Shown here: positions 1 to 64,000 of the stretch, one piece after another
Position numbering within the stretch: position 1 is the stretch's first letter
Layout: every line of letters starts with the position of its first letter
NCBI GenBank assembly: GCA_902799705.1
Contig: CADCBP010000020.1
Span: 27,447 to 91,446, forward strand
DNA from: an uncultured Bacteroidales bacterium
GTDB lineage: Bacteria > Bacteroidota > Bacteroidia > Bacteroidales > Paludibacteraceae
DNA length: 64,000 bases
Direction: 5' to 3'
The notes under the pieces: model-generated
Databases searched by the model: none
Seen by the model: only the letters and a program-made list of their open reading frames with translations
Told to the model about the DNA's origin: nothing
Made by a program: the position numbers and the translations under genes

Positions 1-345
1 CGCCATAACGTCCACGTTCACCATTTGGTTCACCCACCATGTGTCCAGACGTTGCCCGTCCATGGTGAAGTCATTGCCGGTGATGCGTTGTCCCGAAGCC
101 TTCACTTGCAGCGCCCAACGCTTGGTGAACTTATACCGGAAATGAAGACCGTACGCTTCGCGTACATTCGTGAAGATATGAGGAGTAGCATCGCCTACAT
201 AGTAACCGCAACCTCCCTGCAGACCTATCTCACAGAGATACGGCTGCTCGTTCTGCGCCAGTAAAGGTGAAAGGTGAGAGGTGAAAGGTGAAAGGAACAC
301 CATCCACAACCCGATTATTCTATATATATACCTTTCAATTTTCAT
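1..345 (-). CDS. PorG-like (DUF6089-type) outer-membrane protein, N-terminal part
   Basis: Reading the minus strand gives 115 codons without a stop, running off the left edge. The ATG (345-343) overlaps the radA stop (344-342) as ATGA, so translation is probably coupled to radA. The N-terminus has a basic start, a hydrophobic stretch and an LLAQ end that reads as a signal peptide. The mature part (YLCEIGLQGGCGYYVGDA, then FRYKFTKRWALQVKASGQRI) matches the opening strands of the DUF6089/PorG family, which are small outer-membrane barrels linked to the type IX secretion system. Part of the signal peptide is encoded by a GGTGAAA heptamer array (263-295). The assignment rests on the N-terminal third only; another small beta-barrel is possible. 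Confidence 0.72.
   Translation of the reverse strand, partial: MKIERYIYRIIGLWMVFLSPFTSHLSPLLAQNEQPYLCEIGLQGGCGYYVGDATPHIFTNVREAYGLHFRYKFTKRWALQVKASGQRITGNDFTMDGQRLDTWWVNQMVNVDVMA
263..295. repeat. GGTGAAA heptamer tandem array
   Basis: About four degenerate 7-nt units (GGTGAAA, GGTGAGA) occur in tandem. The array lies in frame inside the signal-peptide codons of the PorG-like gene and reads as alternating Ser-Pro-Phe-Thr and Ser-His-Leu codons. Confidence 0.85.
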
Positions 346-1709
346 TTTTCATTTTTCACTATCAACAGACGGAAGGCGTCCGTCACTTTCTTCACGCCCA
401 CCACTTCGATGGAGAAGCGTTTTGGGTCGATTTTTTGTTCTGCAGGAATGAGGATGCGTCTGAATCCTAATTTCTGCGCCTCGGCGATACGTTGCTCGAT
501 GCGGTTGACAGAACGTATTTCGCCTGCCAGCCCCACCTCGCCGCACAGGCATGTACCTGCGTCCAGGGCGATGTCCATGTTACTGCTCAGTACGGCCGCC
601 AGGACAGCCAGGTCGATAGCCGGATCCTGCACCTTCAGCCCTCCGGCGATATTGAGGAACACATCTTTCTGCAGCAGTTTGAATCCCACGCGTTTCTCCA
701 ACACGGCGAGCAGCATGTTCAGCCTTCTGCCGTCAAAACCTGTCGATGAACGCTGCGGTGTCCCGTAGGCGGCCGACGAGACGAGAGCTTGCACTTCGAT
801 CAGGAACGGTCGGACACCTTCTACTGCTGCGGCTATTGCAATGCCCGAAAGGCCTTCGCGCGCCGTGGAGAGCAACAACTCCGAAGGGTTGGTCACCTCG
901 CGCAGCCCCTCCTGGCGCATTTCGTAGATACCGATCTCGGACGTCGAACCGAAACGGTTCTTCTGTGCCCGCAGGATGCGGTACATGTATTGCTGGTCTC
1001 CTTCGAACTGCAGCACCGTATCGACAATATGCTCCAGCACTTTCGGTCCTGCCAGCGAACCCTCTTTGTTGATATGCCCGATGATGATGAAGGGTATATT
1101 ACGGCTTTTCGCAAACTCGAGGATGCGTGCCGCACATTCGCGTACCTGAGTAATACTTCCTATCGTGGCTTCCACGTCTCCGGTGCCGATGGTCTGGATG
1201 GAGTCGATGACAACGATCTCCGGTTCCAGTTCTTTGACCTGGTCAAGGATCCGTTCCAGCGATGTCTCCGAAGAGATAAAGAGGTTCTCTGCATTGCCGG
1301 CGAGCCGCTCTGCGCGCAGTTTGAGTTGGCGCACGCTCTCTTCACCCGAGGCGTAGAATGTCTTCCGTTCGCCTTGCTGCATGAGTACCTGCAGGGCCAA
1401 GGTCGATTTGCCGATACCCGGCTCGCCGCCTAACAACACCAGGCTGCCCGGAACGAGTCCTCCGCCTAACACGCGGTTGAACTCGCCGTTGTGCATGTCC
1501 AGGCGCATCTCTTCGGACGCCTCAATGTCTTGCAGACGCTGTGCGCGGGAAGAACTTGCTGCCTGACGGCTGACGGATGAAGGCTGACGGCTTTCCAACA
1601 CTTCCTCTTCGTACGTGCCCCATTCGCCGCAGACCGGACAACGGCCTAAGAGTTGCGGAGCTTTCGCACCGCAGGATGAGCATACATATTGAATCGTTGT
1701 CTTTGCCAT
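342..1709 (-). CDS. radA: DNA repair protein RadA (Sms)
   Basis: RadA is a RecA-like ATPase and DNA helicase that promotes branch migration in recombination intermediates. The 455 aa match the usual family length. A C4 zinc finger (C10, C13, C24, C27) is followed by a Walker A motif (GEPGIGKST, about 95-103), the RadA signature KNRFG near 250, and a C-terminal Lon-like domain. The linker at about 39-54 is rich in Ser, Arg and Gln and is encoded by a 7-nt array (1563-1590), so it is probably a tolerated expansion between zinc finger and ATPase core. The start overlaps the rnz stop (TAATG), and the stop overlaps the next start (ATGA). Confidence 0.97.
   Translation of the reverse strand: MAKTTIQYVCSSCGAKAPQLLGRCPVCGEWGTYEEEVLESRQPSSVSRQAASSSRAQRLQDIEASEEMRLDMHNGEFNRVLGGGLVPGSLVLLGGEPGIGKSTLALQVLMQQGERKTFYASGEESVRQLKLRAERLAGNAENLFISSETSLERILDQVKELEPEIVVIDSIQTIGTGDVEATIGSITQVRECAARILEFAKSRNIPFIIIGHINKEGSLAGPKVLEHIVDTVLQFEGDQQYMYRILRAQKNRFGSTSEIGIYEMRQEGLREVTNPSELLLSTAREGLSGIAIAAAVEGVRPFLIEVQALVSSAAYGTPQRSSTGFDGRRLNMLLAVLEKRVGFKLLQKDVFLNIAGGLKVQDPAIDLAVLAAVLSSNMDIALDAGTCLCGEVGLAGEIRSVNRIEQRIAEAQKLGFRRILIPAEQKIDPKRFSIEVVGVKKVTDAFRLLIVKNEK
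1563..1590. repeat. CTGACGG heptamer array inside radA
   Basis: Four consecutive 7-nt units (CTGACGG, CTGACGG, ATGAAGG, CTGACGG) lie in the zinc finger-ATPase linker of radA. The unit resembles the TTCTGAC and TGCTGAC arrays at 36885, 43614 and 45407. Confidence 0.85.
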
Positions 1710-2518
1710 TAAATCTCAAATGTCAAATTCTCTTCCGCCAGGAAGGTGTTCTCGAAGATCGGTTTTGCTTCGTCGAGGAACAAACTATGGTCTTCGACGC
1801 GCGCGGAGTAATGTCCCAAGATCAGTTTGCCCGCGTGGGCTTTTTGGGCGATGGTAGCCGCCTGCGCCGCCGTCGAGTGCTTCACTTCCTTGCTCCGTGC
1901 TCCCATCGACTCGAGGAAAGTGGACTCGTGATACAAGGTGTCCACGCCTTCGATGACAGGGAGGATCTTCTCGCTGTACATCGTGTCCGCGCAGTAAGCG
2001 AAACGCTTGCGTGTCACCCGCTCGAAAGAACCGTCTTCTTTCTTCACGCGATGGGTCTCTTTGAAAAGAAAACCGCAGGTCGGCACGCCGTGCTTCAACG
2101 GGATAGTCTCTACGGAGACGGTGCGATCCTCGAAGATGACGGCATGTTTGCGCGGGTTGATGGGATGGAAGATGATGTCGTACTGACGGTCGTTGGCGTG
2201 ATATTCCAACAGCGGCGTCAGCAGACGCTCCAAGTCGGGATGGGCATATATATGCATCGGTTGTGTGCGCTTGAGCATGCCCAGCGTCGTCAGCAAACCG
2301 ATCAGTCCGAAACAATGGTCGCCATGCAGATGCGAGATGAAGATATTATACAGACGCGAGGTGCGCAAACCCAACTTCTGCATCGTCAGCAGTACACCTT
2401 CGCCGCAATCCACGAGGAAGGACTTGTCGCACAACTCCACCCACTGCCCCGAAGGGGAAGTGGTCTTCGTCGGCTTGGCACTGCCGCAACCTAATATCGT
2501 CACCTTACCTGTACTCAT
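1709..2518 (-). CDS. rnz: Ribonuclease Z
   Basis: RNase Z is a metallo-beta-lactamase-fold endonuclease that cuts tRNA precursors after the discriminator base. The 269-aa protein has the signature SHLHGDH (H63, H65, D67, H68), an ADTMYSEK segment and a C-terminal LGHYSAR segment supplying further metal ligands. It is somewhat shorter than the roughly 300 aa common in Bacteroidales. It lies between DUF4954 and radA with a one-base overlap to radA, so it is co-transcribed. Its activity matters here because two protein genes begin a few bases after tRNA 3' ends in this same window. Confidence 0.94.
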   Translation of the reverse strand: MSTGKVTILGCGSAKPTKTTSPSGQWVELCDKSFLVDCGEGVLLTMQKLGLRTSRLYNIFISHLHGDHCFGLIGLLTTLGMLKRTQPMHIYAHPDLERLLTPLLEYHANDRQYDIIFHPINPRKHAVIFEDRTVSVETIPLKHGVPTCGFLFKETHRVKKEDGSFERVTRKRFAYCADTMYSEKILPVIEGVDTLYHESTFLESMGARSKEVKHSTAAQAATIAQKAHAGKLILGHYSARVEDHSLFLDEAKPIFENTFLAEENLTFEI

Positions 2519-2527
2519 ATAAACTAG

Positions 2528-4510
2528 TTATCCTAGGGTTCCTAGGGCTGCTAGAACTTTATCACCTAACTGACTCTTCGTCTCGATATGCTCGAGCACG
2601 GCCTTGACGAAGGAGTTCGACTCAAAACTACCGCGTACTTCTTCGAAGTCCGCTTGCGCTTGATCACGGTCACCGTCCACACCGAAGCCCGTCTGACTGT
2701 TCATGTCAAATTCCTTGCGGGCATCGTTATAAACCATCTTGTCCAGTCCCACAACGGCCGCTTTCCAATCCTCGATGGTCTTGCGGATCTGTGCGAGGGT
2801 GACGTGCTCTACGTCGCATCCCCATACTTGCTCCAAGTGCTCGAGCGCCCAGGTCCATTCGTACGAGTAGTAGTGCGCGTGCATCTCGACGAGCCGTGCC
2901 TGAATGGCATCGAGGTTCAGTCTGCCCGCCTCAATGTCATCCAGCAGGCGTGTCACTTCGCTCTTCGGCGCCAGCAGTCCTGCCAGATCGACCCAGTCGC
3001 CTGAACCGATCGGACTGTCCGGACGCAAGGCCTTCCGCACTTCCTCCATTGTGTGCCATTCGCTTTTCTCCAAGCGGCTGATGAGACTGTTGCCGAGGAA
3101 TTTCTGGATACCGATGGTGTATAGCTCGCGACCGTGCTTGAGGGAAGAGTTGCGGATCTTGCAGTTGCGGTAACCGAACACCTCGGTGTTCTCTCCGCTC
3201 AGCGCCACCAACTCATCTAATACTTCGCGACCGCGCCACATCTTCTGCACCGTGTAAGGACTCAGAAGGTTGAAATTGATCTGGTCGAGTTTATGCGGGT
3301 CTTTGCGGTTGTCACGTTTCGGCCATTTCTGCGCATCGCGGATCGTACCTACGGTACGCAGGTTCGCGCCCGGAACAAGATAACTCTCCGAGTTGTTCTC
3401 TATCAGGTACGAGAACGGCAGTTCGGACGTGTCGGCATGGTGGGTATGACGACCCATCACCAGACTGAACGCGCCGATCTTCGACGGCCATAAGAGATAA
3501 CTGTCACTCGTCGTCTTCGCGCCGCGCTCGGCGATACCCTGATGGATAGGACCGAGTTTGTACATGTGGTTCGACTGGTTGGAACCCGAACCCGCATTGA
3601 GGAACGAGAACATGCCCGCGATGAGAAGGGTTGATTTATGATGGGTCACGGTGTACGGGCCGGCAAAGATAGCGCAGGCCTCGCCGTGCATGCCCTGACA
3701 GTTCGAGAAGAACAGACTCTCGCCTGCAGAGTAGTGCTTGTCGAAGATACATCCCTGTCCCACGAAGCACTTGTCCACCAGCGTCGAGTCGCCGATCTCT
3801 ACTCCGGAGGCAAGGATGAAGTCCTCGCATTTCACTCCGCTGCCCAGACGTACCGGCGCGGACTCGTTGGAGTTGATCGTTCCGTTTTTCAAGCGGCTGA
3901 CACCGATCAATTCGGCACTGTCACCGATCTTTACGTTCTTGATACTTCCGCAGTTGAGGATACGTACGTGTTTGCCGATATAGCCGTGATCCGAAGCCTG
4001 TTGCTCCGCGTAGGCGTCAATCAGACGCTCCAACGCCGCAATCATCTTCGGACGGTGACGGTACAGCGTGAGGATATACGCCAGGCTGGCGGAGAGCTCG
4101 TTGAAGATAGGAATCTCACGTCCGCCGCCTTCGTTCATCACCGGCACGCGCACACCATTACCGAACGTACTCTTGCCGTCCACGAGGATGGCGTTCACGT
4201 TCTCGATACAGGTCTCGGCGCCGATGGTGTAGTTGGCAATGTAGTTGTGGATGTTATACAAGTGCGCGTCATCTCCCACCTCGCAGTTATGGAGCATGGT
4301 GTTGTAGATGCCCGTGTGCACTTTGATGCCTCCGGGCAACTCGATCTCCTTGCCGAAGACACCCAGACGGTTGTGTCCGGAGAAATTGGAATGGCGCACA
4401 TAACGTGCGTCAAAAGACTCGGCTACCTCAATCTCTTTCCAATCGGTAGCCTTGCAGCCCTGTGCCTCTAATTGCGCAATCTCCTGCGCCGTCAATTTTC
4501 TAAAACCCAT
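2528..4510 (-). CDS. DUF4954 family protein, left-handed beta-helix type
   Basis: The 660-aa protein matches the Bacteroidetes DUF4954 family, whose members open with a segment like RKLTAQEIAQLEAQGC. Hexapeptide-type stretches (about 70-290: DDAHLYNIHNYIANYTIG, DSTLVDKCFVGQGCIF) indicate a left-handed beta-helix like that of acyl- or nucleotidyl-sugar transferases. No catalytic role is established as far as I know. The C-terminal third is helical. The last residues are encoded by a 9-nt CCTAGGG-containing triplication (2530-2556). It sits between dnaN and rnz on the same strand. The function is unknown; the family assignment is firm. Confidence 0.85.
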   Translation of the reverse strand: MGFRKLTAQEIAQLEAQGCKATDWKEIEVAESFDARYVRHSNFSGHNRLGVFGKEIELPGGIKVHTGIYNTMLHNCEVGDDAHLYNIHNYIANYTIGAETCIENVNAILVDGKSTFGNGVRVPVMNEGGGREIPIFNELSASLAYILTLYRHRPKMIAALERLIDAYAEQQASDHGYIGKHVRILNCGSIKNVKIGDSAELIGVSRLKNGTINSNESAPVRLGSGVKCEDFILASGVEIGDSTLVDKCFVGQGCIFDKHYSAGESLFFSNCQGMHGEACAIFAGPYTVTHHKSTLLIAGMFSFLNAGSGSNQSNHMYKLGPIHQGIAERGAKTTSDSYLLWPSKIGAFSLVMGRHTHHADTSELPFSYLIENNSESYLVPGANLRTVGTIRDAQKWPKRDNRKDPHKLDQINFNLLSPYTVQKMWRGREVLDELVALSGENTEVFGYRNCKIRNSSLKHGRELYTIGIQKFLGNSLISRLEKSEWHTMEEVRKALRPDSPIGSGDWVDLAGLLAPKSEVTRLLDDIEAGRLNLDAIQARLVEMHAHYYSYEWTWALEHLEQVWGCDVEHVTLAQIRKTIEDWKAAVVGLDKMVYNDARKEFDMNSQTGFGVDGDRDQAQADFEEVRGSFESNSFVKAVLEHIETKSQLGDKVLAALGTLG

Positions 4511-4524
4511 ATGTCTGAAAATAT

Positions 4525-4561
4525 CTCCCTTCCCTTAAGGGAAGGGTTGGGGTTAGGCTTC
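4525..4561. repeat. REP-like palindromic element, copy 1
   Basis: A palindrome (CCCTTCCCTTAAGGGAAGGG) is followed by a GGGTTAGGCTTC-type tail in the gap between DUF4954 and dnaN. A diverged copy with the same layout lies at 50523-50559. Similar CCCTT/AAGGG palindromes with a conserved tail are dispersed in many Bacteroidetes genomes. The stem could act as a weak processing or attenuation signal in the dnaN operon. Confidence 0.7.
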
Positions 4562-4564
4562 TAA

Positions 4565-5689
4565 TTAATCGTTCAGCAGCATCGGCATGAGCAACATGAC
4601 GATATCTTCATTCGCCTCGTTCTCTACCGGCAGGATCAAACCTGCGCGAGCCGGGTCAGCGAGTTTGAGTTGTACCTCGGCGCTCTCAATCGAACTGAGC
4701 AGGTCGATGAGGAACGGAGCCTTGAAACCGATAGCCATCGGCGTGCCGTTGTAGTCGCAAGAGATCGTCTCTTCCGCGCTCGTCGAGAAGTCGATATCCT
4801 GCGCGGAAATCTTGATGCTGTTCTCGCTCAATGCCAGACGCAGTTGTGCCGTGCCGTTGTTAGCGAAGACTGCCACGCGCTTGCAGGCATTGATCATCGT
4901 CTGACGGTCAACCGTCACGATGTTGTTGTTACCCTGCGGGATGACGGCGTTGTAGTTCGGGAAACGGCCCTCGATCTGACGGCAAACGATGATCGTGCTG
5001 CCGAACTCGAAACGGGCGTTCTTTGCACCGAAGGTCACCTTGACATCACTCTCCTCTTTCGCCAACAGGTTCTTCAACAGACCTGCCGGTTTCTTCGGAA
5101 GGATGAAGCTGGCTGCTACGCCTGCCTGAACACCTGCGTTCGTATAACGAACCAGACGGTGCGCATCGGTAGCCACCATCGTCACTTTGTCTGCTGCGAT
5201 GTCGAAGAAAATACCGTTCATCACAGGACGCAGGTCGTCGTCGGCGGTGCAGAAGATCGTCTTCTCAATAGCGCTCTGAAGCACGTTCGCCGGCAAAGCC
5301 AGTGTCTGTGCATCGCCCTCTGCGGCCGGCATCTCAGGATACTCGTTGCCGTTCACGCCTACGAACGAATATGTACCGTTCTGGCTGACCATGTTCACAG
5401 CGAAGTTATTCTCGTCAATGGTGAAAGCCAGAGGTTGCTCGCTGAACTCCTTCAGGGTCTCCAACAACAACTTGGCTGCGGACGCCACTTTACCCGAACC
5501 TTCGGCGCCATCCACCTCGATGCTCGTGCGGATAGTCGTCTCACCGTCCGATGCGGTCAAACGTAACTCGTTGCCCACGAGGTCGAACAGTACGTCGTCC
5601 AAGATCGGCAGCGCATTCTTACTGTTAATCACGCGGCTTACAGCCTGCAGTTGAGAAAAGAGTTTGGAACTCGAAACATTGAATTTCAT
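4565..5689 (-). CDS. dnaN: DNA polymerase III subunit beta (sliding clamp)
   Basis: DnaN forms the ring-shaped clamp that tethers DNA polymerase to the template. I start at the internal Met beginning MKFNVSSSKLF (374 aa). The longer frame adds 13 Lys/Thr-rich residues with no family counterpart. Clamp hallmarks include SKNALPILDDVLFD near the N-terminus, a central TMVATDAHRLVRY segment and the C-terminal MLLMPMLLND. A good promoter at 5831-5862 leaves a leader of about 135 nt containing alternating purine-pyrimidine sequence. No dnaA gene is nearby. It heads the operon that continues into DUF4954, rnz and radA. Confidence 0.97.
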   Translation of the reverse strand: MKFNVSSSKLFSQLQAVSRVINSKNALPILDDVLFDLVGNELRLTASDGETTIRTSIEVDGAEGSGKVASAAKLLLETLKEFSEQPLAFTIDENNFAVNMVSQNGTYSFVGVNGNEYPEMPAAEGDAQTLALPANVLQSAIEKTIFCTADDDLRPVMNGIFFDIAADKVTMVATDAHRLVRYTNAGVQAGVAASFILPKKPAGLLKNLLAKEESDVKVTFGAKNARFEFGSTIIVCRQIEGRFPNYNAVIPQGNNNIVTVDRQTMINACKRVAVFANNGTAQLRLALSENSIKISAQDIDFSTSAEETISCDYNGTPMAIGFKAPFLIDLLSSIESAEVQLKLADPARAGLILPVENEANEDIVMLLMPMLLND

Positions 5690-5830
5690 ATACGTATATT
5701 TTTTAGTTATTTTGTTCGTTTTTTTCAAGTGCCTCTATGGGCGTGCTTGTTCCGTTTGTGCCTGCATGAATGTATGCATACGTGCTCGTAATTATACACG
5801 CGTACAGGTGTGCACGCCACATTTAGCGTG

Positions 5831-5862
5831 CAAAAGTACAACTTTTTTTTGAATTGTGCAAA
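5831..5862 (-). promoter_or_regulatory. Bacteroidetes-type promoter for the dnaN operon
   Basis: On the minus strand TTTGCACA (-33) is followed, about 20 nt on, by TACTTTTG (-7). The spacer contains the A-tract seen at most promoters in this window. Confidence 0.8.
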
Positions 5863-5969
5863 TATTATGCCAAAAATCCGCCAAAAATCTGTAGATTTTC
5901 AGCAAATGGCGATAAATTATGACTCAGCCGTAGGCGGTTTAGGCCTGCTGTTAAGGGGAAGTATGTCCA

Positions 5970-6647
5970 TCAATCCGGCATGAGTTGTCCCGGCGGGCTT
6001 TGTTCATTGTGCGGGATGTCATTCCGTGTTTCTTCGGTTTCTCTATATCTTTTGTACGCCCTCCGTAGCGGACTGGAAAACACCTGCAATCTCGGCCGAA
6101 AATCAATCGGTTCGAAGGAGATCTCCTCTATCTCGACCGTCTCTTCCTTCTTCGCTTTCTGTGCCGCGGCCTTCAACTGCCGGTAAATAGCCACGTAGGT
6201 ATATTGATAGAAACGGGAGTACGCCTTAAAACCCTCTTCCGGCTTGCCGCCGCCCTTGAACACACGGAAATAATGCATCAGGAACCGGATCCGCCATTCC
6301 AAACCTTCCGCCGTGCAGTCTTTCTCTAACGCATGTGCACGACGCTGGGCTTCTTTGATGATCTCCCTGTTTTCCACGCACGCCGCCGACCAGTGTTTCG
6401 GGAAATGGTAGGTATAGAGTTCGAAGAGTCCGGAGCGGAAACGCGAGGGTCGTACGATGATGCGTTTTTTGCGGGCTTGGCCTTCTTTGACCATATCCAT
6501 GGCACCCCAGAACATGTCAATGCCCGTGTTGGCACGGAAATAGCGCACGCCTTTGGAATGAGGAGTGGATCCCGCAGGTAATTGCTCAAAAGTGGCAATA
6601 GTGGATTTTAAACGGTCAATAACGATATTTTTCAGGTGTCGCGACAT
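5970..6647 (-). CDS. Unrecognised basic protein, 225 aa
   Basis: I do not recognise this protein. It is strongly basic, has no signal peptide or membrane segment, and is rich in aromatic residues (FRSGLFELYTYHFPKHW; RFYQYTYVAIYRQL). The middle is predicted helical (EIIKEAQRRAHALEKD), and the C-terminus is a low-complexity tail with Pro and Asn. The N-terminus (NIVIDRLKSTIATFEQLPAG) is followed by a possible nucleic-acid-binding KKRIIVRPSRFR patch. It has its own promoter (6804-6835) and a leader of about 150 nt that is partly duplicated at 50.2 kb without the gene, so it could be associated with a mobile or repeated unit. It is intact and stands alone. Confidence 0.6.
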   Translation of the reverse strand: MSRHLKNIVIDRLKSTIATFEQLPAGSTPHSKGVRYFRANTGIDMFWGAMDMVKEGQARKKRIIVRPSRFRSGLFELYTYHFPKHWSAACVENREIIKEAQRRAHALEKDCTAEGLEWRIRFLMHYFRVFKGGGKPEEGFKAYSRFYQYTYVAIYRQLKAAAQKAKKEETVEIEEISFEPIDFRPRLQVFSSPLRRAYKRYRETEETRNDIPHNEQSPPGQLMPD

Positions 6648-6749
6648 GTTGCGTAATGCTCTGATAATGTGTAGTTTACATGATTTAAATTTTAATAAAG
6701 TCTAGGATGCCTCCGAAGCGCCTCCGAAGTTCCCCTGAGATGCCTCTGA
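6648..6749. repeat. Dispersed leader element, copy A
   Basis: About 90 nt immediately upstream of the 225-aa gene match, at roughly three quarters identity by eye, the complement of 50174-50280. The shared core is CTGATAATGTG, then TTTACA, then AAAGTCTAGGATGCCTCCGA. The distal end is a tandem of four 11-nt units (6706-6749, GATGCCTCCGA type). In this copy it is transcribed as the gene's 5' leader. Confidence 0.75.
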
Positions 6750-6803
6750 TTTTGAGTGCAAACCGGTTTAGAACCGGAGCAAGTTATTCCCTAAAATCGA
6801 GTG

Positions 6804-6835
6804 CAAAGGTACAATAAAAAAATGACATTTCCAAA
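6804..6835 (-). promoter_or_regulatory. Promoter for the 225-aa gene
   Basis: The minus strand carries TTTG at 6835-6832 and TACCTTTG at 6811-6804, 20 nt apart. The start site would lie about 150 nt before the ATG. Confidence 0.72.
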
Positions 6836-6903
6836 TTTTTGCCTTCGGAAATGTCATTAAAATTAAGTTTTTGGATTATTTAGGTCAATTTGATAGACCG
6901 CAC

Positions 6904-7533
6904 TTATTTCACTTCCTGTCCCTGGAGGGTGTAGGTGTTAGTTTCCGTTTCTACTAATACTTGCCCTTCACGTGCAACCTTGCGTGCATTCTTTTTCGGA
7001 GAAGGATTGCTTATGGCTTGTGCTTCACCGTTTCCAGGAAGGGAATAAATGTATGTTTTACCTTTGCTACCATAAGAAGTCCGTGCCACTAATTTGTAGT
7101 TCCCATTAAATTTTACCAAATCATAGCGGAGAGAGGACGGATCTAAACCCAAATTTAAATCATAGACGACCTCTTTGTCTTCGTTCAAGATTTTGTCATT
7201 TGCTATAAAGGCTACCTTGTTATCTGTTGTGAAAATGTTTCTGGTAATATAGTGAATAAGCGTAAATTTTTCAAAAACAATCTTTTTATATAAGTCTAAT
7301 GTTTCCGGATCGTATAATTCCAACCAACAACTATATGGCGTTACACCACTTGATGTTTCATCCCAAATGTAAAAACAAGGTGCTTGAATTCTATTCGTTT
7401 GGTCATCCGAAAGGCTGCCTCCATCAGTATGAGTAAAGAGACTTCCGCCTTCAAAAGTGTGTTCCAATGTAATTTGCGCATTAGCAAATGTGGCAGCAAA
7501 AAGAGCTGCGAGAATAAAGATAGATTTTTTCAT
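6904..7533 (-). CDS. Small secreted protein with the shared C-terminal tail
   Basis: The 209-aa protein begins with a clear signal peptide (MKKSIFILAALFAATFANA). The mature part looks like a beta-rich surface protein; I recognise no domain. Its C-terminus (KVAREGQVLVETETNTYTLQ, then GQEVK) fits the tail shared by four other secreted proteins in this window at 41.6, 43.5, 45.3 and 62.8 kb. That suggests the same export or anchoring machinery, probably T9SS. Base composition is lower in G+C than in the neighbouring housekeeping genes, which may indicate transfer. Confidence 0.75.
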   Translation of the reverse strand: MKKSIFILAALFAATFANAQITLEHTFEGGSLFTHTDGGSLSDDQTNRIQAPCFYIWDETSSGVTPYSCWLELYDPETLDLYKKIVFEKFTLIHYITRNIFTTDNKVAFIANDKILNEDKEVVYDLNLGLDPSSLRYDLVKFNGNYKLVARTSYGSKGKTYIYSLPGNGEAQAISNPSPKKNARKVAREGQVLVETETNTYTLQGQEVK

Positions 7534-7582
7534 AATGATTAATTATTTAATGGTTATACAAAAAAAATGGACGTTCCTTATC

Positions 7583-7695
7583 ATCCTTAAGGCTGTGAGA
7601 AATGCCCATTCACCGATAAGTCACGCCCATATATACTATGGACGCTTGCTGACTTATTATTGGTGAATCTTCAAAACTTCTCACATTCTAAGGAT
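7583..7695. other. Long imperfect hairpin, about 113 nt
   Basis: Nested complementary arms run from ATCCTTA..TGTGAGAA (7583-7601) paired with TTCTCACA..TAAGGAT (7678-7695), through ATTCACC..TAAGTCA paired with TGACTTA..GGTGAAT, to CCCATA/TATGG at the tip. It lies between the DUF2442 stop and the small secreted protein. It could be a structured RNA, a strong transcription barrier or a miniature element. No T-run follows either arm. Confidence 0.7.
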
Positions 7696-7762
7696 CCCAA
7701 TAAATCGCAAACGCGAATATTCAATATGTCCTTGCTGTTTACGTCGGCAAGCGACGGAGATT

Positions 7763-8005
7763 TTACACAGCAGTACCTATCTCATAAAGATACTCTGGAG
7801 CAAAGCCGATTTCATTAGACCAGTCTACTGTAAAAGGATCAAGTTTAAACTGGCGAAAATAATCCAGATTTTGCAACTTGGTACATATACCCTTTTGAGC
7901 CAACGGCAAAAAATCCACAAACTTAACTGCTCCATCGTTAAAAGATAGACGCAATATATAATCGCGGACGTAATCAGCACTTGTTACTTTTAAAATAGGA
8001 TTCAT
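7763..8005 (-). CDS. DUF2442 domain protein
   Basis: The 80-aa protein matches DUF2442: an N-terminal VTSADYVRDYILRLSFNDG hairpin and the ending EIGFAPEYLYEIG. Members are often encoded next to DUF4160 proteins, as here (17-nt gap, same strand). The pair behaves like a small toxin-antitoxin-type or accessory module in many genomes, but its function is not established. It is the downstream gene of the pair. Confidence 0.85.
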   Translation of the reverse strand: MNPILKVTSADYVRDYILRLSFNDGAVKFVDFLPLAQKGICTKLQNLDYFRQFKLDPFTVDWSNEIGFAPEYLYEIGTAV

Positions 8006-8022
8006 AATCGCCTCCTTTCTTG

Positions 8023-8280
8023 TTATTGTAGCGGCTTAATTTTAATAGGACTTTCGGATCTACCCAAACGTTCCCAGTTAGCCATTAGTTCATCTTGGTG
8101 TTGGTCAAGCCATTCATATACTAAACGCAATGCGCGACGAGGTAAAGAGCCCGTAACCACACCATCCTTGATAGTAATGATGGCTTCGTAATCTTGATAT
8201 TTCACATGAAAATGAGGAGGGTTATGCTCACTCATATACATGTAAATTACTATTCCATAAAATGAACTAATTTCCGGCAT
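8023..8280 (-). CDS. DUF4160 domain protein
   Basis: The 85-aa protein carries the DUF4160 signature: an N-terminal beta strand ending IYMYMSEHNPPHFHVKY, then a strand-turn-strand and the helix ALRLVYEWLDQHQDELMANW. It is the first gene of a two-gene unit with DUF2442. The promoter at 8311-8341 gives a leader of about 25 nt. Two identical-layout palindromes sit just upstream at 8380 and 8444 and could bind a regulator of the pair. Biochemical role unknown. Confidence 0.87.
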   Translation of the reverse strand: MPEISSFYGIVIYMYMSEHNPPHFHVKYQDYEAIITIKDGVVTGSLPRRALRLVYEWLDQHQDELMANWERLGRSESPIKIKPLQ

Positions 8281-8310
8281 GTTATTTTGTCTTTAATGAT
8301 TTTGCACTCG

Positions 8311-8341
8311 CAAAATTACAACTTTTTTTGATATAGGCAAA
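8311..8341 (-). promoter_or_regulatory. Promoter for DUF4160-DUF2442
   Basis: The minus strand has TTTG at 8341-8338 and TAATTTTG at 8318-8311 with an A-rich spacer. The expected start is about 26 nt before the DUF4160 ATG. Confidence 0.78.
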
Positions 8342-8379
8342 TTTGTATGCCACTTTTTCCTATTTTGTCCATTCCGCCC

Positions 8380-8465
8380 GATGCCAAATTGGCATATCAA
8401 ACTTATAACTTGTTATTTATCAGCCTCTTAGGTGTTGCTTTGTGATGCCAATTTGGTATGTCAAA
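8380..8465. promoter_or_regulatory. Two direct copies of a palindromic site
   Basis: GATGCCAAATTGGCATATCAAA (split here as GATGCCAAATTGG and CATATCAAA, 8380-8401) and GATGCCAATTTGG plus TATGTCAAA (8444-8465) are 64 bp apart in the same orientation. The core TGCCAA-n-TTGGCA is a perfect dyad in the first copy and near-perfect in the second. They lie 40-120 bp upstream of the DUF4160 promoter and look like operators. No other copy was noticed in the window. Confidence 0.65.
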
Positions 8466-8519
8466 TCTATTATCCCCTTGCCCGCTTTGCTTTTTTACGC
8501 TATCAAGCCCAGCGGTAGG

Positions 8520-8981
8520 TTACAAATCACCTGACCAACCGTGACCGAGGTCCCAATGCTCATCGTACCGGAACTCGAAATACGGCAGGGCGAAATATTT
8601 TTCCAACAGAGCCGTTAATTCTTCCTCGATATCCTTTGCCCATTGGCCTACAAAGACTACAAAATGATCCACCGCCCAGGAGACGCGACCACGCGGCACT
8701 TGCGTATAATCGCCGCTAAACTTAGTAGGCTCGTGCTTGGCCAGCGCGCGGAAATACTGTTTCTGCCAAATAGAGCGATGCAGCGTCTGGTAGTTGATGT
8801 ATGGCAGACCTTTCTCGGCCGCCTCTTCTACCATCTTGGGCGTCAGCTCTTTCTTATACACACCAAAGAAGTCATGCTCCTCCGGATCATACCAGAAGAT
8901 ACCGACTGCCGGCATGGGTTCATCGAAGGACTTCATGTCCTTCATGATCGCCTCTTTTTCACTATTAGACAGGGTGGTCAT
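8520..8981 (-). CDS. Unrecognised cytoplasmic protein, 153 aa
   Basis: I do not recognise a named family. The acidic protein has no signal peptide. The central segment (PYINYQTLHRSIWQKQYFRALAKHEPTKF) and the C-terminal WDLGHGWSGDL are distinctive, with many Trp, Tyr and His residues. The hydrophobic strand VDHFVVFVGQWAKDIEEELTALLEKYF suggests an alpha/beta fold. It has its own promoter, transcribed away from murI. Intact and probably expressed. Confidence 0.65.
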   Translation of the reverse strand: MTTLSNSEKEAIMKDMKSFDEPMPAVGIFWYDPEEHDFFGVYKKELTPKMVEEAAEKGLPYINYQTLHRSIWQKQYFRALAKHEPTKFSGDYTQVPRGRVSWAVDHFVVFVGQWAKDIEEELTALLEKYFALPYFEFRYDEHWDLGHGWSGDL

Positions 8982-9007
8982 TATTGTTCAAATCGATTTT
9001 GCGCTCG

Positions 9008-9039
9008 CAAAATTACAACATTTTTTTGAAATATGCAAA
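9008..9039 (-). promoter_or_regulatory. Promoter for the 153-aa gene
   Basis: The minus strand has TTTG at 9039-9036 and TAATTTTG at 9015-9008, about 25 nt before the ATG. It is back to back with the murI promoter. Confidence 0.75.
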
Positions 9040-9064
9040 TATAGGAGCGAAAAAAGCAAATAAA

Positions 9065-9096
9065 TTTGCACAATTGAAGAAAAAGCAGTACTTTTG
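9065..9096 (+). promoter_or_regulatory. murI promoter, nearly leaderless
   Basis: TTTG at 9065 and TACTTTTG at 9089-9096 are 20 nt apart. The -7 element ends 9 nt before the murI ATG (9105), leaving only a few nucleotides of 5' UTR. Confidence 0.8.
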
Positions 9097-9104
9097 CAGA
9101 CGGA

Positions 9105-10028
9105 ATGGCTAAAATTGGTGTTTTTGACAGCGGTTATGGCGGATTGACCATCCTCGATGCAATCCGCAAAGAGTTGCCCCGGTACGATTACTTGTACTTG
9201 GGCGACAACGCACGTGCGCCTTACGGCACGCACTCTTTTGACGTCATCTACCGCTATACGCTCCAGGCGGTCAAGTACCTTTTTGAGCACGACTGCACGT
9301 TGGTCATTCTGGCCTGCAACACCGCGAGTGCGAAAGCGCTGAGAACCATTCAGCAAAATGACCTGCCGGTTATTAACGCTGAAAGAATGAAAGAGTTAAA
9401 GCATGAAAGAGTGAACGTGCTGGGAGTCATCCGCCCGACGGTAGAAGCCGTGCCGGCTATCACCAAAACCGGACATGTCGGCATTCTTGCTACACCCGCC
9501 ACGGTCAGTTCCGAGAGTTATGTATTAGAGCTGGAGAAATTGGCGGGATACCGGGATACCGAGATACCGGAATGCCGAAAATTAGTCATTACTCAGCAGG
9601 CCTGCCCGCTCTGGGTGCCGCTTATCGAGGCCGGCGAACACAACGGACCCGGCGCCAAGTACTTCATCGGCAAGTACCTGCGTGAGATACTCGCCAAAGA
9701 TCCTCAGATTGACACCCTCGTGCTCGGTTGTACCCACTATCCGCTCATGAAAGAGCGAATCGACAACTGGCTCGAATTTCGTCATGAGTTGGACGAGTCG
9801 GAATTCCCGCTTCCGGTGGATTCACCCAAGGTGACAACTATCGCACAAGGCGAACTCGAAGCCAAATCGCTTGCGGATTATCTGCGTCGTCACTCCGAGT
9901 ACCGCGACCAACTCTCCACCAACGGAACATGCTCCTATCTGACTACAGAAAATGCGGACCGCTTCTCGCAATCCGCATCTAATTTCCTCGCTTCGCCTGT
10001 TCAGGCGGAGCACATTGATCTGGAGTAA
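9105..10028 (+). CDS. murI: Glutamate racemase
   Basis: MurI makes D-glutamate for peptidoglycan. Both catalytic cysteines are present: C71 in LACNTAS and C209 in LGCTHYPL; the N-terminal GVFDSGYGGLT motif is intact. At 307 aa it is longer than the usual 260-280. Two extra segments, near residues 92-104 and 147-157, coincide exactly with 8-nt tandem arrays at 9384-9415 and 9545-9576, so they are probably in-frame array insertions in surface loops. It ends 12 bp from the convergent aqpZ stop. Confidence 0.96.
   Translation: MAKIGVFDSGYGGLTILDAIRKELPRYDYLYLGDNARAPYGTHSFDVIYRYTLQAVKYLFEHDCTLVILACNTASAKALRTIQQNDLPVINAERMKELKHERVNVLGVIRPTVEAVPAITKTGHVGILATPATVSSESYVLELEKLAGYRDTEIPECRKLVITQQACPLWVPLIEAGEHNGPGAKYFIGKYLREILAKDPQIDTLVLGCTHYPLMKERIDNWLEFRHELDESEFPLPVDSPKVTTIAQGELEAKSLADYLRRHSEYRDQLSTNGTCSYLTTENADRFSQSASNFLASPVQAEHIDLE
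9384..9415 (+). repeat. Octamer array 1 inside murI
   Basis: Four 8-nt units (AGAATGAA, AGAGTTAA, AGCATGAA, AGAGTGAA) are read in frame as a basic helix-like insert. The unit is the same family as the TTTCATTC arrays at 41.5 and 50.0 kb, read on the opposite strand. Confidence 0.85.
9545..9576 (+). repeat. Octamer array 2 inside murI
   Basis: Four 8-nt units (GGGATACC twice, GAGATACC, GGAATGCC) are read in frame as GYRDTEIPEC. A related GAGATACCGGGATTCC run occurs in the nucleosidase-like gene near 12765. Confidence 0.8.
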
Positions 10029-10040
10029 TTTACCTTTCAA

Positions 10041-10746
10041 TCACTTTTTGCAGTTTCCTTCGCAGGTAATGCACTTGTAGCAAAGACCGGCGAGCGCTGC
10101 GCCTACGAGCGGAGCAACGATGAAGAGCCAGAGTTGCGGGAGAGCGAGTGCGTTCTCGGAGAAGATAGCCTGCGAGATCGAACGTGCAGGGTTCACCGAA
10201 GTGTTGGTCAAAGGAATAGAGATCAAGTGAATCAGAGTCAGCGTCAGACCGATCGCCAGGCCGCCGAAAGCACCATTAGCGTGCTTGTTGTCCGTCACGC
10301 CGAGGATAACCATCAGGAAAACGAAAGTCAGTACACACTCGGTAGCGAACGCACCCCAGACATTCGTACGAAGATAACCGCCGGCTACATCTGCGTCGCT
10401 GAAGAAATCGCCATAGCCGTTCGCTGCGAACGTGCCGATTTCCATACCTGCGGATTTAGCGATACCGAAGAGGATAGCGGCAGCTGCGATAGCGCCGAGA
10501 ATCTGTGCACACCAGTAGCAGAGCATCTCTTTAGCGCTCATGCGACCGTTCACAAACACGCCAAGACTGACAGCCGGATTGAGGTGTGCGCCGCTGATAT
10601 GGCCGATACCATACGCCGCAGCAACAATCGTCAAACCGAACGCAAGAGCTACGCCCAGAAAACCAACATGTCCAAACAGGGCCGTTCCACAACCGCCCAA
10701 AACCAATACTGCCGTTCCGAAGAACTCTGCAGCAAACTTGTTACAT
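10041..10746 (-). CDS. aqpZ: Aquaporin Z-type MIP channel with a frameshifted start
   Basis: A major-intrinsic-protein water channel: six membrane segments and two NPA boxes (HLNPAVSLG and SVNPARS). The aquaporin-type N-terminus (NKFAAEFFGTAVLVLGGCGTA) is encoded, but the only plausible ATG (10746-10744) is followed by one extra T (10743) before AAC AAG TTT. That ATG is therefore out of frame and meets TAA at once. The main frame has no ATG between the upstream in-frame stop and the first membrane helix. A TTG at 10706 would remove half of that helix. Either there is a one-base sequencing or assembly error, or this is a decayed or unusually initiated gene. It lies 12 nt after sufB. Confidence 0.85.
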
Positions 10747-10758
10747 AAATTGCTGTCT

Positions 10759-12195
10759 TTAGCCGACGCTCCCCTCTAAACTAACTTGCAGCAACTTCTG
10801 CGCCTCCACGGCAAACTCCATCGGCAGTTTTTCCATCACTTCCTTGGCGTAACCGTTCACAATCAATCCCACCGCGTCCTCTACGCCGATGCCTCGTTGA
10901 CGGCAATAGAACAGCTGGTCCTCGTTGATCTTGCTCGTCGTTGCTTCGTGCTCTACGGTCGCCGTAGGGTTGCTGATAATCATGTCAGGGAAGGTGTGTG
11001 CGCCGCACTTGTCGCCCAGCAACAGACTGTCGCACTGGCTGTAGTTGCGTGCATTCTCCGCATGTACACCCATCTTCACCAATCCTCTGTACGCATTCTG
11101 GCTGTGACCTGCAGAGATACCTTTGGATATAATACGCGAGCGCGTGTTCTTGCCGATATGTATCATCTTTGTGCCCGTGTCCGCCTGCTGGTAGTTATTG
11201 GTCACCGCTACCGAATAGAACTCCGCCGTCGAGTTGTCGCCTTTCAAAATACAACTCGGGTACTTCCATGTGATCGCACTTCCCGTTTCCACTTGTGTCC
11301 AGCTCAGACGCGCGTTCTCATGCGTGATCCCTCGCTTCGTCACAAAGTTATAAATACCGCCCTTGCCGTTCTTGTCACCCGGATACCAGTTCTGCACGGT
11401 CGAATACTTCACTTCCGCATCCTTGTGCACCACTATCTCCACAATCGCCGCGTGCAACTGGTTCTCGTCGCGCATCGGCGCCGTGCATCCTTCCAGATAA
11501 CTGAGGTATGCCCCTTCGTCAGCTATTAGCAGCGTGCGCTCGAACTGACCCGTCTTGCCCGCATTGATGCGGAAATACGTACTCAACTCCATCGGACAAC
11601 GGACACCTTTCGGTACATACACAAAACTTCCGTCGCTAAACACCGCCGAGTTGAGTGCTGCATAGAAATTATCCGTCGGAGGAACGACACTTCCCAAATA
11701 CTTCTTCACCAAATCCGGATATTCTTTCACCGCCTCGCTGATGGAACAGAAGATGATTCCCTTCTCGGCTAATGTCTCGCGGAAAGTGGTCTTCACACTC
11801 ACGCTGTCCATGACGGCGTCAACCGCCATGTTTCCTGCCAACGCCGCCCGCTCTTCCAGCGGAATGCCGAGCTTGTCGAAGGTCTTCATGATCTGTTCGT
11901 CTATCTCATCCTTTTGCCCCTGCTCCTTCTTTGCCTTCGGCGCCGCAAAATAAGAGATGGCTTGAAAATCAATCTCGGGAATATCAAGGTGCGCCCATGT
12001 CGGTACAGGCATCGTCTGCCATTTGCGGAAAGCTTTCAGACGAAACTCCAGCAGCCATTCCGGCTCACCTTTCTTCGCCGAAATCAACCGGACGATGTCT
12101 TCGTTCAGTCCCGCCGGCACAATATCGGTCTCCACGTCTGTCGTGAAGCCGTACTTGTACTCCTGCGAAGTGATATCTTGAATAAGGGAATCCAA
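10759..12195 (-). CDS. sufB: Fe-S cluster assembly protein SufB
   Basis: SufB is the scaffold subunit of the SufBCD iron-sulfur assembly complex. The 478 aa cover the whole family, from [24 protein letters not shown] to the C-terminal YCRQRGI and [11 protein letters not shown] motifs. The only in-frame initiation codon before the conserved region is a TTG (12195-12193); an in-frame TAA lies just upstream. That TTG is at the edge of a TTAATTT heptamer array, so the original start context may have been overwritten. No sufC or sufD follows: aqpZ does. A terminator for tRNA-Cys lies immediately upstream. Confidence 0.95.
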
Positions 12196-12225
12196 TTCTT
12201 AATTTTAATTCTTAATTTTTAATTC
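12195..12225. repeat. TTAATTT heptamer array at the sufB start
   Basis: About four 7-nt units (ATTCTTA, ATTTTAA, TTCTTAA, TTTTTAA) abut the sufB TTG codon. The same unit occurs inside mpl (37407-37441) and at 51170-51190. Confidence 0.8.
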
Positions 12226-12256
12226 AAAAGAGCCACCCTTGGTCGGGCGGCTCTTA
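12226..12256 (-). terminator. Rho-independent terminator after tRNA-Cys
   Basis: A 10-bp stem (12229-12238 with 12245-12254) and six-base loop are followed on the minus strand by TTTT. It lies directly downstream of tRNA-Cys and upstream of sufB. Confidence 0.85.
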
Positions 12257-12257
12257 G

Positions 12258-12329
12258 AGGCCGGTAGCGGAGTCAAACCGCTCTATACGGTTTTGCAGAC
12301 CGCTGACTAAGTCGCTCATCCAACCGGCC
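12258..12329 (-). tRNA. tRNA-Cys (GCA)
   Basis: A complete cloverleaf reads on the minus strand: acceptor GGCCGGT/ACCGGCC, discriminator U, anticodon loop CTGCAAA with anticodon GCA, T arm AGCGG-TTTGACT-CCGCT. The 3' CCA is not encoded. Promoter at 12349-12380. Confidence 0.93.
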
Positions 12330-12348
12330 AGTTTTACAAAAGCGGGTG

Positions 12349-12380
12349 CAAAAGTACTGCTTTTTTTTTAATTACGCAAA
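12349..12380 (-). promoter_or_regulatory. Promoter for tRNA-Cys
   Basis: The minus strand has TTTG at 12380-12377 and TACTTTTG at 12356-12349, with an A-tract and GCAG just before the -7 box. Confidence 0.8.
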
Positions 12381-12415
12381 TTTTTAGGCAATAATTTTCA
12401 TTTTAAGGTTAATTT

Positions 12416-12447
12416 TTTGCATATGTCAGAAAAAAAGCGTAACTTTG
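12416..12447 (+). promoter_or_regulatory. Promoter for the nucleosidase-like gene
   Basis: TTTG at 12416-12419 and TAACTTTG at 12440-12447 are 20 nt apart. The promoter overlaps the upstream TTG of the long reading frame, which rules out that start. Confidence 0.8.
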
Positions 12448-12467
12448 CACCCATAAAGTTTGTAAAT

Positions 12468-12974
12468 ATGGCAAAATACATCATCATGGCCGAAGAGGGC
12501 GAGCGGTCACTGTTAGACAAAGCCCGTGAAGAACTGGGCCTGGATCTTCATGACGCCACGCTTGTCTTTACCGGAGTCGGGGCAATCAACGTGCTTCGGA
12601 GTCTGAAGAACCTGGACCCTGAGGCGGAATTATATAATATCGGCTATGTCGGCAGCGCTAATTTTGAGCTCGGCACGTGGGTGCAAGTGTCAGAAGTGCG
12701 TTTGAATCACCCGAATGTAAAGTATGAAGAGCCGCGTCTGGAATTGAGCGCTCTTCCTGATTCCGAGATACCGGGATTCCGGAACACCGGCAAAAGAGCC
12801 GTTTGTTATTCGAATTGCGATTTTGTGTTGGCGTCCGATTATAAGGACTGCGTTTTCGATATGGAGTTGGCATTTATCGCCGCTCTCGGATTCAAAAAAC
12901 TGCACAGCCTCAAGTACGTGAGCGATAACCTCAGTCTGCACGCGTACCACGAACATACGAGAGGAGTTGAATAA
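12468..12974 (+). CDS. MTA/SAH nucleosidase-like protein
   Basis: The 168-aa protein resembles the nucleoside phosphorylase/5'-methylthioadenosine nucleosidase superfamily: a nucleotide-binding TGVGAINV loop, a NIGYVGSA strand-turn, and FDMELAFIAAL in the position of the substrate-binding DME motif. It is shorter than typical MTAN enzymes (about 230 aa), so parts of the fold are reduced and activity is not certain. I start at ATG 12468, because the longer frame would begin inside the promoter. It is followed 12 nt later by the RlmI-like gene. Confidence 0.8.
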   Translation: MAKYIIMAEEGERSLLDKAREELGLDLHDATLVFTGVGAINVLRSLKNLDPEAELYNIGYVGSANFELGTWVQVSEVRLNHPNVKYEEPRLELSALPDSEIPGFRNTGKRAVCYSNCDFVLASDYKDCVFDMELAFIAALGFKKLHSLKYVSDNLSLHAYHEHTRGVE

Positions 12975-12986
12975 AAAACGCGTACT

Positions 12987-14204
12987 ATGACAACAATTAT
13001 CTTAAAACCGCATAAGGAAGAGTCGCTCAAACGGTTTCATCCGTGGGTGTTCAGCGGAGCAATCGCCCGTGTCCTTCTGGATGCGTCGCATAAAGCGTCC
13101 GCACCCGAAGAAGGCGAGTTGGTGCGCGTAGAGAGTGCGCAGGGTGAGACGCTCGGAGTGGGGCACTGGCAAGTGGGTTCCATCGCCGTGCGGATCTTGG
13201 CCTTTGGAGTGGAAGAACTGCCGGCGGATTTCTGGGAACAACGTCTCCGCGCGGCGTATCGAGTGCGCGAGAGCCTGGGTCTCATCAGAACGGATAACAA
13301 CACCTTCCGCCTGATACACGGCGAAGGAGATTTTCTGCCGGGATTGATCGTGGATGTCTATGCCGACACAGCGGTTGTTCAGGCCCATTCGGTAGGAATG
13401 CATCGGTGCCGCGAAGTGATTGCCAAGACGATAGCAACCGTCGTACCGCAGGTACAGAACGTGTATTACAAGTCCGATGACACCCTGCCGTTCAAGGCAC
13501 CCGTAGAAGGCGATAAAGTGGGATATCTGATCCGCAACACCTCGCCGGAAAGCGAAGAATTCTGGTCGGTAGAGAACGGACTGGAATTTCGCATTGACTG
13601 GTTGCGGGGACAGAAAACAGGCTTCTTCGTGGATCAGCGCGAGAACCGTGCGTTGGTGGAGCGTTATGCTGCGAACAAAGAAGTGCTGAATATGTTCTGC
13701 TATACCGGTGGATTCTCCTTGTATGCTCTGCGTGGCGGCGCAAAGCGCGTGGACTCCGTCGATGTCAGCCAGAAAGCCATCGACTTGGTGAATGCGAACG
13801 TGGCGCATAACTTCCCGAAGGCGAAAAACCACACTGCCGTAACCGCCGATGCGTTCGAATACCTCGCAGCGCAGAAGAATGCCGGACGCACTTTCGACCT
13901 GATCATACTTGATCCGCCGGCGTTCGCCAAACATCGTGACGCGGTGAAGAACGCTTTGCGCGGATACCAGCGCATCAACGCGAAAGCAATCGAGATGATC
14001 CGTCCCGGAGGCATTTTATTCACCTTCTCCTGTTCGCAGGCCGTGGATAAAGAGGCTTTCAGGCTGGCGGTATTCAGCGCTGCGGCTTCCGTAGGAAGAA
14101 AAGTGCGGATACTGCATCAGTTGCATCAACCGCAAGACCACCCGATAAATATTTACCACCCGGAAGGCGAGTACCTGAAGGGATTAGTGCTTTATATAGA
14201 ATGA
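12987..14204 (+). CDS. rlmI: Class I SAM-dependent rRNA methyltransferase (RlmI family)
   Basis: The 405-aa protein has the RlmI layout: an N-terminal PUA domain (HPWVFSGAI), a central EEHUB-like region and a C-terminal Rossmann methyltransferase with FCYTGGFSLYAL, the acidic VDSVDVSQ strand and the motif IV-like ILDPPAFAK. Family members add m5C to 23S rRNA position 1962. TFSCS near residue 350 supplies the catalytic Cys expected for m5C enzymes. Its stop overlaps the start of the next gene (ATGA). Confidence 0.9.
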   Translation: MTTIILKPHKEESLKRFHPWVFSGAIARVLLDASHKASAPEEGELVRVESAQGETLGVGHWQVGSIAVRILAFGVEELPADFWEQRLRAAYRVRESLGLIRTDNNTFRLIHGEGDFLPGLIVDVYADTAVVQAHSVGMHRCREVIAKTIATVVPQVQNVYYKSDDTLPFKAPVEGDKVGYLIRNTSPESEEFWSVENGLEFRIDWLRGQKTGFFVDQRENRALVERYAANKEVLNMFCYTGGFSLYALRGGAKRVDSVDVSQKAIDLVNANVAHNFPKAKNHTAVTADAFEYLAAQKNAGRTFDLIILDPPAFAKHRDAVKNALRGYQRINAKAIEMIRPGGILFTFSCSQAVDKEAFRLAVFSAAASVGRKVRILHQLHQPQDHPINIYHPEGEYLKGLVLYIE

Positions 14205-15073
14205 AACTTGTATGTTTTGACACCGAGACCACCGGTTTGGATGTGCAGAAAGAGCACATTATTCAGTTATCGTTAGTAAAAGTGGACACTGACAGTTGGC
14301 AAGTAGAGGACCAACGCGATTGGTATATTCTTCCCGAAGGAGAATTCACGATTCCTGCAGAGTCGGAGGCGGTGCATCATATCTCCAAGGATTTTCTGTT
14401 GGAGCATGGCGTGTCCTTGCGCAGCGTGTATGATGACTTGATAGCCTTCACCGACGGTTGTGACATCCTCTCGTATAACGGCAATGGGTACGATGCGCCG
14501 ATCTTGCATTATAACCTGCAACGTCTCGGGTTGGATTTTGACTTTGACGGCCGCACCTGGTATGATGCGTTGTTGTTGGAGCGCATCCATACAGCCGGTC
14601 AAGTGGATGAGAACGGTGAAAAACTGCCTAATAACCTGACAGCAGCGTACACCCGTTATTACGGTCATCCGTTTGAAGGGGCGCATAACTCGCTGGATGA
14701 CGTCATGGCTACGATAGAGGTGTTCAAGGCGCAGGTGGCCGCGCACGGTTGGGCGTGGGCGCAACGCGAAGAGTTCGGCTTTATCTCGTTCGACCGATGG
14801 CTGGTGAAGAGAGGGGATTATTATTACTTGAACTTGGGGGCGCACCGCAACGAGTCCATCGAATCGATGTTACGTATTGACCGCTCGTATCTGGAGTGGA
14901 TTGTCGATAAATGTCCTTCAACAGACGATCAGACTCGTGCGATTATCAGTCCGTATATAGGTCGTTATGTGTCGCCTTTCTCTCCGACTTCTGCGAATGA
15001 GGCAAAACCCTCTTCGCGGGGTAAGAAACGCTCCAAAGGAATTATTACCGATGCCGATTTGAGCCTTTTTTAG
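14201..15073 (+). CDS. 3'-5' exonuclease, DnaQ-like DEDD family
   Basis: The 290-aa protein starts with the Exo I motif CFDTETTGLD. SYNGNGYDAPIL supplies Exo II and HNSLDDVMAT the Exo III Asp. It belongs to the DnaQ/RNase T superfamily and cuts single-stranded DNA or RNA from the 3' end. The C-terminal 100 residues, including a basic SSRGKKRSKG tail, have no recognised domain. It overlaps the RlmI-like gene by four bases (ATGA), so the two are translationally coupled. Confidence 0.88.
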   Translation: MKLVCFDTETTGLDVQKEHIIQLSLVKVDTDSWQVEDQRDWYILPEGEFTIPAESEAVHHISKDFLLEHGVSLRSVYDDLIAFTDGCDILSYNGNGYDAPILHYNLQRLGLDFDFDGRTWYDALLLERIHTAGQVDENGEKLPNNLTAAYTRYYGHPFEGAHNSLDDVMATIEVFKAQVAAHGWAWAQREEFGFISFDRWLVKRGDYYYLNLGAHRNESIESMLRIDRSYLEWIVDKCPSTDDQTRAIISPYIGRYVSPFSPTSANEAKPSSRGKKRSKGIITDADLSLF

Positions 15074-15100
15074 CAAAAAAGAAAGAAAAATGCCTAAAAA

Positions 15101-15132
15101 TTTGCGTATATCAAAAAAAAGCAGTACCTTTG
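15101..15132 (+). promoter_or_regulatory. Promoter for tRNA-fMet and the EEP gene
   Basis: TTTG at 15101-15104 and TACCTTTG at 15125-15132, with the spacer ATATC, an A8 tract and GCAG. The tRNA begins 28 nt after the -7 box. Confidence 0.82.
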
Positions 15133-15160
15133 CACCCGCTTTTCGAAAGAGAAGATATAT

Positions 15161-15235
<75 letters not shown>

Positions 15236-15238
15236 ACT

Positions 15239-16528
15239 ATGAGAAAGCACTTTTTATTACTCATTGCTCTTTACACGCTCTCCGTTTCGGCGGTGGAGCG
15301 TGTTTCGTTAGAGCAACTGCAGGCCGACTGGTCGCGGTACACCAATCAGATGGTTCAATTGACGACACCACTCGTGGTATGCGGTAGTTTTTATGACTCG
15401 TTGATTCTGGCCCCGGAGCGTTTGTATTGCCCGGAGGAAAAGGCTATAGGGCTGGCAGACGGCGATAGCACGGATTATCGGCGTATCGTGGCATCGAATC
15501 GCGCGAACTCCATCTGCGTGCATTGCCGCAACGATTATTATAAGGTTCGTACGGGTGACCGCGTACGCGGGTTTAAGGCGCGCGTGACGAGTGAGCGTCA
15601 TTTGCTCACGGGCTCGGGAGTGAAGACTTCGCATAGCCGCGTAGCCCCGCTCAAAAAAGCAGAGAAAGGTGCGATACGGGTCGTGGGCGCGAATGTAGAG
15701 AACCTTTTTGCTGACCTTGGCGGCTACGCTACAAGACGTACTACGCCGGAACAAAATGCACTCAAAGTGCGCAAAGTGGCGAAAGGACTGAAGGCGATGA
15801 AAGCCGACCTTTATGCGTTATGCGAAGTGCAGGTGGGTGACAAGGCGCCGAAGATGCTTCTTGAGGCGCTGAATAAGGGATGCGCGAAGTATGCCTATGT
15901 CTCCATGCCGATGGAGAATATCGACCGGATAGGAGGTTGTTTCATCTATCGCGTGGATCGCGTGCGACCGTACGAAGCACCGCTGTCCGCGTACTCCGAT
16001 ACGAGCAGTCATTACCATGCACGCATGTTTGCGCAAGGCTTTGTGCGCATCGACAAGAAAGGGCAATCGACCGGAGAACGCTTTGTCGTCAGCCTGAATC
16101 ATCTGAAATCGAAACGTCCCGGACGAGGCAACTATGACACGCATCTCAAACGGATGTCTAATGTGGATTCGCTGTTGGCGATGTTACCTAAGGCCACGGC
16201 GCTTTATGGCGATTCGGATATCCTGTTGCTGGGGGATTATAACTGTTATACACAGGAGTTGCCGATTCAATCCATTGTTCGGGCCGGCTATCCCGATCAG
16301 TTGATGCGTTTCTGTCCGGACGACTATTCGTATGTCTTCAAAGGCGAGATGGGTTATCTCGACCGTTGTTTCGCTTCGCCCTCTATGGAGACACAGGTGA
16401 TACATGTGCAACCCTGGCATGTCAATGCCGACTGGTATTACCAGCACAGCGCGTATAGATTGAAGGACAAGAGTCTCCACCGCTATGCAGACCATGAACC
16501 GATAGTCGTAGATATAAATCTTAAATGA
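15239..16528 (+). CDS. Secreted endonuclease/exonuclease/phosphatase-family protein
   Basis: A signal peptide (MRKHFLLLIALYTLSVSA) precedes an EEP-fold domain: VGANVENLF near residue 145, the Glu in YALCEVQ, LLLGDYNCY and the C-terminal YADHEPIVVDI, which carries the catalytic DH. An N-terminal OB-like region (about 20-130) precedes it. Likely substrates are nucleic acids or phosphoesters outside the cytoplasm. The longer frame begins inside the tRNA. ATG 15239 lies 3 nt after the tRNA CCA, so tRNA processing should expose it at the very 5' end of its message. Confidence 0.88.
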   Translation: MRKHFLLLIALYTLSVSAVERVSLEQLQADWSRYTNQMVQLTTPLVVCGSFYDSLILAPERLYCPEEKAIGLADGDSTDYRRIVASNRANSICVHCRNDYYKVRTGDRVRGFKARVTSERHLLTGSGVKTSHSRVAPLKKAEKGAIRVVGANVENLFADLGGYATRRTTPEQNALKVRKVAKGLKAMKADLYALCEVQVGDKAPKMLLEALNKGCAKYAYVSMPMENIDRIGGCFIYRVDRVRPYEAPLSAYSDTSSHYHARMFAQGFVRIDKKGQSTGERFVVSLNHLKSKRPGRGNYDTHLKRMSNVDSLLAMLPKATALYGDSDILLLGDYNCYTQELPIQSIVRAGYPDQLMRFCPDDYSYVFKGEMGYLDRCFASPSMETQVIHVQPWHVNADWYYQHSAYRLKDKSLHRYADHEPIVVDINLK

Positions 16529-16540
16529 CAAATAACAAAT

Positions 16541-16569
16541 AAAACAGCCGCCAACTTGGCGGCTGTTTT
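16541..16569. terminator. Bidirectional terminator hairpin
   Basis: A 12-bp stem, AAAACAGCCGCC/GGCGGCTGTTTT, has a five-base loop. It can end both the plus-strand EEP transcript and the minus-strand operon that finishes with tRNA-Arg. Confidence 0.88.
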
Positions 16570-16627
16570 GTGATCCAGCTGGGCAAATTTTCTAATTTGC
16601 ACCTGCGGTGCGAGCTTCTGCTCTTTG

Positions 16628-16701
16628 TGATCCCGCTGGGGCTCAAACCCAGAACCTTCAGAACCGGAATCTGACACTCTATTCAATTGAGCTACGGGAC
16701 C
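16628..16701 (-). tRNA. tRNA-Arg (CCG)
   Basis: A complete minus-strand cloverleaf: acceptor GGTCCCG/CGGGATC, anticodon stem TCAGA/TCTGA with loop TTCCGGT, anticodon CCG. No CCA is encoded. Its 5' end is 8 nt after the membrane protease stop, so it is the last member of the ssrA operon. Confidence 0.93.
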
Positions 16702-16709
16702 TAAGAGGG

Positions 16710-17396
16710 CTACCTGCGGTTTCCCCCTAAAAGTATCAGTATATAATATACCAGTGTGGCGAGTGACGAAAGAGCTGCTACAACGTAGGTGTAGGCTGCG
16801 CTATGCAGTGCATCGGACGCCATCTCTGTGGTTTCGCGGTCAGTGATGCCCGATTCTTGCAACCAGTTCACGGCTCGCTGACTGGCATTGACCTCCACCG
16901 GTAAAGTGATAAAGGAGAAGAGGGTAGTCAGTGCGAAGAGGCATATTCCTGCCAACAATATTTGCGGAAAAGTTTCAATCAACAGCATTCCGGCAAGCAG
17001 TACCCATGTCATCCAGTTGCTGGCAAAAGACACTACTGGCACTAACGCTGAGCGCAACTTCAGCGGTGCATAAGCCGTCGCATGTTGAACGGCATGTCCG
17101 CATTCGTGCGCTGCAACTGCTGCGGCTGCCACGTTTGTGCCGTAATAGACGTCCCTGGATAAGTTGACAGTCTTGGTGGCAGGGTTGTAATGGTCGGTGA
17201 GTTGACCGTCAACATGGGTGATCTGTACATCGGTGATGCCATGGTCACGCAGCATCTTTGCCGCTACGTCACGACCGTTCATTGGCAAGGCTTCTTTGCT
17301 GTATCGCTCGAACTTACTCTTAAGCGAATACGACACGAGCCAACTTGCCAGGGCAATAGCGATGAAAATAATCCAATATAGAGTCATTGTACTCAT
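16710..17396 (-). CDS. Membrane zinc metallopeptidase (YugP/Zn_peptidase_2 family)
   Basis: The 228-aa protein has an N-terminal membrane helix (LYWIIFIAIALASWLVSY), a zinc site AAHECGHAVQH (HExxH at about 96-100) and further hydrophobic segments at about 125-170 and at the C-terminus. This matches the YugP-type neutral zinc metallopeptidases, integral membrane proteases of unclear substrate. It starts 2 nt after the Fur-like stop and ends 8 nt before tRNA-Arg. Confidence 0.9.
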   Translation of the reverse strand: MSTMTLYWIIFIAIALASWLVSYSLKSKFERYSKEALPMNGRDVAAKMLRDHGITDVQITHVDGQLTDHYNPATKTVNLSRDVYYGTNVAAAAVAAHECGHAVQHATAYAPLKLRSALVPVVSFASNWMTWVLLAGMLLIETFPQILLAGICLFALTTLFSFITLPVEVNASQRAVNWLQESGITDRETTEMASDALHSAAYTYVVAALSSLATLVYYILILLGGNRR

Positions 17397-17398
17397 GC

Positions 17399-17875
17399 TT
17401 ATGATTTCTTTTTACGTTTCTCCAGACTATCCATTCTACACCTGCGACATTCTCCATAGATGAAAAGCGTATAATGCTGCATGAAGAAACTCGGTGTCTT
17501 CTGTTCCCGAATGAGGCGGTCGATGGCAGGTGCACGGAAATTGGTAACTCGTCCGCATTTCTGGCAGATACGCTGCATTCGGATCGGATTCCCGGTAATC
17601 AGTTCGTACTCTGTTGCCTTATGTCCCTTCTGGCGTTTCGTGGCATGGATGATATTCGCTTTCAGGAACAGTTGCAAACAATTATAGATGGTACCTGACG
17701 AGATCTTCTCGGACTGACAGGCTGTCTCCAATTGCTCTGCTGTGAAAGGCTGCGGTAACATGCATGCATGCTCCAATACATTCTCCCGTACGGCAGAATA
17801 TCGCCCTCCATTCTCCTGTATATACGCATTCATGCGTTCCAGCGCACCACCAAAGACTTTGAAGATTTTACCCAT
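17399..17875 (-). CDS. Fur-family transcriptional regulator
   Basis: The 158-aa protein has a winged-helix N-terminus (RYSAVRENVLEHA, then the recognition helix SSGTIYNCLQLFL) and two CxxC pairs (CQKCG, CRRCR) that bind structural zinc, as in Fur, Zur and PerR. I cannot tell which metal it senses. The ATG overlaps the GNAT stop (TGATG). Inside an ssrA-tRNA operon it is not next to an obvious metal-uptake gene. Confidence 0.9.
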   Translation of the reverse strand: MGKIFKVFGGALERMNAYIQENGGRYSAVRENVLEHACMLPQPFTAEQLETACQSEKISSGTIYNCLQLFLKANIIHATKRQKGHKATEYELITGNPIRMQRICQKCGRVTNFRAPAIDRLIREQKTPSFFMQHYTLFIYGECRRCRMDSLEKRKKKS

Positions 17876-19005
17876 CAGATTGTTTTGATATATGCGCGGT
17901 GCTGCTTATGACGCTTGTGGTCAAACTGCGTAAAATTGGCAATGTTCTTTGTGTTGGTCTCCAATATATTGGTTGTCTCCAATCGTTTGATGCCGTATTT
18001 GTTGATGATAGGTATCTGATCCTGGAAGAACAACGCATTAATGCCTTTGTCCTGATAGTCCGGTCGTATGGCTATGAGCAGAAAACTGAACGATTCCATG
18101 TGCTTGGCCTTCAGCGCTTTTAGCAGGTAGTACCATCCCAATGGAAGCAATTTGCCTCCGCATTTTCTTAGCGCATCAGATATATCCGGCATGCCCAAAC
18201 CCACACCAACAATCTCGTCTTTCTCATTCACAACAAGCGTCACGAAGTCGAAGTTCAACAGAGGGAAATACATGTCCTTATAGTAGTTCTTCTGCTTCGC
18301 AGTCATTGGCTGGAAATTATACAGTTTCTGGTATGCTTCGTCGATGACGTCCATATACTGGATACCATACTTACGCACGAGTTCTCGCGAGTTCTTTACT
18401 TTATCCACATGCACGTGAGAGCGCTGTTTTACTATCTCTGCAATGCGGTTCAGGCGTTCCGGACACCCATTGGGTGGATAGACTTGGAGCTCTATCCAAT
18501 CAGCATCTTTTGTCAGCTCGTACGCCTCCATGTGCTTTACGTAATACGGGTAGTTATATAGCGATGCCATTACAGCAGGGTAGTCATAGCCATCAATCAG
18601 CAATCCCTCATGGTCGAAATCCGTAAAACCTACCGGACCGTTCAACGCGTCCATACCACGTTCTTTCCCCCATGCTACAACGGTATCCAGCAACGTACGA
18701 CTTACTTCAAGATCATCAATGAAGTCGAACCATCCAAAGCGGACATGTTTGTAATTCCACTTCTCATTGGCCTTATGATTGATGATACCGGCGATACGTC
18801 CCACGGCTTTGCCGTCACGGAAAGCCATCCATAACTGGTACTCGCATACTTCTAAAGCCGGGTTGTGATCCGGCTCGAAGCAGTTCATCTCATCGAAAAA
18901 GAGGGGAGGACAGTAGTAAGGACAATCGACATACAAATCATTAGCGAACTGAATAAATTGTTTCAGTTCGCGTTTTGAATTAATTTGTCGAATTTCTATT
19001 GCCAT
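17875..19005 (-). CDS. GNAT-fold N-acetyltransferase-like protein
   Basis: The 376-aa protein belongs to a Bacteroidetes group of long GNAT-like proteins: the conserved LYVDCPYYCPPLFFDE near residue 25, AVGRIAGIINHKANEK as the acetyl-CoA-side strand, NGPVGFTDFDHEGLLIDG, and a second half ending KRLETTNILETNTKN. Substrate unknown. The longer frame starts within tRNA-Ala. I place the start at ATG 19005, four bases after the tRNA 3' end, so the mature message would be nearly leaderless after tRNA excision. Confidence 0.82.
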   Translation of the reverse strand: MAIEIRQINSKRELKQFIQFANDLYVDCPYYCPPLFFDEMNCFEPDHNPALEVCEYQLWMAFRDGKAVGRIAGIINHKANEKWNYKHVRFGWFDFIDDLEVSRTLLDTVVAWGKERGMDALNGPVGFTDFDHEGLLIDGYDYPAVMASLYNYPYYVKHMEAYELTKDADWIELQVYPPNGCPERLNRIAEIVKQRSHVHVDKVKNSRELVRKYGIQYMDVIDEAYQKLYNFQPMTAKQKNYYKDMYFPLLNFDFVTLVVNEKDEIVGVGLGMPDISDALRKCGGKLLPLGWYYLLKALKAKHMESFSFLLIAIRPDYQDKGINALFFQDQIPIINKYGIKRLETTNILETNTKNIANFTQFDHKRHKQHRAYIKTI

Positions 19006-19009
19006 TTTG

Positions 19010-19082
19010 TGGAGCATAGGGGAGTCGAACCCCTGACCTCAACATTGCGAACGTTGCGCTCTACCAACTGAGCTAATACCCC
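19010..19082 (-). tRNA. tRNA-Ala (CGC)
   Basis: A complete minus-strand cloverleaf with acceptor GGGGTAT/ATGCTCC including the G3-U70 wobble that identifies alanine tRNAs. The anticodon loop TTCGCAA has anticodon CGC. CCA is not encoded. It lies 10 nt after tmRNA and 4 nt before the GNAT ATG. Confidence 0.94.
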
Positions 19083-19092
19083 TCGCTTGAAG

Positions 19093-19482
19093 TGGAGCTA
19101 GCGGGATTCGAACCCGCGTCCAAACAAGGAACAATCCTGCTTTCTACACGCTTATCTTGGCCTTCGTTTTCGTCCGGTAGCAAGACCCAAGCCACCAACT
19201 ACCGGCTTATCTGCTAAATTTTCAATCCCGCATCGCAGCCTGCGACATCTATTCCGTGTATTACCGCACCACTATATCCTATCAGCCCACAGACTCGGCT
19301 TGGAGTGATGTCTCGTTCAGGCGCCTGGCGCCCGAAGAAAGCTAATCTACTATACTTCGATTAGGCAGCGAGAGCATAACCATTGTTGCCAGTTATCTTT
19401 TGAAGCGAGATTTACGAGCGTTGCCTCATTGCTCGGCGTGCTTACACAACCATTCTACCTGCTGTCAAAACCAAATAGCCCC
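19093..19482 (-). ncRNA. ssrA: Transfer-messenger RNA (tmRNA)
   Basis: The minus strand begins GGGGCTATTTGGTTTTGACA and ends with the matching tRNA-like half (GGTTCGAATCC, TAGCTCC, A), including the G3-U70 Ala identity pair. The tag frame reads GGC AAC AAT GGT TAT GCT CTC GCT GCC TAA, giving AGNNGYALAA after the charged Ala. Bacteroidales tags are usually of the GENNYALAA or GETNYALAA type. tmRNA rescues stalled ribosomes with SmpB. About 390 nt. Confidence 0.95.
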
Positions 19483-19556
19483 GGAGATGTCCCGTTATGC
19501 GGGAAACCGGTCTCCGCCGGAAAGGGGTGTTGTTCCCCTTCGATTGAAAAAGCGTG

Positions 19557-19588
19557 CAAAATTACTGCTTTTTTTTGAATTGTGCAAA
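19557..19588 (-). promoter_or_regulatory. Promoter for the ssrA operon
   Basis: The minus strand has TTTG at 19588-19585 and TAATTTTG at 19564-19557, with the A-tract plus GCAG spacer. It lies about 75 nt upstream of the mature tmRNA 5' end. No other promoter fits between ssrA and tRNA-Ala. Confidence 0.8.
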
Positions 19589-19601
19589 TATTTCTGCATT
19601 T

Positions 19602-20372
19602 TTATTCAAAAGAGAGGTAAGGCGCAAGGCGTTCCAGCTCTTTTTCTCCGAAATCGGGGAGTTCCCGCAAGTCATCAATGCTGTTTAGCCTCATACGCTT
19701 TCTTCGTAGTGAATAAATTGTTTTTGCCTGTTGGTAACGAATGTAGGGATGACGTTGGAGCCGTTCCACCGAACATCTGTTGACGGGAATAGTTTGCACG
19801 TCTTTGCTATCAGCAGTGAAGTGGTGTAACAACGTGTCCAAACATAGTTTGGAGAGGGCCTCGTCTGTCAGTTGGACCGGATCGCTATACCCGCCTAACT
19901 GTTCCCGATATTGGATGATCTGAATGGCAGTGAAACGCCCGATACCGCGGATGAACTGCAGTTCGGCTGTGTCCGTGTGGTTAAGATCCAATATTGTATC
20001 TTTTTTGATATGACGGGCATAATGCCAACCCACGGAGTCACGCCAAAGAGAGTCAGCGATGCGAAAAGAGTCATACACCTGTTGCCGTTCGCGTTTCCAC
20101 TCATCGCGTCGCATAGAGTCCGCAATGCGAAAAGAGTCATAACGTTGTTCCCGTTCCTTAGCCCACTGCGCATAACGCAGCGAGTCCGCGCGCCGCATGG
20201 AGTCTTTGCGCTGTTCCCATGTACGCTTGACGGGTTCTTGCGGCGCTTGCAACTCGGGCTCTTTGGAGGGCCACAAGGCTATGGTTAGCCATATAATCAA
20301 GAAAATGCCGAAAAGAATAAACGCACCGATACGTTGCTCTTTGGCTAATATATGTCGGTCTTTCTTATCCAT
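19602..20372 (-). CDS. Membrane-anchored helix-hairpin-helix (ComEA-like) protein
   Basis: The 256-aa protein has an N-terminal membrane helix (IGAFILFGIFLIIWLTIALW), a coiled, charged stretch with two to three repeats of the pattern RxxYDSFRIADSxRRD (about 55-115), and C-terminal HhH motifs (LQFIRGIGRFTAIQI; RQHPYIRYQQAK-like; LRELPDFGEKELERL). Such proteins bind DNA in the periplasm, as ComEA does. It overlaps the xseA end by 8 bp. The comEC gene is 9 kb away on the same strand. Confidence 0.85.
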   Translation of the reverse strand: MDKKDRHILAKEQRIGAFILFGIFLIIWLTIALWPSKEPELQAPQEPVKRTWEQRKDSMRRADSLRYAQWAKEREQRYDSFRIADSMRRDEWKRERQQVYDSFRIADSLWRDSVGWHYARHIKKDTILDLNHTDTAELQFIRGIGRFTAIQIIQYREQLGGYSDPVQLTDEALSKLCLDTLLHHFTADSKDVQTIPVNRCSVERLQRHPYIRYQQAKTIYSLRRKRMRLNSIDDLRELPDFGEKELERLAPYLSFE

Positions 20373-21432
20373 TGACTGTCATGTCTGCTGTCCCGTCCGC
20401 GAGGTGCGAAGTGACCTTGTCGCCAGGTTGCAGGTCCGTGACGGAGCGGATGATTTTCCCGTTTTTGGTCAATAGGCTATACCCGCGTTGGTAGATTCTT
20501 TCGGGATTGCAGGCCGCCAGTCTTTGTTCTAGCAGTTCTACGCGGTGTTGACGAATAAGAATCTGCCGTTCAGCCGTGCGGTGCAAGCGCACCAACAACT
20601 CTGCGAGGCGGTCCATCTGCGCATCCATCCGATGGATGAGCCATTCAGCAACTGCTGTCGGGGTTTTCAATGCTTCATGTGCCACAAGATCCAAAACGGA
20701 AACGTCACGGGTATGTCCTATGCCGGTGAGTACCGGTAGTTCGCATTGTGCGCAAACAGCACAGAGTGTATAGTCATCAAAACAACTGAGGTCTGCGGTA
20801 GCACCTCCGCCACGGATGACGACAACGGCATCAAAGGACGCGCTGTCTATCTCATCCAGCGCAGCGATGATAGACGGCGCAGCCCCCTCGCCTTGCATCG
20901 TAGCTCCGAAAAGAGTCAAAGAAAATGCGTAAGGGGATGCGTCCAACTGATGTTTGAAATCCTCATATCCGGCCGCTTGGGGTGAAGATATGACAGCGAT
21001 GCGGCGGATGAGGGTAGGTAACGGAAGTAACTGCTGTGCATCCAGAAGTCCGTCTTTCTGCAGTTGGGCAATTGTCTGTTGCCGTTGGCGTGCGAGATCC
21101 CCTAACGTATAACTCGGGTCGATACCGATGATAGACAGACTCAAACCGTAAACGGCGTGGTACTGTATCTCCACTTCCACGAGTACCGACATGCCCGGTT
21201 GCAGGGACTGACCTGTCTCGGATTCGAAATAGGCAGTGAGCATCTCTTTTGTCCCGGACCAGCAGGTTGCCCGCATCTTCGCGGACTTGCCCTCAATAAG
21301 ATCCAGATACATATACCCGCCTCGTTCAGAGAGGCTGCTTATCTCGGCTTTTACCCAATAAGAAGCAGCCAGACTGTCGTCCAGCGCTTCACCGATAAGG
21401 GCGCATAGTTCAGAGAGAGTTAGTGTCGCCAC
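20365..21432 (-). CDS. xseA: Exodeoxyribonuclease VII large subunit
   Basis: XseA with XseB degrades single-stranded DNA. The N-terminal OB fold (WVKAEISSLSERGGYMYLDL) is followed by the catalytic domain: RIAVISSPQAAGYEDF, VVIRGGGATADLSCFDD, TGIGHTRDVSVLDLVAHEALKTP. The 355 aa are short for the family because the C-terminal coiled coil is reduced to one helix pair. The C-terminal GYSLLTKNGKIIRSV segment is normal. No xseB is seen next to it. It overlaps the barrel gene upstream by 13 bp and the HhH gene downstream by 8 bp. Confidence 0.94.
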   Translation of the reverse strand: MATLTLSELCALIGEALDDSLAASYWVKAEISSLSERGGYMYLDLIEGKSAKMRATCWSGTKEMLTAYFESETGQSLQPGMSVLVEVEIQYHAVYGLSLSIIGIDPSYTLGDLARQRQQTIAQLQKDGLLDAQQLLPLPTLIRRIAVISSPQAAGYEDFKHQLDASPYAFSLTLFGATMQGEGAAPSIIAALDEIDSASFDAVVVIRGGGATADLSCFDDYTLCAVCAQCELPVLTGIGHTRDVSVLDLVAHEALKTPTAVAEWLIHRMDAQMDRLAELLVRLHRTAERQILIRQHRVELLEQRLAACNPERIYQRGYSLLTKNGKIIRSVTDLQPGDKVTSHLADGTADMTVNG

Positions 21433-22598
21433 GGGTCACACAAGATACAACGTTGCTGTGCCTGTAAACTAAAGAGGAGCGAAAAGCGTACACCTAAAGT
21501 GAAACTACGCACCCATAGTTTATTGCCGTTGGCGATATCCGTTGTGAACACATGGTTCATCTTAAACGAGTGGAACTCATATAACCCGCGTTGTTGCACT
21601 TCTATCTTAGCCGGATCTGTCTCGGCTTCATTGATATTCAAGTCATATAGTTTGTTCGAACCTCTTGGACTGATATTGGGGAGGCTGATGTCGATAAAGG
21701 CTGAGATACGTAAACGGCAGTCTGTGTCGTTTGACCTTCCGCTGCGGTACTGTTGGATATATTCGAACGTGTTGAACTCGTATCCGCCTTCGATATGGGC
21801 GAGGACATCAAAACTCTCGCCGCCGTTATTACTCAGTTTGATGGGTAGTTTGCCACCGGTGGCGGTGATAGGTGCGTCCTTTCGGAAACCATGATTATCC
21901 ATTTCCTCGAATACTCCGATATATTTTTCGAAGACAGCGCGCGATGTGCAGGTTGCACTCACGCTCGTCTTGCCTCCAAAAGCATAGTTCACTTGCGCTC
22001 CGAGCATCACATATCCTACGCCGGCTTGGCCGGAGATATAATAACCGAAGTTCAATGGCAGTTGGGCATAATAGAGCTCCATCATATCGCTGCGGTCACT
22101 GAAGGTGTGCTTCATGTTGAAGCGTGCACCGTCGTAAGGGTCGGTCATGGGATACTGGCGGCCTAATTCAGGATTAGAGAAGCCGTTAAGGAATTCCGCT
22201 GCACTCTGCGGAATGAATCCCGTCTTGAGTACTGTCGATACCCGTTGAATGCCGACTCCGGCACCTGTCTGCAAGAAGAAGTTGCCGAAGTGGAACTCGT
22301 ATAGCAGTTTGCCGTTAGCGGCCCATCCGCCAGGCGTACTCTGAACACCTTGTATATTGGTGAGGAACGTACTCCATCCTCCGTCCACAGAGAAACCGAG
22401 GTAGTGACCCGCACCTGTGTAGGTCGAGGAATGCAGACCAAGCGAGTTCTTGGACTTAGTTGCGTCCTTAGAGGAGAAACCTCTTACTTTCGTCAGGCTT
22501 CTCTCCGCTTTCGATGAAGCGGAATAGCGGTTCTGCCCCCATGTTACAACAGAGGCGAGGCAGAGACTCAGAACGATGATTTGTCGCAGTTTGGACAT
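21420..22598 (-). CDS. Predicted outer-membrane beta-barrel protein
   Basis: The 392-aa protein has a signal peptide (MSKLRQIIVLSLCLASVVTWGQ) followed by alternating amphipathic strands ending in aromatic residues (GKLLYEFHFGNFFLQTGAGVG; YAQLPLNFGYYISGQAGVGYV; the penultimate strand RSFTLGVRFSLLF). I take it as an outer-membrane barrel of Bacteroidales type. It overlaps the end of the 2165-aa gene by 31 bp and xseA by 13 bp, so it is translated in a chain. It may be the membrane partner of the giant secreted protein. Confidence 0.75.
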   Translation of the reverse strand: MSKLRQIIVLSLCLASVVTWGQNRYSASSKAERSLTKVRGFSSKDATKSKNSLGLHSSTYTGAGHYLGFSVDGGWSTFLTNIQGVQSTPGGWAANGKLLYEFHFGNFFLQTGAGVGIQRVSTVLKTGFIPQSAAEFLNGFSNPELGRQYPMTDPYDGARFNMKHTFSDRSDMMELYYAQLPLNFGYYISGQAGVGYVMLGAQVNYAFGGKTSVSATCTSRAVFEKYIGVFEEMDNHGFRKDAPITATGGKLPIKLSNNGGESFDVLAHIEGGYEFNTFEYIQQYRSGRSNDTDCRLRISAFIDISLPNISPRGSNKLYDLNINEAETDPAKIEVQQRGLYEFHSFKMNHVFTTDIANGNKLWVRSFTLGVRFSLLFSLQAQQRCILCDPWRH

Positions 22599-25500
22599 GT
22601 GGCTCTTACTATTACTTTAATGGCTCTGTATGATTCTTGTGACTCTTTATCCGCAGACCAAACCTGCACGATATACATTCCTTCCACGGATGGAATGGAC
22701 ACCGGTGTGGCTTTGCCTCGATAAACACCTTTGGATACAAACTGACCCTCAATGGTGTTGATACGGTATTCGCCGCTGCTGTTCTCGTTGAGCGAGAGGA
22801 TGTGTATCTGTCCTCCGGTCGGAACGCAAGTCGGAGTTACGGCTATATAATCACTGGAAGGACCATGGTCCTTATCCGGATTCGTCGGCGAGTTAGGCAT
22901 CGCTTTAACAACAATCGGACAGGTAGGTGCGGAACTGATAATCTCTCCCTTGTCGTCAGTTTCTGTGAGCAGCACGTGGTACTCTGCAGATTGCTCCGAT
23001 CCGGTCAGAAGACCTTCCGGCACGTAGAGATAAGGCTTCGTGTAACCTGTCATCTTTTGTCCGTTGCGGAACCATTGGAAGACATTCCAGGCATGGCCGC
23101 CGTTGTAGTTGGCATCCAATAGGACAATCAGGTCTCCGTGGCGCTGCTCCATAACCCAACCTGGGTAGTTCACCTTCACTTCGAATGAATAAGTCATCAA
23201 CTCTTCGCCTGAACAAAGACCGTTTTTGAATCCGATAGTTGCGGAATAGACGCCCGGAACAGGATAGTCCTCTCGTCTGTCTATCAGCGGTAATGGAAGG
23301 TCGAGTACATAGACCGAGTCCACTTTCCAATCCTTTTCAGGACGAATGATCTGTTTGTCGTGGATATCCTCAAAACCCATGTCGGTTGCTGCTTCATCGT
23401 AATGAACGCTGAAACTCGTTGGGTGATGACCTTTATATGAATAGCGGATTGCGTAAGTGGTCTCTGTGTTCGCCTCGCCGAAACATACTGGGGATGGCTC
23501 AATCGTGAACGAGGACGCCTTTTCCATTGCGAGGTTAAGCGTGAACTTGGTTTTACACGGCTTGCCTTCCTCTTGGATATATTTCACATAATCGGTGACA
23601 GGCTCTGTCAATACTTCGTCACCGAAGACGAAGGACTCTCCTTTACAGATGGTAGTGTCAATCGTTACAGGAGGCAAAGCATCGCGGATCTCATAGTGAA
23701 GTGAGAGTACGGAGTCGCAAAAACAACCCACCGTCTTCAAACTGTCACGCACGGTATAGAAGCCGAAGTCGAGATCAGTTGGAATTTTGTTATTAGGTAT
23801 CTTATTGGTCATCATACCCGTACCGTCCGGATAACGTTTATCCGGCTTGTCTTGCTGGTCATATAAGTACAAGTTACTTGGAATATGCTCCTCACCGTTG
23901 CTCAATAACCAGTGGAAGTCGTCATCAAACTTGCAGATGGTGGTGTCGTAGTTATAGGGCTCGATGTATGTCATTCGGTACCGCATGTTCTCGTTTGCGT
24001 AAGGTGCTACGCCGTATGCGGGATCAAAAATCACGTTGAGCACATATACGTCAAAGCACTCATGGTCGTCGAAATCTTTGGGACGTATAGTGTCGCGTAT
24101 TGCTCCGGAAATAGGAGCCTCCGCATCATAGTAGATTTTCTTGGCATTCCATGTCCATTCGGGTTCATTGAAGCAATGATGGCGTGTCTGAGGAACGTTC
24201 GCGTTTCCGAAGACAGTCAAATTCAACAGGCAGATAGAGTCCACGCAGAGCGGATATCCTTTGCTGTCCTTTCGGTCAGCGAACCGTTTGGCACACAGCG
24301 GATCTCTGGCTATCGCTTTACGGTCTTTCAAATCAAGCTTGCTGACATCTACGTCGTAGTGACCTTCCCAATGGTAGGTGTCACTCGCGCATACTTCGAT
24401 GGATTCCTCGCTCTCAGAAACCAGATACGTGGGATATACAATCACGTGTTGTACAATGACGTCAAGCGTACCATCTGCATTCAACACGGTGTCTATCAAC
24501 AGGTACGTGCGGGTACCGTCTTCATTATAATGATAGTCCTTGCTGCCTCGTTTGTTGTCCGGGTCGAAATAATCGACCTCACCGATGACATTTCCGTCCT
24601 TGTCGTAATAGAATTGGAAATAATCTCCGGTAGTGAGCGGATAGGTGTGATAACGGGTACCGTCAGCACGTGCAACCGTCGTGTCGCCACCGAATTTCCA
24701 GTCATCGGACATACCGTCGTCTAACACATTACCGTTATCACCGATATTTGCGGAAGGGATGACTTTGGTCTTAAATACCAACATCTCCAGGAAGGTTGTA
24801 CTATCACACGACAGAATATGTGTTTTGGACACTTGTGAACCATGATACATACCTCCCCTGCTGTTCTCAATCCCCAATTCCGGCACAAGGTCCGAATTGA
24901 TCACAAGCGCTGAGTCCACGCCGGCAATACGTTTGAGTTCATCAATGCCGCTCACTTCCGGGTGGACGGTGAAGAAGTCTTGGCCTACAAATAGAACTTT
25001 CGGCTCTGTGAAGAACGTCAGTGTATCGTGTGTGTAGAGCGAACGCTGATAGGTAGAGAGGTCTTTGTTGACATCCTCTCTATAAATCGGAAGTACGAAC
25101 ATACGAACCACCTCGCCACTATCGCATTCCACTTTAACCTCTTCGCCTGTCTCCGGATGAATCCAGATCTTTGGCTTGGTCTTCAGGTCATTACCTTTTC
25201 TCCATTCGCCTGGTTGGTCTAAGGAGAAGGTCTGACCTTTGAAGACAGCTGTCTTTCCGGGGTCCTGACATACTGTAGTATCTACCGTCATCAGATACGA
25301 CGGATAGATGGTTAAGTCTCTATAGAAATGGGCGTCAATACCGGCTACTGGCCAGGGGCTTGCCGTTTTCTTTGGGTCACTAACCGTCTTGCGATGCTCC
25401 TCCAAATGAATCGTAGTGGGCAATTTCTTTGGGTCTTGGTACTCCCTTAAATCCAGTTTGATGGTGGTGTCTCCGGCCTGCCAAACGTAAGGCGTGTCAT

Positions 25501-28500
25501 TGCTGCACGTATATGCATACGTGTACTCTACTTGTTCATCCGCCACTTGCACCAACAACTGAACGGTAGAGTCGCAGACTGCGGTCAATGAACCGTCGTC
25601 GCGTCTGTATGGATGGGTTGTTGTAGTCGTCGTCAATGCATATAAATAGTCGCCTTTGAGGTATTCCACAGTCCATCCTTCAGGAATAACACGTCCGTAC
25701 TCCTTGAGGACAACGACGGGCTTTCCTTTACTGGGGACTGTATCCGTCAGAACTTTCTCACCTGCCCATATAACACCATGCCACTCAAACCATTGTCCGG
25801 TCGAGATAGAGGCGCGTTTCTCCGAAGTGGAGTAGGGCGGCAGAAGTATAACGGTCTGATAATAGATCGTATGGCAGGGGTTGCCGAAAATCGTATCCGA
25901 TAACTCGTAGATAACCCGCGTATCTTGATTCGGGTTTTGCTTCGGACGGTTTATTCTCAGCGGTTTGTTTACATTATAACGCGTCTTTTTCGTGTTGCCT
26001 TTGGGGTTAGCCCAGAACTGGTCATGACCTTCCCATTTATGCTCTACTTGCGAGCCGTCTTCGTAGCAATAGACAACAGTATCGCGATGGATATCCACAT
26101 GATTGACAGTGATCTCATATTGCATATTATATGGACAGCCGTCTTCGTTGAGACATACAATCTTGTCGCTATAATATACACCCGGCTCATGCTCTCTTGG
26201 GTTGAAAGTCCATTCAAAACTCTCATCCTCTATGTCCGGATCGGATTTCTTGTTCACTACTACCGGAGCATCATCCTGACATACCTCTTTTGTTTTGGTA
26301 CGGGTTTGATTGTCCTTTAGGAAGGTGAGGTATAAAATGTGGCGTTCACCGATACAACCTTCGAATTTCGTGCCGTCAGGATAGGTTGATCTTGGGTGCT
26401 CATAGACACACATGTTTGTTCCTTCGTGTATCCCATCCTTCCCGAGTTGATAAGTGATATCTATGTGTTTCGTGAAACGGCCGTTGTACCAGTTGTAGTC
26501 CAGAGACCATGTGTACTGATTTTTACAAGTAGTGGCATCCTCATGTATATATTCCGTTACGGGCCATACATTCAGTGTAATGGTCAGCGAACGGTCACAA
26601 CCGAGGGTGTTGCGTGGATAAGCAGCCTTGTACTTGTCGTGCCACTCTTTCATCTTGTCGTTGCAATTGGTCGTGCGGATGACGTCGGTACCTTTGAATT
26701 GCCAGTATAACTTGTCGGCAAAATAGGTCCATCCCTCAGCACCTGTATTTTTATTTCTCTTGCAGGCTTGCAGGGTGCCTAAGAAATCAAAGTTCTTGAA
26801 GAATCCGCCGAACTTACTGTTGATTCCTTCCAAATCAGCTTCGCATAAGTATTCCGGATCACGCACTTCCACTTCGCTCTGGCAAAGCAACACGTACAAC
26901 GTAACAACCGAGTCGTTCTCGCATCCGTTGACGGTACTGTATTTACGTGTGAAGGGGCCGTTTTCTTCTACTTTCAGAGGTGTTGTCTCTGCTTCTTTGG
27001 TAGTGGGGTCTATAAAGAACTTTATTCCCTTTCCGTCTATAATGTCTTTGTCATTCGTACAGCGGATAAGCCACGTCGTGTCATTGTAACTGCGATAGGT
27101 TCGCACGATGGTACTCAGCGTATCCTTCTGCCATTTTTCTTTGTCGGACTCTTCGCACATGATAGGCTGGCGGTATAAGATAGCGCGCACCTCAAAGTCC
27201 TCGTATCTGTGACGCTGTTTGGCAGGTATGTTTTTTTCCGGCAGTACAAAGAACTTTGTCTCGATGTACGGATTGGATAAATCGCCTGTCTGATGTTCGT
27301 CGTTCTTGTCTGTGTATTCCGTGCGTTTCTGGTTGCCTTGGTTGATGCGCATCACTTCCCATTTGATGTCATCCCATTTGTTGCGGATGAGGGCGGGGAA
27401 ACGCAACTTGGTACTGTCGCAAATGAAGATCGTGTCGAATTGTGTCGGCTGGTTCGGTAATACGACTTTGTCCAGATACCAACCTCCGCCGGCGTTCTTG
27501 TCCGGGTACTTGGCGTTGAACTCTGCACCGTGCACATCTTTCGCCGCGTATTTCATCGACAGGAATAACGAGTCTTCCTTTTGCATGAAATCGTACCCTA
27601 TCGGATAAAGACATGCTTGACCGTTTTCTATACCGCTTACATAGCCGCCGAAACCTTTCCCTGCTGCCGTGAGAATCTGATATCCGTCACTGAGCGAGAT
27701 ACGGGTAAATTGGAAGTCGGGATATACGTTGCCGGGCAGGGGCTTAAAACCTGTAACAGGTGCACCGTTATGTCTGAGCGATGGAATAACCGATTTTTTT
27801 GCCCATAGTACCAACTCGTATTTCATTGGCTCTGCGTCTTTTTGCGGGTTGGTATAGGTGGTGAAGACGGCTGTGTCTGTCAAGTGTTCCAATGGGACAA
27901 TCATCGTCATGGACGGGTCGCCATGATAGTTAATTTGTTTGTCTATGTTGTACACCGCACTGGAGGTGTGAAGATAAACCTGAACAGGCTTGTCGGCCTT
28001 GACTACAATAGTACTGTCTTCCAGTGTTAACCAATCGCTTTCCTTTCCGTGATACGCATCGATTAATCGCGACCATTTCTCGGTGGAACCCAAGGTCTTG
28101 TTCTGCGTTACTTTGGAGGTCGTCAGTGTCACTTTCGTGTTCTCGTCGCGCGCGATGATATCGAGCTTGTTCAGACGTGTCTGAAGGCCGGTCAGAGGCA
28201 CGATGAATTGTTGGCCCCAGCGGTCAATAGGCAGCAACTGGTCAAACGCATGGTCTGCGGTCGCATTACCTTGATCCGTGGTGAAACGGGCTGCCTGGTT
28301 ACCTCCCCAGACTGCTACTGGCTGGTCGGCACAAATCGTGGTTCCGGACAAGTCTATCAAACTCGACGGATCCTTGGGGTCAACCACAGCACGAACAATA
28401 TAGATTTGGTAGGCTTGCGGGAAAGTTGCCGTGAGTTTGCCTTTGCTGCCTTTACTGGTCGTCACATTGTCCGGCAACTGGATATTCACTTTAGTGCCCG

Positions 28501-29065
28501 GCTTCGTGGACATAATGACAAACTCGGATGCGATATTGTCATCGCCGTTACATGCTACGATATATTCGTGTCCCAGCGCTTGTTTGGGCAATACATGAGA
28601 ACCGTCCAAGGAGAAGTTCGTCTTGTCGGTACCGATTTGGTTGACGGCATAAACAGTCATCTTCACGCCGTTCTTGCTGAAAATATGCACACCCAGAGTT
28701 AGCGGCGTTTCTACTTGGGTTTTCTCATTCGTAATGTCCCAATAGGCGAGGTCCGGTTTGATTTCTATCACCTCCGTCGTGTTCACCTTTACAGAATAAT
28801 CCTGGCGATAAGATAGACCGCACTGTACACATACCACGTTCTCCGTGATCTCCGGATGGCCCGGCACTTCGCGTGAACTGACCAGGAACTGCAACTTCAA
28901 GTCAGGCGCATTGCGCTGACTGTTAGCGTTCGGCAGGAACGTGGTAACGAAATCATAGCCCTCGGTACTTGTTACGGGTGTAACGGACGGAGTCGTCTGG
29001 GCATGCATTACAAGCGCCAGGCACAGGGCGTATAATATTACTAATAATTGACGGGTGTGTCTCAT
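22568..29065 (-). CDS. Giant secreted protein with IgGFc-binding-like N-terminal domain and T9SS-type C-terminus
   Basis: The 2165-aa protein has a signal peptide (MRHTRQLLVILYALCLALVMHAQ). Roughly residues 150-350 match the IgGFc-binding N-terminal domain pattern: ALGHEYIVACNG, SEFVIMST, ICADQPVAVWGGNQAAR, DQLLPIDRWGQQFIVP. The remainder contains many repeated beta-domain units with paired cysteines around phrases such as DTTVCQDPG, DTTICKGESF and DATTCKNQYTW, which look like repeating adhesin modules. The C-terminal 90 residues (GQIHILSLNENSSGEYRI, GMYIVQVWS, AIKVIV) resemble a type A T9SS sorting domain, with a short Cys-containing tail. Its promoter at 29094-29125 heads the chain barrel-xseA-HhH. 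Confidence 0.82.
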   Translation of the reverse strand: MRHTRQLLVILYALCLALVMHAQTTPSVTPVTSTEGYDFVTTFLPNANSQRNAPDLKLQFLVSSREVPGHPEITENVVCVQCGLSYRQDYSVKVNTTEVIEIKPDLAYWDITNEKTQVETPLTLGVHIFSKNGVKMTVYAVNQIGTDKTNFSLDGSHVLPKQALGHEYIVACNGDDNIASEFVIMSTKPGTKVNIQLPDNVTTSKGSKGKLTATFPQAYQIYIVRAVVDPKDPSSLIDLSGTTICADQPVAVWGGNQAARFTTDQGNATADHAFDQLLPIDRWGQQFIVPLTGLQTRLNKLDIIARDENTKVTLTTSKVTQNKTLGSTEKWSRLIDAYHGKESDWLTLEDSTIVVKADKPVQVYLHTSSAVYNIDKQINYHGDPSMTMIVPLEHLTDTAVFTTYTNPQKDAEPMKYELVLWAKKSVIPSLRHNGAPVTGFKPLPGNVYPDFQFTRISLSDGYQILTAAGKGFGGYVSGIENGQACLYPIGYDFMQKEDSLFLSMKYAAKDVHGAEFNAKYPDKNAGGGWYLDKVVLPNQPTQFDTIFICDSTKLRFPALIRNKWDDIKWEVMRINQGNQKRTEYTDKNDEHQTGDLSNPYIETKFFVLPEKNIPAKQRHRYEDFEVRAILYRQPIMCEESDKEKWQKDTLSTIVRTYRSYNDTTWLIRCTNDKDIIDGKGIKFFIDPTTKEAETTPLKVEENGPFTRKYSTVNGCENDSVVTLYVLLCQSEVEVRDPEYLCEADLEGINSKFGGFFKNFDFLGTLQACKRNKNTGAEGWTYFADKLYWQFKGTDVIRTTNCNDKMKEWHDKYKAAYPRNTLGCDRSLTITLNVWPVTEYIHEDATTCKNQYTWSLDYNWYNGRFTKHIDITYQLGKDGIHEGTNMCVYEHPRSTYPDGTKFEGCIGERHILYLTFLKDNQTRTKTKEVCQDDAPVVVNKKSDPDIEDESFEWTFNPREHEPGVYYSDKIVCLNEDGCPYNMQYEITVNHVDIHRDTVVYCYEDGSQVEHKWEGHDQFWANPKGNTKKTRYNVNKPLRINRPKQNPNQDTRVIYELSDTIFGNPCHTIYYQTVILLPPYSTSEKRASISTGQWFEWHGVIWAGEKVLTDTVPSKGKPVVVLKEYGRVIPEGWTVEYLKGDYLYALTTTTTTHPYRRDDGSLTAVCDSTVQLLVQVADEQVEYTYAYTCSNDTPYVWQAGDTTIKLDLREYQDPKKLPTTIHLEEHRKTVSDPKKTASPWPVAGIDAHFYRDLTIYPSYLMTVDTTVCQDPGKTAVFKGQTFSLDQPGEWRKGNDLKTKPKIWIHPETGEEVKVECDSGEVVRMFVLPIYREDVNKDLSTYQRSLYTHDTLTFFTEPKVLFVGQDFFTVHPEVSGIDELKRIAGVDSALVINSDLVPELGIENSRGGMYHGSQVSKTHILSCDSTTFLEMLVFKTKVIPSANIGDNGNVLDDGMSDDWKFGGDTTVARADGTRYHTYPLTTGDYFQFYYDKDGNVIGEVDYFDPDNKRGSKDYHYNEDGTRTYLLIDTVLNADGTLDVIVQHVIVYPTYLVSESEESIEVCASDTYHWEGHYDVDVSKLDLKDRKAIARDPLCAKRFADRKDSKGYPLCVDSICLLNLTVFGNANVPQTRHHCFNEPEWTWNAKKIYYDAEAPISGAIRDTIRPKDFDDHECFDVYVLNVIFDPAYGVAPYANENMRYRMTYIEPYNYDTTICKFDDDFHWLLSNGEEHIPSNLYLYDQQDKPDKRYPDGTGMMTNKIPNNKIPTDLDFGFYTVRDSLKTVGCFCDSVLSLHYEIRDALPPVTIDTTICKGESFVFGDEVLTEPVTDYVKYIQEEGKPCKTKFTLNLAMEKASSFTIEPSPVCFGEANTETTYAIRYSYKGHHPTSFSVHYDEAATDMGFEDIHDKQIIRPEKDWKVDSVYVLDLPLPLIDRREDYPVPGVYSATIGFKNGLCSGEELMTYSFEVKVNYPGWVMEQRHGDLIVLLDANYNGGHAWNVFQWFRNGQKMTGYTKPYLYVPEGLLTGSEQSAEYHVLLTETDDKGEIISSAPTCPIVVKAMPNSPTNPDKDHGPSSDYIAVTPTCVPTGGQIHILSLNENSSGEYRINTIEGQFVSKGVYRGKATPVSIPSVEGMYIVQVWSADKESQESYRAIKVIVRATCPNCDKSSF

Positions 29066-29093
29066 ATTCGCGTAATTAAATTTGATTAGCGTG

Positions 29094-29125
29094 CAAAGAT
29101 ACGACTTTTTTTGGAACTGTGCAAA
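29094..29125 (-). promoter_or_regulatory. Promoter for the giant secreted protein
   Basis: The minus strand has TTTG at 29125-29122 and TATCTTTG at 29101-29094. The ATG lies about 25 nt downstream of the predicted start site. Confidence 0.78.
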
Positions 29126-29149
29126 AAAAAATACAATTTTTATGCCGAT

Positions 29150-30451
29150 TTAACGGTTTTTAATAAGAAATGTACTAAAAAGAATAAAAAACAAGTAATA
29201 AACGACAACCATTCCCAACCCGATGTGTACCGGAACAGTACACCCCGGTAAACTCTCAATCCAACCTGTCGAATGATTCATTGCCCACGCCAAGCCATAC
29301 GTGATTTTGCCCATTATCGTACCCAGCCAACTGCCGCCTAAAACCATCGTCACCAGGCCGCATGGAACCAACAGCGTCGCCAGTGGCAGCACCATCAGAT
29401 TCGCCAGCAGAAAATAGCAACAGATTTGTCCGAAATAATACATTGTAAGAGGCAACGTACCCACCTGTGCGGCTATGGAGATAATAATAGTCCCTGTTAT
29501 CCAACCGAGAATACGTCCGTACCATGTGTGGTTGAATGTTCTGCTATGAATGTATTTCTCACATTCTTTCGCCATGATTACTATCGCCGTAGTGGCTGTG
29601 AAACTCAACTGAAAACTGACACTCCACAAGTCCGTGGGTCGGAAAGCTAAAATCAACACGGCCGCGGCTGCGATGTTGTTCAGACTGAAAGCCTGCCGGT
29701 ACGCCATTCGTCCCGCTTCAAAAATCGTCACCATCGTCACGGCGCGAACCACCGACGGCGTCATGCCCGTCAACCAGGCGTAGCCCCACATCACCGCAAT
29801 GACCACACCGCTTGTCATACAGCGTCCTAAACGGTTCTCGTACAGTGGTTTGAAACGGCCACCCAAAGTCAAAAAACACAACACCAACCAGTACAAAATA
29901 CCGGTGTGCAAACCGCTCACTGCCAGTACGTGCGCAGCGCCGGAAGCTTGAAAATGCCGCTTTACTTCGGGGTCTATGTCGTCTTTGTAGCCCAAGGTCA
30001 GCGCACCCGTTGTGGCTAATTCATCTCCACCTAAACCGGCGTCTTCCAAACGCCGGTAAAGCCTTACCTGCAATGGTGCCTTGTGTTCCTTTGCCGGCAA
30101 TAAATTATACCTTGCCGCGAAAGCTCTGCCCGTCCTGTGTGACCATTCAATATGCGTCTTCGCTACCACCGTGTCACCCCAACTCGGCAATACTCGCGTA
30201 CTGTCCCGGAGCAAGTACAAATACACCTTTACATCCGTAACCGGTAACCCGTCACCCCTTATCCCGATCACCCTCGTCTCAAACCGCTCGCACTTGGCGG
30301 TCGCCTTTGGAGCGCTCTCAATGACAAAGCCGTACGTCCGGGCCTCTTCTTCCCGAGGATCAAACGGATGCAAATGGTCGAATAAGAGTATTGCTGCTAC
30401 CAGTGGCAACAGCAATACAATCATCGGGTATGCACGTATTTGGCTGAGCAT
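29150..30451 (-). CDS. comEC: ComEC/Rec2-family competence protein
   Basis: ComEC forms the inner-membrane DNA channel in transformation. The 433 aa contain hydrophobic helices at the N-terminus (MIVLLLPLVAAILLF), an OB-like region and the ComEC hallmark AAHVLAVSGLHTGILYW near residue 200, then seven or more membrane helices. No C-terminal metallo-beta-lactamase domain is present. I start at the internal MLSQIRAYPM; an upstream in-frame start (30535) would translate an 11-nt tandem array. It is probably co-transcribed with rpe. Confidence 0.88.
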   Translation of the reverse strand: MLSQIRAYPMIVLLLPLVAAILLFDHLHPFDPREEEARTYGFVIESAPKATAKCERFETRVIGIRGDGLPVTDVKVYLYLLRDSTRVLPSWGDTVVAKTHIEWSHRTGRAFAARYNLLPAKEHKAPLQVRLYRRLEDAGLGGDELATTGALTLGYKDDIDPEVKRHFQASGAAHVLAVSGLHTGILYWLVLCFLTLGGRFKPLYENRLGRCMTSGVVIAVMWGYAWLTGMTPSVVRAVTMVTIFEAGRMAYRQAFSLNNIAAAAVLILAFRPTDLWSVSFQLSFTATTAIVIMAKECEKYIHSRTFNHTWYGRILGWITGTIIISIAAQVGTLPLTMYYFGQICCYFLLANLMVLPLATLLVPCGLVTMVLGGSWLGTIMGKITYGLAWAMNHSTGWIESLPGCTVPVHIGLGMVVVYYLFFILFSTFLIKNR

Positions 30452-30463
30452 GTCTTTATCATC

Positions 30464-30518
30464 TCGGGGGTAAGTCGGGGTAATCTCGGGGTAATCTCGG
30501 GGGTAAGTCGGGGTAATC
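30464..30518. repeat. 11-nt tandem array before comEC
   Basis: Five perfect-length 11-nt units alternate TCGGGGGTAAG and TCGGGGTAATC. The unit resembles the 11-nt TCGGGGGCACT array at 50171-50214. Confidence 0.88.
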
Positions 30519-30537
30519 ACGTATCCTACCAACACTT

Positions 30538-30558
30538 ATAATATACAAAGTATATTAT
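30538..30558. other. Perfect inverted repeat between rpe and comEC
   Basis: ATAATATAC, AAA, GTATATTAT forms a perfect 9-bp AT-rich dyad in the rpe-comEC gap. It may be a regulator site or a weak processing hairpin. No T-run follows. Confidence 0.6.
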
Positions 30559-30580
30559 GCCGTGATTTTCATATCTTGTT

Positions 30581-31234
30581 CTACCCGAACGATTTTTTCA
30601 TCCGTTTAATGGCCTCTTCCGGATTTTCAGCTCCGAAGACGGCACTACCGGCTACCAGCACATCAGCGCCTGCCTCGAATAGAGTACGGGCGTTCTCGGT
30701 GTTCACGCCGCCGTCAATTTCAATCAGTGTCTTCAGTCCACGCTGTGCAATCTCCGACTTGACAAAACGAATCTTGTCCATCGTCTCTGGAATGAATTTC
30801 TGTCCGCCGAAACCTGCAAAAACAGACATCAGCAAAACCATGTCCACCTTGTCCAGATACGGTAACAAACGTTTCACATCGATGTCCGGATTGATTGTCA
30901 GACACGTCCTCACCCCCTTCGCCTTGATTCTGTCCAAGATAGGCAACGGATCGTCCACGGCTTCCAGGTGGAAACCTACCGACCATGCGCCCGCGTCGCA
31001 GAAACGCTCCACGTATTTCTCCGGATGAACAATCATCAGATGAACGTCCAAAGGCTTTGTGCAGTACTTGCGCATCGGTTCCATCAACGGGAATCCGAAC
31101 GATATGTTCGGCACGAACGTGCCGTCCATCACATCTACATGCAGCCAGTCCGCTTCGCTGCGGTTGATCATCGCCAAATCCTCTGCCAAATGGCCGAAAT
31201 CGGCAGACAAAACACTCGGGGCTATCAGTCTCAT
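30581..31234 (-). CDS. rpe: Ribulose-phosphate 3-epimerase
   Basis: Rpe interconverts ribulose 5-phosphate and xylulose 5-phosphate in the pentose phosphate pathway. The 217-aa TIM barrel has SVLSADFGHL at the N-terminus, DWLHVDVMDG with metal-binding His and Asp, DVHLMIVHPEKY, and the phosphate-binding end IDGGVNTENA and VAGSAVF. The usual MSVNPGFGGQ loop reads MSVFAGFGGQ here, a mild variation. It lies 2 nt after the response-regulator stop. Confidence 0.95.
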   Translation of the reverse strand: MRLIAPSVLSADFGHLAEDLAMINRSEADWLHVDVMDGTFVPNISFGFPLMEPMRKYCTKPLDVHLMIVHPEKYVERFCDAGAWSVGFHLEAVDDPLPILDRIKAKGVRTCLTINPDIDVKRLLPYLDKVDMVLLMSVFAGFGGQKFIPETMDKIRFVKSEIAQRGLKTLIEIDGGVNTENARTLFEAGADVLVAGSAVFGAENPEEAIKRMKKSFG

Positions 31235-31236
31235 AG

Positions 31237-31908
31237 TTATTTGTTAAATACAAGTTTATAACCTTTTCCTCTTACCGCTGAAATGGTATATCCTGCGGGC
31301 TCTAAAAAACGGCGTAAGTGATTGATATACACGCCCATGGAGCGTGCGGTAAAGGCATTGTCTTCCTTCCATAACGAAGCTAAGATACGGTGTCTGTCCA
31401 CAACCTCGTCCTCTTTCCTGCACAACATCAGTAACAGGTCACTCTCACGTCCTGAAAGGTGCTCTCCGTCGAATGTCTGGCGGGTTGCATCGAACTGGCG
31501 GCCGTTGAGATTGAAGATACGCTGTTTGCTTTCTTCCCGCTCACGTACACGGCGCAAGATGGCCTCGATGCGGTAAATCAGAATATCCATCGAAAAGGGC
31601 TTGAATTGGTAGTCATCGCACCCTAACTGGAACGCACGCATCTGGCTCTCACGATCCGTGCGGGTCGTCAGAACGATAATCGGCAACTCCGGTATTCTGT
31701 GACGTATCTCCCGTAGCAAATCAAAACCGTTTGTGCCGACACCTTGCAGCTCCATCAGAACAAGATCGCAGTGCGTTTCCGAGAGGAATGTGAGTCCCTC
31801 TTTACCCGATCCTACTCTATGACTTGCGTATCCGCGACTACAAAAGTAGTCGCAAAGCACCGTGGAGAGGCTTAAATCGCCGTCAATGATGAGAATTTTC
31901 GCATTCAT
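31237..31908 (-). CDS. OmpR-type response regulator with a non-canonical receiver
   Basis: The 223 aa (start at MNAKILIIDGD; the longer frame runs through the promoter) combine a receiver domain (1-118) and an OmpR/PhoB winged helix (about 125-223, with SMGVYINHLRRFLEPAG). It resembles Bacteroidales RprY. The phosphoacceptor position is Glu53 (LVLMELQG) instead of Asp, and the acidic pair at the N-terminus reads DGD. T81 or T82 and K103 are kept. It may be locked in an active-like state or independent of phosphorylation. No sensor kinase is nearby. Confidence 0.88.
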   Translation of the reverse strand: MNAKILIIDGDLSLSTVLCDYFCSRGYASHRVGSGKEGLTFLSETHCDLVLMELQGVGTNGFDLLREIRHRIPELPIIVLTTRTDRESQMRAFQLGCDDYQFKPFSMDILIYRIEAILRRVREREESKQRIFNLNGRQFDATRQTFDGEHLSGRESDLLLMLCRKEDEVVDRHRILASLWKEDNAFTARSMGVYINHLRRFLEPAGYTISAVRGKGYKLVFNK

Positions 31909-31924
31909 ACCTGTAAATTCGCCG

Positions 31925-31956
31925 CAAAGGTACAAAAAAATTTGCATATATCCAAA
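31925..31956 (-). promoter_or_regulatory. Promoter for the response regulator-rpe-comEC unit
   Basis: The minus strand has TTTG at 31956-31953 and TACCTTTG at 31932-31925, about 12 nt before the regulator ATG. It overlaps the divergent ansA promoter. Confidence 0.72.
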
Positions 31957-31972
31957 AAAAAATGTAATTTTG
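31941..31972 (+). promoter_or_regulatory. Promoter for ansA
   Basis: TTTG at 31941-31944 and TAATTTTG at 31965-31972, with an A-tract spacer. It interleaves with the divergent regulator promoter at 31925-31956. Confidence 0.78.
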
Positions 31973-32006
31973 CAGCGCAAAATCAGATACAATCGCTCTT
32001 TTGGCC

Positions 32007-33029
32007 ATGAGTAAGATTCTTTTAATATCTACGGGAGGCACCATTACGATGGTCCGTGACAGGGTATCAGGCGCCCTTGTGCCGGCGGACATGGAGACAT
32101 TCAAAGCCTTTATCCCGGAACTCTTCGCCGGTGATATCCATGTGGATATTCAGGCATTCACGCCCCTTATTGACTCTTCGGATATTGGTCCTTCGAGCTG
32201 GCAGCAAATGGCGCACACCGTCTATGATCATTATGGCGAATACGACGGTTTTGTCATCCTCCATGGCACGGACACCATGTCCTACTCCGCATCGGCGCTT
32301 TCTTTCATGCTTGAGAACCTCGGCAAACCGGTTGTTTTCACCGGTTCACAACTGCCTGTCGGTGTGCTCCGATCGGATGCCAAAGAAAATCTCCTGACGG
32401 CGATAGAAATTGCGGCGGCCAAGGACGAAGACGGCAACCCCATCGTGCCCGAAGTGACTATCTATTTCGAGGACCGTCTCTTCCGTGCCAATAGAACGAC
32501 AAAACGGAATGCCGAGCATTTCTCTGCCTTTAACAGTTATAACTACCCCGCGTTGGCAAAAGCCGGAGTGCACATCATCTACCAGCCGCATCTTGTTCAT
32601 TATTGCGATCCGAAGCAACCACTCATGCTTCACACCTCATTTAACACTGATGTGGCGGTGCTCAAACTCTTCCCGGGAATCCAACCCGCTGTCGTGCGCG
32701 CGCTCTTACGTACACGCAATTTAAAAGGTGTAGTGCTTGAGACCTTCGGCGCCGGAAACGCACCTTCCGACAAATGGCTCTACCGCGAACTCAAGGCGGC
32801 TGTGGACAGAGGCATCATCATCGTCAATAAGACTCAGTGCAACACCGGTTCCGTGGAGATGGGACTATATGCCGTCTCGCTCAACCTCATGAAAGCCGGT
32901 GTACTATCCGGATATGACATCACAACAGAGGCACTGCTCACCAAGATGATGCTCCTCCTTGGCGAACGTCCCGAACAGGCACGCGAACTGCTGGGCAAAG
33001 ATCTTTGCGGAGAAATGACGGTTGATTAG
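32007..33029 (+). CDS. ansA: L-asparaginase, type I
   Basis: The cytoplasmic enzyme hydrolyses asparagine to aspartate. The 340 aa have the first catalytic Thr in STGGTITM and the second in HGTDTMSYSASALSF, plus FTGSQLPVGVLRSD and LETFGAGNAP. Start at ATG 32007; a TTG six bases upstream is in frame but less likely. It is followed by an imperfect inverted repeat and pepD on the same strand. Confidence 0.94.
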   Translation: MSKILLISTGGTITMVRDRVSGALVPADMETFKAFIPELFAGDIHVDIQAFTPLIDSSDIGPSSWQQMAHTVYDHYGEYDGFVILHGTDTMSYSASALSFMLENLGKPVVFTGSQLPVGVLRSDAKENLLTAIEIAAAKDEDGNPIVPEVTIYFEDRLFRANRTTKRNAEHFSAFNSYNYPALAKAGVHIIYQPHLVHYCDPKQPLMLHTSFNTDVAVLKLFPGIQPAVVRALLRTRNLKGVVLETFGAGNAPSDKWLYRELKAAVDRGIIIVNKTQCNTGSVEMGLYAVSLNLMKAGVLSGYDITTEALLTKMMLLLGERPEQARELLGKDLCGEMTVD

Positions 33030-33038
33030 ACCGCTACG

Positions 33039-33107
33039 CTGAAAGAATAAAGACAAAACGGCTTCGACTATACGAGACAATATTGTCCATTGTCCTTATT
33101 CCTTCAG
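33039..33107. other. Imperfect long-armed inverted repeat between ansA and pepD
   Basis: An 18-nt arm at 33039-33056 pairs with 33090-33107 at 16 of 18 positions, with a 33-nt loop. It lacks a T-run, so it may be an attenuator-like or processing structure rather than a terminator. Confidence 0.55.
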
Positions 33108-33144
33108 TGAGTGAAACGAACGATCATTAATCAAATAAAAATAT

Positions 33145-34590
33145 ATGAAAAACTTACAACCCCAAGGCTTGTGGAACAGTTTCTACAGCCTCACACAAAT
33201 TCCGCGTCCAAGCGGCAAGCGCAAAGAGATCGCGGACTTCTTAGTGAATTACGGCAAGTCGCTTGGACTGGAGACTCTCCAGGACGAGATAGGAAATGTC
33301 CTTATTCGCAAACCTGCCTCACCGGGCTATGAGAACCATCCCGGAGTCATCCTCCAGGGACACATGGACATGGTGCCCCAGAAGAACTCAGACAAAGTCT
33401 TTGACTTCGAGAAAGATCCGATTGAAGCCTATGTCGAGGACAACGGCGAATGGGTGACAGCGGATGGCACCACCCTCGGCGCCGACAACGGTATTGGCGT
33501 AGCGACCGCCATGGCGATCCTCGCTGACAAGAACGCCGTGCATCCTCCTTTGGAGGCCTTTTTCACCATCGATGAGGAAACAGGCATGTATGGCGCCAAC
33601 GACCTCAAACCTGGATGGCTCAAAGGCAAATACCTGCTTAACCTCGACTCCGAGACAGAAGGCGAGTTGTACGTAGGTTGCGCCGGAGGTATCGATGCGG
33701 AGGCTACATTCACCTATCAACCCGTCGAGACCGAAGAAGGTGACATCGCTTTGCGTGTCACGGTCAAGGGGTGCAAAGGAGGACACTCTGGTTGTGATAT
33801 CCACCTGCAGCGCGCGAACGCCATCAAACTGCTCTTCCGCTTCCTCAAGGATGCAGTGGCGAATTTTGAGGCACGACTGGCATGTGTGGACGGAGGAAAC
33901 ATGCGCAACTCCATCCCGCGTGAAGCATCGGCAATCATCACCGTTCCCGCAGAGAGTTATCAGGATCTACAGGACCTCGTTGACCGCTATGAAGACCTCT
34001 GGCTCAAAGAGTACGACGGCATTGAACCCGACTTGCATTTCGTCATGGAAGAGACAGAGTGCCCGAAGACCGAGATGCCGGAAGACGTGCAGGACTTCCT
34101 CATCCATGCCATAACCCTCTGCCCGCACGGCGTCTATCGCGTCATTCCCGAGATGCCCGACATTGTGGAGACATCCAACAACCTCGCTATCATCGATACC
34201 AAAGACAATACGGTTCGGGTCATTTGTCTTGCCCGTTCCAGTGTCGAGAGTCGCAAAGAAGAACTGGCTTCTGTCATCCAGTCGGCGTTCTCGTTGGCGG
34301 GGGCTGACGTCAAGTTCGACGGCGCATACCCCGGATGGAAACCCAATTTCAAGAGCAACCTCCTCGCCACGATGAAGAGTGTGTATGAGAAAGAATTCGG
34401 TGCCAGTCCGCGTATCGTCACGATTCACGCCGGCCTCGAATGCGGTATCATCGGCAGTAAGTACGACGGCATGGAGATGATATCTTTCGGTCCTACTATC
34501 GAGCACCCGCACAGCCCGGACGAACGGGTGAATATCGCCACGGTACAGAAGTTCTACCGCTACGTGCAGGCTGCTTTAAAGGCCCTCTAA
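33145..34590 (+). CDS. pepD: Aminoacyl-histidine (cytosol non-specific) dipeptidase
   Basis: PepD is an M20-family zinc dipeptidase. The 481 aa show metal ligands in order: LQGHMDMVPQ, LGADNGIGVA, IDEETGMYGA, LNLDSE and, near the C-terminus, TIHAGLECGI and FGPTIEHPHSPDE. The lid domain lies between about residues 185 and 380 (KGCKGGHSGCDIHL). Length and motifs are normal. It ends at a strong terminator (34593-34624). Confidence 0.96.
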   Translation: MKNLQPQGLWNSFYSLTQIPRPSGKRKEIADFLVNYGKSLGLETLQDEIGNVLIRKPASPGYENHPGVILQGHMDMVPQKNSDKVFDFEKDPIEAYVEDNGEWVTADGTTLGADNGIGVATAMAILADKNAVHPPLEAFFTIDEETGMYGANDLKPGWLKGKYLLNLDSETEGELYVGCAGGIDAEATFTYQPVETEEGDIALRVTVKGCKGGHSGCDIHLQRANAIKLLFRFLKDAVANFEARLACVDGGNMRNSIPREASAIITVPAESYQDLQDLVDRYEDLWLKEYDGIEPDLHFVMEETECPKTEMPEDVQDFLIHAITLCPHGVYRVIPEMPDIVETSNNLAIIDTKDNTVRVICLARSSVESRKEELASVIQSAFSLAGADVKFDGAYPGWKPNFKSNLLATMKSVYEKEFGASPRIVTIHAGLECGIIGSKYDGMEMISFGPTIEHPHSPDERVNIATVQKFYRYVQAALKAL

Positions 34591-34592
34591 AC

Positions 34593-34624
34593 AAAACAGG
34601 CTCGCCACCAAGCGAGCCTGTTTT
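34593..34624. terminator. Bidirectional terminator between pepD and the S41 protease
   Basis: Stem AAAACAGGCTCG/CGAGCCTGTTTT with an eight-base loop. A-run and T-run on both sides serve the two convergent genes. Confidence 0.9.
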
Positions 34625-34648
34625 ATAAACCTATAAACTTTTAAACGC

Positions 34649-36259
34649 TTACTTCGTAAGCACATCCACTGCAACTTTCGTAATCTCGTCATCGCGCTCG
34701 AAGAACGGGAAGAAACCTTCATCGCCGATGACGTCACGAATGATGTAAGCATGCAGAAGCCGCGTCATCAACGGGCGCGATTTCTCTATCTCTGCCTCCT
34801 TGGGCTCCACGCCTTTCTCTTCCGCAAAACGAACGAAATCGCGAAGTACATCCTGTCCCTGCAGGTATTTCTCCAAGGCCTGCCATTCCTTGTATTTGCT
34901 CAGTTCTTTGCGGTGCTCGTCGGTGTATTTATACGCAAACTGATAGGTGTATGCCAAGTTCACGCACTGGTTGTACCAGGGGGTGTTAAGCGTTGTGTCG
35001 CGTCCCACAAACACGTCGGGCATGATACCTCCGCCGCCATGTACGATACGTCCGTTCTTCGTGCGGTAAACAGTTGTGTCCGTGAAATGGATCGAGTCGG
35101 CGGAATAGAACTCGCCATGCTCGAACCGCTCCACGAGATCTTTCTCGTAATCGTCCTGATCCCCCAGTGTATAGGGTTTCTGGATGCAACGTCCTGACGG
35201 CGTGTAGTAGCGTGCAACCGTCAGACGAACGGCACTCCCGTCCGCGAAGGGCATCTGTTGCTGAACCAGTCCTTTTCCGAACGAACGGCGTCCTACGATC
35301 GTCGCGCGGTCGTTGTCCTGCATCGCACCCGCGAAAATCTCACTCGCTGATGCCGAGAAATTATCAATCAGAACCACTAATGGTACGTCCTTGAATCGCC
35401 CGCCGCCGTTCGCTTTAGCCTCATAGCGAGGGTAGGCACGACCTTCCGAATAGACAATCAACTCACCGCCTTTAAGGAATTCATTGGCCATCTTGATAGC
35501 CTGGTCCATGTAACCGCCGCTGTTCTCCCGCAGGTCCACGATATAACTCGTCGCGCCTTTTGCACGCAGTTCAGCCAGCGCGTTGATGAACTCTTTGTAC
35601 GTCGTCTCGCCGAATTTGTTCACACGCACAAATCCGATCTTCTCGTCCTTGCGCTCTATGATGAACTTCGCATCGACCGACGTCACGGGGATGTCGCCGC
35701 GTGTCACGGTGAACGAGAGAGGCTCTTTCACGCCCGAACGGAGAATGCCTAATTTCACTTTCGTCCCCTTCTCGCCGCGAAGCGTCTTCATCACCTTCTC
35801 GTTGTTCAGTTTCTTCCCTACGAACGCCGAGTCATCTACGCTCACTAACTTGTCACCTGCGAGCACACCTACGCCTTCGCACGGGCCGCCGGCAATCACC
35901 GCAACGATACGCACCGTGTCCTGCTGAATGGTGAATTGTACACCGATGCCCGAAAACGAACCTGACAGTTCCGAGTTCACCATCTCCAGGTCCTCTTTGG
36001 GGATATAAGCCGAGTGCGGGTCCAGTTTCTTCACCAGGTCCGTCATTGCCTCGTCGGTGATACTGTCTATGTTCAGTTCATCGACGTACGCTGTTTCCAT
36101 CAACTGCAGCAAACGGTCCACTTTGGACAGCTCCCATTGTAGTTGTCCGTTTTGAATAAAGACGCGTTGTGCATTCGCTTTCTGACTCAGCGCCATGCCG
36201 ATCAGAATACCCAGACTTACGCCAATGACCGTCAATGTGGGAAAGATATATTTTTTCAT
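34649..36259 (-). CDS. S41-family C-terminal processing peptidase (CtpA/Prc type)
   Basis: The 536-aa protein has an N-terminal membrane anchor (LTVIGVSLGILIGMAL), a PDZ domain at about 90-170 (GIGVQFTIQQDTVRIVAVIA), and the S41 catalytic core with the Ser in DNFSASASEIFAGAM and the Lys in RRSFGKGLVQQQ. It trims or degrades periplasmic proteins. The C-terminal 130 residues are a Bacteroidetes-typical helical extension. Upstream lie the dCMP deaminase and a CCATCATT octamer array. Confidence 0.94.
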   Translation of the reverse strand: MKKYIFPTLTVIGVSLGILIGMALSQKANAQRVFIQNGQLQWELSKVDRLLQLMETAYVDELNIDSITDEAMTDLVKKLDPHSAYIPKEDLEMVNSELSGSFSGIGVQFTIQQDTVRIVAVIAGGPCEGVGVLAGDKLVSVDDSAFVGKKLNNEKVMKTLRGEKGTKVKLGILRSGVKEPLSFTVTRGDIPVTSVDAKFIIERKDEKIGFVRVNKFGETTYKEFINALAELRAKGATSYIVDLRENSGGYMDQAIKMANEFLKGGELIVYSEGRAYPRYEAKANGGGRFKDVPLVVLIDNFSASASEIFAGAMQDNDRATIVGRRSFGKGLVQQQMPFADGSAVRLTVARYYTPSGRCIQKPYTLGDQDDYEKDLVERFEHGEFYSADSIHFTDTTVYRTKNGRIVHGGGGIMPDVFVGRDTTLNTPWYNQCVNLAYTYQFAYKYTDEHRKELSKYKEWQALEKYLQGQDVLRDFVRFAEEKGVEPKEAEIEKSRPLMTRLLHAYIIRDVIGDEGFFPFFERDDEITKVAVDVLTK

Positions 36260-36270
36260 ACTTCTAAACC

Positions 36271-36343
36271 TTTCATCATTCCATCATTTCATCAATCCAT
36301 CATTGAGCGACGTAGTCGCGCTCATTTCATCATTCCATCATTT
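36271..36343. repeat. CCATCATT octamer arrays around the dCMP deaminase stop
   Basis: Two short octamer arrays (36271-36303 and 36322-36343) flank a small hairpin, GAGCGACGTAGTCGCGCTC. The second supplies the last codons and the stop of the deaminase (NDGMMK). The same unit is at 43529-43548 and 50401-50490. Confidence 0.82.
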
Positions 36344-36750
36344 AAAAAAACGACTTCCACTCCTGCCCGTTTGAGCAGTTCGACGCCGTCCATGATGCGG
36401 TATTCTTCGCCATAGACCACGCGTTTGATGCCCGATTGAATGATTAGTTTCGAGCACTCCAGGCAGGGCGAAGCCGTCACATACAGCGTTGCACCGTCTG
36501 AACTGTTGTTCGATCGTGCCACTTTGGTCAGTGCGTTCGCCTCAGCGTGCAGCACGTATGGCTTCGATACATTGTTCTCATCTTCGCAGATGTTCTCGAA
36601 GCCCGAAGGAGTACCGTTGTACCCGTCGGAGATGATCATCTGGTTCTTCACCAACAGCGCACCTACTTTGCGGCGCACGCAGTAACTGTTCTCAGCCCAC
36701 GTCCGCGCCATGCGCATATACAAATAATCGCGTTTCTGTTGTTTATCCAT
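36322..36750 (-). CDS. Deoxycytidylate deaminase (ComEB-like)
   Basis: The 142-aa zinc enzyme converts dCMP to dUMP. Zinc ligands and the proton shuttle are in VLHAEANALTK (His, Glu) and SPCLECSKLI (two Cys). The N-terminal segment RMARTWAENSYCVRRKVGALLV is typical. The family includes ComEB of transformation loci, but it is mainly a nucleotide-pool enzyme. The C-terminal Met-Met-Lys comes from an octamer array. Confidence 0.93.
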   Translation of the reverse strand: MDKQQKRDYLYMRMARTWAENSYCVRRKVGALLVKNQMIISDGYNGTPSGFENICEDENNVSKPYVLHAEANALTKVARSNNSSDGATLYVTASPCLECSKLIIQSGIKRVVYGEEYRIMDGVELLKRAGVEVVFLNDGMMK

Positions 36751-36752
36751 TT

Positions 36753-36801
36753 CTCTAAACTCTAAACTCTAAACTCTAAACACTAACCCGTAACCGCTAA
36801 C
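36753..36801. repeat. CTCTAAA heptamer array between mpl and the deaminase
   Basis: Seven consecutive 7-nt units: CTCTAAA four times, then CACTAAC, CCGTAAC, CGCTAAC. The last ones include the mpl stop codon on the minus strand. Confidence 0.88.
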
Positions 36802-38143
36802 CCTTCAGCAATTCCTTCGCGAATTGCTTCACATCGACTCCGTCGAACGTGCCGCTACTCATCATCAGCAGCGCTATACCTTGATTGCTGAATGCTGAAT
36901 ACTGACAACTGACAGCTGACATCATCGCTTTGCTATCCGTGAAGACCTCTACATTTTTCGTGCCAAACGCTTCACGCACCTCTCCGGCGGTGATCGGCGT
37001 CAGGCGTTTGTGCTCAATCACTTTCGGGTTGAAATACACGTACGCCACGTCCGCCTCGGCCATGCAGTCCTTGTATTGCGGCAGAAAATCCGCCATGAGG
37101 GAAGAGAACGTGTGCAACTCCATGCACGCGATGAGTTTCTTCTCGGGGTAGCGTTCGCGCACGGCATTGATGGTAGCCTTCAGCTTCGACGGACTATGCG
37201 CGAAGTCTTTGTATGCCACGTCCCTCTCTGTCTCGCAGATCTTCTCCAACCGGTTGCTCGCACCGGTGAACGTACTGATCTCTCGGTAGAAATCATCCGG
37301 CGCCACTCCGATGCAGTGACACGCGAGCATTGCCGCTTGCAGGTTCTGCATGTTATGCCGCCCGAATACCTGCATCGCTACATCCCCTGCATACGCATCG
37401 TAAGGAATAATTTTTAATTCTAAATTTTTAATTTTTAATTCCTCTGCTAAGAGGCGCAGGTTTTCGTCGCCCTGATAGTAGATAAAACTGCCGTTGGGTT
37501 CTATCGAATGGACGAACTTACGGAACGTCTCCACGTACTCAGGGAAAGTGGGGAAGACGTTGATATGATCCCATGCAATACCTGTCAGGATAGCTACATG
37601 CGGGTGGTACCATAGGAATTTGGACCGCAAATCGAGTGGAGAAGTGAGGTACTCGTCACCCTCAAAAACGGCATATTTGGCGGTGTCGCTCAGTCGTACC
37701 ATCCGCTCGAATCCTTCTATCTGCGCGCCGACCATGTAGTCGGCTTCGATACCCAGGCGGTTGAGGACATAGAGGATCATCGAGGTCGTGGTCGTCTTAC
37801 CGTGACTGCCACCTACCACGATGCGGATCTTGTCTTTCGTCTGCTCGTACAGGTATTCGGGGAAGGAGTAAATCTTGATGCCTAACTCGCGCGCCCTCAC
37901 CAGTTCGGGGTTGTCTTCGCGAGCGTGCATACCGAGGATGATCGCATCGATATCACTCGTGATGCGCTCGGGATGCCAACCCATCTCGTCCGGCAGCAAT
38001 CCTGCCTCGCGCAGATGAGACAAAGCGGGGTCGAAGATCTCGTCATCCGACCCCGTCACTTGGTATCCCGCCTTGGAGGCAACGGCCAATGCCAAGTTAT
38101 GCATTGCCGCACCACCAATAGCTATGAAATGAATCCTGGTCAT
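36797..38143 (-). CDS. mpl: UDP-N-acetylmuramate:L-Ala-D-Glu-meso-DAP ligase
   Basis: Mpl recycles the murein tripeptide onto UDP-MurNAc. The 448 aa contain the N-terminal FIAIGGAAMHNLA loop, the ATP site VVGGSHGKTTTTSMI, and FEGDEY, GRHNMQNLQAAM and the C-terminal domain GASNRLEKI. Two in-frame heptamer arrays lie inside the gene: 37407-37441 (LKIKNLELKI, between the central and C-terminal domains) and 36885-36919 (SAVSCQYSAFSNQ, near the C-terminus). Both are in probable loops, so the enzyme is likely functional. Confidence 0.95.
   Translation of the reverse strand: MTRIHFIAIGGAAMHNLALAVASKAGYQVTGSDDEIFDPALSHLREAGLLPDEMGWHPERITSDIDAIILGMHAREDNPELVRARELGIKIYSFPEYLYEQTKDKIRIVVGGSHGKTTTTSMILYVLNRLGIEADYMVGAQIEGFERMVRLSDTAKYAVFEGDEYLTSPLDLRSKFLWYHPHVAILTGIAWDHINVFPTFPEYVETFRKFVHSIEPNGSFIYYQGDENLRLLAEELKIKNLELKIIPYDAYAGDVAMQVFGRHNMQNLQAAMLACHCIGVAPDDFYREISTFTGASNRLEKICETERDVAYKDFAHSPSKLKATINAVRERYPEKKLIACMELHTFSSLMADFLPQYKDCMAEADVAYVYFNPKVIEHKRLTPITAGEVREAFGTKNVEVFTDSKAMMSAVSCQYSAFSNQGIALLMMSSGTFDGVDVKQFAKELLKG
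36885..36919. repeat. TGCTGAA/CAACTGA heptamer array in mpl
   Basis: Five 7-nt units (TTGCTGA, ATGCTGA, ATACTGA, CAACTGA, CAGCTGA) are read in frame on the minus strand as a Ser/Gln-rich loop. Confidence 0.85.
37407..37441. repeat. TTAATTT heptamer array in mpl
   Basis: Five 7-nt units (ATAATTT, TTAATTC, TAAATTT, TTAATTT, TTAATTC) are in frame, encoding a Lys/Leu/Ile-rich insert. Same family as 12195-12225. Confidence 0.85.
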
Positions 38144-38258
38144 TTACGATTTGTTCATTTACGATTTGGTCATTTATTTGTTCATTGAACCATTTAACTA
38201 AATGACAAAAATTGCCAAATGGTACATAAATGGTACATGGTACATGACCAAATGGTAC
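38139..38258. repeat. Mixed tandem repeats between mpl and tig
   Basis: TTCATTTACGATTTG-type units (38139-38187) and AAATGGTACAT-type units (38214-38258) fill the gap between the tig stop and the mpl start. There is no recognisable promoter or gene. Confidence 0.75.
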
Positions 38259-38259
38259 T

Positions 38260-39342
38260 TTACTTGAACAGTTTGTCAAACTCCTCCTGGCTGACGGTCT
38301 TGGGCTCTATTTTTGCCACGCCCTTCAGTGCAGCGAAGATCTTGTCTTCTACCACGCGCTCAACGATGCCGCGCAACTGGTTCTCCTGTTTGAGCATCTC
38401 GTTCGCGTAGTTCGTCAGGTGTTCGTCCTCGATGTTCATCAGACCGTATTGCATGAACTGCATCTTGGCGATACGTTTAGCAAACGCCTCTACCTCTTCT
38501 TTCTGTACATCGATCTTGTATTCCTTCATCAACTGGTCTTTGGCGAGGTGCCATTTCAGTTCCTCGACCATCTTGTCGAAGTCCTTGTCAAGCTCTTCCT
38601 GGGTCATCTTCTCGTTGGTGGCGAGTACCCAGCGTTTGAGGAAGTCAACCGGGAACTGCACTTTCTCCATCTTCTTCAGGATAGCTGCTTTCGCGTCGAT
38701 GCCGAAACGGTATTTGCTCTCCTCGCTCAGGCTGCGCTCGATATCTTCTTTGACGCGTGCGCGGAACGCTTTCTTGTCTTTCGGAGCCTCGTCGCCATAC
38801 ACTTTTGCGAACAACTCGGCATCCACCTTGCACGGCTTCACTTCCGCTTTCGTACCTTTCTCTTTGTCCTCGGGGATGTACTCGCCGAAACGGTTGGCGT
38901 AGGCCTCAATCTGCTTGTCGATCATCTCGTCGGTCACCTCGATGGTGTACTCCGGCAGTTTGTTCTTGCCTGTCAGCTTGGCGTCGAACTCCGGCGCAAC
39001 GGCGATGTCGAAGTGGAACGTGAACGTGTCGTCGTGGTCCAGGTCGATACGCGGAGCATTCTCGCTGGGCAGCGGGTCACCGAGGATCTGAATCTTGTTG
39101 TCCTCGATGTGTTTCTGCAGGTGCTCGCCAACTAATTTGTTCAGTACATCGGCTAAGATTCCTTTGCCGTACATCTTCTTCACCAAACCGGCGGGAACCA
39201 TGCCCGGACGGAATCCTGGCATCTGTGCTTTATGACGCACTTCTTTCAGCTGTTTGGCTACTTCTTCCTGATAGTCTGCCGGCTCGATCGTGATCGTCAC
39301 CACGCCCATCAGGTCTTTCAATTCACTTTGTTCAATTTTCAT
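38260..39342 (-). CDS. tig: Trigger factor lacking the PPIase domain
   Basis: Trigger factor is the ribosome-bound chaperone. The 360-aa protein has the ribosome-binding N-domain (1-115; signature PGFRPGMVPAGLVKKMYG) and the C-terminal arm domain (from about 174: LFAKVYGDEAPKDKKAFRA onward). Between them, where other trigger factors carry a roughly 90-residue FKBP-type PPIase domain, only about 20 residues remain (156-173). The C-terminal half is otherwise complete, so this looks like a clean domain loss and not a frameshift. Typical length is 430-450 aa. Confidence 0.92.
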   Translation of the reverse strand: MKIEQSELKDLMGVVTITIEPADYQEEVAKQLKEVRHKAQMPGFRPGMVPAGLVKKMYGKGILADVLNKLVGEHLQKHIEDNKIQILGDPLPSENAPRIDLDHDDTFTFHFDIAVAPEFDAKLTGKNKLPEYTIEVTDEMIDKQIEAYANRFGEYIPEDKEKGTKAEVKPCKVDAELFAKVYGDEAPKDKKAFRARVKEDIERSLSEESKYRFGIDAKAAILKKMEKVQFPVDFLKRWVLATNEKMTQEELDKDFDKMVEELKWHLAKDQLMKEYKIDVQKEEVEAFAKRIAKMQFMQYGLMNIEDEHLTNYANEMLKQENQLRGIVERVVEDKIFAALKGVAKIEPKTVSQEEFDKLFK

Positions 39343-39391
39343 TATACTATAATTTTAAATATTATTACGAAAAATATTTTTGGTATTTTTG

Positions 39392-39509
39392 CTGATTATT
39401 GATTTTGGATTTGAAAAATCCGGAAGATTTATTTGGAAAAGTTATGTTAAATTTATTTAAAAATAAGTTTTCGAAATAAAGATTCTTTTAAAATAAAATC
39501 AATAATCAG
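39392..39509. other. AT-rich unit bounded by 15-bp perfect inverted repeats
   Basis: CTGATTATTGATTTT (39392-39406) and AAAATCAATAATCAG (39495-39509) are exact complements, 88 bp apart, in the gap between typA and tig. The interior is AT-rich with no reading frame. It could be a miniature element or a large stem-loop. Confidence 0.65.
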
Positions 39510-39535
39510 TGATTTTTATGTATTTTTCTTTTTAA

Positions 39536-41350
39536 TTAAACTCTGCCTGCGCGTTTGCGCTCGAGCTCGTCGAGGATGATCTTGCGGATACGCATCGCGT
39601 GCGGTGTTACCTCTACATATTCGTCCTCTTTGATATACTCCAGCGCTTCCTCCAAACTCATGCGGATAGGTGGTGGTAATACGGCCTTGTCGTCCGCGCT
39701 CTTGCTACGCATGTTCGTCAGTTTCTTGGACTTGGTCACGTTGATGACGATGTCGCCTTCTTTCGCGTTCTCGCCTACTACCTGACCGGCATAGACCTCT
39801 TCCTGCGGGTCGATGAAGAACTTACCGCGGTCCTGCAGTTTGTCCAGCGCGTATGCGTATGCCGTACCGGCTTCCATCGCGATGAGCGAACCGTTCGTAC
39901 GCTTCACGATCTCGCCTTTCCACGGCTGGTACTCGAGGAATCGGTGTGCCATGATCGCCTCGCCGGCACTTACGTTCATCACGTATGTACGCATGCCCAT
40001 GATTCCGCGGCTCGGAATAGTGAATTCCAAGTGTACGCGGTCGTTCACTATCTCCATCTTCGTCATCTCGCCTTTGTGAGTGCTCACGAACTCGATGATC
40101 TTACCCGAGCACTCTTCCGGTGTGTTTACCGTCAGGCTCTCCACCGGCTCACATTTGACGCCGTCTATCTCTTTGATAATCACTTGCGGCTGACCAACCT
40201 GCAACTCGTAACCCTCGCGGCGCATGGTCTCAATCAGCACGCTCAGATGCAGCACACCGCGGCCATAGACACGCCAACTGCTCTCCTCGGTGCCTTTCTC
40301 CACACGCAGCGCAAGGTTCTTCTCCAGCTCTTTGTTCAGGCGGTCCTGGATATGACGGCTCGTCACAAACTTACCGTCCTGGCCGAAGAAAGGACTGTCG
40401 TTGATGCAGAACGTCATACTCATCGTCGGCTCGTCGATGGCGATCGGTTTGAGCGGTTCGGGGTTCTCGGCATCGCATATCGTGTCGCCGATCTCAAAAC
40501 CGTCGATACCGATCATCGCGCAGATGTCGCCGTTCTTCACGACGTCCGTCTTCACATGTCCCATGCCGGAGAAAGTATGCAGCTCCTTGATCTTGGTTTT
40601 GACCATAGAGCCGTCTTTCTTCGCCAGCGTCACTGCCTGCCCGTCTTTGAACTCGCCGCGGTGTACACGACCGATCGCAATACGGCCGACATAACTGTTG
40701 TAATCCAGACTTGTTACCAGCATCTGCGGTGTACCAGGGTTCTCTTCCGGAGCAGGGATATACTTCAAGATAGCATCCATGAGGTCCGTTAGATCCGTCG
40801 TCGGCTTGCGCCAGTCGGTACTCATCCATCCTTGCTTGGCGCTGCCGTACAGCGTCTGGAAATCCAACTGGTCATCCGTCGCGTTCAGGTTGCACATCAG
40901 GTCGAACACCTCTTCTTGCACCTCGTCCGGACGGCAGTTCAGTTTATCCACTTTGTTGATTACTACGATGGGTTTCAGACCCAATTCCAGCGCTTTCTGA
41001 AGCACAAAACGTGTCTGCGGCATGGCGCCTTCGAACGCATCGACGAGCAGCAGAACGCCGTCTGCCATGTTCAGCACGCGCTCCACTTCACCGCCGAAGT
41101 CCGCGTGACCCGGAGTGTCGATGATGTTGATCTTAACGCCCTTGTACTCGATGGCGACATTCTTTGCCAGGATGGTGATACCGCGTTCCCGCTCCAAGTC
41201 GTTGTTGTCCAGAATCAACTCCTTGGGCTGGTCGCTGAATTCAGAACGCTGACTGCTGACCACTTTCGCCGTGTACAGCATCTTATCGACCAGCGTCGTC
41301 TTGCCGTGGTCAACGTGCGCAATGATTGCTATATTTCGTATGTTTTGCAT
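39536..41350 (-). CDS. typA: Translational GTPase TypA/BipA
   Basis: The 604-aa ribosome-associated GTPase has G1 [15 protein letters not shown]2 RERGITI, G3 [13 protein letters not shown]4 NKVDK, then domains II, III and V of the EF-G-like fold and the TypA-specific C-terminus. Family length is normal. It helps ribosome assembly and stress adaptation. Promoter at 41408-41439; tig follows about 190 nt downstream. Confidence 0.96.
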
Positions 41351-41407
41351 AATCTTTATGTATTATCAATTTGTGCAAAAAAGTGCACACTAATGCAAAT
41401 TAGCCTG

Positions 41408-41439
41408 CAAAAGTACTGCTTTTTTTTGATATACGCAAG
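41408..41439 (-). promoter_or_regulatory. Promoter for typA
   Basis: The minus strand has CTTG at 41439-41436 and TACTTTTG at 41415-41408, with an A-tract and GCAG spacer. Confidence 0.7.
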
Positions 41440-41520
41440 AAAAATCTGCAAATTTATACAAAAAGAGCACCTTTCGGTGCCCATTTTGCGTGCTATATTC
41501 TTTTTAATGAGTGTCCAAGT

Positions 41521-41634
41521 CTTTCATTCTTTCATTCTTTCACTCTTTCACTCTTTCACTCTTTCATTCTTTCATTCTTTCATTCTTTCATTCTTTCACT
41601 CTTTCACTCTTTCATTCTTTCATTCTTTCACTCT
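41521..41634. repeat. TTTCATTC octamer array
   Basis: About fourteen 8-nt units, alternating TTTCATTC and TTTCACTC. The minus-strand sense (GAATGAAA, GAGTGAAA) places TGA in every frame. The 3' end of the 637-aa gene (final RVKE and stop) is made of this array. Confidence 0.92.
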
Positions 41635-43533
41635 CATTAGGTCATAAACATGCTCTCCATGACGGATATATATTTTCCCGTCCTGAATAAACTTCGTTCC
41701 CTTTTTGGATGGGTCGGGGGTAAGTTCCTCTAATCCTTGCGGCTGGGAGGGAAAACGGAACTGTATCGTTGAACCGAAATAGGAGGTGCACTCGCCTTGC
41801 AGCGTCGGTTGGCCTTCCTTGTCATAGTTCAGACTAATGCCACCATCCACAAAGAACCATATTTGCCTTACAGCCCCGTTGTTATCTACGATGGCTACGT
41901 AGCATGGAATAAGTACGGAACCGAAGCGTCCCAGCGATGCGGAGAAAGAACCGCTCTCCTCGCTGCCGTTAACCGGATAAAGACCTGCCGCAGGGTGGGC
42001 GACGTCGCTGTACATGCCTAAATGGATATATGGCCGCATGCCTTCGGCGTCCGCCTCCTTGCACGTCAGGATGATGTCGATGATGCCGTCACGTATGACG
42101 GTCTCATCTTTCCAGATCATTGTGTCCGGTGCGAAGAAATAGATTCCTGGCTCCTTCGTCTCCGCCGCAAAGGGCTTGTCCTCTTCCGGCACTTCCGGTT
42201 GCGGGTAGAAGATGATATGAGGTGTCTGGAGGAGGGAGAAACGGTAGGAACTTCCTATAGCGTCATGCATCTCCATCGTATAACGCCATTGGTCCTCTTC
42301 TTGCGACAGCACCAGCGAAGCGCTGACGAAATCGTATGCGGAGCCGATAAAGAGGTTGGCCTCAAAATCGGCTTGGTTCTGGGCCAGTTGCAATCCGCTT
42401 ATACGGCCGTCTTCGAGGCTGTAAGTCCCGGCTACCAGCTCCATCGGCTTGCTCAGAGTTACATCCACCAATACCGTCGGATAGTCGTCCGAATGGCTGA
42501 AATTGAGGGTGTAGAGGAACTGATGGTTGGCGCTGTCGGATTGATTGGAGAGGTATGTGATCACCACGCTGTCTATCGTCAGTGTCACATCTTCCGGTGT
42601 CGGAGGCAACTCCTCGGGGTTGTACAGCATGTTATAACTGCGGGCGTTGACATGCACCGTCGTGCCGTTGTGAGACAGAACCGTGCCTGTGATGAGGATC
42701 GTGTCGCCTTTGGCGTTGTAACTCACTGTCAGGCTGCCGCTCTCTAAATAGTAGGGTGTATATTGTCCCCAGTCCTCTTTGTCCGCACGGATGGCTACGT
42801 AACACGGATCATCGCCGGCGATTTTGCCGAGGTACCCTTTCGAGGCGCTCAGCGAACCTGCCTCTCCGCCGGCATTAATCGGATAGACACCTGCAGGCAT
42901 GGCCATCGTGTCGGACAACAGACGCAACTCTATCCAGTCATACGTCTCGTTCGCCATCTCGTTGAGCGTCACTTCGATATAGTCCGTGCGCTCGCGGAAA
43001 TGAACGACATCCGCAACAAAGTCTATCGTTGTCGCGGACTTAGGCTCGAAGCGGTAGGGATCCTGTTCCGGTTCGGGAGGAACGGGCGTTTCCGAGTAGG
43101 CGAAAGTGAAATCCGGAACGTCGTATGTGTAGGAGACGTCATTGCGTGTCGCCTGGATAGAACCGCTCAACGTACACGTGCCGTCACCGTTCGAGACGAT
43201 GTTGAGGCTGATGGCGGAACTGGAGTAGCAGTAGTACCACATGTCCACAGGATTGCCGTTGGCACTCGTCTTGTGAACAAAACTGCCCACATAACCGATG
43301 GTCCCGTTCGAGGCGTTGAATGAACCGATAGCCGAACGGGTAGCAGGCCAGAGGTCGAACGCCAGCTCGTACGTGCCCGATGAGGTCGAACCCTCGACGA
43401 CGACGAACAGATTATTCTTATCTACCGTCAGATCTTCGATAGTGACCTTTGAGGCATTGACTGTGAATGCCGCAAATGCATGCACTACCGCTGTCAGACA
43501 TATAATGATTATACTTGTTATACGTTTCATCAT
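41620..43533 (-). CDS. Secreted repeat protein with the shared C-terminal tail (637 aa)
   Basis: A signal peptide (MMKRITSIIIICLTAVVHAFA) is followed by four copies of a roughly 130-aa beta-domain, each with a phrase like GxYPxNGxxxxGSFSASxGxxG and a following YVA strand (about 25-150, 160-300, 310-450, 460-590). The N-terminal copy resembles those of the 505- and 1515-aa proteins. The C-terminus FIQDGKIYIRHGEHVYDLM fits the common tail. The start overlaps nothing; the previous stop is 4 nt upstream. Probably a surface protein; function unknown. Confidence 0.8.
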   Translation of the reverse strand: MMKRITSIIIICLTAVVHAFAAFTVNASKVTIEDLTVDKNNLFVVVEGSTSSGTYELAFDLWPATRSAIGSFNASNGTIGYVGSFVHKTSANGNPVDMWYYCYSSSAISLNIVSNGDGTCTLSGSIQATRNDVSYTYDVPDFTFAYSETPVPPEPEQDPYRFEPKSATTIDFVADVVHFRERTDYIEVTLNEMANETYDWIELRLLSDTMAMPAGVYPINAGGEAGSLSASKGYLGKIAGDDPCYVAIRADKEDWGQYTPYYLESGSLTVSYNAKGDTILITGTVLSHNGTTVHVNARSYNMLYNPEELPPTPEDVTLTIDSVVITYLSNQSDSANHQFLYTLNFSHSDDYPTVLVDVTLSKPMELVAGTYSLEDGRISGLQLAQNQADFEANLFIGSAYDFVSASLVLSQEEDQWRYTMEMHDAIGSSYRFSLLQTPHIIFYPQPEVPEEDKPFAAETKEPGIYFFAPDTMIWKDETVIRDGIIDIILTCKEADAEGMRPYIHLGMYSDVAHPAAGLYPVNGSEESGSFSASLGRFGSVLIPCYVAIVDNNGAVRQIWFFVDGGISLNYDKEGQPTLQGECTSYFGSTIQFRFPSQPQGLEELTPDPSKKGTKFIQDGKIYIRHGEHVYDLMRVKE

Positions 43534-43548
43534 TCCATCATTTCACCA
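43529..43548. repeat. CATCATT octamers at a gene junction
   Basis: Short octamers (CATCATTCCATCATTTCACC) cover the stop of the 505-aa gene and the start of the 637-aa gene, giving overlapping ATG and TGA codons on the minus strand. Confidence 0.7.
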
Positions 43549-45055
43549 TTGCTCCTTGCGCATCGTATAGTACTCCGTTGCGCTCGATCATCAGAACCCC
43601 CTCACGGAGCATCTTCTGACTTCTGACTGCTGACTGCTGAATGTCCTCAATGCCTTGAATGCCGTTGACCTGGTACTCGAAATCAAAAGCTTTTATGATA
43701 TACGTATATTCGTTCTCGCACAGCAGGTTGCCCGAAAGGGTATGAGTGTTGCCTGCTTTGGGATTGATGGTTATGATCGATCCGTTAACGACGTACGAAG
43801 AGTTCGAACCATGGTTCACACTCGACCAGAGGCTCAGTTTCTCGTTCGCTATGCTGAAACTGCCGTCCAGTTGTTTGTCCTCCAGCGTCAGCGACACTTC
43901 GTATTCGAGATTTTTCTCGTCTTTGGCGTTGACGAGCACGTTGAAATAGTCGATCTCGCCGCCGGTAGTGAACGGTTCTACCGTCACCTTGTACGGGCTC
44001 AGTTCCATTTCTTTGTTGTCTTCGTCCCAGCCGAACTCAATGCCTTGTCCGTCGTTATCGCTGAAATGATAGTAATGAACCGCCTCGATGCGTTTCTTGC
44101 CATACACGGCCATGTAGTTCGCGTCTATATCCGTGCAGGTGAGTGTGCCGCCGAAGAAACTGTATAGGTTCTCTCCCTTCGACTGGATAAGGATGGTGCT
44201 TAACGAGTCGTTCGCTAAGTAACGTGTCTTGTTGACCTTCAGGTCTTTGACGTAGCTGTTGGAGGCAAACAGCAGATGACCGCTGCCTTGCGTCGCATAC
44301 GAACCGGGGATGGTCTCGGAGGAGGGATAGATAGCGAGTTGTACCTCGTAGTCCCGCTCAGAGTTGTTCTCGCGGTTTTTGCCCGAGCAGTTGAGCGTGA
44401 GGAAGTAGCGTGTTGTGCCGTAATCGCTGTCATCGCGTATGACACTGATGCCGTTGACCGTCATGTCGTAGTTGTGTACCGCCTCGTGGAACTCTCCGTC
44501 GTAACTGAAGATATAGGGCTTGGGTTCGATTCCTTGCTCGAGTATCTCCTCTTCTGCGTAGCAGTAGTTGTAGTTATAGGTGTTCTTTCCGCGGTCTGCC
44601 ATCGCTGCGGCGGTGAAGCACAGACGGCCGATACTGATGCCGTAGTGGCTCTCATCGACTTTGATGATCGTGAAGGTCGAGATAGAGTCCGTGCGGAGCA
44701 GACGCCGCGTACTGCCGTAGTACAACTCGGATGTGACAAGATTGATCGTCTGGTCATTCACGTTCGCACTGCTGCTGGTGGGACTCGCACCTTCGGTCGT
44801 ATAGGTCCCTTCCAACGTCCGGTCGTCGGAATTGATGACTAATTTCACCGTCGTCGTGTAAGTCGTGGTGGGCTTACTGCTGTACTCTGCCGTGTTCTTG
44901 CATTTCTGAGTCCATTCCAAAGTGAACTGGTTCTTACTGTTGCTGGCTAAGGTATCCACCTTCAAGTCGGTGATAGCGCACAGATAGTTGTACGTGGTAG
45001 CCTGAACTGCCATCGTCAGCGCACACAGCGCGATGGTAAAAAAGATCTTCTTCAT
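43538..45055 (-). CDS. Secreted protein with the shared C-terminal tail (505 aa)
   Basis: The signal peptide MKKIFFTIALCALTMAVQA precedes repeated beta-domains. The first (TYNYLCAITDLKVDTLASN to RLCFTAAA) is clearly paralogous to the N-terminal domain of the 1515-aa protein (same SDDRTLEG and FxIxKVxxxHYxI phrases). At least three copies are present. The tail linker GIEDIQQSAVRSQKM is followed by LREGVLMIERNGVLYDAQGA. The linker is encoded by a TTCTGAC/TGCTGAC array (43614-43641). It lies 11 nt downstream of a 44-aa peptide gene. Confidence 0.8.
   Translation of the reverse strand: MKKIFFTIALCALTMAVQATTYNYLCAITDLKVDTLASNSKNQFTLEWTQKCKNTAEYSSKPTTTYTTTVKLVINSDDRTLEGTYTTEGASPTSSSANVNDQTINLVTSELYYGSTRRLLRTDSISTFTIIKVDESHYGISIGRLCFTAAAMADRGKNTYNYNYCYAEEEILEQGIEPKPYIFSYDGEFHEAVHNYDMTVNGISVIRDDSDYGTTRYFLTLNCSGKNRENNSERDYEVQLAIYPSSETIPGSYATQGSGHLLFASNSYVKDLKVNKTRYLANDSLSTILIQSKGENLYSFFGGTLTCTDIDANYMAVYGKKRIEAVHYYHFSDNDGQGIEFGWDEDNKEMELSPYKVTVEPFTTGGEIDYFNVLVNAKDEKNLEYEVSLTLEDKQLDGSFSIANEKLSLWSSVNHGSNSSYVVNGSIITINPKAGNTHTLSGNLLCENEYTYIIKAFDFEYQVNGIQGIEDIQQSAVRSQKMLREGVLMIERNGVLYDAQGAMVK
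43614..43641. repeat. TTCTGAC heptamers in the tail linker of the 505-aa gene
   Basis: Four 7-nt units (TTCTGAC, TTCTGAC, TGCTGAC, TGCTGAA) encode the QQSAVRSQK linker just before the conserved tail. Equivalent units sit at the same place in the 1515-aa gene. Confidence 0.82.
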
Positions 45056-45066
45056 ATTCTTGCGCT

Positions 45067-45201
45067 TTAAAATATTTCTTTACTGTTGGGATCTCCTCCC
45101 TCCGTACTGGTGACAATCTCTCCGCGAACACTGCCGCAGATAACGTGTATGCTTTGTAGCATTTGTGCCTCGATAATGGGCTGTATATAGTTCTTTTTCA
45201 T
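45067..45201 (-). CDS. 44-aa Bacteroidetes-type small peptide
   Basis: ATG (45201) to TAA (45069-45067) encodes MKKNYIQPIIEAQMLQSIHV, then ICGSVRGEIVTSTEGGDPNS and KEIF. Short peptides with the pattern MKKxYIxPxIxxxxLxxxxxxxGS, often with a Cys and acidic end, are frequent beside secreted-protein genes in Bacteroidales. It is 11 nt upstream of the 505-aa gene and downstream of a heptamer array. Function unknown. Real coding is likely but not proven. Confidence 0.6.
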   Translation of the reverse strand: MKKNYIQPIIEAQMLQSIHVICGSVRGEIVTSTEGGDPNSKEIF

Positions 45202-45202
45202 A

Positions 45203-45341
45203 ATCCTAAATCCTAAATTTGAAATCCTAAATTTGAAATCCTAAATTTGAAATCCTAAATTTGAAATCCTAAATTTGAAATCCTAAATTTGAAATCCTAA
45301 ATTTGATAAATCCTAAATTTGAAATCCTAAATCCTAAATCC
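45203..45341. repeat. AATCCTAAATTTGA array
   Basis: About nine 14-nt units, each two heptamers (AATCCTA, AATTTGA), with one TAAATCC variation. It separates the 1515-aa gene stop from the 44-aa peptide gene. Confidence 0.92.
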
Positions 45342-48300
45342 CCTGTCCTTGTACATTGTACGCCTTTCCGTCGCGGATGATGATGATCTGTCCTTCGCGA
45401 AGCACCTTCTGACAACGGACTTCTGACGGCTGGATATCTTCAATGCCCATAGCGGAGTTGTTGCTCTCGCGGATACGTATCGGGGCTCCGTGATACAGGG
45501 CGCTACCCAGCGGAGTACTCGGGTCGATATGAACATATACGCGGAAACCGTTTATCGTACCGTTTGCGCTCGGCCAGTAAAGGGTGTTGTTGGACGAGAG
45601 GAAGTACGTCGTATGGTCGCCGCCGGTCAATGCGTGCGGGTTGAAGATGCCGTAAGGCTGAACACCTCCTGCAGACTCTACCTCTACCGGCGTGCTGCAT
45701 TGGATTTGAACATTGCGGAACGTCAGCGGGCTTAGGCGATCGTCCGAAGTGGCTCCGGCGAAGCGTACGAAGTACGGCTTGCCTGCCTCAATAGACGTCA
45801 CCTGACGCAGGAACAGATCCACCACATCGGCGTTCTCTTCCGAGTGCTCGAACTCTTTGATCACGAACCCGTGCAGCGGACACTCCGCATCGGCTATCTC
45901 GTACGCACTCAAGTTGAACGGCAGGCAGATTGTGCTGTAGTCGCCGTTGAGTGGCAACGGACGCTTGATGGTCACGTTGACTGTCTGACCGATCAGTGCC
46001 GCTAGACGTGTCTCATTATCCGTAGCGGTAGCAACGTCTTCAAAGACCACGTCCGCTGTAGAGGTCTTGAACTCCACTTTGACAGGCGTACTCTGATCGC
46101 TCTCGCCGCAGTACGAACGCAGGTAGAACTCATAGTCTTTATTGGGTGTCAATCCGGTCAAGTCCATCTCATGTACACTGTTGCTGACAAGTGTCGCACT
46201 TGCCCAGTTAGGATCGGACTCATCCCATATTCTTTTGATATACTGGTAGTTGGATTCTGTTCCTCTCTCGGAAGCCGCCCAACTGATATGTGCGCCGGTA
46301 GCGGTGATGTCGCTCACGGTGAGACTGAGAGGCTGACTGCAGGTCATATAGTCCACGCTTACGTTATCCACCCATGCCTGACCGGAAGCGGCCGCATTCG
46401 AATAGCGGATAGCGAGTCTGGAAGCTTCGCCGCTGATGTGAACAAGGTCTTTCTCGAACGGGAACTCGCCGTAGCCTGTCTGGTTAGGGAGCGTCTCAAT
46501 CGCGGTGAACGTCACGCCGTCGGACGCTACATAACCCAACTGCATCGTGCAGTCACGGCTGCGGTAATGGAACGAGATAAACAGGTCGTTGAGGCTCGCG
46601 TCAAACTCCGGCAACACGATAATCTGCTCGTTTACACCGTAGAACTTAATGCTGTTACCCTTGTCGCCAAAATCTACGTAAGCGTAGCTGTCATAGACTA
46701 CTTGCGGATATTCGGAACTGGATATACGGCTCCAGTTGAACGGAACCTCACCCGGGGTCTCAGCCTCGAAATCATTGAAGTAAGGAACGCTCTCGGTAGA
46801 ACTCGTCACGAAGAATATAGGCGTCGTCCAGTTGCCTTCTTCCTCTGCGGAGCAAGCCGGTAACAGACGAACCTGGTAGGTCCTTGCCGGAGTCAGCCCG
46901 CTGATGCTCTTCGGTCCTGCGTAGTCGCCCGAAGCGATATTCACACTGGTCCATTCGTCCGAACCCGTCTTGTATTGCAGTTTCTTCACCTCGCCGCTCC
47001 AACTGATAGTCGCGCCGCCGGTGATAGGTGCTGCCTGAATATTCAGAACCATGTCGCACGGACGCGCAATCACTTCGACGTCATCCAGGTAAGCATATTG
47101 GTTGATGGTCGAGAAGTTGGCTACGAAGTAGATCAATGCGGTCTCGCCTGTGAAAGCGGAGAGGTCGAAGATCTTGGTTGTCCACTCGGCATGAACGCCG
47201 GAGAGGTCGTTCGGCAGCAGCGTCTTCGTCGAACCTCCGTCAGTGGAGATATACAGGTTGACACTCGAGCCGTTCACGTTTTTCCATTCGAAGCGCAGGA
47301 TAGCGTCCTCGCTCAGCGTAATTGCCGGCATACGCAAGGTAGCCTCGCCGCTCGAACCGGTACGCAGTTGTACGGAATAAGCGCCGCTCTTTTCGTAGGC
47401 AGACCAGCGATAAGTACCCGAAGCAGGAGTTGCTTCCCAGCAGGAAGGCAGTTCTGATGCACTGCTGAACTCCTCTTCAAAAGGCATTGCCGCCGCAGCG
47501 CAAAGGGTCGTAAAGGACAGTACGTCGCTCCAGTTGCTCTGGTCTTCCGCATCGCAATAAGCCTTGACGCGTACGAAATACTCGGTGTTGGCGCTGAGAC
47601 CCGTCAGGTCATGTTGCACACTTCCGCTGACTGCCTGCTCTGCGCTCCAGTCTCCATCCGCTGCACGGTATTGCAGACGCCAAGCACTCTCAGAACCTCC
47701 TGCCGTCCAACTGATACGCGCGCTGTTGGCACTCAGGTTGCCTGCTGACAAAGATGTCGGGACAGCGCAACTCGATACCTTATGAACACTCACGTTATCC
47801 ACGAACATTGCGCCACCTTCGGAAGAAGTGCCGCTCGTCGGATTCGCAAAGAACTGTATTTTAATAGTCTGACCGCTGTAGTCGGCAAGACTGATAACCG
47901 CATTGCTAAATGCACCCGGATAGGGAGAAACATTGCCGGAAGGATAGTACGTGCCCTTATCTTCGAAAGCACCGCCGTTTGCGGATATTTTTACCTTCAG
48001 ATTATTACCTGCAATAGCCATATTGGCATAATCGAACGCCAATTCATACGCATTGCCGTCATTCGGTATTGCAATCTCAGGCGTGTTCATCAATGCGGTT
48101 CCGCCGTCCAGAACGGAGTTGTCAATGGCCAGCATGGTGTTGCCTGAATGCTGGTACGTACCCCAGATATATCCGGCGCCCCAAGAAGAGGTGGTCGTGG
48201 ATGCGGAATTGTCCCAACAATCCGGAACGATATGATTACTCAAACCTTCGAAATCTATGCTCCAGGGACTTGCTGCACTCACATTGATTGTACCGCAGAG

Positions 48301-49881
48301 GGTGGTGAAGGACACGTTGTCGCTCCACTCGCTCACGCTGCCACCGCCGCAGTCCGCTTTCACGCGTACATAATAGATGGTATTGGCTTTCAGACCCGTC
48401 AGCACTTTGGAGTTGGTCGCCACAGCGATCTCCTCACCCCAACTTGCTGCATCGCCTTCCGACACCTGTAACTTCCAGTTACTCATGCCGTTAGCGTTCC
48501 AACTGATTATTGCCCCGTCAGCCGTCTCACTGCCCGCGCTAACCCCCGTCGGCTTGTTGCAACTCGGCTTCTCACGAACGGTGATATCGTCGATATATAC
48601 ACGACCATTGGACACTCCACCTGTAAAACGAATTGCCATGCGAGCATTGGAAGGAGCGCCAACAAAATCGATATCTTCTATTTTGCTAAAACTTGCTATT
48701 TGTGCCAAATTCCCACTTGTTGCTTCAAAGGTTCCTGCATCGCTGGCGTCAGTCACATAGCCGACTTGCACATTACCATAGTCATACCATTCATCATCAA
48801 CAGGAGATTTATACCAGAAAGAAATGGCTAAATTACTGATGGGTGTTGTAAATTCGGGGAGTACAGCAATAACATCAGTAGTATTTCCTCCTCCTACCAA
48901 ACATAAAGCTTTTGATCCGGAATGTTTATACGCTGTACTTGCCATCACATCCGATGTACCTGCCGTGATTTCTTGCCAACAGAGAGGTAACTCTGCATCT
49001 GTAGCGCTTTCAAAACCTTCGCTCCATGGGAAAGAAGAAAGTATATCGCACTCTGTAGTAAATTCCGTAGAACGAATCACACTCGTACCGCTCGCGTTTT
49101 TGGAAATAACGTAGAATTTGTATCGGGTAGCAGGAGCCAAACCGGAAACAGTGACCGATTTGGTGTTTACATTCGCTGCATTAGCCGTCCATAACTCTTC
49201 TGTTAGTTCCGTTGTAGCCGGCAAGCATACATATTGCCAAGCACTCTCGCTACTTGACCAACTGATAGTAGCGGAAGTGCCGGAGATAGCACTACTGCTT
49301 ACACTTGTCGGTGCAACGGCATATTTCGGTGTAAAATCGAATGCAAATTGGTTAAACGTAGTGGCTTTTCCGGAAGTTCCACTATCATAACGATAACTAT
49401 AAAAATAATTATAGGAGTTCGAATTCACAGGACTTGTCTGCTTAAAATGAAGCTGACAATCAGTGTTAGAAGATGGATCGCCTATGCTATAGTGGCCATC
49501 ACTAACTTTGTTGATTTTAAACTTCGAGGTCGTAGTGTTCAGAGCACGGATATTGTCTGTACCTCCATTCTTATAAAGCAAATCAGCAGACTTAAGTTTG
49601 TTTGTTGCACTTGATAGGGTAGAATAGAGTCCTTCCAATGTACGGTCATCCGACTCAAGTACCATCGTCATAGTAGAAGTATACGAACTTCCGCCAGAGT
49701 TGACGCCTTTCTGCGTAATGTTCAGTGTAAATTGATTGGTGGTGATGGCATCTGACTGAACAACTTCAATACTTTGGATGACAGTGTTGTAATTGTACGT
49801 CGCTCCCCACGCCTTACTTGTGTTGAGCAAACACAATAGAAATGCCAAAAATGGCACTAAATAATTAATACCTTTTTTCAT
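45334..49881 (-). CDS. Large secreted FN3/jelly-roll protein with the shared C-terminal tail (1515 aa)
   Basis: After a signal peptide (MKKGINYLVPFLAFLLCLLNTSKAWG begins it) comes the paralogous N-terminal domain (SDDRTLEGLYSTL). Then follow five fibronectin type III-like domains (for example PTGVSAGSETADGAIISW) alternating with four MAM/choice-of-anchor J-like jelly rolls (EGFES..LPLCWQ, DFEG..PDCWD, EEFSS..PSCWE, NDFEA..PFNWS). The C-terminus reads GIEDIQPSEVRCQKV and LREGQIIIIRDGKAYNVQGQ. It probably binds glycans or host surfaces, but no specific ligand can be named. It is the first of the paralog cluster. Confidence 0.85.
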   Translation of the reverse strand: MKKGINYLVPFLAFLLCLLNTSKAWGATYNYNTVIQSIEVVQSDAITTNQFTLNITQKGVNSGGSSYTSTMTMVLESDDRTLEGLYSTLSSATNKLKSADLLYKNGGTDNIRALNTTTSKFKINKVSDGHYSIGDPSSNTDCQLHFKQTSPVNSNSYNYFYSYRYDSGTSGKATTFNQFAFDFTPKYAVAPTSVSSSAISGTSATISWSSSESAWQYVCLPATTELTEELWTANAANVNTKSVTVSGLAPATRYKFYVISKNASGTSVIRSTEFTTECDILSSFPWSEGFESATDAELPLCWQEITAGTSDVMASTAYKHSGSKALCLVGGGNTTDVIAVLPEFTTPISNLAISFWYKSPVDDEWYDYGNVQVGYVTDASDAGTFEATSGNLAQIASFSKIEDIDFVGAPSNARMAIRFTGGVSNGRVYIDDITVREKPSCNKPTGVSAGSETADGAIISWNANGMSNWKLQVSEGDAASWGEEIAVATNSKVLTGLKANTIYYVRVKADCGGGSVSEWSDNVSFTTLCGTINVSAASPWSIDFEGLSNHIVPDCWDNSASTTTSSWGAGYIWGTYQHSGNTMLAIDNSVLDGGTALMNTPEIAIPNDGNAYELAFDYANMAIAGNNLKVKISANGGAFEDKGTYYPSGNVSPYPGAFSNAVISLADYSGQTIKIQFFANPTSGTSSEGGAMFVDNVSVHKVSSCAVPTSLSAGNLSANSARISWTAGGSESAWRLQYRAADGDWSAEQAVSGSVQHDLTGLSANTEYFVRVKAYCDAEDQSNWSDVLSFTTLCAAAAMPFEEEFSSASELPSCWEATPASGTYRWSAYEKSGAYSVQLRTGSSGEATLRMPAITLSEDAILRFEWKNVNGSSVNLYISTDGGSTKTLLPNDLSGVHAEWTTKIFDLSAFTGETALIYFVANFSTINQYAYLDDVEVIARPCDMVLNIQAAPITGGATISWSGEVKKLQYKTGSDEWTSVNIASGDYAGPKSISGLTPARTYQVRLLPACSAEEEGNWTTPIFFVTSSTESVPYFNDFEAETPGEVPFNWSRISSSEYPQVVYDSYAYVDFGDKGNSIKFYGVNEQIIVLPEFDASLNDLFISFHYRSRDCTMQLGYVASDGVTFTAIETLPNQTGYGEFPFEKDLVHISGEASRLAIRYSNAAASGQAWVDNVSVDYMTCSQPLSLTVSDITATGAHISWAASERGTESNYQYIKRIWDESDPNWASATLVSNSVHEMDLTGLTPNKDYEFYLRSYCGESDQSTPVKVEFKTSTADVVFEDVATATDNETRLAALIGQTVNVTIKRPLPLNGDYSTICLPFNLSAYEIADAECPLHGFVIKEFEHSEENADVVDLFLRQVTSIEAGKPYFVRFAGATSDDRLSPLTFRNVQIQCSTPVEVESAGGVQPYGIFNPHALTGGDHTTYFLSSNNTLYWPSANGTINGFRVYVHIDPSTPLGSALYHGAPIRIRESNNSAMGIEDIQPSEVRCQKVLREGQIIIIRDGKAYNVQGQGI
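45407..45434. repeat. TTCTGAC heptamers in the tail linker of the 1515-aa gene
   Basis: Four 7-nt units (TTCTGAC, AACGGAC, TTCTGAC, GGCTGGA) encode the QPSEVRCQK linker, the same position as in the 505-aa gene. Confidence 0.75.
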
Positions 49882-50037
49882 ATATCTAATACCTTTAAAT
49901 TATAAAAAGTAACACAAAGTTCGCTAATATGCAAATAAAATGATTAAAAAGTCGCAAAAAAATGCATTTTGCTAACTCGAGATTACAATTGTCTGTTTTT
50001 CCCTTTAAAACAACGTAAAAGTACTATTCTTCCCCCC

Positions 50038-50171
50038 TTCACTCTTTCATTCTTTCATTCTTTCATTCTTTCACTCTTTCATTCTTTCATTCTTTCATTC
50101 TTTCATTCTTTCCCTCTTTCATTCTTTCATTCTTTCACTCTTTCATTCTTTCATTCTTTCCCTCTTTCACT
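50038..50171. repeat. TTTCATTC octamer array, second locus
   Basis: About sixteen 8-nt units of TTTCATTC, TTTCACTC and TTTCCCTC. Same family as 41521-41634. Confidence 0.92.
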
Positions 50172-50280
50172 CGGGGGCACTTCGGGGGTACTTCGGAGGC
50201 GCTTCGGAGGCATCCTAGACTTTGCTAAAAATTCTTTCTTGTAAATTCCACATTATCAGCGCATTACAACAAACACACCG
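50171..50280. repeat. Dispersed leader element, copy B
   Basis: The complement of this stretch matches the leader of the 225-aa gene (6648-6749), in inverted orientation. The 11-nt array (50171-50214, TCGGGGGCACT to TCGGAGGCATC) is followed by the AAAGTCTAGG and CTGATAATGTG cores. No coding frame follows where copy A has its gene. Confidence 0.75.
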
Positions 50281-50346
50281 ACCACTAAAAAATGCCGTTT
50301 TTTCCCGTTTGAAATCCGCTGTTTTTGGGTCCCGTTTCATCTTTGT

Positions 50347-50401
50347 TTAATTTGTGAACTATTTTTTTTGTCCTTTTGGGGGATCATTTTGGGGCATTTT
50401 T
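50347..50401. repeat. 55-nt direct repeat, left copy
   Basis: TAATTTGTGAACTATTTTTT, then a G-rich run, GATCATTTTGGGGCATTTT. A second copy is at 50936-50990, in the same orientation. Confidence 0.8.
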
Positions 50402-50490
50402 CATCATTTCATCATTCCATCATTCCATCATTCCATCATTCCATCATTTCATCATTTCATCATTTCATCATTTCATCATTTCATCATTCA
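50401..50490. repeat. CATCATTC octamer array
   Basis: Eleven or so 8-nt units (ATCATTCC, ATCATTTC) start right after the left direct repeat, as if inserted there. Confidence 0.9.
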
Positions 50491-50522
50491 TTAAATGTTT
50501 ATTGTGCCGGATTGTATCCGGC

Positions 50523-50559
50523 TTCCCCTGCCTTTAGGTAGGGGTTATGGGTAGGTTTC
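50523..50559. repeat. REP-like palindromic element, copy 2
   Basis: Same layout as 4525-4561: a CCCCTGCCTTTAGGTAGGGG palindrome followed by a GGGTAGGTTTC tail. Confidence 0.65.
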
Positions 50560-50935
50560 ATTTTTGTTATTTTTGTAAGGGCAACGCCCGCATTTTTGTA
50601 AGCATTCAACGTGCTGCTATTAAGCAGCGAGTTGGGAGTGTAGGCTTTTACGAGCGCTACAAGCTTGCTTGTGAGCGCTTGTGGAAGATTACGCTCCAGG
50701 CCGCGTGGGCCGCAGGCATAGCGGACGTAAAATGCGCATTTTTGATTACTAAAATATCTACACGGCGTCAGCCATTACACGCGGCTTTGCCGCACCTTTC
50801 ATGCTTCCAAACACGAACTATACACGAATTATTGACGAATTATACACGAACTATTAAGCCCTTCTACGGCCAGTCACGCAATACTCTGCGGCTGTACTGC
50901 CCATCCCTGCTTTATTATATTGTGGACATCACTAC

Positions 50936-50990
50936 TAATTTGTGAACTATTTTTTTGGGGGGCTTTTTGGGATCATTTTGGGGCATTTTG
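50936..50990. repeat. 55-nt direct repeat, right copy
   Basis: Second copy of the repeat at 50347-50401. It is followed by CATTTTGG/CCCAAAATG arms that can form a hairpin. Confidence 0.8.
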
Positions 50991-51169
50991 GACGAACCCC
51001 CAAAATGGGAACAGCATAAAATAAGCATTTAATAAGCATACAATATTGCTTTGTTTCCTTTTATTGCTTTTAAATGCTTTTACTCGTTTGAGTGCGGAGT
51101 TTGGGGATAAAAACTATTTGAGTGCTTGTGCACAAGGAGTTTTTAGCAAACTCTGTTTGCTTAACCTCT

Positions 51170-51291
51170 AATTTTTAATTTTTAATTTCTCTTCCCCCCT
51201 AAATTTGAAATCCTAAATCCTAAATCCTAAATTTGAAACCCTAAATCCTAAATCCTAAATCCTAAATTTGAAATCCTAAATCCTAAATTTG
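51170..51291. repeat. TTAATTT and AATCCTA heptamer arrays
   Basis: A short TTAATTT array (51170-51190) is followed by a longer mix of AATCCTA and AATTTGA units (51199-51291). The second family matches 45203-45341. Confidence 0.9.
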
Positions 51292-51385
51292 CCCCCCCGC
51301 ACCCTCCTCGCCAGCGCGTGCACGCGTTTTTATTATAGGAATTATAGGTTATAAGTCTTTTTTTCTTGATTTTTTTCTTTTTTTA

Positions 51386-51417
51386 TTTGCACATGTCAAA
51401 AAAAAGCAGTACTTTTG
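51386..51417 (+). promoter_or_regulatory. Promoter for the membrane AraC gene
   Basis: TTTG at 51386-51389 and TACTTTTG at 51410-51417, with the ATGTC, A8, GCAG spacer. The ATG is about 25 nt from the predicted start site. Confidence 0.82.
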
Positions 51418-51445
51418 TGCTCATTTTTTGAAAAGGGTATTCAAA

Positions 51446-52651
51446 ATGACTGAAAAAAGTTATAAAAATTTACGGCATTTCTATTATGAATACCGTTCGG
51501 AAATAGTGTTCGGACTGCTGCTGTTAGCGGCGGTGTCGTTGAGTTATCTTCTCTCGCCTCTTATTCCTGTTGATCTTTTCCGTTCGATCATTGCGCCGGT
51601 TCAGAACACTGCAGTGATCACCGTGACGTTCGTCAATACATGGGCGATGTTCCGGCACAGTGAGGGGCTCCGTATCCGTCGTATGTATGCGTGGATCATG
51701 GCGGCGCTGACGGTGTTATTTGTTGTGGGAGTATGTTATCGTTTCAAGGTCAATGCCGAGCTTCGTCCCGCCGATGGATTCTTCAGTTTCGAGGGATGGG
51801 AGATGCTTGCCGGAGATATCATTGCGTGGCTGATGTTAGCCTATCCCTCCGAACTTCTGCGTCCGGGATGGTTGACGTGGAAGAACGCATTGACGCGTCT
51901 CTTGCCGGTCTTAGTGATCGGGGTTATCGACTGGTTTGTACCTTGGGATTTGAGGTGGTTGCTCTCCGTCGTGCCGCTGGTATGGATTGCGCTGATGTTC
52001 CACCATGTGCGTGTCTATCGCAAGTATAGCGAGGACAACTTCAGCTCGGTGGAACAAACGGATGAACATTGGGTGATACGCTATCTGGTAATGATTTTCG
52101 TGCTGGGCTGCTCGTACGCATATCTCTGTTTTACTGAGGAGCCCAACCGTCTTTTCACCCAGCAGTGGTTGATCTTCTTCATACTCGTTTATACCACTGA
52201 CCAGGCTATCTTCCGCTCCAAACCCTGGATGGAAGAGATGGTACAGGAGACCGGCGATGCCGGAATGGACGATCTGTCGTCTGACGAAATATCAGATGCA
52301 AACGTAGCGTTGAATGATGAGTACCGGCGTACACTGGAGCAGTGGATGGAGACGGACAAACCCTTCCTCAACCAGAACTTCCGACTTACGGACCTAAGAC
52401 AAGTACTGCCGCTGAACCGCACCTATCTATCCCGGTTCATCCATGCGGAATACGACTGTACGTTCTATCAGTTCGTGACAAATTATCGCATCGAAGAGGC
52501 GAAACGGTTGATGCGCGAAAAGCCGGACTTGCGTATCCGGGAGATTGCCGAGCAATGCGGCTTCTCTTCACCAACTGTCTTCGGTCGCGTCTTCGCACGA
52601 GAAACAGGCCAAACACCTACAGAATGGCTCGCACAATTAGATAATAAATAA
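51446..52651 (+). CDS. Membrane-integrated AraC-family regulator
   Basis: The 401-aa protein has six or so membrane helices in its first 250 residues (IVFGLLLLAAVSLSYLL; AWIMAALTVLFVVGVCY; LLPVLVIGVIDWFVPW; LVMIFVLGCSYAYLCF; WLIFFILVYTTDQAIF). A cytoplasmic linker follows, then an AraC/XylS double helix-turn-helix (RLTDLRQVLPLNRTYLSRFI; IREIAEQCGFSSPTVFGRVF). I start at ATG 51446 rather than the in-frame TTG at 51428. It probably senses an envelope signal and controls nearby genes, the obvious candidate being the 3354-aa gene 110 bp downstream. Confidence 0.88.
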   Translation: MTEKSYKNLRHFYYEYRSEIVFGLLLLAAVSLSYLLSPLIPVDLFRSIIAPVQNTAVITVTFVNTWAMFRHSEGLRIRRMYAWIMAALTVLFVVGVCYRFKVNAELRPADGFFSFEGWEMLAGDIIAWLMLAYPSELLRPGWLTWKNALTRLLPVLVIGVIDWFVPWDLRWLLSVVPLVWIALMFHHVRVYRKYSEDNFSSVEQTDEHWVIRYLVMIFVLGCSYAYLCFTEEPNRLFTQQWLIFFILVYTTDQAIFRSKPWMEEMVQETGDAGMDDLSSDEISDANVALNDEYRRTLEQWMETDKPFLNQNFRLTDLRQVLPLNRTYLSRFIHAEYDCTFYQFVTNYRIEEAKRLMREKPDLRIREIAEQCGFSSPTVFGRVFARETGQTPTEWLAQLDNK

Positions 52652-52678
52652 AAAATCGAGCGTTTTTCTCGACTTTTA
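52652..52678 (+). terminator. Weak terminator after the AraC gene
   Basis: AAAATCGAG, a seven-base loop, CTCGACTTTT. The GC content is low, so read-through into the giant gene is possible. Confidence 0.6.
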
Positions 52679-52698
52679 TACAATACTTTATTCAGGTG

Positions 52699-52730
52699 CT
52701 TGCATAAGTGCCCGTTTTTTTATAATTTTG
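52699..52730 (+). promoter_or_regulatory. Promoter for the 3354-aa gene
   Basis: CTTG at 52699-52702 and TAATTTTG at 52723-52730. The ATG lies 32 nt after the -7 box. Confidence 0.72.
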
Positions 52731-52762
52731 CACACTTTTAACGCATAAAAAATCAAAATGAT

Positions 52763-55700
52763 ATGAATATTGTCTGTTTAAAAAATCTATGTAAGGTACG
52801 AATCCTGTTGTTGATTTCTGTTGTAATGTACTCTGTGGGAATGTGGGGAGTCGGCTTCACGCCGACGGATGGTGGTCTGGTAGTCAACCTGAAGCAGAGC
52901 GACCGGATATTGCTGTCTGTCATGATTGACGATGATAACAATCCTTCCACGCCCGACGTGGAGTATTTTGTGTGCCATTATCCGGGTTATACGGGTGGGC
53001 ATTTTAATTACTACAACTGGGATGATAAAGAAAGCGGAAACATCCTCAAGTTGATTCCGCAAGATGCAGGTGCAACGGAACCCGCTTCTCCTTCTATCTG
53101 GAGTATTGACGATCCTGTGCCTTTCAAAAGTGGCGGGAAAACCTATCCAATAGATGGTATAGCCTATACTATGTGGAGTACCAACCCGGGAGGCGATTCC
53201 TATACCTTAGTGTGTTCTCCTAGTAGTACGTTTATGTACCAAGGCTACTTGACCAGAGAGGCAGACCATGCCAACATCTGTAACGCCATCTTTGTTGTGC
53301 CGACCGACCGCGGCGATAAGGTGACCTCCTTTGACCCGAATAACACGATGGGCAGAGGTACTAAGTTCAACGGCGAGAAAGGATATGGTTTCTTGGACAT
53401 GCCTTACCGCGAAGTGTATTGGCTCGATATACCCCGAGGCAACGCTCCTTTATCTTACACCAATGCTTCGGTGGTTAGTTTCAACACCACCTTGTCGGAT
53501 TATAAATACCCTACGGATAAAAAACAGACCGCCAAGCCCGGCCAGGCTATGTATGCGTTTGCGGATGACAAACACAAACCTACCAAACGTACCATCTTCC
53601 GTCTCTATGTCTTGGACGAACCGGTTACTTCTACTTGCGCGGATTCGTATTTCTTTGCTTACGACGAGCAGGATTTTGTAAAGTACAATAAAAACTTTAA
53701 CGACAATAAAGCTGGCTATACCACTGAGAAGAAGATCTATACCATCGACCGTCTGGTTTGCATGGAGCGTCTTGGAGAGACCAAGTACTATGTAAGCGAT
53801 TATATGTTTGTTCCGATACCCGATAGTACGTATTACTACGTGGGATATAAGAACAAGTATTGCCATACGGACCGAGGTGACGCGTTTAACTCGCAGTTCA
53901 AGAAGATAGAGACTTTGCCGATTCACTATTTGGGTCTTCCGGCTCCACGAGGTGCGTACGGTCAGATGATGGTGGATACGACGCAAACGGGCGAACTGAA
54001 CCTCGGTGTGGAGTTCCAACCGGGCGGTTATTTTTTGCGGACCAATACCGGCCGTAACATCCAGTTGCGTCCGAGTGATGATTACAAGACCTGGACCTGC
54101 GAGGAGATGTGGCATATCACGGCAGAATACGCCGCTTTGACCATCAAAGCTACGATGTTCACCGGCTCCGAATATGACGAACACGACGAGGGCGCGGATA
54201 TCCCCGGCTGGAGTGTGATGGTACGTGGTACGGATGTGCCCGTTGTAGGCGGACGTAGTATCATCGACTGCGATGGTTGGGCACGTATTCACATTGACAG
54301 TACAGACCCGAACGGCGCTATCGAGTTCGTGCCTGCAAACCCCGATCGGCATATTCATTATAACAACAACGGTTGCACAGGTGATACTATCGCAGATCAA
54401 TATCCGATGTACGGCAAGACTAAAGTCGCCGCTCGGGATGCGCGTCTTGTGAAAGGATTTACGTTCCATGGCTGGGCAACAAGTCCCGATGGGGATGTCT
54501 TGTATCATCCGGGCGACTCAATCGACTTGGTACCAGGCACGACGACACTCTACGCGAAAGCTACTTATACCGGTACCATCCACGTGGCGCTCTCGTTCAA
54601 GAAAGCGGACGGCAAGCGTTACTTCCTCACCCATCCGGGCTCAGATGCTCCGCGTTTCTCCCGTGCACGGCACATCGACGAATGGACCGATGCCTACCAA
54701 GGTATGGCGAACGCGTACAATGTGGATAACCGCTATATCAATACCTTCAAGGTGCTTACCCATCCTGATCCCTGTGCGGAGTGTGCAGCCGACGAAGTGG
54801 TCCTCGATCCGCGTCGCGAGATGCGTTATGGCGCCGTGGACTCATTGCTCTTCTACGAGAACTTCGCTCCGGCAGAGGAAGAGTACCTCGGTCTCTATTA
54901 TACTGACCCGAATACGGTCATCGCAAACCATACGTGGGCGGGTCTGTTCAAATCGACGGGTGCCGGCGGCCGAAACGGATGGCCGGACTACACCGTGGCG
55001 GATGTTCAGAACGTCAAGCTATCTTCCACCCACTATCTCGGAAGAAACGGCGAAGGGAATATTACGCGTTATGAGCGCTCCAACCACGATGCGCCGTGGA
55101 TTAAATATAATGCTGCCGATAACCAATTTGACGGCGACGCTTCGGAAGCAAACGCAACCGTCTTCCAGATCTCCCGTGTTCGCGTGGCGGATGAGCATTA
55201 TGTCGTCATACCCGACACAACGGAAGAGTGGAGAGACGAAATAGTCTTCGGTATTCACCAGGGCGAGCAGACGGAAGAAAGAGTATGGTCCAAACTCATC
55301 GGCAAACAACTCATGGCAATGATGAAGTTGGATGACGACACCGTCTATTTCCACCCGAACCCGAATAAGATCATTACCGACTACATGACGATGCGTCTCA
55401 ACGCCAACTACCGCTTGGAGGAGACCTTTGAATTTATCCGCGATGCACGCGTGGAGAGCTTGGGAACCGTCGCCGATGAAGACAAACCCCACATGATCGG
55501 CGACCGGTTGGACAAGAACTACTTCGGACGCCTCATCCAAAGCGGTTTGAATACCCCGGTTGATGTCATTTATGAGGGTGAGTACATCGACATCGTCGAT
55601 ACCCTGCGTATCCGCCTCAGGACACTTGGACCGGTAAAGATCAAAGAGTACTACGGCCGTTGGAAAGAGGGCGCGCCCGGACTGCATGTCCTTCCCGATG

Positions 55701-58700
55701 GCTCACGCTACAGGGACATCATCATCCGTACAAAAACGGCTCACCACGGAGCTGTGGAGACCAAACTGGTTTTGACGCCTGAGTATCCGGTTTATAACTT
55801 CAACCCGCTGGCGGGTGACTCTAAACGACTGACCTTCACGCTCGCGAAAGTTCTTTCACGCCAGTTGCTTGATACAGACGGCAATGTGCTCGGCGAGGAG
55901 ATATTGAACACCGTTGATGTTACTCCGTCGCTCAAACTCGCTCAGGGACACTGTACGTTCACAAGCGGATCTCCTTCCGCCTATTTCAGCGTCAATGCCG
56001 CGCAAACCATCAACGACCATGTGACGCTCGTGACGAAATCCGGTAACAGCGAAGGAATAAACTACGACACGCTCCGTATCAACTCTACCGCAATAGTAGA
56101 AGGAGTGACTTATCCGGTGACCGGACGTGTGCCTTTGATGCAATCCACGATGAGTGATGCGGAGCTGGTTTGGTCCGCGTACGCGAACGGAAACCGTTAT
56201 TATATCATGGCGGGATCAGGGGGCCTCATCTTCCGTCAGTACGAACTCAAAGGATCAACGCTCTATAAGAAAGAAGACGGAAAGACACAACTGGTAAAAG
56301 GATCTGCAAATGCGGAGAACAGTGATACCAAGTATATCACGCCGTGGAAATATGACTACGTCGATCAGGCTGCTCAACAACTCACACTCGAGACAGAGTA
56401 TGGAGTGGATCGCTATTTCGTCATTAACGGTTCTTCCGAACCGGACGTAGCGACCACCGGTCCCGCTACCTTGACCTATGTGTATGTCAACGAGTTAGTC
56501 AACGAGAATGCCAACTTTGAGGAGCAAGTGAAACTCAAGTATGGAGAAACCAATTGGCTGAAATTTACAGCACCGGGTGGTGTACCAACGCTCTCCTTGA
56601 CCACGAATGAAGAGGAAGCTACCACCTTCTCGTGGAGCTATCTGCAACAGGAGTACAACCTCCTCAACAACCGTGATTATCCGAACTATGACGAGTTGGT
56701 GTTCGGTTACAATACTACGAGCGGTGCCTCAGTCCAAACGCGATACAAAGCATACCGCATCTATTCGATGCTGGTCAACAACACGCTGACATACTGCGGT
56801 CGGGAAGACGAGAATGATATCGCCGACCTTATCTCTGCCGGCAATGACTGGAAAACGAATTATACCATCGACCTTATCTCCGACAGCCGCTTTAGTCCAG
56901 GAGCCAGCGGCCTGAGCAAATCGACGAATACCGGTAACCTTACTACCACCGTTACCCCTGCCGGAGACAGTCCGACGGATATTCAGTACGGCGGCAAGTA
57001 TGTCAATATAGTCGATACGCTGGATGTGCAGATTTCGCTGCAACCCGGAGCACCGACATATCGCTTCAAAGATAAATGGAGCAGCTTCACTTCCGTCAAC
57101 GACGCGCACCTCAAGATTCCGCTCATCCGTAAGACGTATCACGAGGCACCATTCGACTCGTTGATTTGTTATGTTGATCGCGATGAATATAACTATGTCT
57201 TCCCTCCGGAAGTCACGGGAGCGAATGATACACATACCTTTACGTTGGGTACCGAACATAAGATAGGTACGAATATACTGGATGTGGATGGCAATGTGGT
57301 ATCTTCCTCTGCTACTTCGGACGAGCATACCGATGACATGCATTTGGACGATCCGGCTTATGCGGATATTCGTCTGGCCGATGAGTATGGTAATGCGCCG
57401 GATTGGTGTGAAATCAGCGACCTGGGCACTAATACAATCACCGTGCATTGTAAGGGCAATGGTATCCGTGCACCGCGTTCGGCAAATATCAACATAGCCT
57501 ATGTGATAAACGTAAAGGGAACATCTCGTTATATCAATTTCCGCCTCCAGGTGGCGCAATCCAGCCGCTTCCAATACGCAGGTAACCAGAACCTCGTGCA
57601 CTCCAAAGGTGCTTCGGGTGCCGATCTGAAGGACGGCGTACAACAGGTACATGAGAACAAGACGATTCTCTATTATTACAACCCGTCCAACGCCGCCCAA
57701 TCGACCGACCAGCGTGTCGAGTTGCCCATCCGTGAGCGTAACTTCTACGGCTGGTGGCGTTGGTATTCGCTCCAGCCGGGCGAAGAGGATACGGATATAC
57801 CTGCGGAGAGATGGCAGACAGAGCCGTCCAATACAGGTAGATGGAACTTCCCGTTCCGTATCATCGGAGACTCGGTGCCTGTAGATCCGGAGGATCCTTC
57901 CAAAGGAAAGAAACTCGTGACTCAGGGACGCTATACCGTTTTCCATTATCCATCGGCGGATTATAACGCCCGTAAGGATCCTCCGTCCAAAGCCCCGATG
58001 CTCTATCCGCCGCAGAACAAAGATACTGAGACCTACGCGGTGGACCTCAGTGTCTATTACGACAACCTGCCGTTGTCCATGAAGGATGTGAACCAGGTGG
58101 ATATAGCGAAATTGGATACCATGCAGAATATCCCGGAGCCGACCCTCTCACTCCGTGAGATATACGAACTCCACCCGTGGACAGAAATGGCGGAACGTAT
58201 GGAAGGTTATAAATATGCGTTAGATGCGGCGTATGAAGGTCAGAGATATCTGGAGGACCATGTGATGATGGCTCCGTTAGGTAATCGTCTGCTTCTGAAG
58301 ACCGATCATCGTTATAGCTATGATAATATCAAAAAGGGAGGACACTCAGAGTCCCTCTTGGGATACTACATGAGGGACGATAATTGGGCTACAGCCGGTT
58401 GGTCAGACGCCCGTAAGGACTCCATGATCTGGTGCGGAGGATGGGATGCCCCATGCCAATGGTACACCTATAACCCTAAGACGCAAACCTATACTTCGTG
58501 TTCATACTCCGTTACAGAGGCAAATGACTTCCTGTCCGTGCCTGAAAAGACGAGTATTCCTGCCGGAAAGGATGCTGATACAATTATATATTGTTTGCGC
58601 GCACGCAGCGTGAAAACGGCCACTGCCGGTACTCCGGGTGATCCCGATCCGAAGGATCCGGTAGCAGGAGATTATTGGTTCAATATATGCCGCTATAAAA

Positions 58701-61700
58701 TCATCTATCACCGTGTGAATAAATACGGTCCGAAGCTGGAGGCGAGAGTAGGCGGTGTGGACAAAGCCATCATTACCAATGATGAAATTGAGCAACACTA
58801 CGAGGTGTTGGAGCGTCTGAACTTCGACTACAACCAACCCGGACGTCACTATACCGTCTATCCGAAACCGTTGCCTTGGGCGGATGCTTCATACGGATTT
58901 GCGTATCCGCGAACGGCAGCCCTGCCGGATAACCGTCCGCACAACAAGAATGGTTTGGAAAACCTGGCGAATATGGGTGAGTATAACCTCATCAACCGTA
59001 TTCCGGAATTTGGTCAGTATTGGCATAAGATGGAGCAGCATGGCAGTGCCGAAAATGGATATATGATCTTCTGCGACGGTATGTCATCTGCCGGACAAGT
59101 GGCGGCACTTGAGCTCGACACTACGCTCTGCGAAGGACAGAAGATGTACTTCTCCGGTTTCGTCGGAAACCCATATAACCAAAATGGCAAGACCTGCCCG
59201 AACTTCACCTTTGCCGTGCAAGGTTCGCTGGATGGCTCTGTTTGGGAGGACATCACTTCGTATATGACCGGTGACCTCCCGGCTGCTAACAAGTGGTATC
59301 AGATCTATTTCCCGATAGAGCAGAACAAAGAATATACGAAGTTCCGCGTACGCGTATATAATATGGCGGCGAACGATGATGGTAATGACTTTATCATCGA
59401 TGACATGTGCATCTTCGCTACCAAACCGCCGTTGATGGTTTATCAGGCAAACACGACCTGTAAGAACGAGAACGAAAATGACTCGCTCACACACGTCGTG
59501 TTACGCGTGGACTATCAGGGATTTACAGAGGATATATATAACTTGGGATCGGAATATTATACCGTTCAGGATATCTCAAAATCCAATGACACTACCTTCT
59601 TGAGACTCGAGGACGGCTATGACAATGAGGTTACCCGGCCGGCTATAGCTCCTTCCACAAAGGATACCGTCTATGGCAAGATTAACTTGCCGAACCGCCA
59701 CTACACACCGGCAGAGGGTAATGATTCCATATTCCCGAACCTTCAGGAGCTGGTGGATAGGTTTGAGCGAACATTCGAAGCACATAAGGATGATTCTTCC
59801 AAACCTGTCTTCCGTAAGGGATACGTCTTTGAGCACCTCGATGACTCCATCCGTCCGGTATTCTATGTCATACATACGGCGAAGATGTCGTCGCATGACA
59901 CCTACATCGTGCACATGGCGGGGGCTTCTAGTCAGTTGCTATCCAGCCAGTGTGCCCTGACGCGTAAGGTGAAAGTACGAAACCGTATGATCCTCACTCT
60001 CAATGGCGATGAGATGCCGGAGAAGGAAGTGCAGAATATGTGCGCCAATACCCTCTATGATGTCTCGTTGCACGTCAAAGGTACACTGCTCATGGATAAT
60101 ACCGCCCCGGTTGAGGTTACAGGTACCTGCTCGAACGACTGGCTCCTTTACGGCGATACCACGAAGGCTACCAGCGCAACTACATACGGCTATGACTACG
60201 AAGATATCGTGAAGGTGATACAAATCCTACGAGCCGATGGCTTGTATGGCGGGGATCCGAATGCCAACCAGTTCGCACGCTCGCTCGCGGACGTAAATAA
60301 AGTGGAAATGGAGAAAATACAGACAGCTTTGGGAATAGTACTGTCCGTTTCCGAAGAACCATACCGCATCCTTACTCACCTGGTGAACAACGGATACCTG
60401 ACTCTCTATCAGTCGAACATGACAATCGTCACACCCGTGAACGACTCGGTGAAATATACCATCTTCCCGATTTCGGGTTCGGGATCCGAAGTAATGCAGG
60501 ATTTGAATATCGATGTGTGCCCGACACCGGTACATATCGCCCTCAAATCCAGTCTTGGACAGGGCGTGCCGATGATCATCGGTGGACTCAACCGGTCCGA
60601 AGAAGAGTCCCAATACCCGATCGTCGTTCTCGCTGATGTGGAACATGCGAACTCCGAGTTGGCGATTCCAATCGACTCGCTGATGATGTTCCCGGGAACG
60701 GATGGTCCGAAAGTGGCGATAAAACAGATTGATTTCATATCCACCAATGACCCGGAATTCCATGACGGAGTGGACCGTATCGTGCTACAACCGGATAGAA
60801 ACTGGAACCTGGAGGGCGGCGAGAATACAGGCTATTACCGAAACGGTAACGATACACTGCTCATTGAGCACACTTCAGAGACGACCTATCGTATGCGTGA
60901 AGGATACAGCTATACCTTCGGTATCGAGATGATGTCCAACCTCGGTGAATCCGGATGGGGAGGATTAGGCGACGACTGTCCGATAGGTACGATCCCGTTC
61001 ACCATCAGCGTCGTACCAAAACACCTACGATGGGCCCCGGAGACCGAAGATAACAGATGGAACAACCCCGATAACTGGATCGGTATTAACTCATCAAATA
61101 CCGCCCTGATACACGAGAATGCACGGTTCGCCCCGTTATCAACCTGTTATGTGGTCATACCGCCGATGACGGACGGAAAACCGTACCCGGTGATGCCGGC
61201 TTCCATACTATCCGCTGACTCCATCCAGAAGGTAGGATTCCAATACAACACCTGCCATTCCATCCGATTCCTGCCGGGTGGCGCACTCAGCCAGCAACAA
61301 CGACTCGAATACGACAGCGTGATTGCCGACCTCAGCGCACCCCATGACAAGTGGGCACTACGCTCTGCCCCGATAGAAGGACTCCTATCCGGAGATATCT
61401 TCATGGCCAACGCCGACATCACAGGGGAGATATCCCCGTGGGCAATAGGACCGTTCGACGCGGATGGACGTAACTATAATACCGGTAACGCCTCCTTCTG
61501 GCTCTCTCTCTACAGCCGCGATGCTATTCATCAGAATCATACCGCTACTGTGGATACAATTGAGACGGAAGCCGCTACCTGGTCCAAAGTAACCAACGCA
61601 CTCTCGCTCGAACTGCAACCGGCTCAGGGATGGGCGGTTTATACACGCACCCGTTCCAATGGTGACGCTGCGGTGCGCCTGCCCAAGAACGACGATACCT

Positions 61701-62827
61701 ACTATTACTACACCAAATACGGTGATAAAGTTTATGACCTCTATGAGTCCGGACTTCAGAAAAAACGTGAAGAGATTGCCGGCGGTGCGGACAAGGTCGG
61801 TAAGATGGCGTTCTATCCCGGCAAGGCGGCTACCGGCAGAAGTTATACACTCTCCAACGGAGTGGCCGCTTCCTCATTCGTCTTCGGTAACCCCACCATG
61901 GGATATATCGACATCTGGGGATTCATCGCCGATAATACGTCGCTTCTGGAGGACGAAATCGGTTATATGAATGCTTCCGGCAATTATCTGACGATTACCA
62001 AGGGCGCACTGGAGGAAGCGGACGCTATCAGCTCCTTGACGCGCTACCTGCCGCCGATGCATGCTATCGTACTGACAAAGAAAGGCGACGCTGATACGTC
62101 CCTCGAGGTGACACTCAATACCAACCGTATCGTCACCGCCGCGAGCCAGATTACCCGTCCTCTCCCGGAACCTGCCTCTGCGCCTAAAAACTATAAATCA
62201 TCAATCATAAATCATAAATCATCAATCCAAAAGGGTATCATGACCGTCACCGCCGTTAACCCTGCTTCCAAGCGCTGCACCTCGCGTCTGCTGCTCGGAC
62301 AAGGATTCAACGAAGCCATCATACGAGGCGAGGACGCTACACTGACGACCATCAATATTGATAACTATACCGCAACATCCGCACCCGCCACGCCGTTTAA
62401 TATCTACGCCGTGGAAGGAAACAGCGGACTCAGTATTGACCTGCGTGACGTCATCGTCAATGTGCCTATCTCCTTCTATAATAGCGAACTGCCATTTGAG
62501 CCGATCTCTTATCTCTGGTTCACCGGCGTCAATAATATAGATGGCGAACTCGTGCTCTACGATGCACTCAACGACACCGAAAGACTGATCCTCGATGGTA
62601 TCCGACTCGAAATAGAAACACCCGAAGTCAGCCATCAGACGCGTTACTTCATCCGCCGTAAGGGCTTCAACCCCAACGGACAGGGTAACCAGGATGATCC
62701 GATAGCTACAGGATGGGATGATATCCGAACCAACGATATGAAGGCCCTGAAACTGATCAAGGACGGACATGTACTCATCATACGAGATGGACATGTTTAC
62801 ACAATGTATGGACAACAAATCAGATGA
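52763..62827 (+). CDS. 3354-aa secreted protein with the shared C-terminal tail
   Basis: The largest gene of the window. A long N-terminal hydrophobic segment (VRILLLISVVMYSVGMWG) serves as signal. The rest is a string of beta-domains: InlB-like FHGWATSPDGDVLYHPGDSI near residue 570, two related units with DTDGNVLGEE or DVDGNVVSSS, a jelly-roll-like region (YFSGFVGNPYNQNGKTCPNF), and near the C-terminus the T9SS-protein phrase WNNPDNWIG..VVIPPMTDGKPYPVMP. The tail reads LIKDGHVLIIRDGHVYTMYG and QQIR. A 35-nt heptamer array is translated in frame near residue 3150. The stop overlaps the start of the 175-aa gene (ATGA). Confidence 0.85.
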   Translation: MNIVCLKNLCKVRILLLISVVMYSVGMWGVGFTPTDGGLVVNLKQSDRILLSVMIDDDNNPSTPDVEYFVCHYPGYTGGHFNYYNWDDKESGNILKLIPQDAGATEPASPSIWSIDDPVPFKSGGKTYPIDGIAYTMWSTNPGGDSYTLVCSPSSTFMYQGYLTREADHANICNAIFVVPTDRGDKVTSFDPNNTMGRGTKFNGEKGYGFLDMPYREVYWLDIPRGNAPLSYTNASVVSFNTTLSDYKYPTDKKQTAKPGQAMYAFADDKHKPTKRTIFRLYVLDEPVTSTCADSYFFAYDEQDFVKYNKNFNDNKAGYTTEKKIYTIDRLVCMERLGETKYYVSDYMFVPIPDSTYYYVGYKNKYCHTDRGDAFNSQFKKIETLPIHYLGLPAPRGAYGQMMVDTTQTGELNLGVEFQPGGYFLRTNTGRNIQLRPSDDYKTWTCEEMWHITAEYAALTIKATMFTGSEYDEHDEGADIPGWSVMVRGTDVPVVGGRSIIDCDGWARIHIDSTDPNGAIEFVPANPDRHIHYNNNGCTGDTIADQYPMYGKTKVAARDARLVKGFTFHGWATSPDGDVLYHPGDSIDLVPGTTTLYAKATYTGTIHVALSFKKADGKRYFLTHPGSDAPRFSRARHIDEWTDAYQGMANAYNVDNRYINTFKVLTHPDPCAECAADEVVLDPRREMRYGAVDSLLFYENFAPAEEEYLGLYYTDPNTVIANHTWAGLFKSTGAGGRNGWPDYTVADVQNVKLSSTHYLGRNGEGNITRYERSNHDAPWIKYNAADNQFDGDASEANATVFQISRVRVADEHYVVIPDTTEEWRDEIVFGIHQGEQTEERVWSKLIGKQLMAMMKLDDDTVYFHPNPNKIITDYMTMRLNANYRLEETFEFIRDARVESLGTVADEDKPHMIGDRLDKNYFGRLIQSGLNTPVDVIYEGEYIDIVDTLRIRLRTLGPVKIKEYYGRWKEGAPGLHVLPDGSRYRDIIIRTKTAHHGAVETKLVLTPEYPVYNFNPLAGDSKRLTFTLAKVLSRQLLDTDGNVLGEEILNTVDVTPSLKLAQGHCTFTSGSPSAYFSVNAAQTINDHVTLVTKSGNSEGINYDTLRINSTAIVEGVTYPVTGRVPLMQSTMSDAELVWSAYANGNRYYIMAGSGGLIFRQYELKGSTLYKKEDGKTQLVKGSANAENSDTKYITPWKYDYVDQAAQQLTLETEYGVDRYFVINGSSEPDVATTGPATLTYVYVNELVNENANFEEQVKLKYGETNWLKFTAPGGVPTLSLTTNEEEATTFSWSYLQQEYNLLNNRDYPNYDELVFGYNTTSGASVQTRYKAYRIYSMLVNNTLTYCGREDENDIADLISAGNDWKTNYTIDLISDSRFSPGASGLSKSTNTGNLTTTVTPAGDSPTDIQYGGKYVNIVDTLDVQISLQPGAPTYRFKDKWSSFTSVNDAHLKIPLIRKTYHEAPFDSLICYVDRDEYNYVFPPEVTGANDTHTFTLGTEHKIGTNILDVDGNVVSSSATSDEHTDDMHLDDPAYADIRLADEYGNAPDWCEISDLGTNTITVHCKGNGIRAPRSANINIAYVINVKGTSRYINFRLQVAQSSRFQYAGNQNLVHSKGASGADLKDGVQQVHENKTILYYYNPSNAAQSTDQRVELPIRERNFYGWWRWYSLQPGEEDTDIPAERWQTEPSNTGRWNFPFRIIGDSVPVDPEDPSKGKKLVTQGRYTVFHYPSADYNARKDPPSKAPMLYPPQNKDTETYAVDLSVYYDNLPLSMKDVNQVDIAKLDTMQNIPEPTLSLREIYELHPWTEMAERMEGYKYALDAAYEGQRYLEDHVMMAPLGNRLLLKTDHRYSYDNIKKGGHSESLLGYYMRDDNWATAGWSDARKDSMIWCGGWDAPCQWYTYNPKTQTYTSCSYSVTEANDFLSVPEKTSIPAGKDADTIIYCLRARSVKTATAGTPGDPDPKDPVAGDYWFNICRYKIIYHRVNKYGPKLEARVGGVDKAIITNDEIEQHYEVLERLNFDYNQPGRHYTVYPKPLPWADASYGFAYPRTAALPDNRPHNKNGLENLANMGEYNLINRIPEFGQYWHKMEQHGSAENGYMIFCDGMSSAGQVAALELDTTLCEGQKMYFSGFVGNPYNQNGKTCPNFTFAVQGSLDGSVWEDITSYMTGDLPAANKWYQIYFPIEQNKEYTKFRVRVYNMAANDDGNDFIIDDMCIFATKPPLMVYQANTTCKNENENDSLTHVVLRVDYQGFTEDIYNLGSEYYTVQDISKSNDTTFLRLEDGYDNEVTRPAIAPSTKDTVYGKINLPNRHYTPAEGNDSIFPNLQELVDRFERTFEAHKDDSSKPVFRKGYVFEHLDDSIRPVFYVIHTAKMSSHDTYIVHMAGASSQLLSSQCALTRKVKVRNRMILTLNGDEMPEKEVQNMCANTLYDVSLHVKGTLLMDNTAPVEVTGTCSNDWLLYGDTTKATSATTYGYDYEDIVKVIQILRADGLYGGDPNANQFARSLADVNKVEMEKIQTALGIVLSVSEEPYRILTHLVNNGYLTLYQSNMTIVTPVNDSVKYTIFPISGSGSEVMQDLNIDVCPTPVHIALKSSLGQGVPMIIGGLNRSEEESQYPIVVLADVEHANSELAIPIDSLMMFPGTDGPKVAIKQIDFISTNDPEFHDGVDRIVLQPDRNWNLEGGENTGYYRNGNDTLLIEHTSETTYRMREGYSYTFGIEMMSNLGESGWGGLGDDCPIGTIPFTISVVPKHLRWAPETEDNRWNNPDNWIGINSSNTALIHENARFAPLSTCYVVIPPMTDGKPYPVMPASILSADSIQKVGFQYNTCHSIRFLPGGALSQQQRLEYDSVIADLSAPHDKWALRSAPIEGLLSGDIFMANADITGEISPWAIGPFDADGRNYNTGNASFWLSLYSRDAIHQNHTATVDTIETEAATWSKVTNALSLELQPAQGWAVYTRTRSNGDAAVRLPKNDDTYYYYTKYGDKVYDLYESGLQKKREEIAGGADKVGKMAFYPGKAATGRSYTLSNGVAASSFVFGNPTMGYIDIWGFIADNTSLLEDEIGYMNASGNYLTITKGALEEADAISSLTRYLPPMHAIVLTKKGDADTSLEVTLNTNRIVTAASQITRPLPEPASAPKNYKSSIINHKSSIQKGIMTVTAVNPASKRCTSRLLLGQGFNEAIIRGEDATLTTINIDNYTATSAPATPFNIYAVEGNSGLSIDLRDVIVNVPISFYNSELPFEPISYLWFTGVNNIDGELVLYDALNDTERLILDGIRLEIETPEVSHQTRYFIRRKGFNPNGQGNQDDPIATGWDDIRTNDMKALKLIKDGHVLIIRDGHVYTMYGQQIR
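62195..62229 (+). repeat. AAATCAT heptamer array inside the 3354-aa gene
   Basis: Five 7-nt units (AAATCAT, CAATCAT, AAATCAT, AAATCAT, CAATCCA) are translated as KSSIINHKSSIQK, unlike the surrounding sequence. Confidence 0.85.
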
Positions 62828-63351
62828 GGAAAGGGGGAAACGAAAAAATGAAAAATAAGTTTGTTTTGATAAGGTATGTTTTAATGCTGTGGATGTTGTG
62901 TGGCGTGTGTCACACGCAATCCGTCGCGTATGCTGATAACCGGACCCCGCAGGCTGCTTCTTCTTGGGGCTATAAACCGCTCAATAGCGTTTCTGCCTCG
63001 CAAGTCCACGGTGTGGGAAGCGGTGGCGGCGCAGGAGGAGGCATTGCCGGAAATGGCGGATCTGCATACAGAGCCTCCTATTCTCCCGCATCAGCCTCGG
63101 TGGCTATGTCATCAATGCCGTCCTATAACTTCCAGACTACCTCTGCATATAGGACCACCGCAGGAGCAAGCGCACAACCCGTCGTCTTGGCGGAGGGTGC
63201 CGCGTACTCATCGCCGTTTGATCCTACGGATGAAGATGACCCTATTGGTACGGTCACTCCGCAGCCCGTCGGCGATGCTCCGTGGCTCGTCATGCTCCTC
63301 TTCGCTGCAGGATTCATAGCCTTCCGCTATTCCCGCCGCCGCAACGCCTAA
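62824..63351 (+). CDS. Small secreted protein with a PVGD-TM-Arg C-terminal anchor
   Basis: The 175-aa protein (or 167 aa from the second Met, 62848) starts in an ATGA overlap with the giant gene. After the signal peptide (LIRYVLMLWMLCGVCHTQSVAYA) comes a Gly/Ser/Ala-rich, low-complexity middle. The C-terminus is tripartite: PQPVGDAPW, a hydrophobic helix (LVMLLFAAGFIAF) and a basic end (RYSRRRNA). This is the layout of CTERM-type sorting signals. It is probably co-expressed with the giant protein and could anchor or present it. No known family is recognised. Confidence 0.72.
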   Translation: MRKGGNEKMKNKFVLIRYVLMLWMLCGVCHTQSVAYADNRTPQAASSWGYKPLNSVSASQVHGVGSGGGAGGGIAGNGGSAYRASYSPASASVAMSSMPSYNFQTTSAYRTTAGASAQPVVLAEGAAYSSPFDPTDEDDPIGTVTPQPVGDAPWLVMLLFAAGFIAFRYSRRRNA

Positions 63352-63370
63352 GGCCTACCGCCTGACTCGA

Positions 63371-63405
63371 AAAAGGTCATTTCTTCGGAAATGATCTTTT
63401 TTTTG
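63371..63405 (+). terminator. Terminator after the giant-protein operon
   Basis: AAAGGTCATTTC, TTCG tetraloop, GAAATGATCTTT, then T-run. A UUCG-type loop makes it strong. Confidence 0.9.
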
Positions 63406-63609
63406 TTTGCGTATGCGCACATGTGCGCGCTTGCGCGCGTTCCTTATATATAAAACACGTGCGTACACGTACGCGTGCCTTTTTATATAATATAGCATAT
63501 TCTGCGTTTTTCGCCTCAAATACCCTCAAAAATGCGTATTTTGTAACTTGCTTGTTTTCAGTTCATTACAAAGAAAGTGCATTTTTATTGCATTTTTTTT
63601 GCAAAAATA
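63406..63609. other. Spacer with alternating purine-pyrimidine tracts
   Basis: GCGTATGCGCACATGTGCGC and ACGTGCGTACACGTACGCG runs lie between the terminator and the rRNA promoter. I see no gene. Such tracts can adopt left-handed or cruciform DNA. Confidence 0.5.
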
Positions 63610-63641
63610 TTTGGTCATATTAAAAAAAAGTTGTACCTTTG
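63610..63641 (+). promoter_or_regulatory. Promoter of the rRNA operon
   Basis: TTTG at 63610-63613 and TACCTTTG at 63634-63641, 20 nt apart, with an A8 tract spacer. The mature 16S begins about 270 nt downstream. Confidence 0.8.
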
Positions 63642-63912
63642 CACTCGCTTTTGAGAAACAAGTGAGTTTCGATTTTCTACCGCAGGCGCGGACATTAAAA
63701 TTCAGATTCTCCTACGAGGACCTAATTTTTTTGCGCCAAACCGAAGAAAACATCTTTGAAAGATTGATACAATTAGTGTAGTACAAGAACTGAAAAAAAT
63801 AATTCATAAATTTGAAATCATAAATTTGAAATCATAAATATGAATTTGGTTCCCTAAAATTTCTACACTTGATAAATTCGATTATTCTGAGCTATCTTAT
63901 AAATTTCTTTTA
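63642..63912 (+). other. Leader of the 16S rRNA transcript
   Basis: About 270 nt between promoter and mature 16S RNA with no convincing gene. It contains an AATTTGA/AATCATA heptamer array (63803-63846). The short frame at 63548-63781 crosses the promoter and is rejected. Confidence 0.6.
63803..63846. repeat. AATTTGA/AATCATA heptamer array in the rRNA leader
   Basis: About six 7-nt units (TTCATAA, ATTTGAA, ATCATAA and so on). The family matches 45203-45341 and 51199-51291. Confidence 0.85.
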
Positions 63913-64000
63913 CAACGAAGAGTTTGATCCTGGCTCAGGATGAACGCTAGCGACAGGCCTAACACATGCAAGTCGAGGGGCAGCGCGGGAGAAGCTTGCT
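63913..64000 (+). rRNA. rrs: 16S ribosomal RNA, 5' end (truncated by the window)
   Basis: Contains the universal GAGTTTGATCCTGGCTCAGG and the Bacteroidales-type GATGAACGCTAGCGACAGGC, then CACATGCAAGTCGAGGGGCA. Only the first 88 bases are present. Confidence 0.97.

What the first reader, a model, noticed from the sequence alone, without database searches (positions are those of the whole stretch)
263..63846. More than twenty dispersed 7-, 8- and 11-nt tandem arrays, several in frame in conserved genes
Seen directly: degenerate tandem arrays with unit lengths 7 (for example TTAATTT, CTCTAAA, TTCTGAC, AATCCTA, AAATCAT, GGTGAAA), 8 (TTTCATTC, ATCATTCC, GGGATACC) and 11 nt (TCGGGGTAATC). None of these lengths is a multiple of three. 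Loci: 263, 1563, 6706, 9384, 9545, 12195, 30464, 36271, 36753, 36885, 37407, 38139, 41521, 43529, 43614, 45203, 45407, 50038, 50171, 50401, 51170, 62195, 63803. The same unit recurs at distant loci, which argues for spread rather than local slippage alone. Known parallel: STRR heptamer families of heterocystous cyanobacteria. I know of no description in Bacteroidales. Inference: an active source of intergenic and coding variation. One 9-nt CCTAGGG triplication (2530) is the exception.
Basis: partly seen in the sequence, partly recalled or inferred. Interest (0 to 1): 0.8.

Follow-up and report, generated by a model that had tools for sequence, protein, structure and literature searches.

The report
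Short DNA arrays with species dialects
A genus of uncultured gut bacteria carries many short stuttering DNA stretches, built from units of 7, 8 or 11 letters, whose wording differs from species to species, which replace one another at the same places and even sit inside loops of essential proteins, and this points to a copying process that nobody has identified.

Summary
The window belongs to a draft genome whose named relatives are Bacteroidales/Paludibacteraceae from rumen and gut. Exact repeats over 2.87 Mb of the genus peak at 7, 8, 11 and 15 nt and are almost absent at 4-6, 10, 12 and 13. Three results go beyond local slippage. (1) Dialects: TTTCATTC arrays are abundant here, intermediate in the nearest genome and rare in 45 others; AAATCCT here, AAATCGT in other near species. 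(2) Same site, another unit or none in near relatives. (3) In-frame turnover in five loops of Mpl, RadA and MurI. No reverse transcriptase match in this genome; octamer arrays share no flank; variant order is not shared between loci. Best reading: short pieces spread by ectopic copying and grow by slippage, kept where tolerated; the enzyme is unknown. Heptamer repeats are known elsewhere, so this is a new variant of a known kind.

The parts
263..295 (+). heptamer array AAAGGTG, 4.7 copies, outside listed ORFs, downstream of radA
   Evidence: kept in near relative G182
333..358 (+). heptamer array TTTCATT at the 3' end of radA; an octamer TTCATTCG array in G182
1563..1592 (+). heptamer array CTGACGG, in frame in the RadA linker between zinc ribbon and ATPase domain; AACCTCT array in a segment of equal length in G182
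6709..6729 (+). 11-mer GCCTCCGAAGC, 1.9 copies, outside listed ORFs
9380..9415 (+). octamer array (AAAGAATG type), in frame in MurI loop 1
9544..9578 (+). octamer array (CGGGATAC), in frame in MurI loop 2; 17 nt instead of 47 nt in G138
12194..12225 (+). heptamer array AATTCTT/AATTTTT at the start of the SufB-like ORF; kept in G182
12759..12790 (+). octamer-type array (16-nt TRF unit), in frame in a 185-aa ORF without Pfam match
30461..30518 (+). 11-mer array TCGGGGTAATC at the start of the ComEC-like ORF; AATCACGTGTT 11-mers in G182 and L048
36271..36342 (+). octamer arrays TTTCATCA/TTTCATTC between deaminase and S41 peptidase genes; CTGANNN heptamers in G182
36753..36800 (+). heptamer array CTCTAAA, between Mpl and deaminase genes; shorter in G182, other units or none in other relatives
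36882..36921 (+). degenerate heptamer array TGAATGC/CTGACAA, in frame in Mpl site 2 (does not reach the run-of-9 test)
37408..37441 (+). heptamer array TTAATTT, in frame in Mpl site 1
38137..38246 (+). 15-mer (7+8) array TGGTCATTTACGATT plus 11-mer AAATGGTACAT between trigger factor and Mpl; unaligned stretch 127 nt here, 7 nt in G182 and L048
41520..41634 (+). octamer array TTTCATTC/TTTCACTC, 14.4 copies
43528..43550 (+). octamer array CATCATTC at the junction of two ORFs
43616..43668 (+). heptamer array CTGACTG running into TGAATGC-like units, inside a 505-aa ORF without Pfam match
45202..45341 (+). heptamer array, alternating AAATCCT and AAATTTG, about 20 units
50038..50169 (+). octamer array TTTCATTC, 16.5 copies, intergenic
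50171..50212 (+). 11-mer array TCGGAGGCACT abutting the octamers
50399..50488 (+). octamer array TTTCATCA, 11.2 copies
50811..50855 (+). 11-mer array ACACGAACTAT; same unit at G000:C5:70107
51169..51291 (+). heptamer arrays TAATTTT then AAATCCT/AAATTTG
62193..62227 (+). heptamer array ATAAATC, inside a 3354-aa ORF; at that place G138 has other sequence with a weak 8-nt repeat
63804..63844 (+). heptamer array AAATCAT/AAATTTG (14-nt TRF unit)

Best explanation
A population of dispersed short tandem arrays with preferred unit lengths of 7, 8, 11 and 15 nt. Shown: a unit of one wording occupies many unlinked loci of one genome and is rarer or replaced by another wording in related species; the same intergenic gap or protein loop holds different arrays in different species; empty sites exist. 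Inferred mechanism: short pieces of existing arrays (one to a few units) are copied to other places, probably by replication or repair synthesis that switches template at a few bases of homology and leaves no flanking sequence behind. An existing array or A/T-rich gap is a favoured acceptor, so sites are reused and units replaced. Once two or more units are present, slippage or unequal exchange grows, shrinks and homogenises them. Purifying selection then keeps arrays only between genes, at gene ends, or in protein loops when the net length change is a multiple of three and the strand read lacks stops. The enzyme is not identified. I think the arrays are mostly by-products that supply variation, not a dedicated regulatory system.
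For: Excess over shuffles. Spectrum over 2.87 Mb (runs of 14 or more matches; periods 4-30 examined; one array may give several runs): period 7: 96, 8: 45, 11: 41, 15: 21, 9: 16, but 4-6: 1 in all, 10: 2, 12: 4, 13: 3. Wording: TTTCATTC x3 (2 mismatches) 158 match positions in this genome, 0-8 in each of 45 relatives, 27 of them of the genus; with 3 mismatches, over 14 near relatives, 223 here, 59 in the nearest (G182), 29 in G159, 16 or fewer in the other 12. AAATCCT x3 (3 mismatches): 120 here, 24 or fewer in each of the 14. AAATCGT x3 (1 mismatch): 0 here and in G182, but 18, 14, 11 and 10 in G143, G139, G194 and G158. Identical units are shared within genomes more than expected from shuffled labels (7-mers: 78 pairs against 37.9, p=0.0002; 8-mers: 20 against 10.9, p=0.02). 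Unit replacement at the same site: RadA linker CTGACGG/AACCTCT, both 58 nt; C5:116418 octamers/AATTAAA heptamers with one octamer relic; C2 octamers/TTCACTAA. Clean empty site: trigger factor-Mpl 127 nt against 7 nt in G182 and L048. In-frame arrays (run of 9 or more) in five loops: 19 of 67, 10 of 67, 4 of 18, 5 of 30, 5 of 24 sequences, null 0.2 or less each; a CATCAGC array sits in Mpl of some species and in MurI of another.
Against: The order of variant units (TTTCATTC, TTTCACTC) is not shared between loci more than in shuffles (shared 5-unit words 104 against 114.5), so copying of long blocks is not supported; only short pieces, or independent growth from short seeds, fit. The C/T variants could also be recurrent mutation. 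Microhomology at junctions was read by eye at few sites and not tested. 11-mers show no significant within-genome sharing (3 pairs against 1.3, p=0.11). By my reading about 10 of the 27 sites compared with G182 keep the same unit, so turnover is not universal. One other Bacteroidales genome (G034) shows similar arrays in a 35 kb sample, so the trait is not confined to this genus. The relatives with a title are mostly MAGs and all genomes are drafts; array lengths may be wrong.
Confidence: 0.6

Rival explanations
1. Local slippage only: each array arises where it stands by repeated duplication of local sequence, and shared wording is convergence through base composition or a sequence preference of the polymerase.
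For: Copy-number differences between near relatives are seen; variant order is not shared between loci; heptamer excess is known in many bacteria and has been ascribed to slippage (Mrazek 2007 as told in PMC4679880 and PMC4692102).
Against: The same octamer at about 22 examined places of one genome and rare in most relatives; different units at the same codons; almost no units of 4-6 nt (periods 1-3 not examined).
Confidence: 0.17
2. Insertion of a mobile element (MITE, REP-like element, retro-element) that carries the array.
For: Clean empty sites and dispersal; reverse transcriptase matches in 14 of 61 genomes of the genus and Y1 transposase-like matches in 23 of 61, 18 over the cut-off.
Against: 25 octamer array segments show no common flank by eye; no RVT_1 match in this genome, 94% complete, which has the most octamer matches; its single Y1_Tnp match is below the family cut-off; many different units, so not one element.
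Confidence: 0.06
3. Arrays are exchanged between species by homologous recombination of the flanks, and unit changes at a site are imported alleles.
For: Octamers at 36271 are shared by this genome and G095 but not by the similarly near G182 and L048.
Against: Does not by itself create one wording across many unlinked loci. Flank identity was about 82-95% at swapped and 76-99% at kept sites (by eye, no test).
Confidence: 0.07
4. Arrays are selected binding or regulatory sites, for example in 5' leaders, with a species-specific binding protein.
For: Of 262 arrays between genes on one strand 173 have the G-richer strand as coding strand (p=2e-7; orthologous loci counted as independent); several octamer arrays lie close to a start codon (by eye); a regulator was proposed for TAACTGA repeats (PMC4679880).
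Against: Arrays between convergent or divergent genes do not follow the majority strand (40 of 71) and in-ORF arrays show no bias (113 of 233); arrays come and go between near relatives.
Confidence: 0.1

Closest known systems
STRR heptamer repeats of heterocystous cyanobacteria (mostly recalled; listing and a passage on Calothrix in PMC4692102)
   Same: Dispersed heptanucleotide tandem arrays, several families per genome.
   Different: Here 8-, 11- and 15-nt units too, in-frame arrays in conserved genes, and unit replacement at orthologous sites shown across species.
TAACTGA direct repeats of Beggiatoaceae, cyanobacteria and some Bacteroidetes (PMC4679880; abstract and sections 3, 10, 23 read)
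   Same: Heptamer arrays, mostly intergenic, patchy distribution, some within ORFs, found also in Paludibacter; [quoted passage not shown]
   Different: One fixed unit was studied there; here many units, with wording differing between species of one genus.
GGGAATC / GGGGA(C/T)T heptamers of Xanthomonas and Nostoc (PMC4692102; abstract and found passages seen)
   Same: 186 and 183 heptamer patterns in two Xanthomonas genomes, the majority between the same genes, with length and sequence variation.
   Different: G-quadruplex type; heptamers here often lack G or C on a strand (175 of 249, 133 expected), and units change outright.
Long simple sequence repeats of Mrazek 2007 (not held; seen as cited in PMC4679880 and PMC4692102)
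   Same: Units of 5-11 nt with heptamers most common.
   Different: The passages that I saw tell nothing of species wording, unit swaps or in-frame loops.
Rickettsia palindromic elements (recalled; search listing only)
   Same: Repeats inserted in frame in conserved proteins.
   Different: Those are longer palindromic elements (recalled); array units here show no excess of palindromes.

Membership tests
Short tandem heptamer repeats (STRR / long SSR class) | Head-to-tail units of 5-11 nt, heptamers most common | tested here: met
   7: 249, 11: 107, 8: 95 of 760 arrays, TRF score 45 or more; exact-run spectrum
Short tandem heptamer repeats (STRR / long SSR class) | More than chance and mainly intergenic | tested here: met
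   13 of 19 window arrays mainly outside listed ORFs that cover 89%
Short tandem heptamer repeats (STRR / long SSR class) | Same unit at many unlinked loci | tested here: met
TAACTGA repeats | Unit TAACTGA | not tested
   No count made; one 14-nt array in G000:C3 contains TAACTGA
TAACTGA repeats | Arrays just upstream of start codons in the forward direction | tested here: inconclusive
   seen by eye at several octamer sites; no distance statistics made
Phase-variation contingency repeats | Copy number switches a reading frame or promoter | not testable with these tools
   needs strains or long reads; one search compares open frames only and cannot tell
Phase-variation contingency repeats | Short units, mostly 1-5 nt (as in the abstract of PMC4692102) | tested here: inconclusive
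   one run of 14 or more matches at periods 4-6 in 2.87 Mb; periods 1-3 not examined
MITE or other transposable element | Common terminal sequence | tested here: not met
   25 octamer segments, flanks of 60 nt differ (by eye)
MITE or other transposable element | Target-site duplication | tested here: inconclusive
   trigger factor-Mpl site: none seen, but the array unit itself overlaps the flank
Product of a reverse transcriptase (telomerase-like or defence type) | RVT_1 gene in the genome | tested here: not met
   no match in G000 (94% complete, so a gene in the missing part is not excluded); 14 of 61 genomes of the genus have one

The most novel reading that the evidence does not exclude
An unidentified, protein-directed repeat-writing process, not reverse transcription of the RVT_1 kind, installs or overwrites arrays of a species-specific wording at tolerated sites. 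Its step size would explain units of 7/8, 11 and 15 nt (near multiples of 3.7 nt) and the near absence of 4-6, 10, 12 and 13. Change of the guiding element would change the dialect of the whole genome.
Probability: 0.1. Interest if true: 0.9.

Novelty: new variant of a known kind. Interest (0 to 1): 0.6.

Why it matters
Heptamer repeats have been noted in several bacteria, and the papers that I saw name no way of spread. This genus offers 178 held genomes with dialects, empty sites, unit swaps and in-frame inserts at the same loops of Mpl, RadA and MurI, so that rate, donor, junctions and selection can be measured. It also shows a supply of new loop peptides in conserved enzymes, made from frame-neutral repeats, and warns that intergenic and loop variation in these genomes is not ordinary drift or assembly noise.

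Tried and rejected
Reverse transcriptase or telomerase-like origin: no RVT_1 match in G000. REP-type Y1 transposase: one sub-threshold match in G000. Hairpin-driven units (palindrome plus loop): no excess of 4- or 6-nt palindromes in the distinct 7-, 8-, 11- or 15-mers; the nearest is 8-mers, 26 against 22.4, reached by 78 of 500 shuffles. Block copying of array haplotypes: not supported. Phage vector: the exact TTTCATTC x3 pattern is in 2 stretches of viral contigs; an AAATCCT pattern is in 17 stretches, three of them on one contig; not followed up. Replication-strand rule: array skew follows local GC skew (24/6/19/28, p=9e-4), but gene strand and replication could not be separated; among arrays between convergent or divergent genes 40 of 71 agree with the majority strand, not significant. 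Three-letter units: 175 of 249 heptamers lack G or C on a strand, 133 expected if G/C identity is dealt at random; 8-mers 43 of 95 against 35.0; 11-mers 12 of 107 against 14.2.

Limits. The built-in control of the genome search (pattern read backwards) is uninformative, where the reversed pattern is nearly the same repeat and gives about as many matches; for the control is 0 in all genomes, and for it is 0 in 14 of 15 genomes and 1 in G153. One search did not hold the nearest relatives; one search did, using 14 of the 17 best TypA matches (G004, G002 and G046 left out). Controls from other Bacteroidales were small (14-80 kb each): G034 has one run each at 7, 8 and 15 nt in 35 kb, a density like that of the genus; G026 one run at 7; G040 runs at 21 only; G025 and G029 none. 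AATTTTT arrays (2 mismatches) occur in 15 of 25 genomes of the genus (G000 included) and 3 of 16 others. One search had no shuffle control. The ORF caller is crude (89-92% coding) and over-counts in-ORF arrays. The first MurI script found nothing through a faulty motif and was redone. The RadA motif also failed first and was redone. Anchors matched 67 of 81 Mpl sequences (80 named plus window), 18 of 30 RadA loci, 30 and 24 of 30 MurI loci; the 30 loci are the best of 37 and 38 genomes with a match. The search for related loci kept the best 80 of 236. The named set and the G182 stretch overlap by about 16 kb, so a few arrays count twice.


Full report
Observation. At score 50 or more 27 rows stand against a mean of 0.2 in 50 block-wise dinucleotide shuffles. 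Most window arrays lie between genes or at gene ends (13 of 19); some are in frame in RadA, MurI and Mpl.

Organism. The Mpl protein finds 236 relatives in genome contigs, of which the best 80 were kept; their titles read Bacteroidales or Paludibacteraceae, with one Bacteroidia and one Candidatus Colicola coprequi, which NCBI places in Paludibacteraceae. Where a title names a source it is rumen, another gut part or faeces. The window is part of G000, 2.33 Mb in 45 contigs, 94% complete.

Extent. In 456 kb of G000 there are 98 arrays of score 50 or more, in 1.48 Mb of named loci 308. Exact runs of 14 or more matches over 2.87 Mb of the genus: period 7: 96, 8: 45, 11: 41, 14: 35, 16: 28, 15: 21, 21: 20, 24: 20, 9: 16, 22: 14, 30: 13, 18: 9, 23: 9, 28: 7, against 4-6: 1, 10: 2, 12: 4, 13: 3, 17: 0, 19: 1. 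Many of the longer ones are multiples or sums of 7, 8 and 11. The 15-mers that I looked at are an 8-mer and a 7-mer with a common AAAT core (for example TAAATGAACAAATCG, by eye). The 249 heptamer arrays use only 95 distinct units.

Dialects. Octamer TTTCATTC x3 with up to 2 mismatches: 158 match positions in G000 and 0-8 in each of 45 relatives, 6 of 46 genomes having any. Over 14 near relatives, with 3 mismatches, G000 has 223, G182 59, G159 29, the other 12 have 16 or fewer: the nearest genomes have the family in lesser amount, so it is not strictly private. AAATCCT x3 (3 mismatches): G000 120, next G137 24. AAATCGT x3 (1 mismatch): G143 18, G139 14, G194 11, G158 10, G188 7, five others 1-2, and G000, G182, G146, G108 and G153 none. 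These are match positions, not arrays. A label permutation shows excess sharing of identical units within genomes for 7-mers (p=0.0002) and 8-mers (p=0.02), not for 11-mers (p=0.11).

Turnover at the same place. Of 208 G000 sites of score 40 or more in 561 kb, 29 had both flanks in the fetched stretches of near relatives, 27 of them in G182. Read by eye, about 10 of the 27 keep the unit (among them both MurI arrays, Mpl site 1, 12194), 8 hold another unit (among them the RadA linker, 30461, 36271, C3:19094, C5:116418, C5:122890 and the C2 octamers), 4 are empty or hold other sequence (38137 and 38217, one insertion; C4:82703; the C8 octamers), and 5 are conserved coding sequence or unclear. 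In the named set four intergenic gaps of this neighbourhood hold an array (TRF 32 or more) in 26 of 71, 13 of 63, 17 of 40 and 22 of 62 sequences, with many different units (no shuffle control).

In-frame inserts. Mpl site 1 has a short form in 30 of 67 sequences (39 nt between anchors) and longer forms in the others; 19 of 67 hold a repeat run of 9 or more (null 0.18), 13 of them of period 7, with 17 different sequences. Mpl site 2: 10 of 67; RadA linker: 4 of 18; MurI loop 1: 5 of 30; MurI loop 2: 5 of 24; null 0.14 or less each. The window's own Mpl site 2 array is too degenerate for this test. Lengths are multiples of three by construction, since both anchors were sought in one open frame. 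A CATCAGC array codes HQPSAIS in Mpl (L052, L060, L106, L107) and in MurI (L189).

Mechanism. No shared flank is seen around 25 octamer segments, no RVT_1 match exists in G000, Y1_Tnp is below its cut-off there, and units show no palindrome excess. Both main octamer variants, TTTCATTC and TTTCACTC, occur in 20 of 22 arrays in about equal number (105 and 107 of 239 units), but their order is not shared between loci. I therefore favour copying of short pieces followed by local growth, over copying of long blocks or slippage alone; the junctions were not tested statistically. The orientation bias (173 of 262 arrays between co-directional genes) is moderate, and I do not build on it.

Literature. 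Three works set the frame: MacGregor 2015 (PMC4679880, abstract and sections 3, 10, 23), the Xanthomonas/Nostoc quadruplex paper (PMC4692102, abstract and passages), and Mrazek 2007 (not held; as cited in both). In nine searches I saw no title or abstract about Paludibacteraceae arrays, about species wording of heptamers within a genus, or about in-frame turnover of such arrays; only open-licence papers are held, and the listings were capped.

Noticed in passing
L057, L058, L088 (Mpl site 1), L178 and L190 (MurI loop 1), L191 (MurI loop 2), L133 (RadA linker): A second element, a short G+C-rich inverted repeat (CTCCCTCC..GGGGAGGG type), also sits in frame in the same loops, somewhat like Rickettsia palindromic elements.
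   Followed up: no
L130, L138, L140 (RadA linker), L183, L188, L190 (MurI), L086 and L107 (trigger factor-Mpl gap): A third repeat type with about 16-17 nt spacing, built on GCGGTC/GACCGC and CAGCG-like parts, in frame in the genes.
   Followed up: no
L134, L135, L150: RadA matches of G015, G046 and G024 are reported with one in-frame stop each; position not examined.
   Followed up: no
L072, Mpl site 1: The insert contains AGATCGGAAGA, which I recall as the start of a sequencing adapter, inside an AAATCAC array; may be chance or an assembly fault.
   Followed up: no
50038-50212; L254 and L256 near their octamer arrays: Octamer arrays lie beside GGAGGCA-type 11-mer arrays at three loci, as if arrays collect beside arrays.
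   Followed up: partly
G000:C4:111279-111363: An AAAC tetramer array of 21.5 copies, the only array with a unit under 7 nt among the 98 of the 456 kb sample.
   Followed up: no
52763-62827: A 3354-aa ORF with one weak Listeria-Bacteroides repeat domain match (below the curated cut-off); it holds an ATAAATC array near its C-terminus.
   Followed up: partly
19092-19482: tmRNA with predicted tag GNNGYALAA.
   Followed up: no
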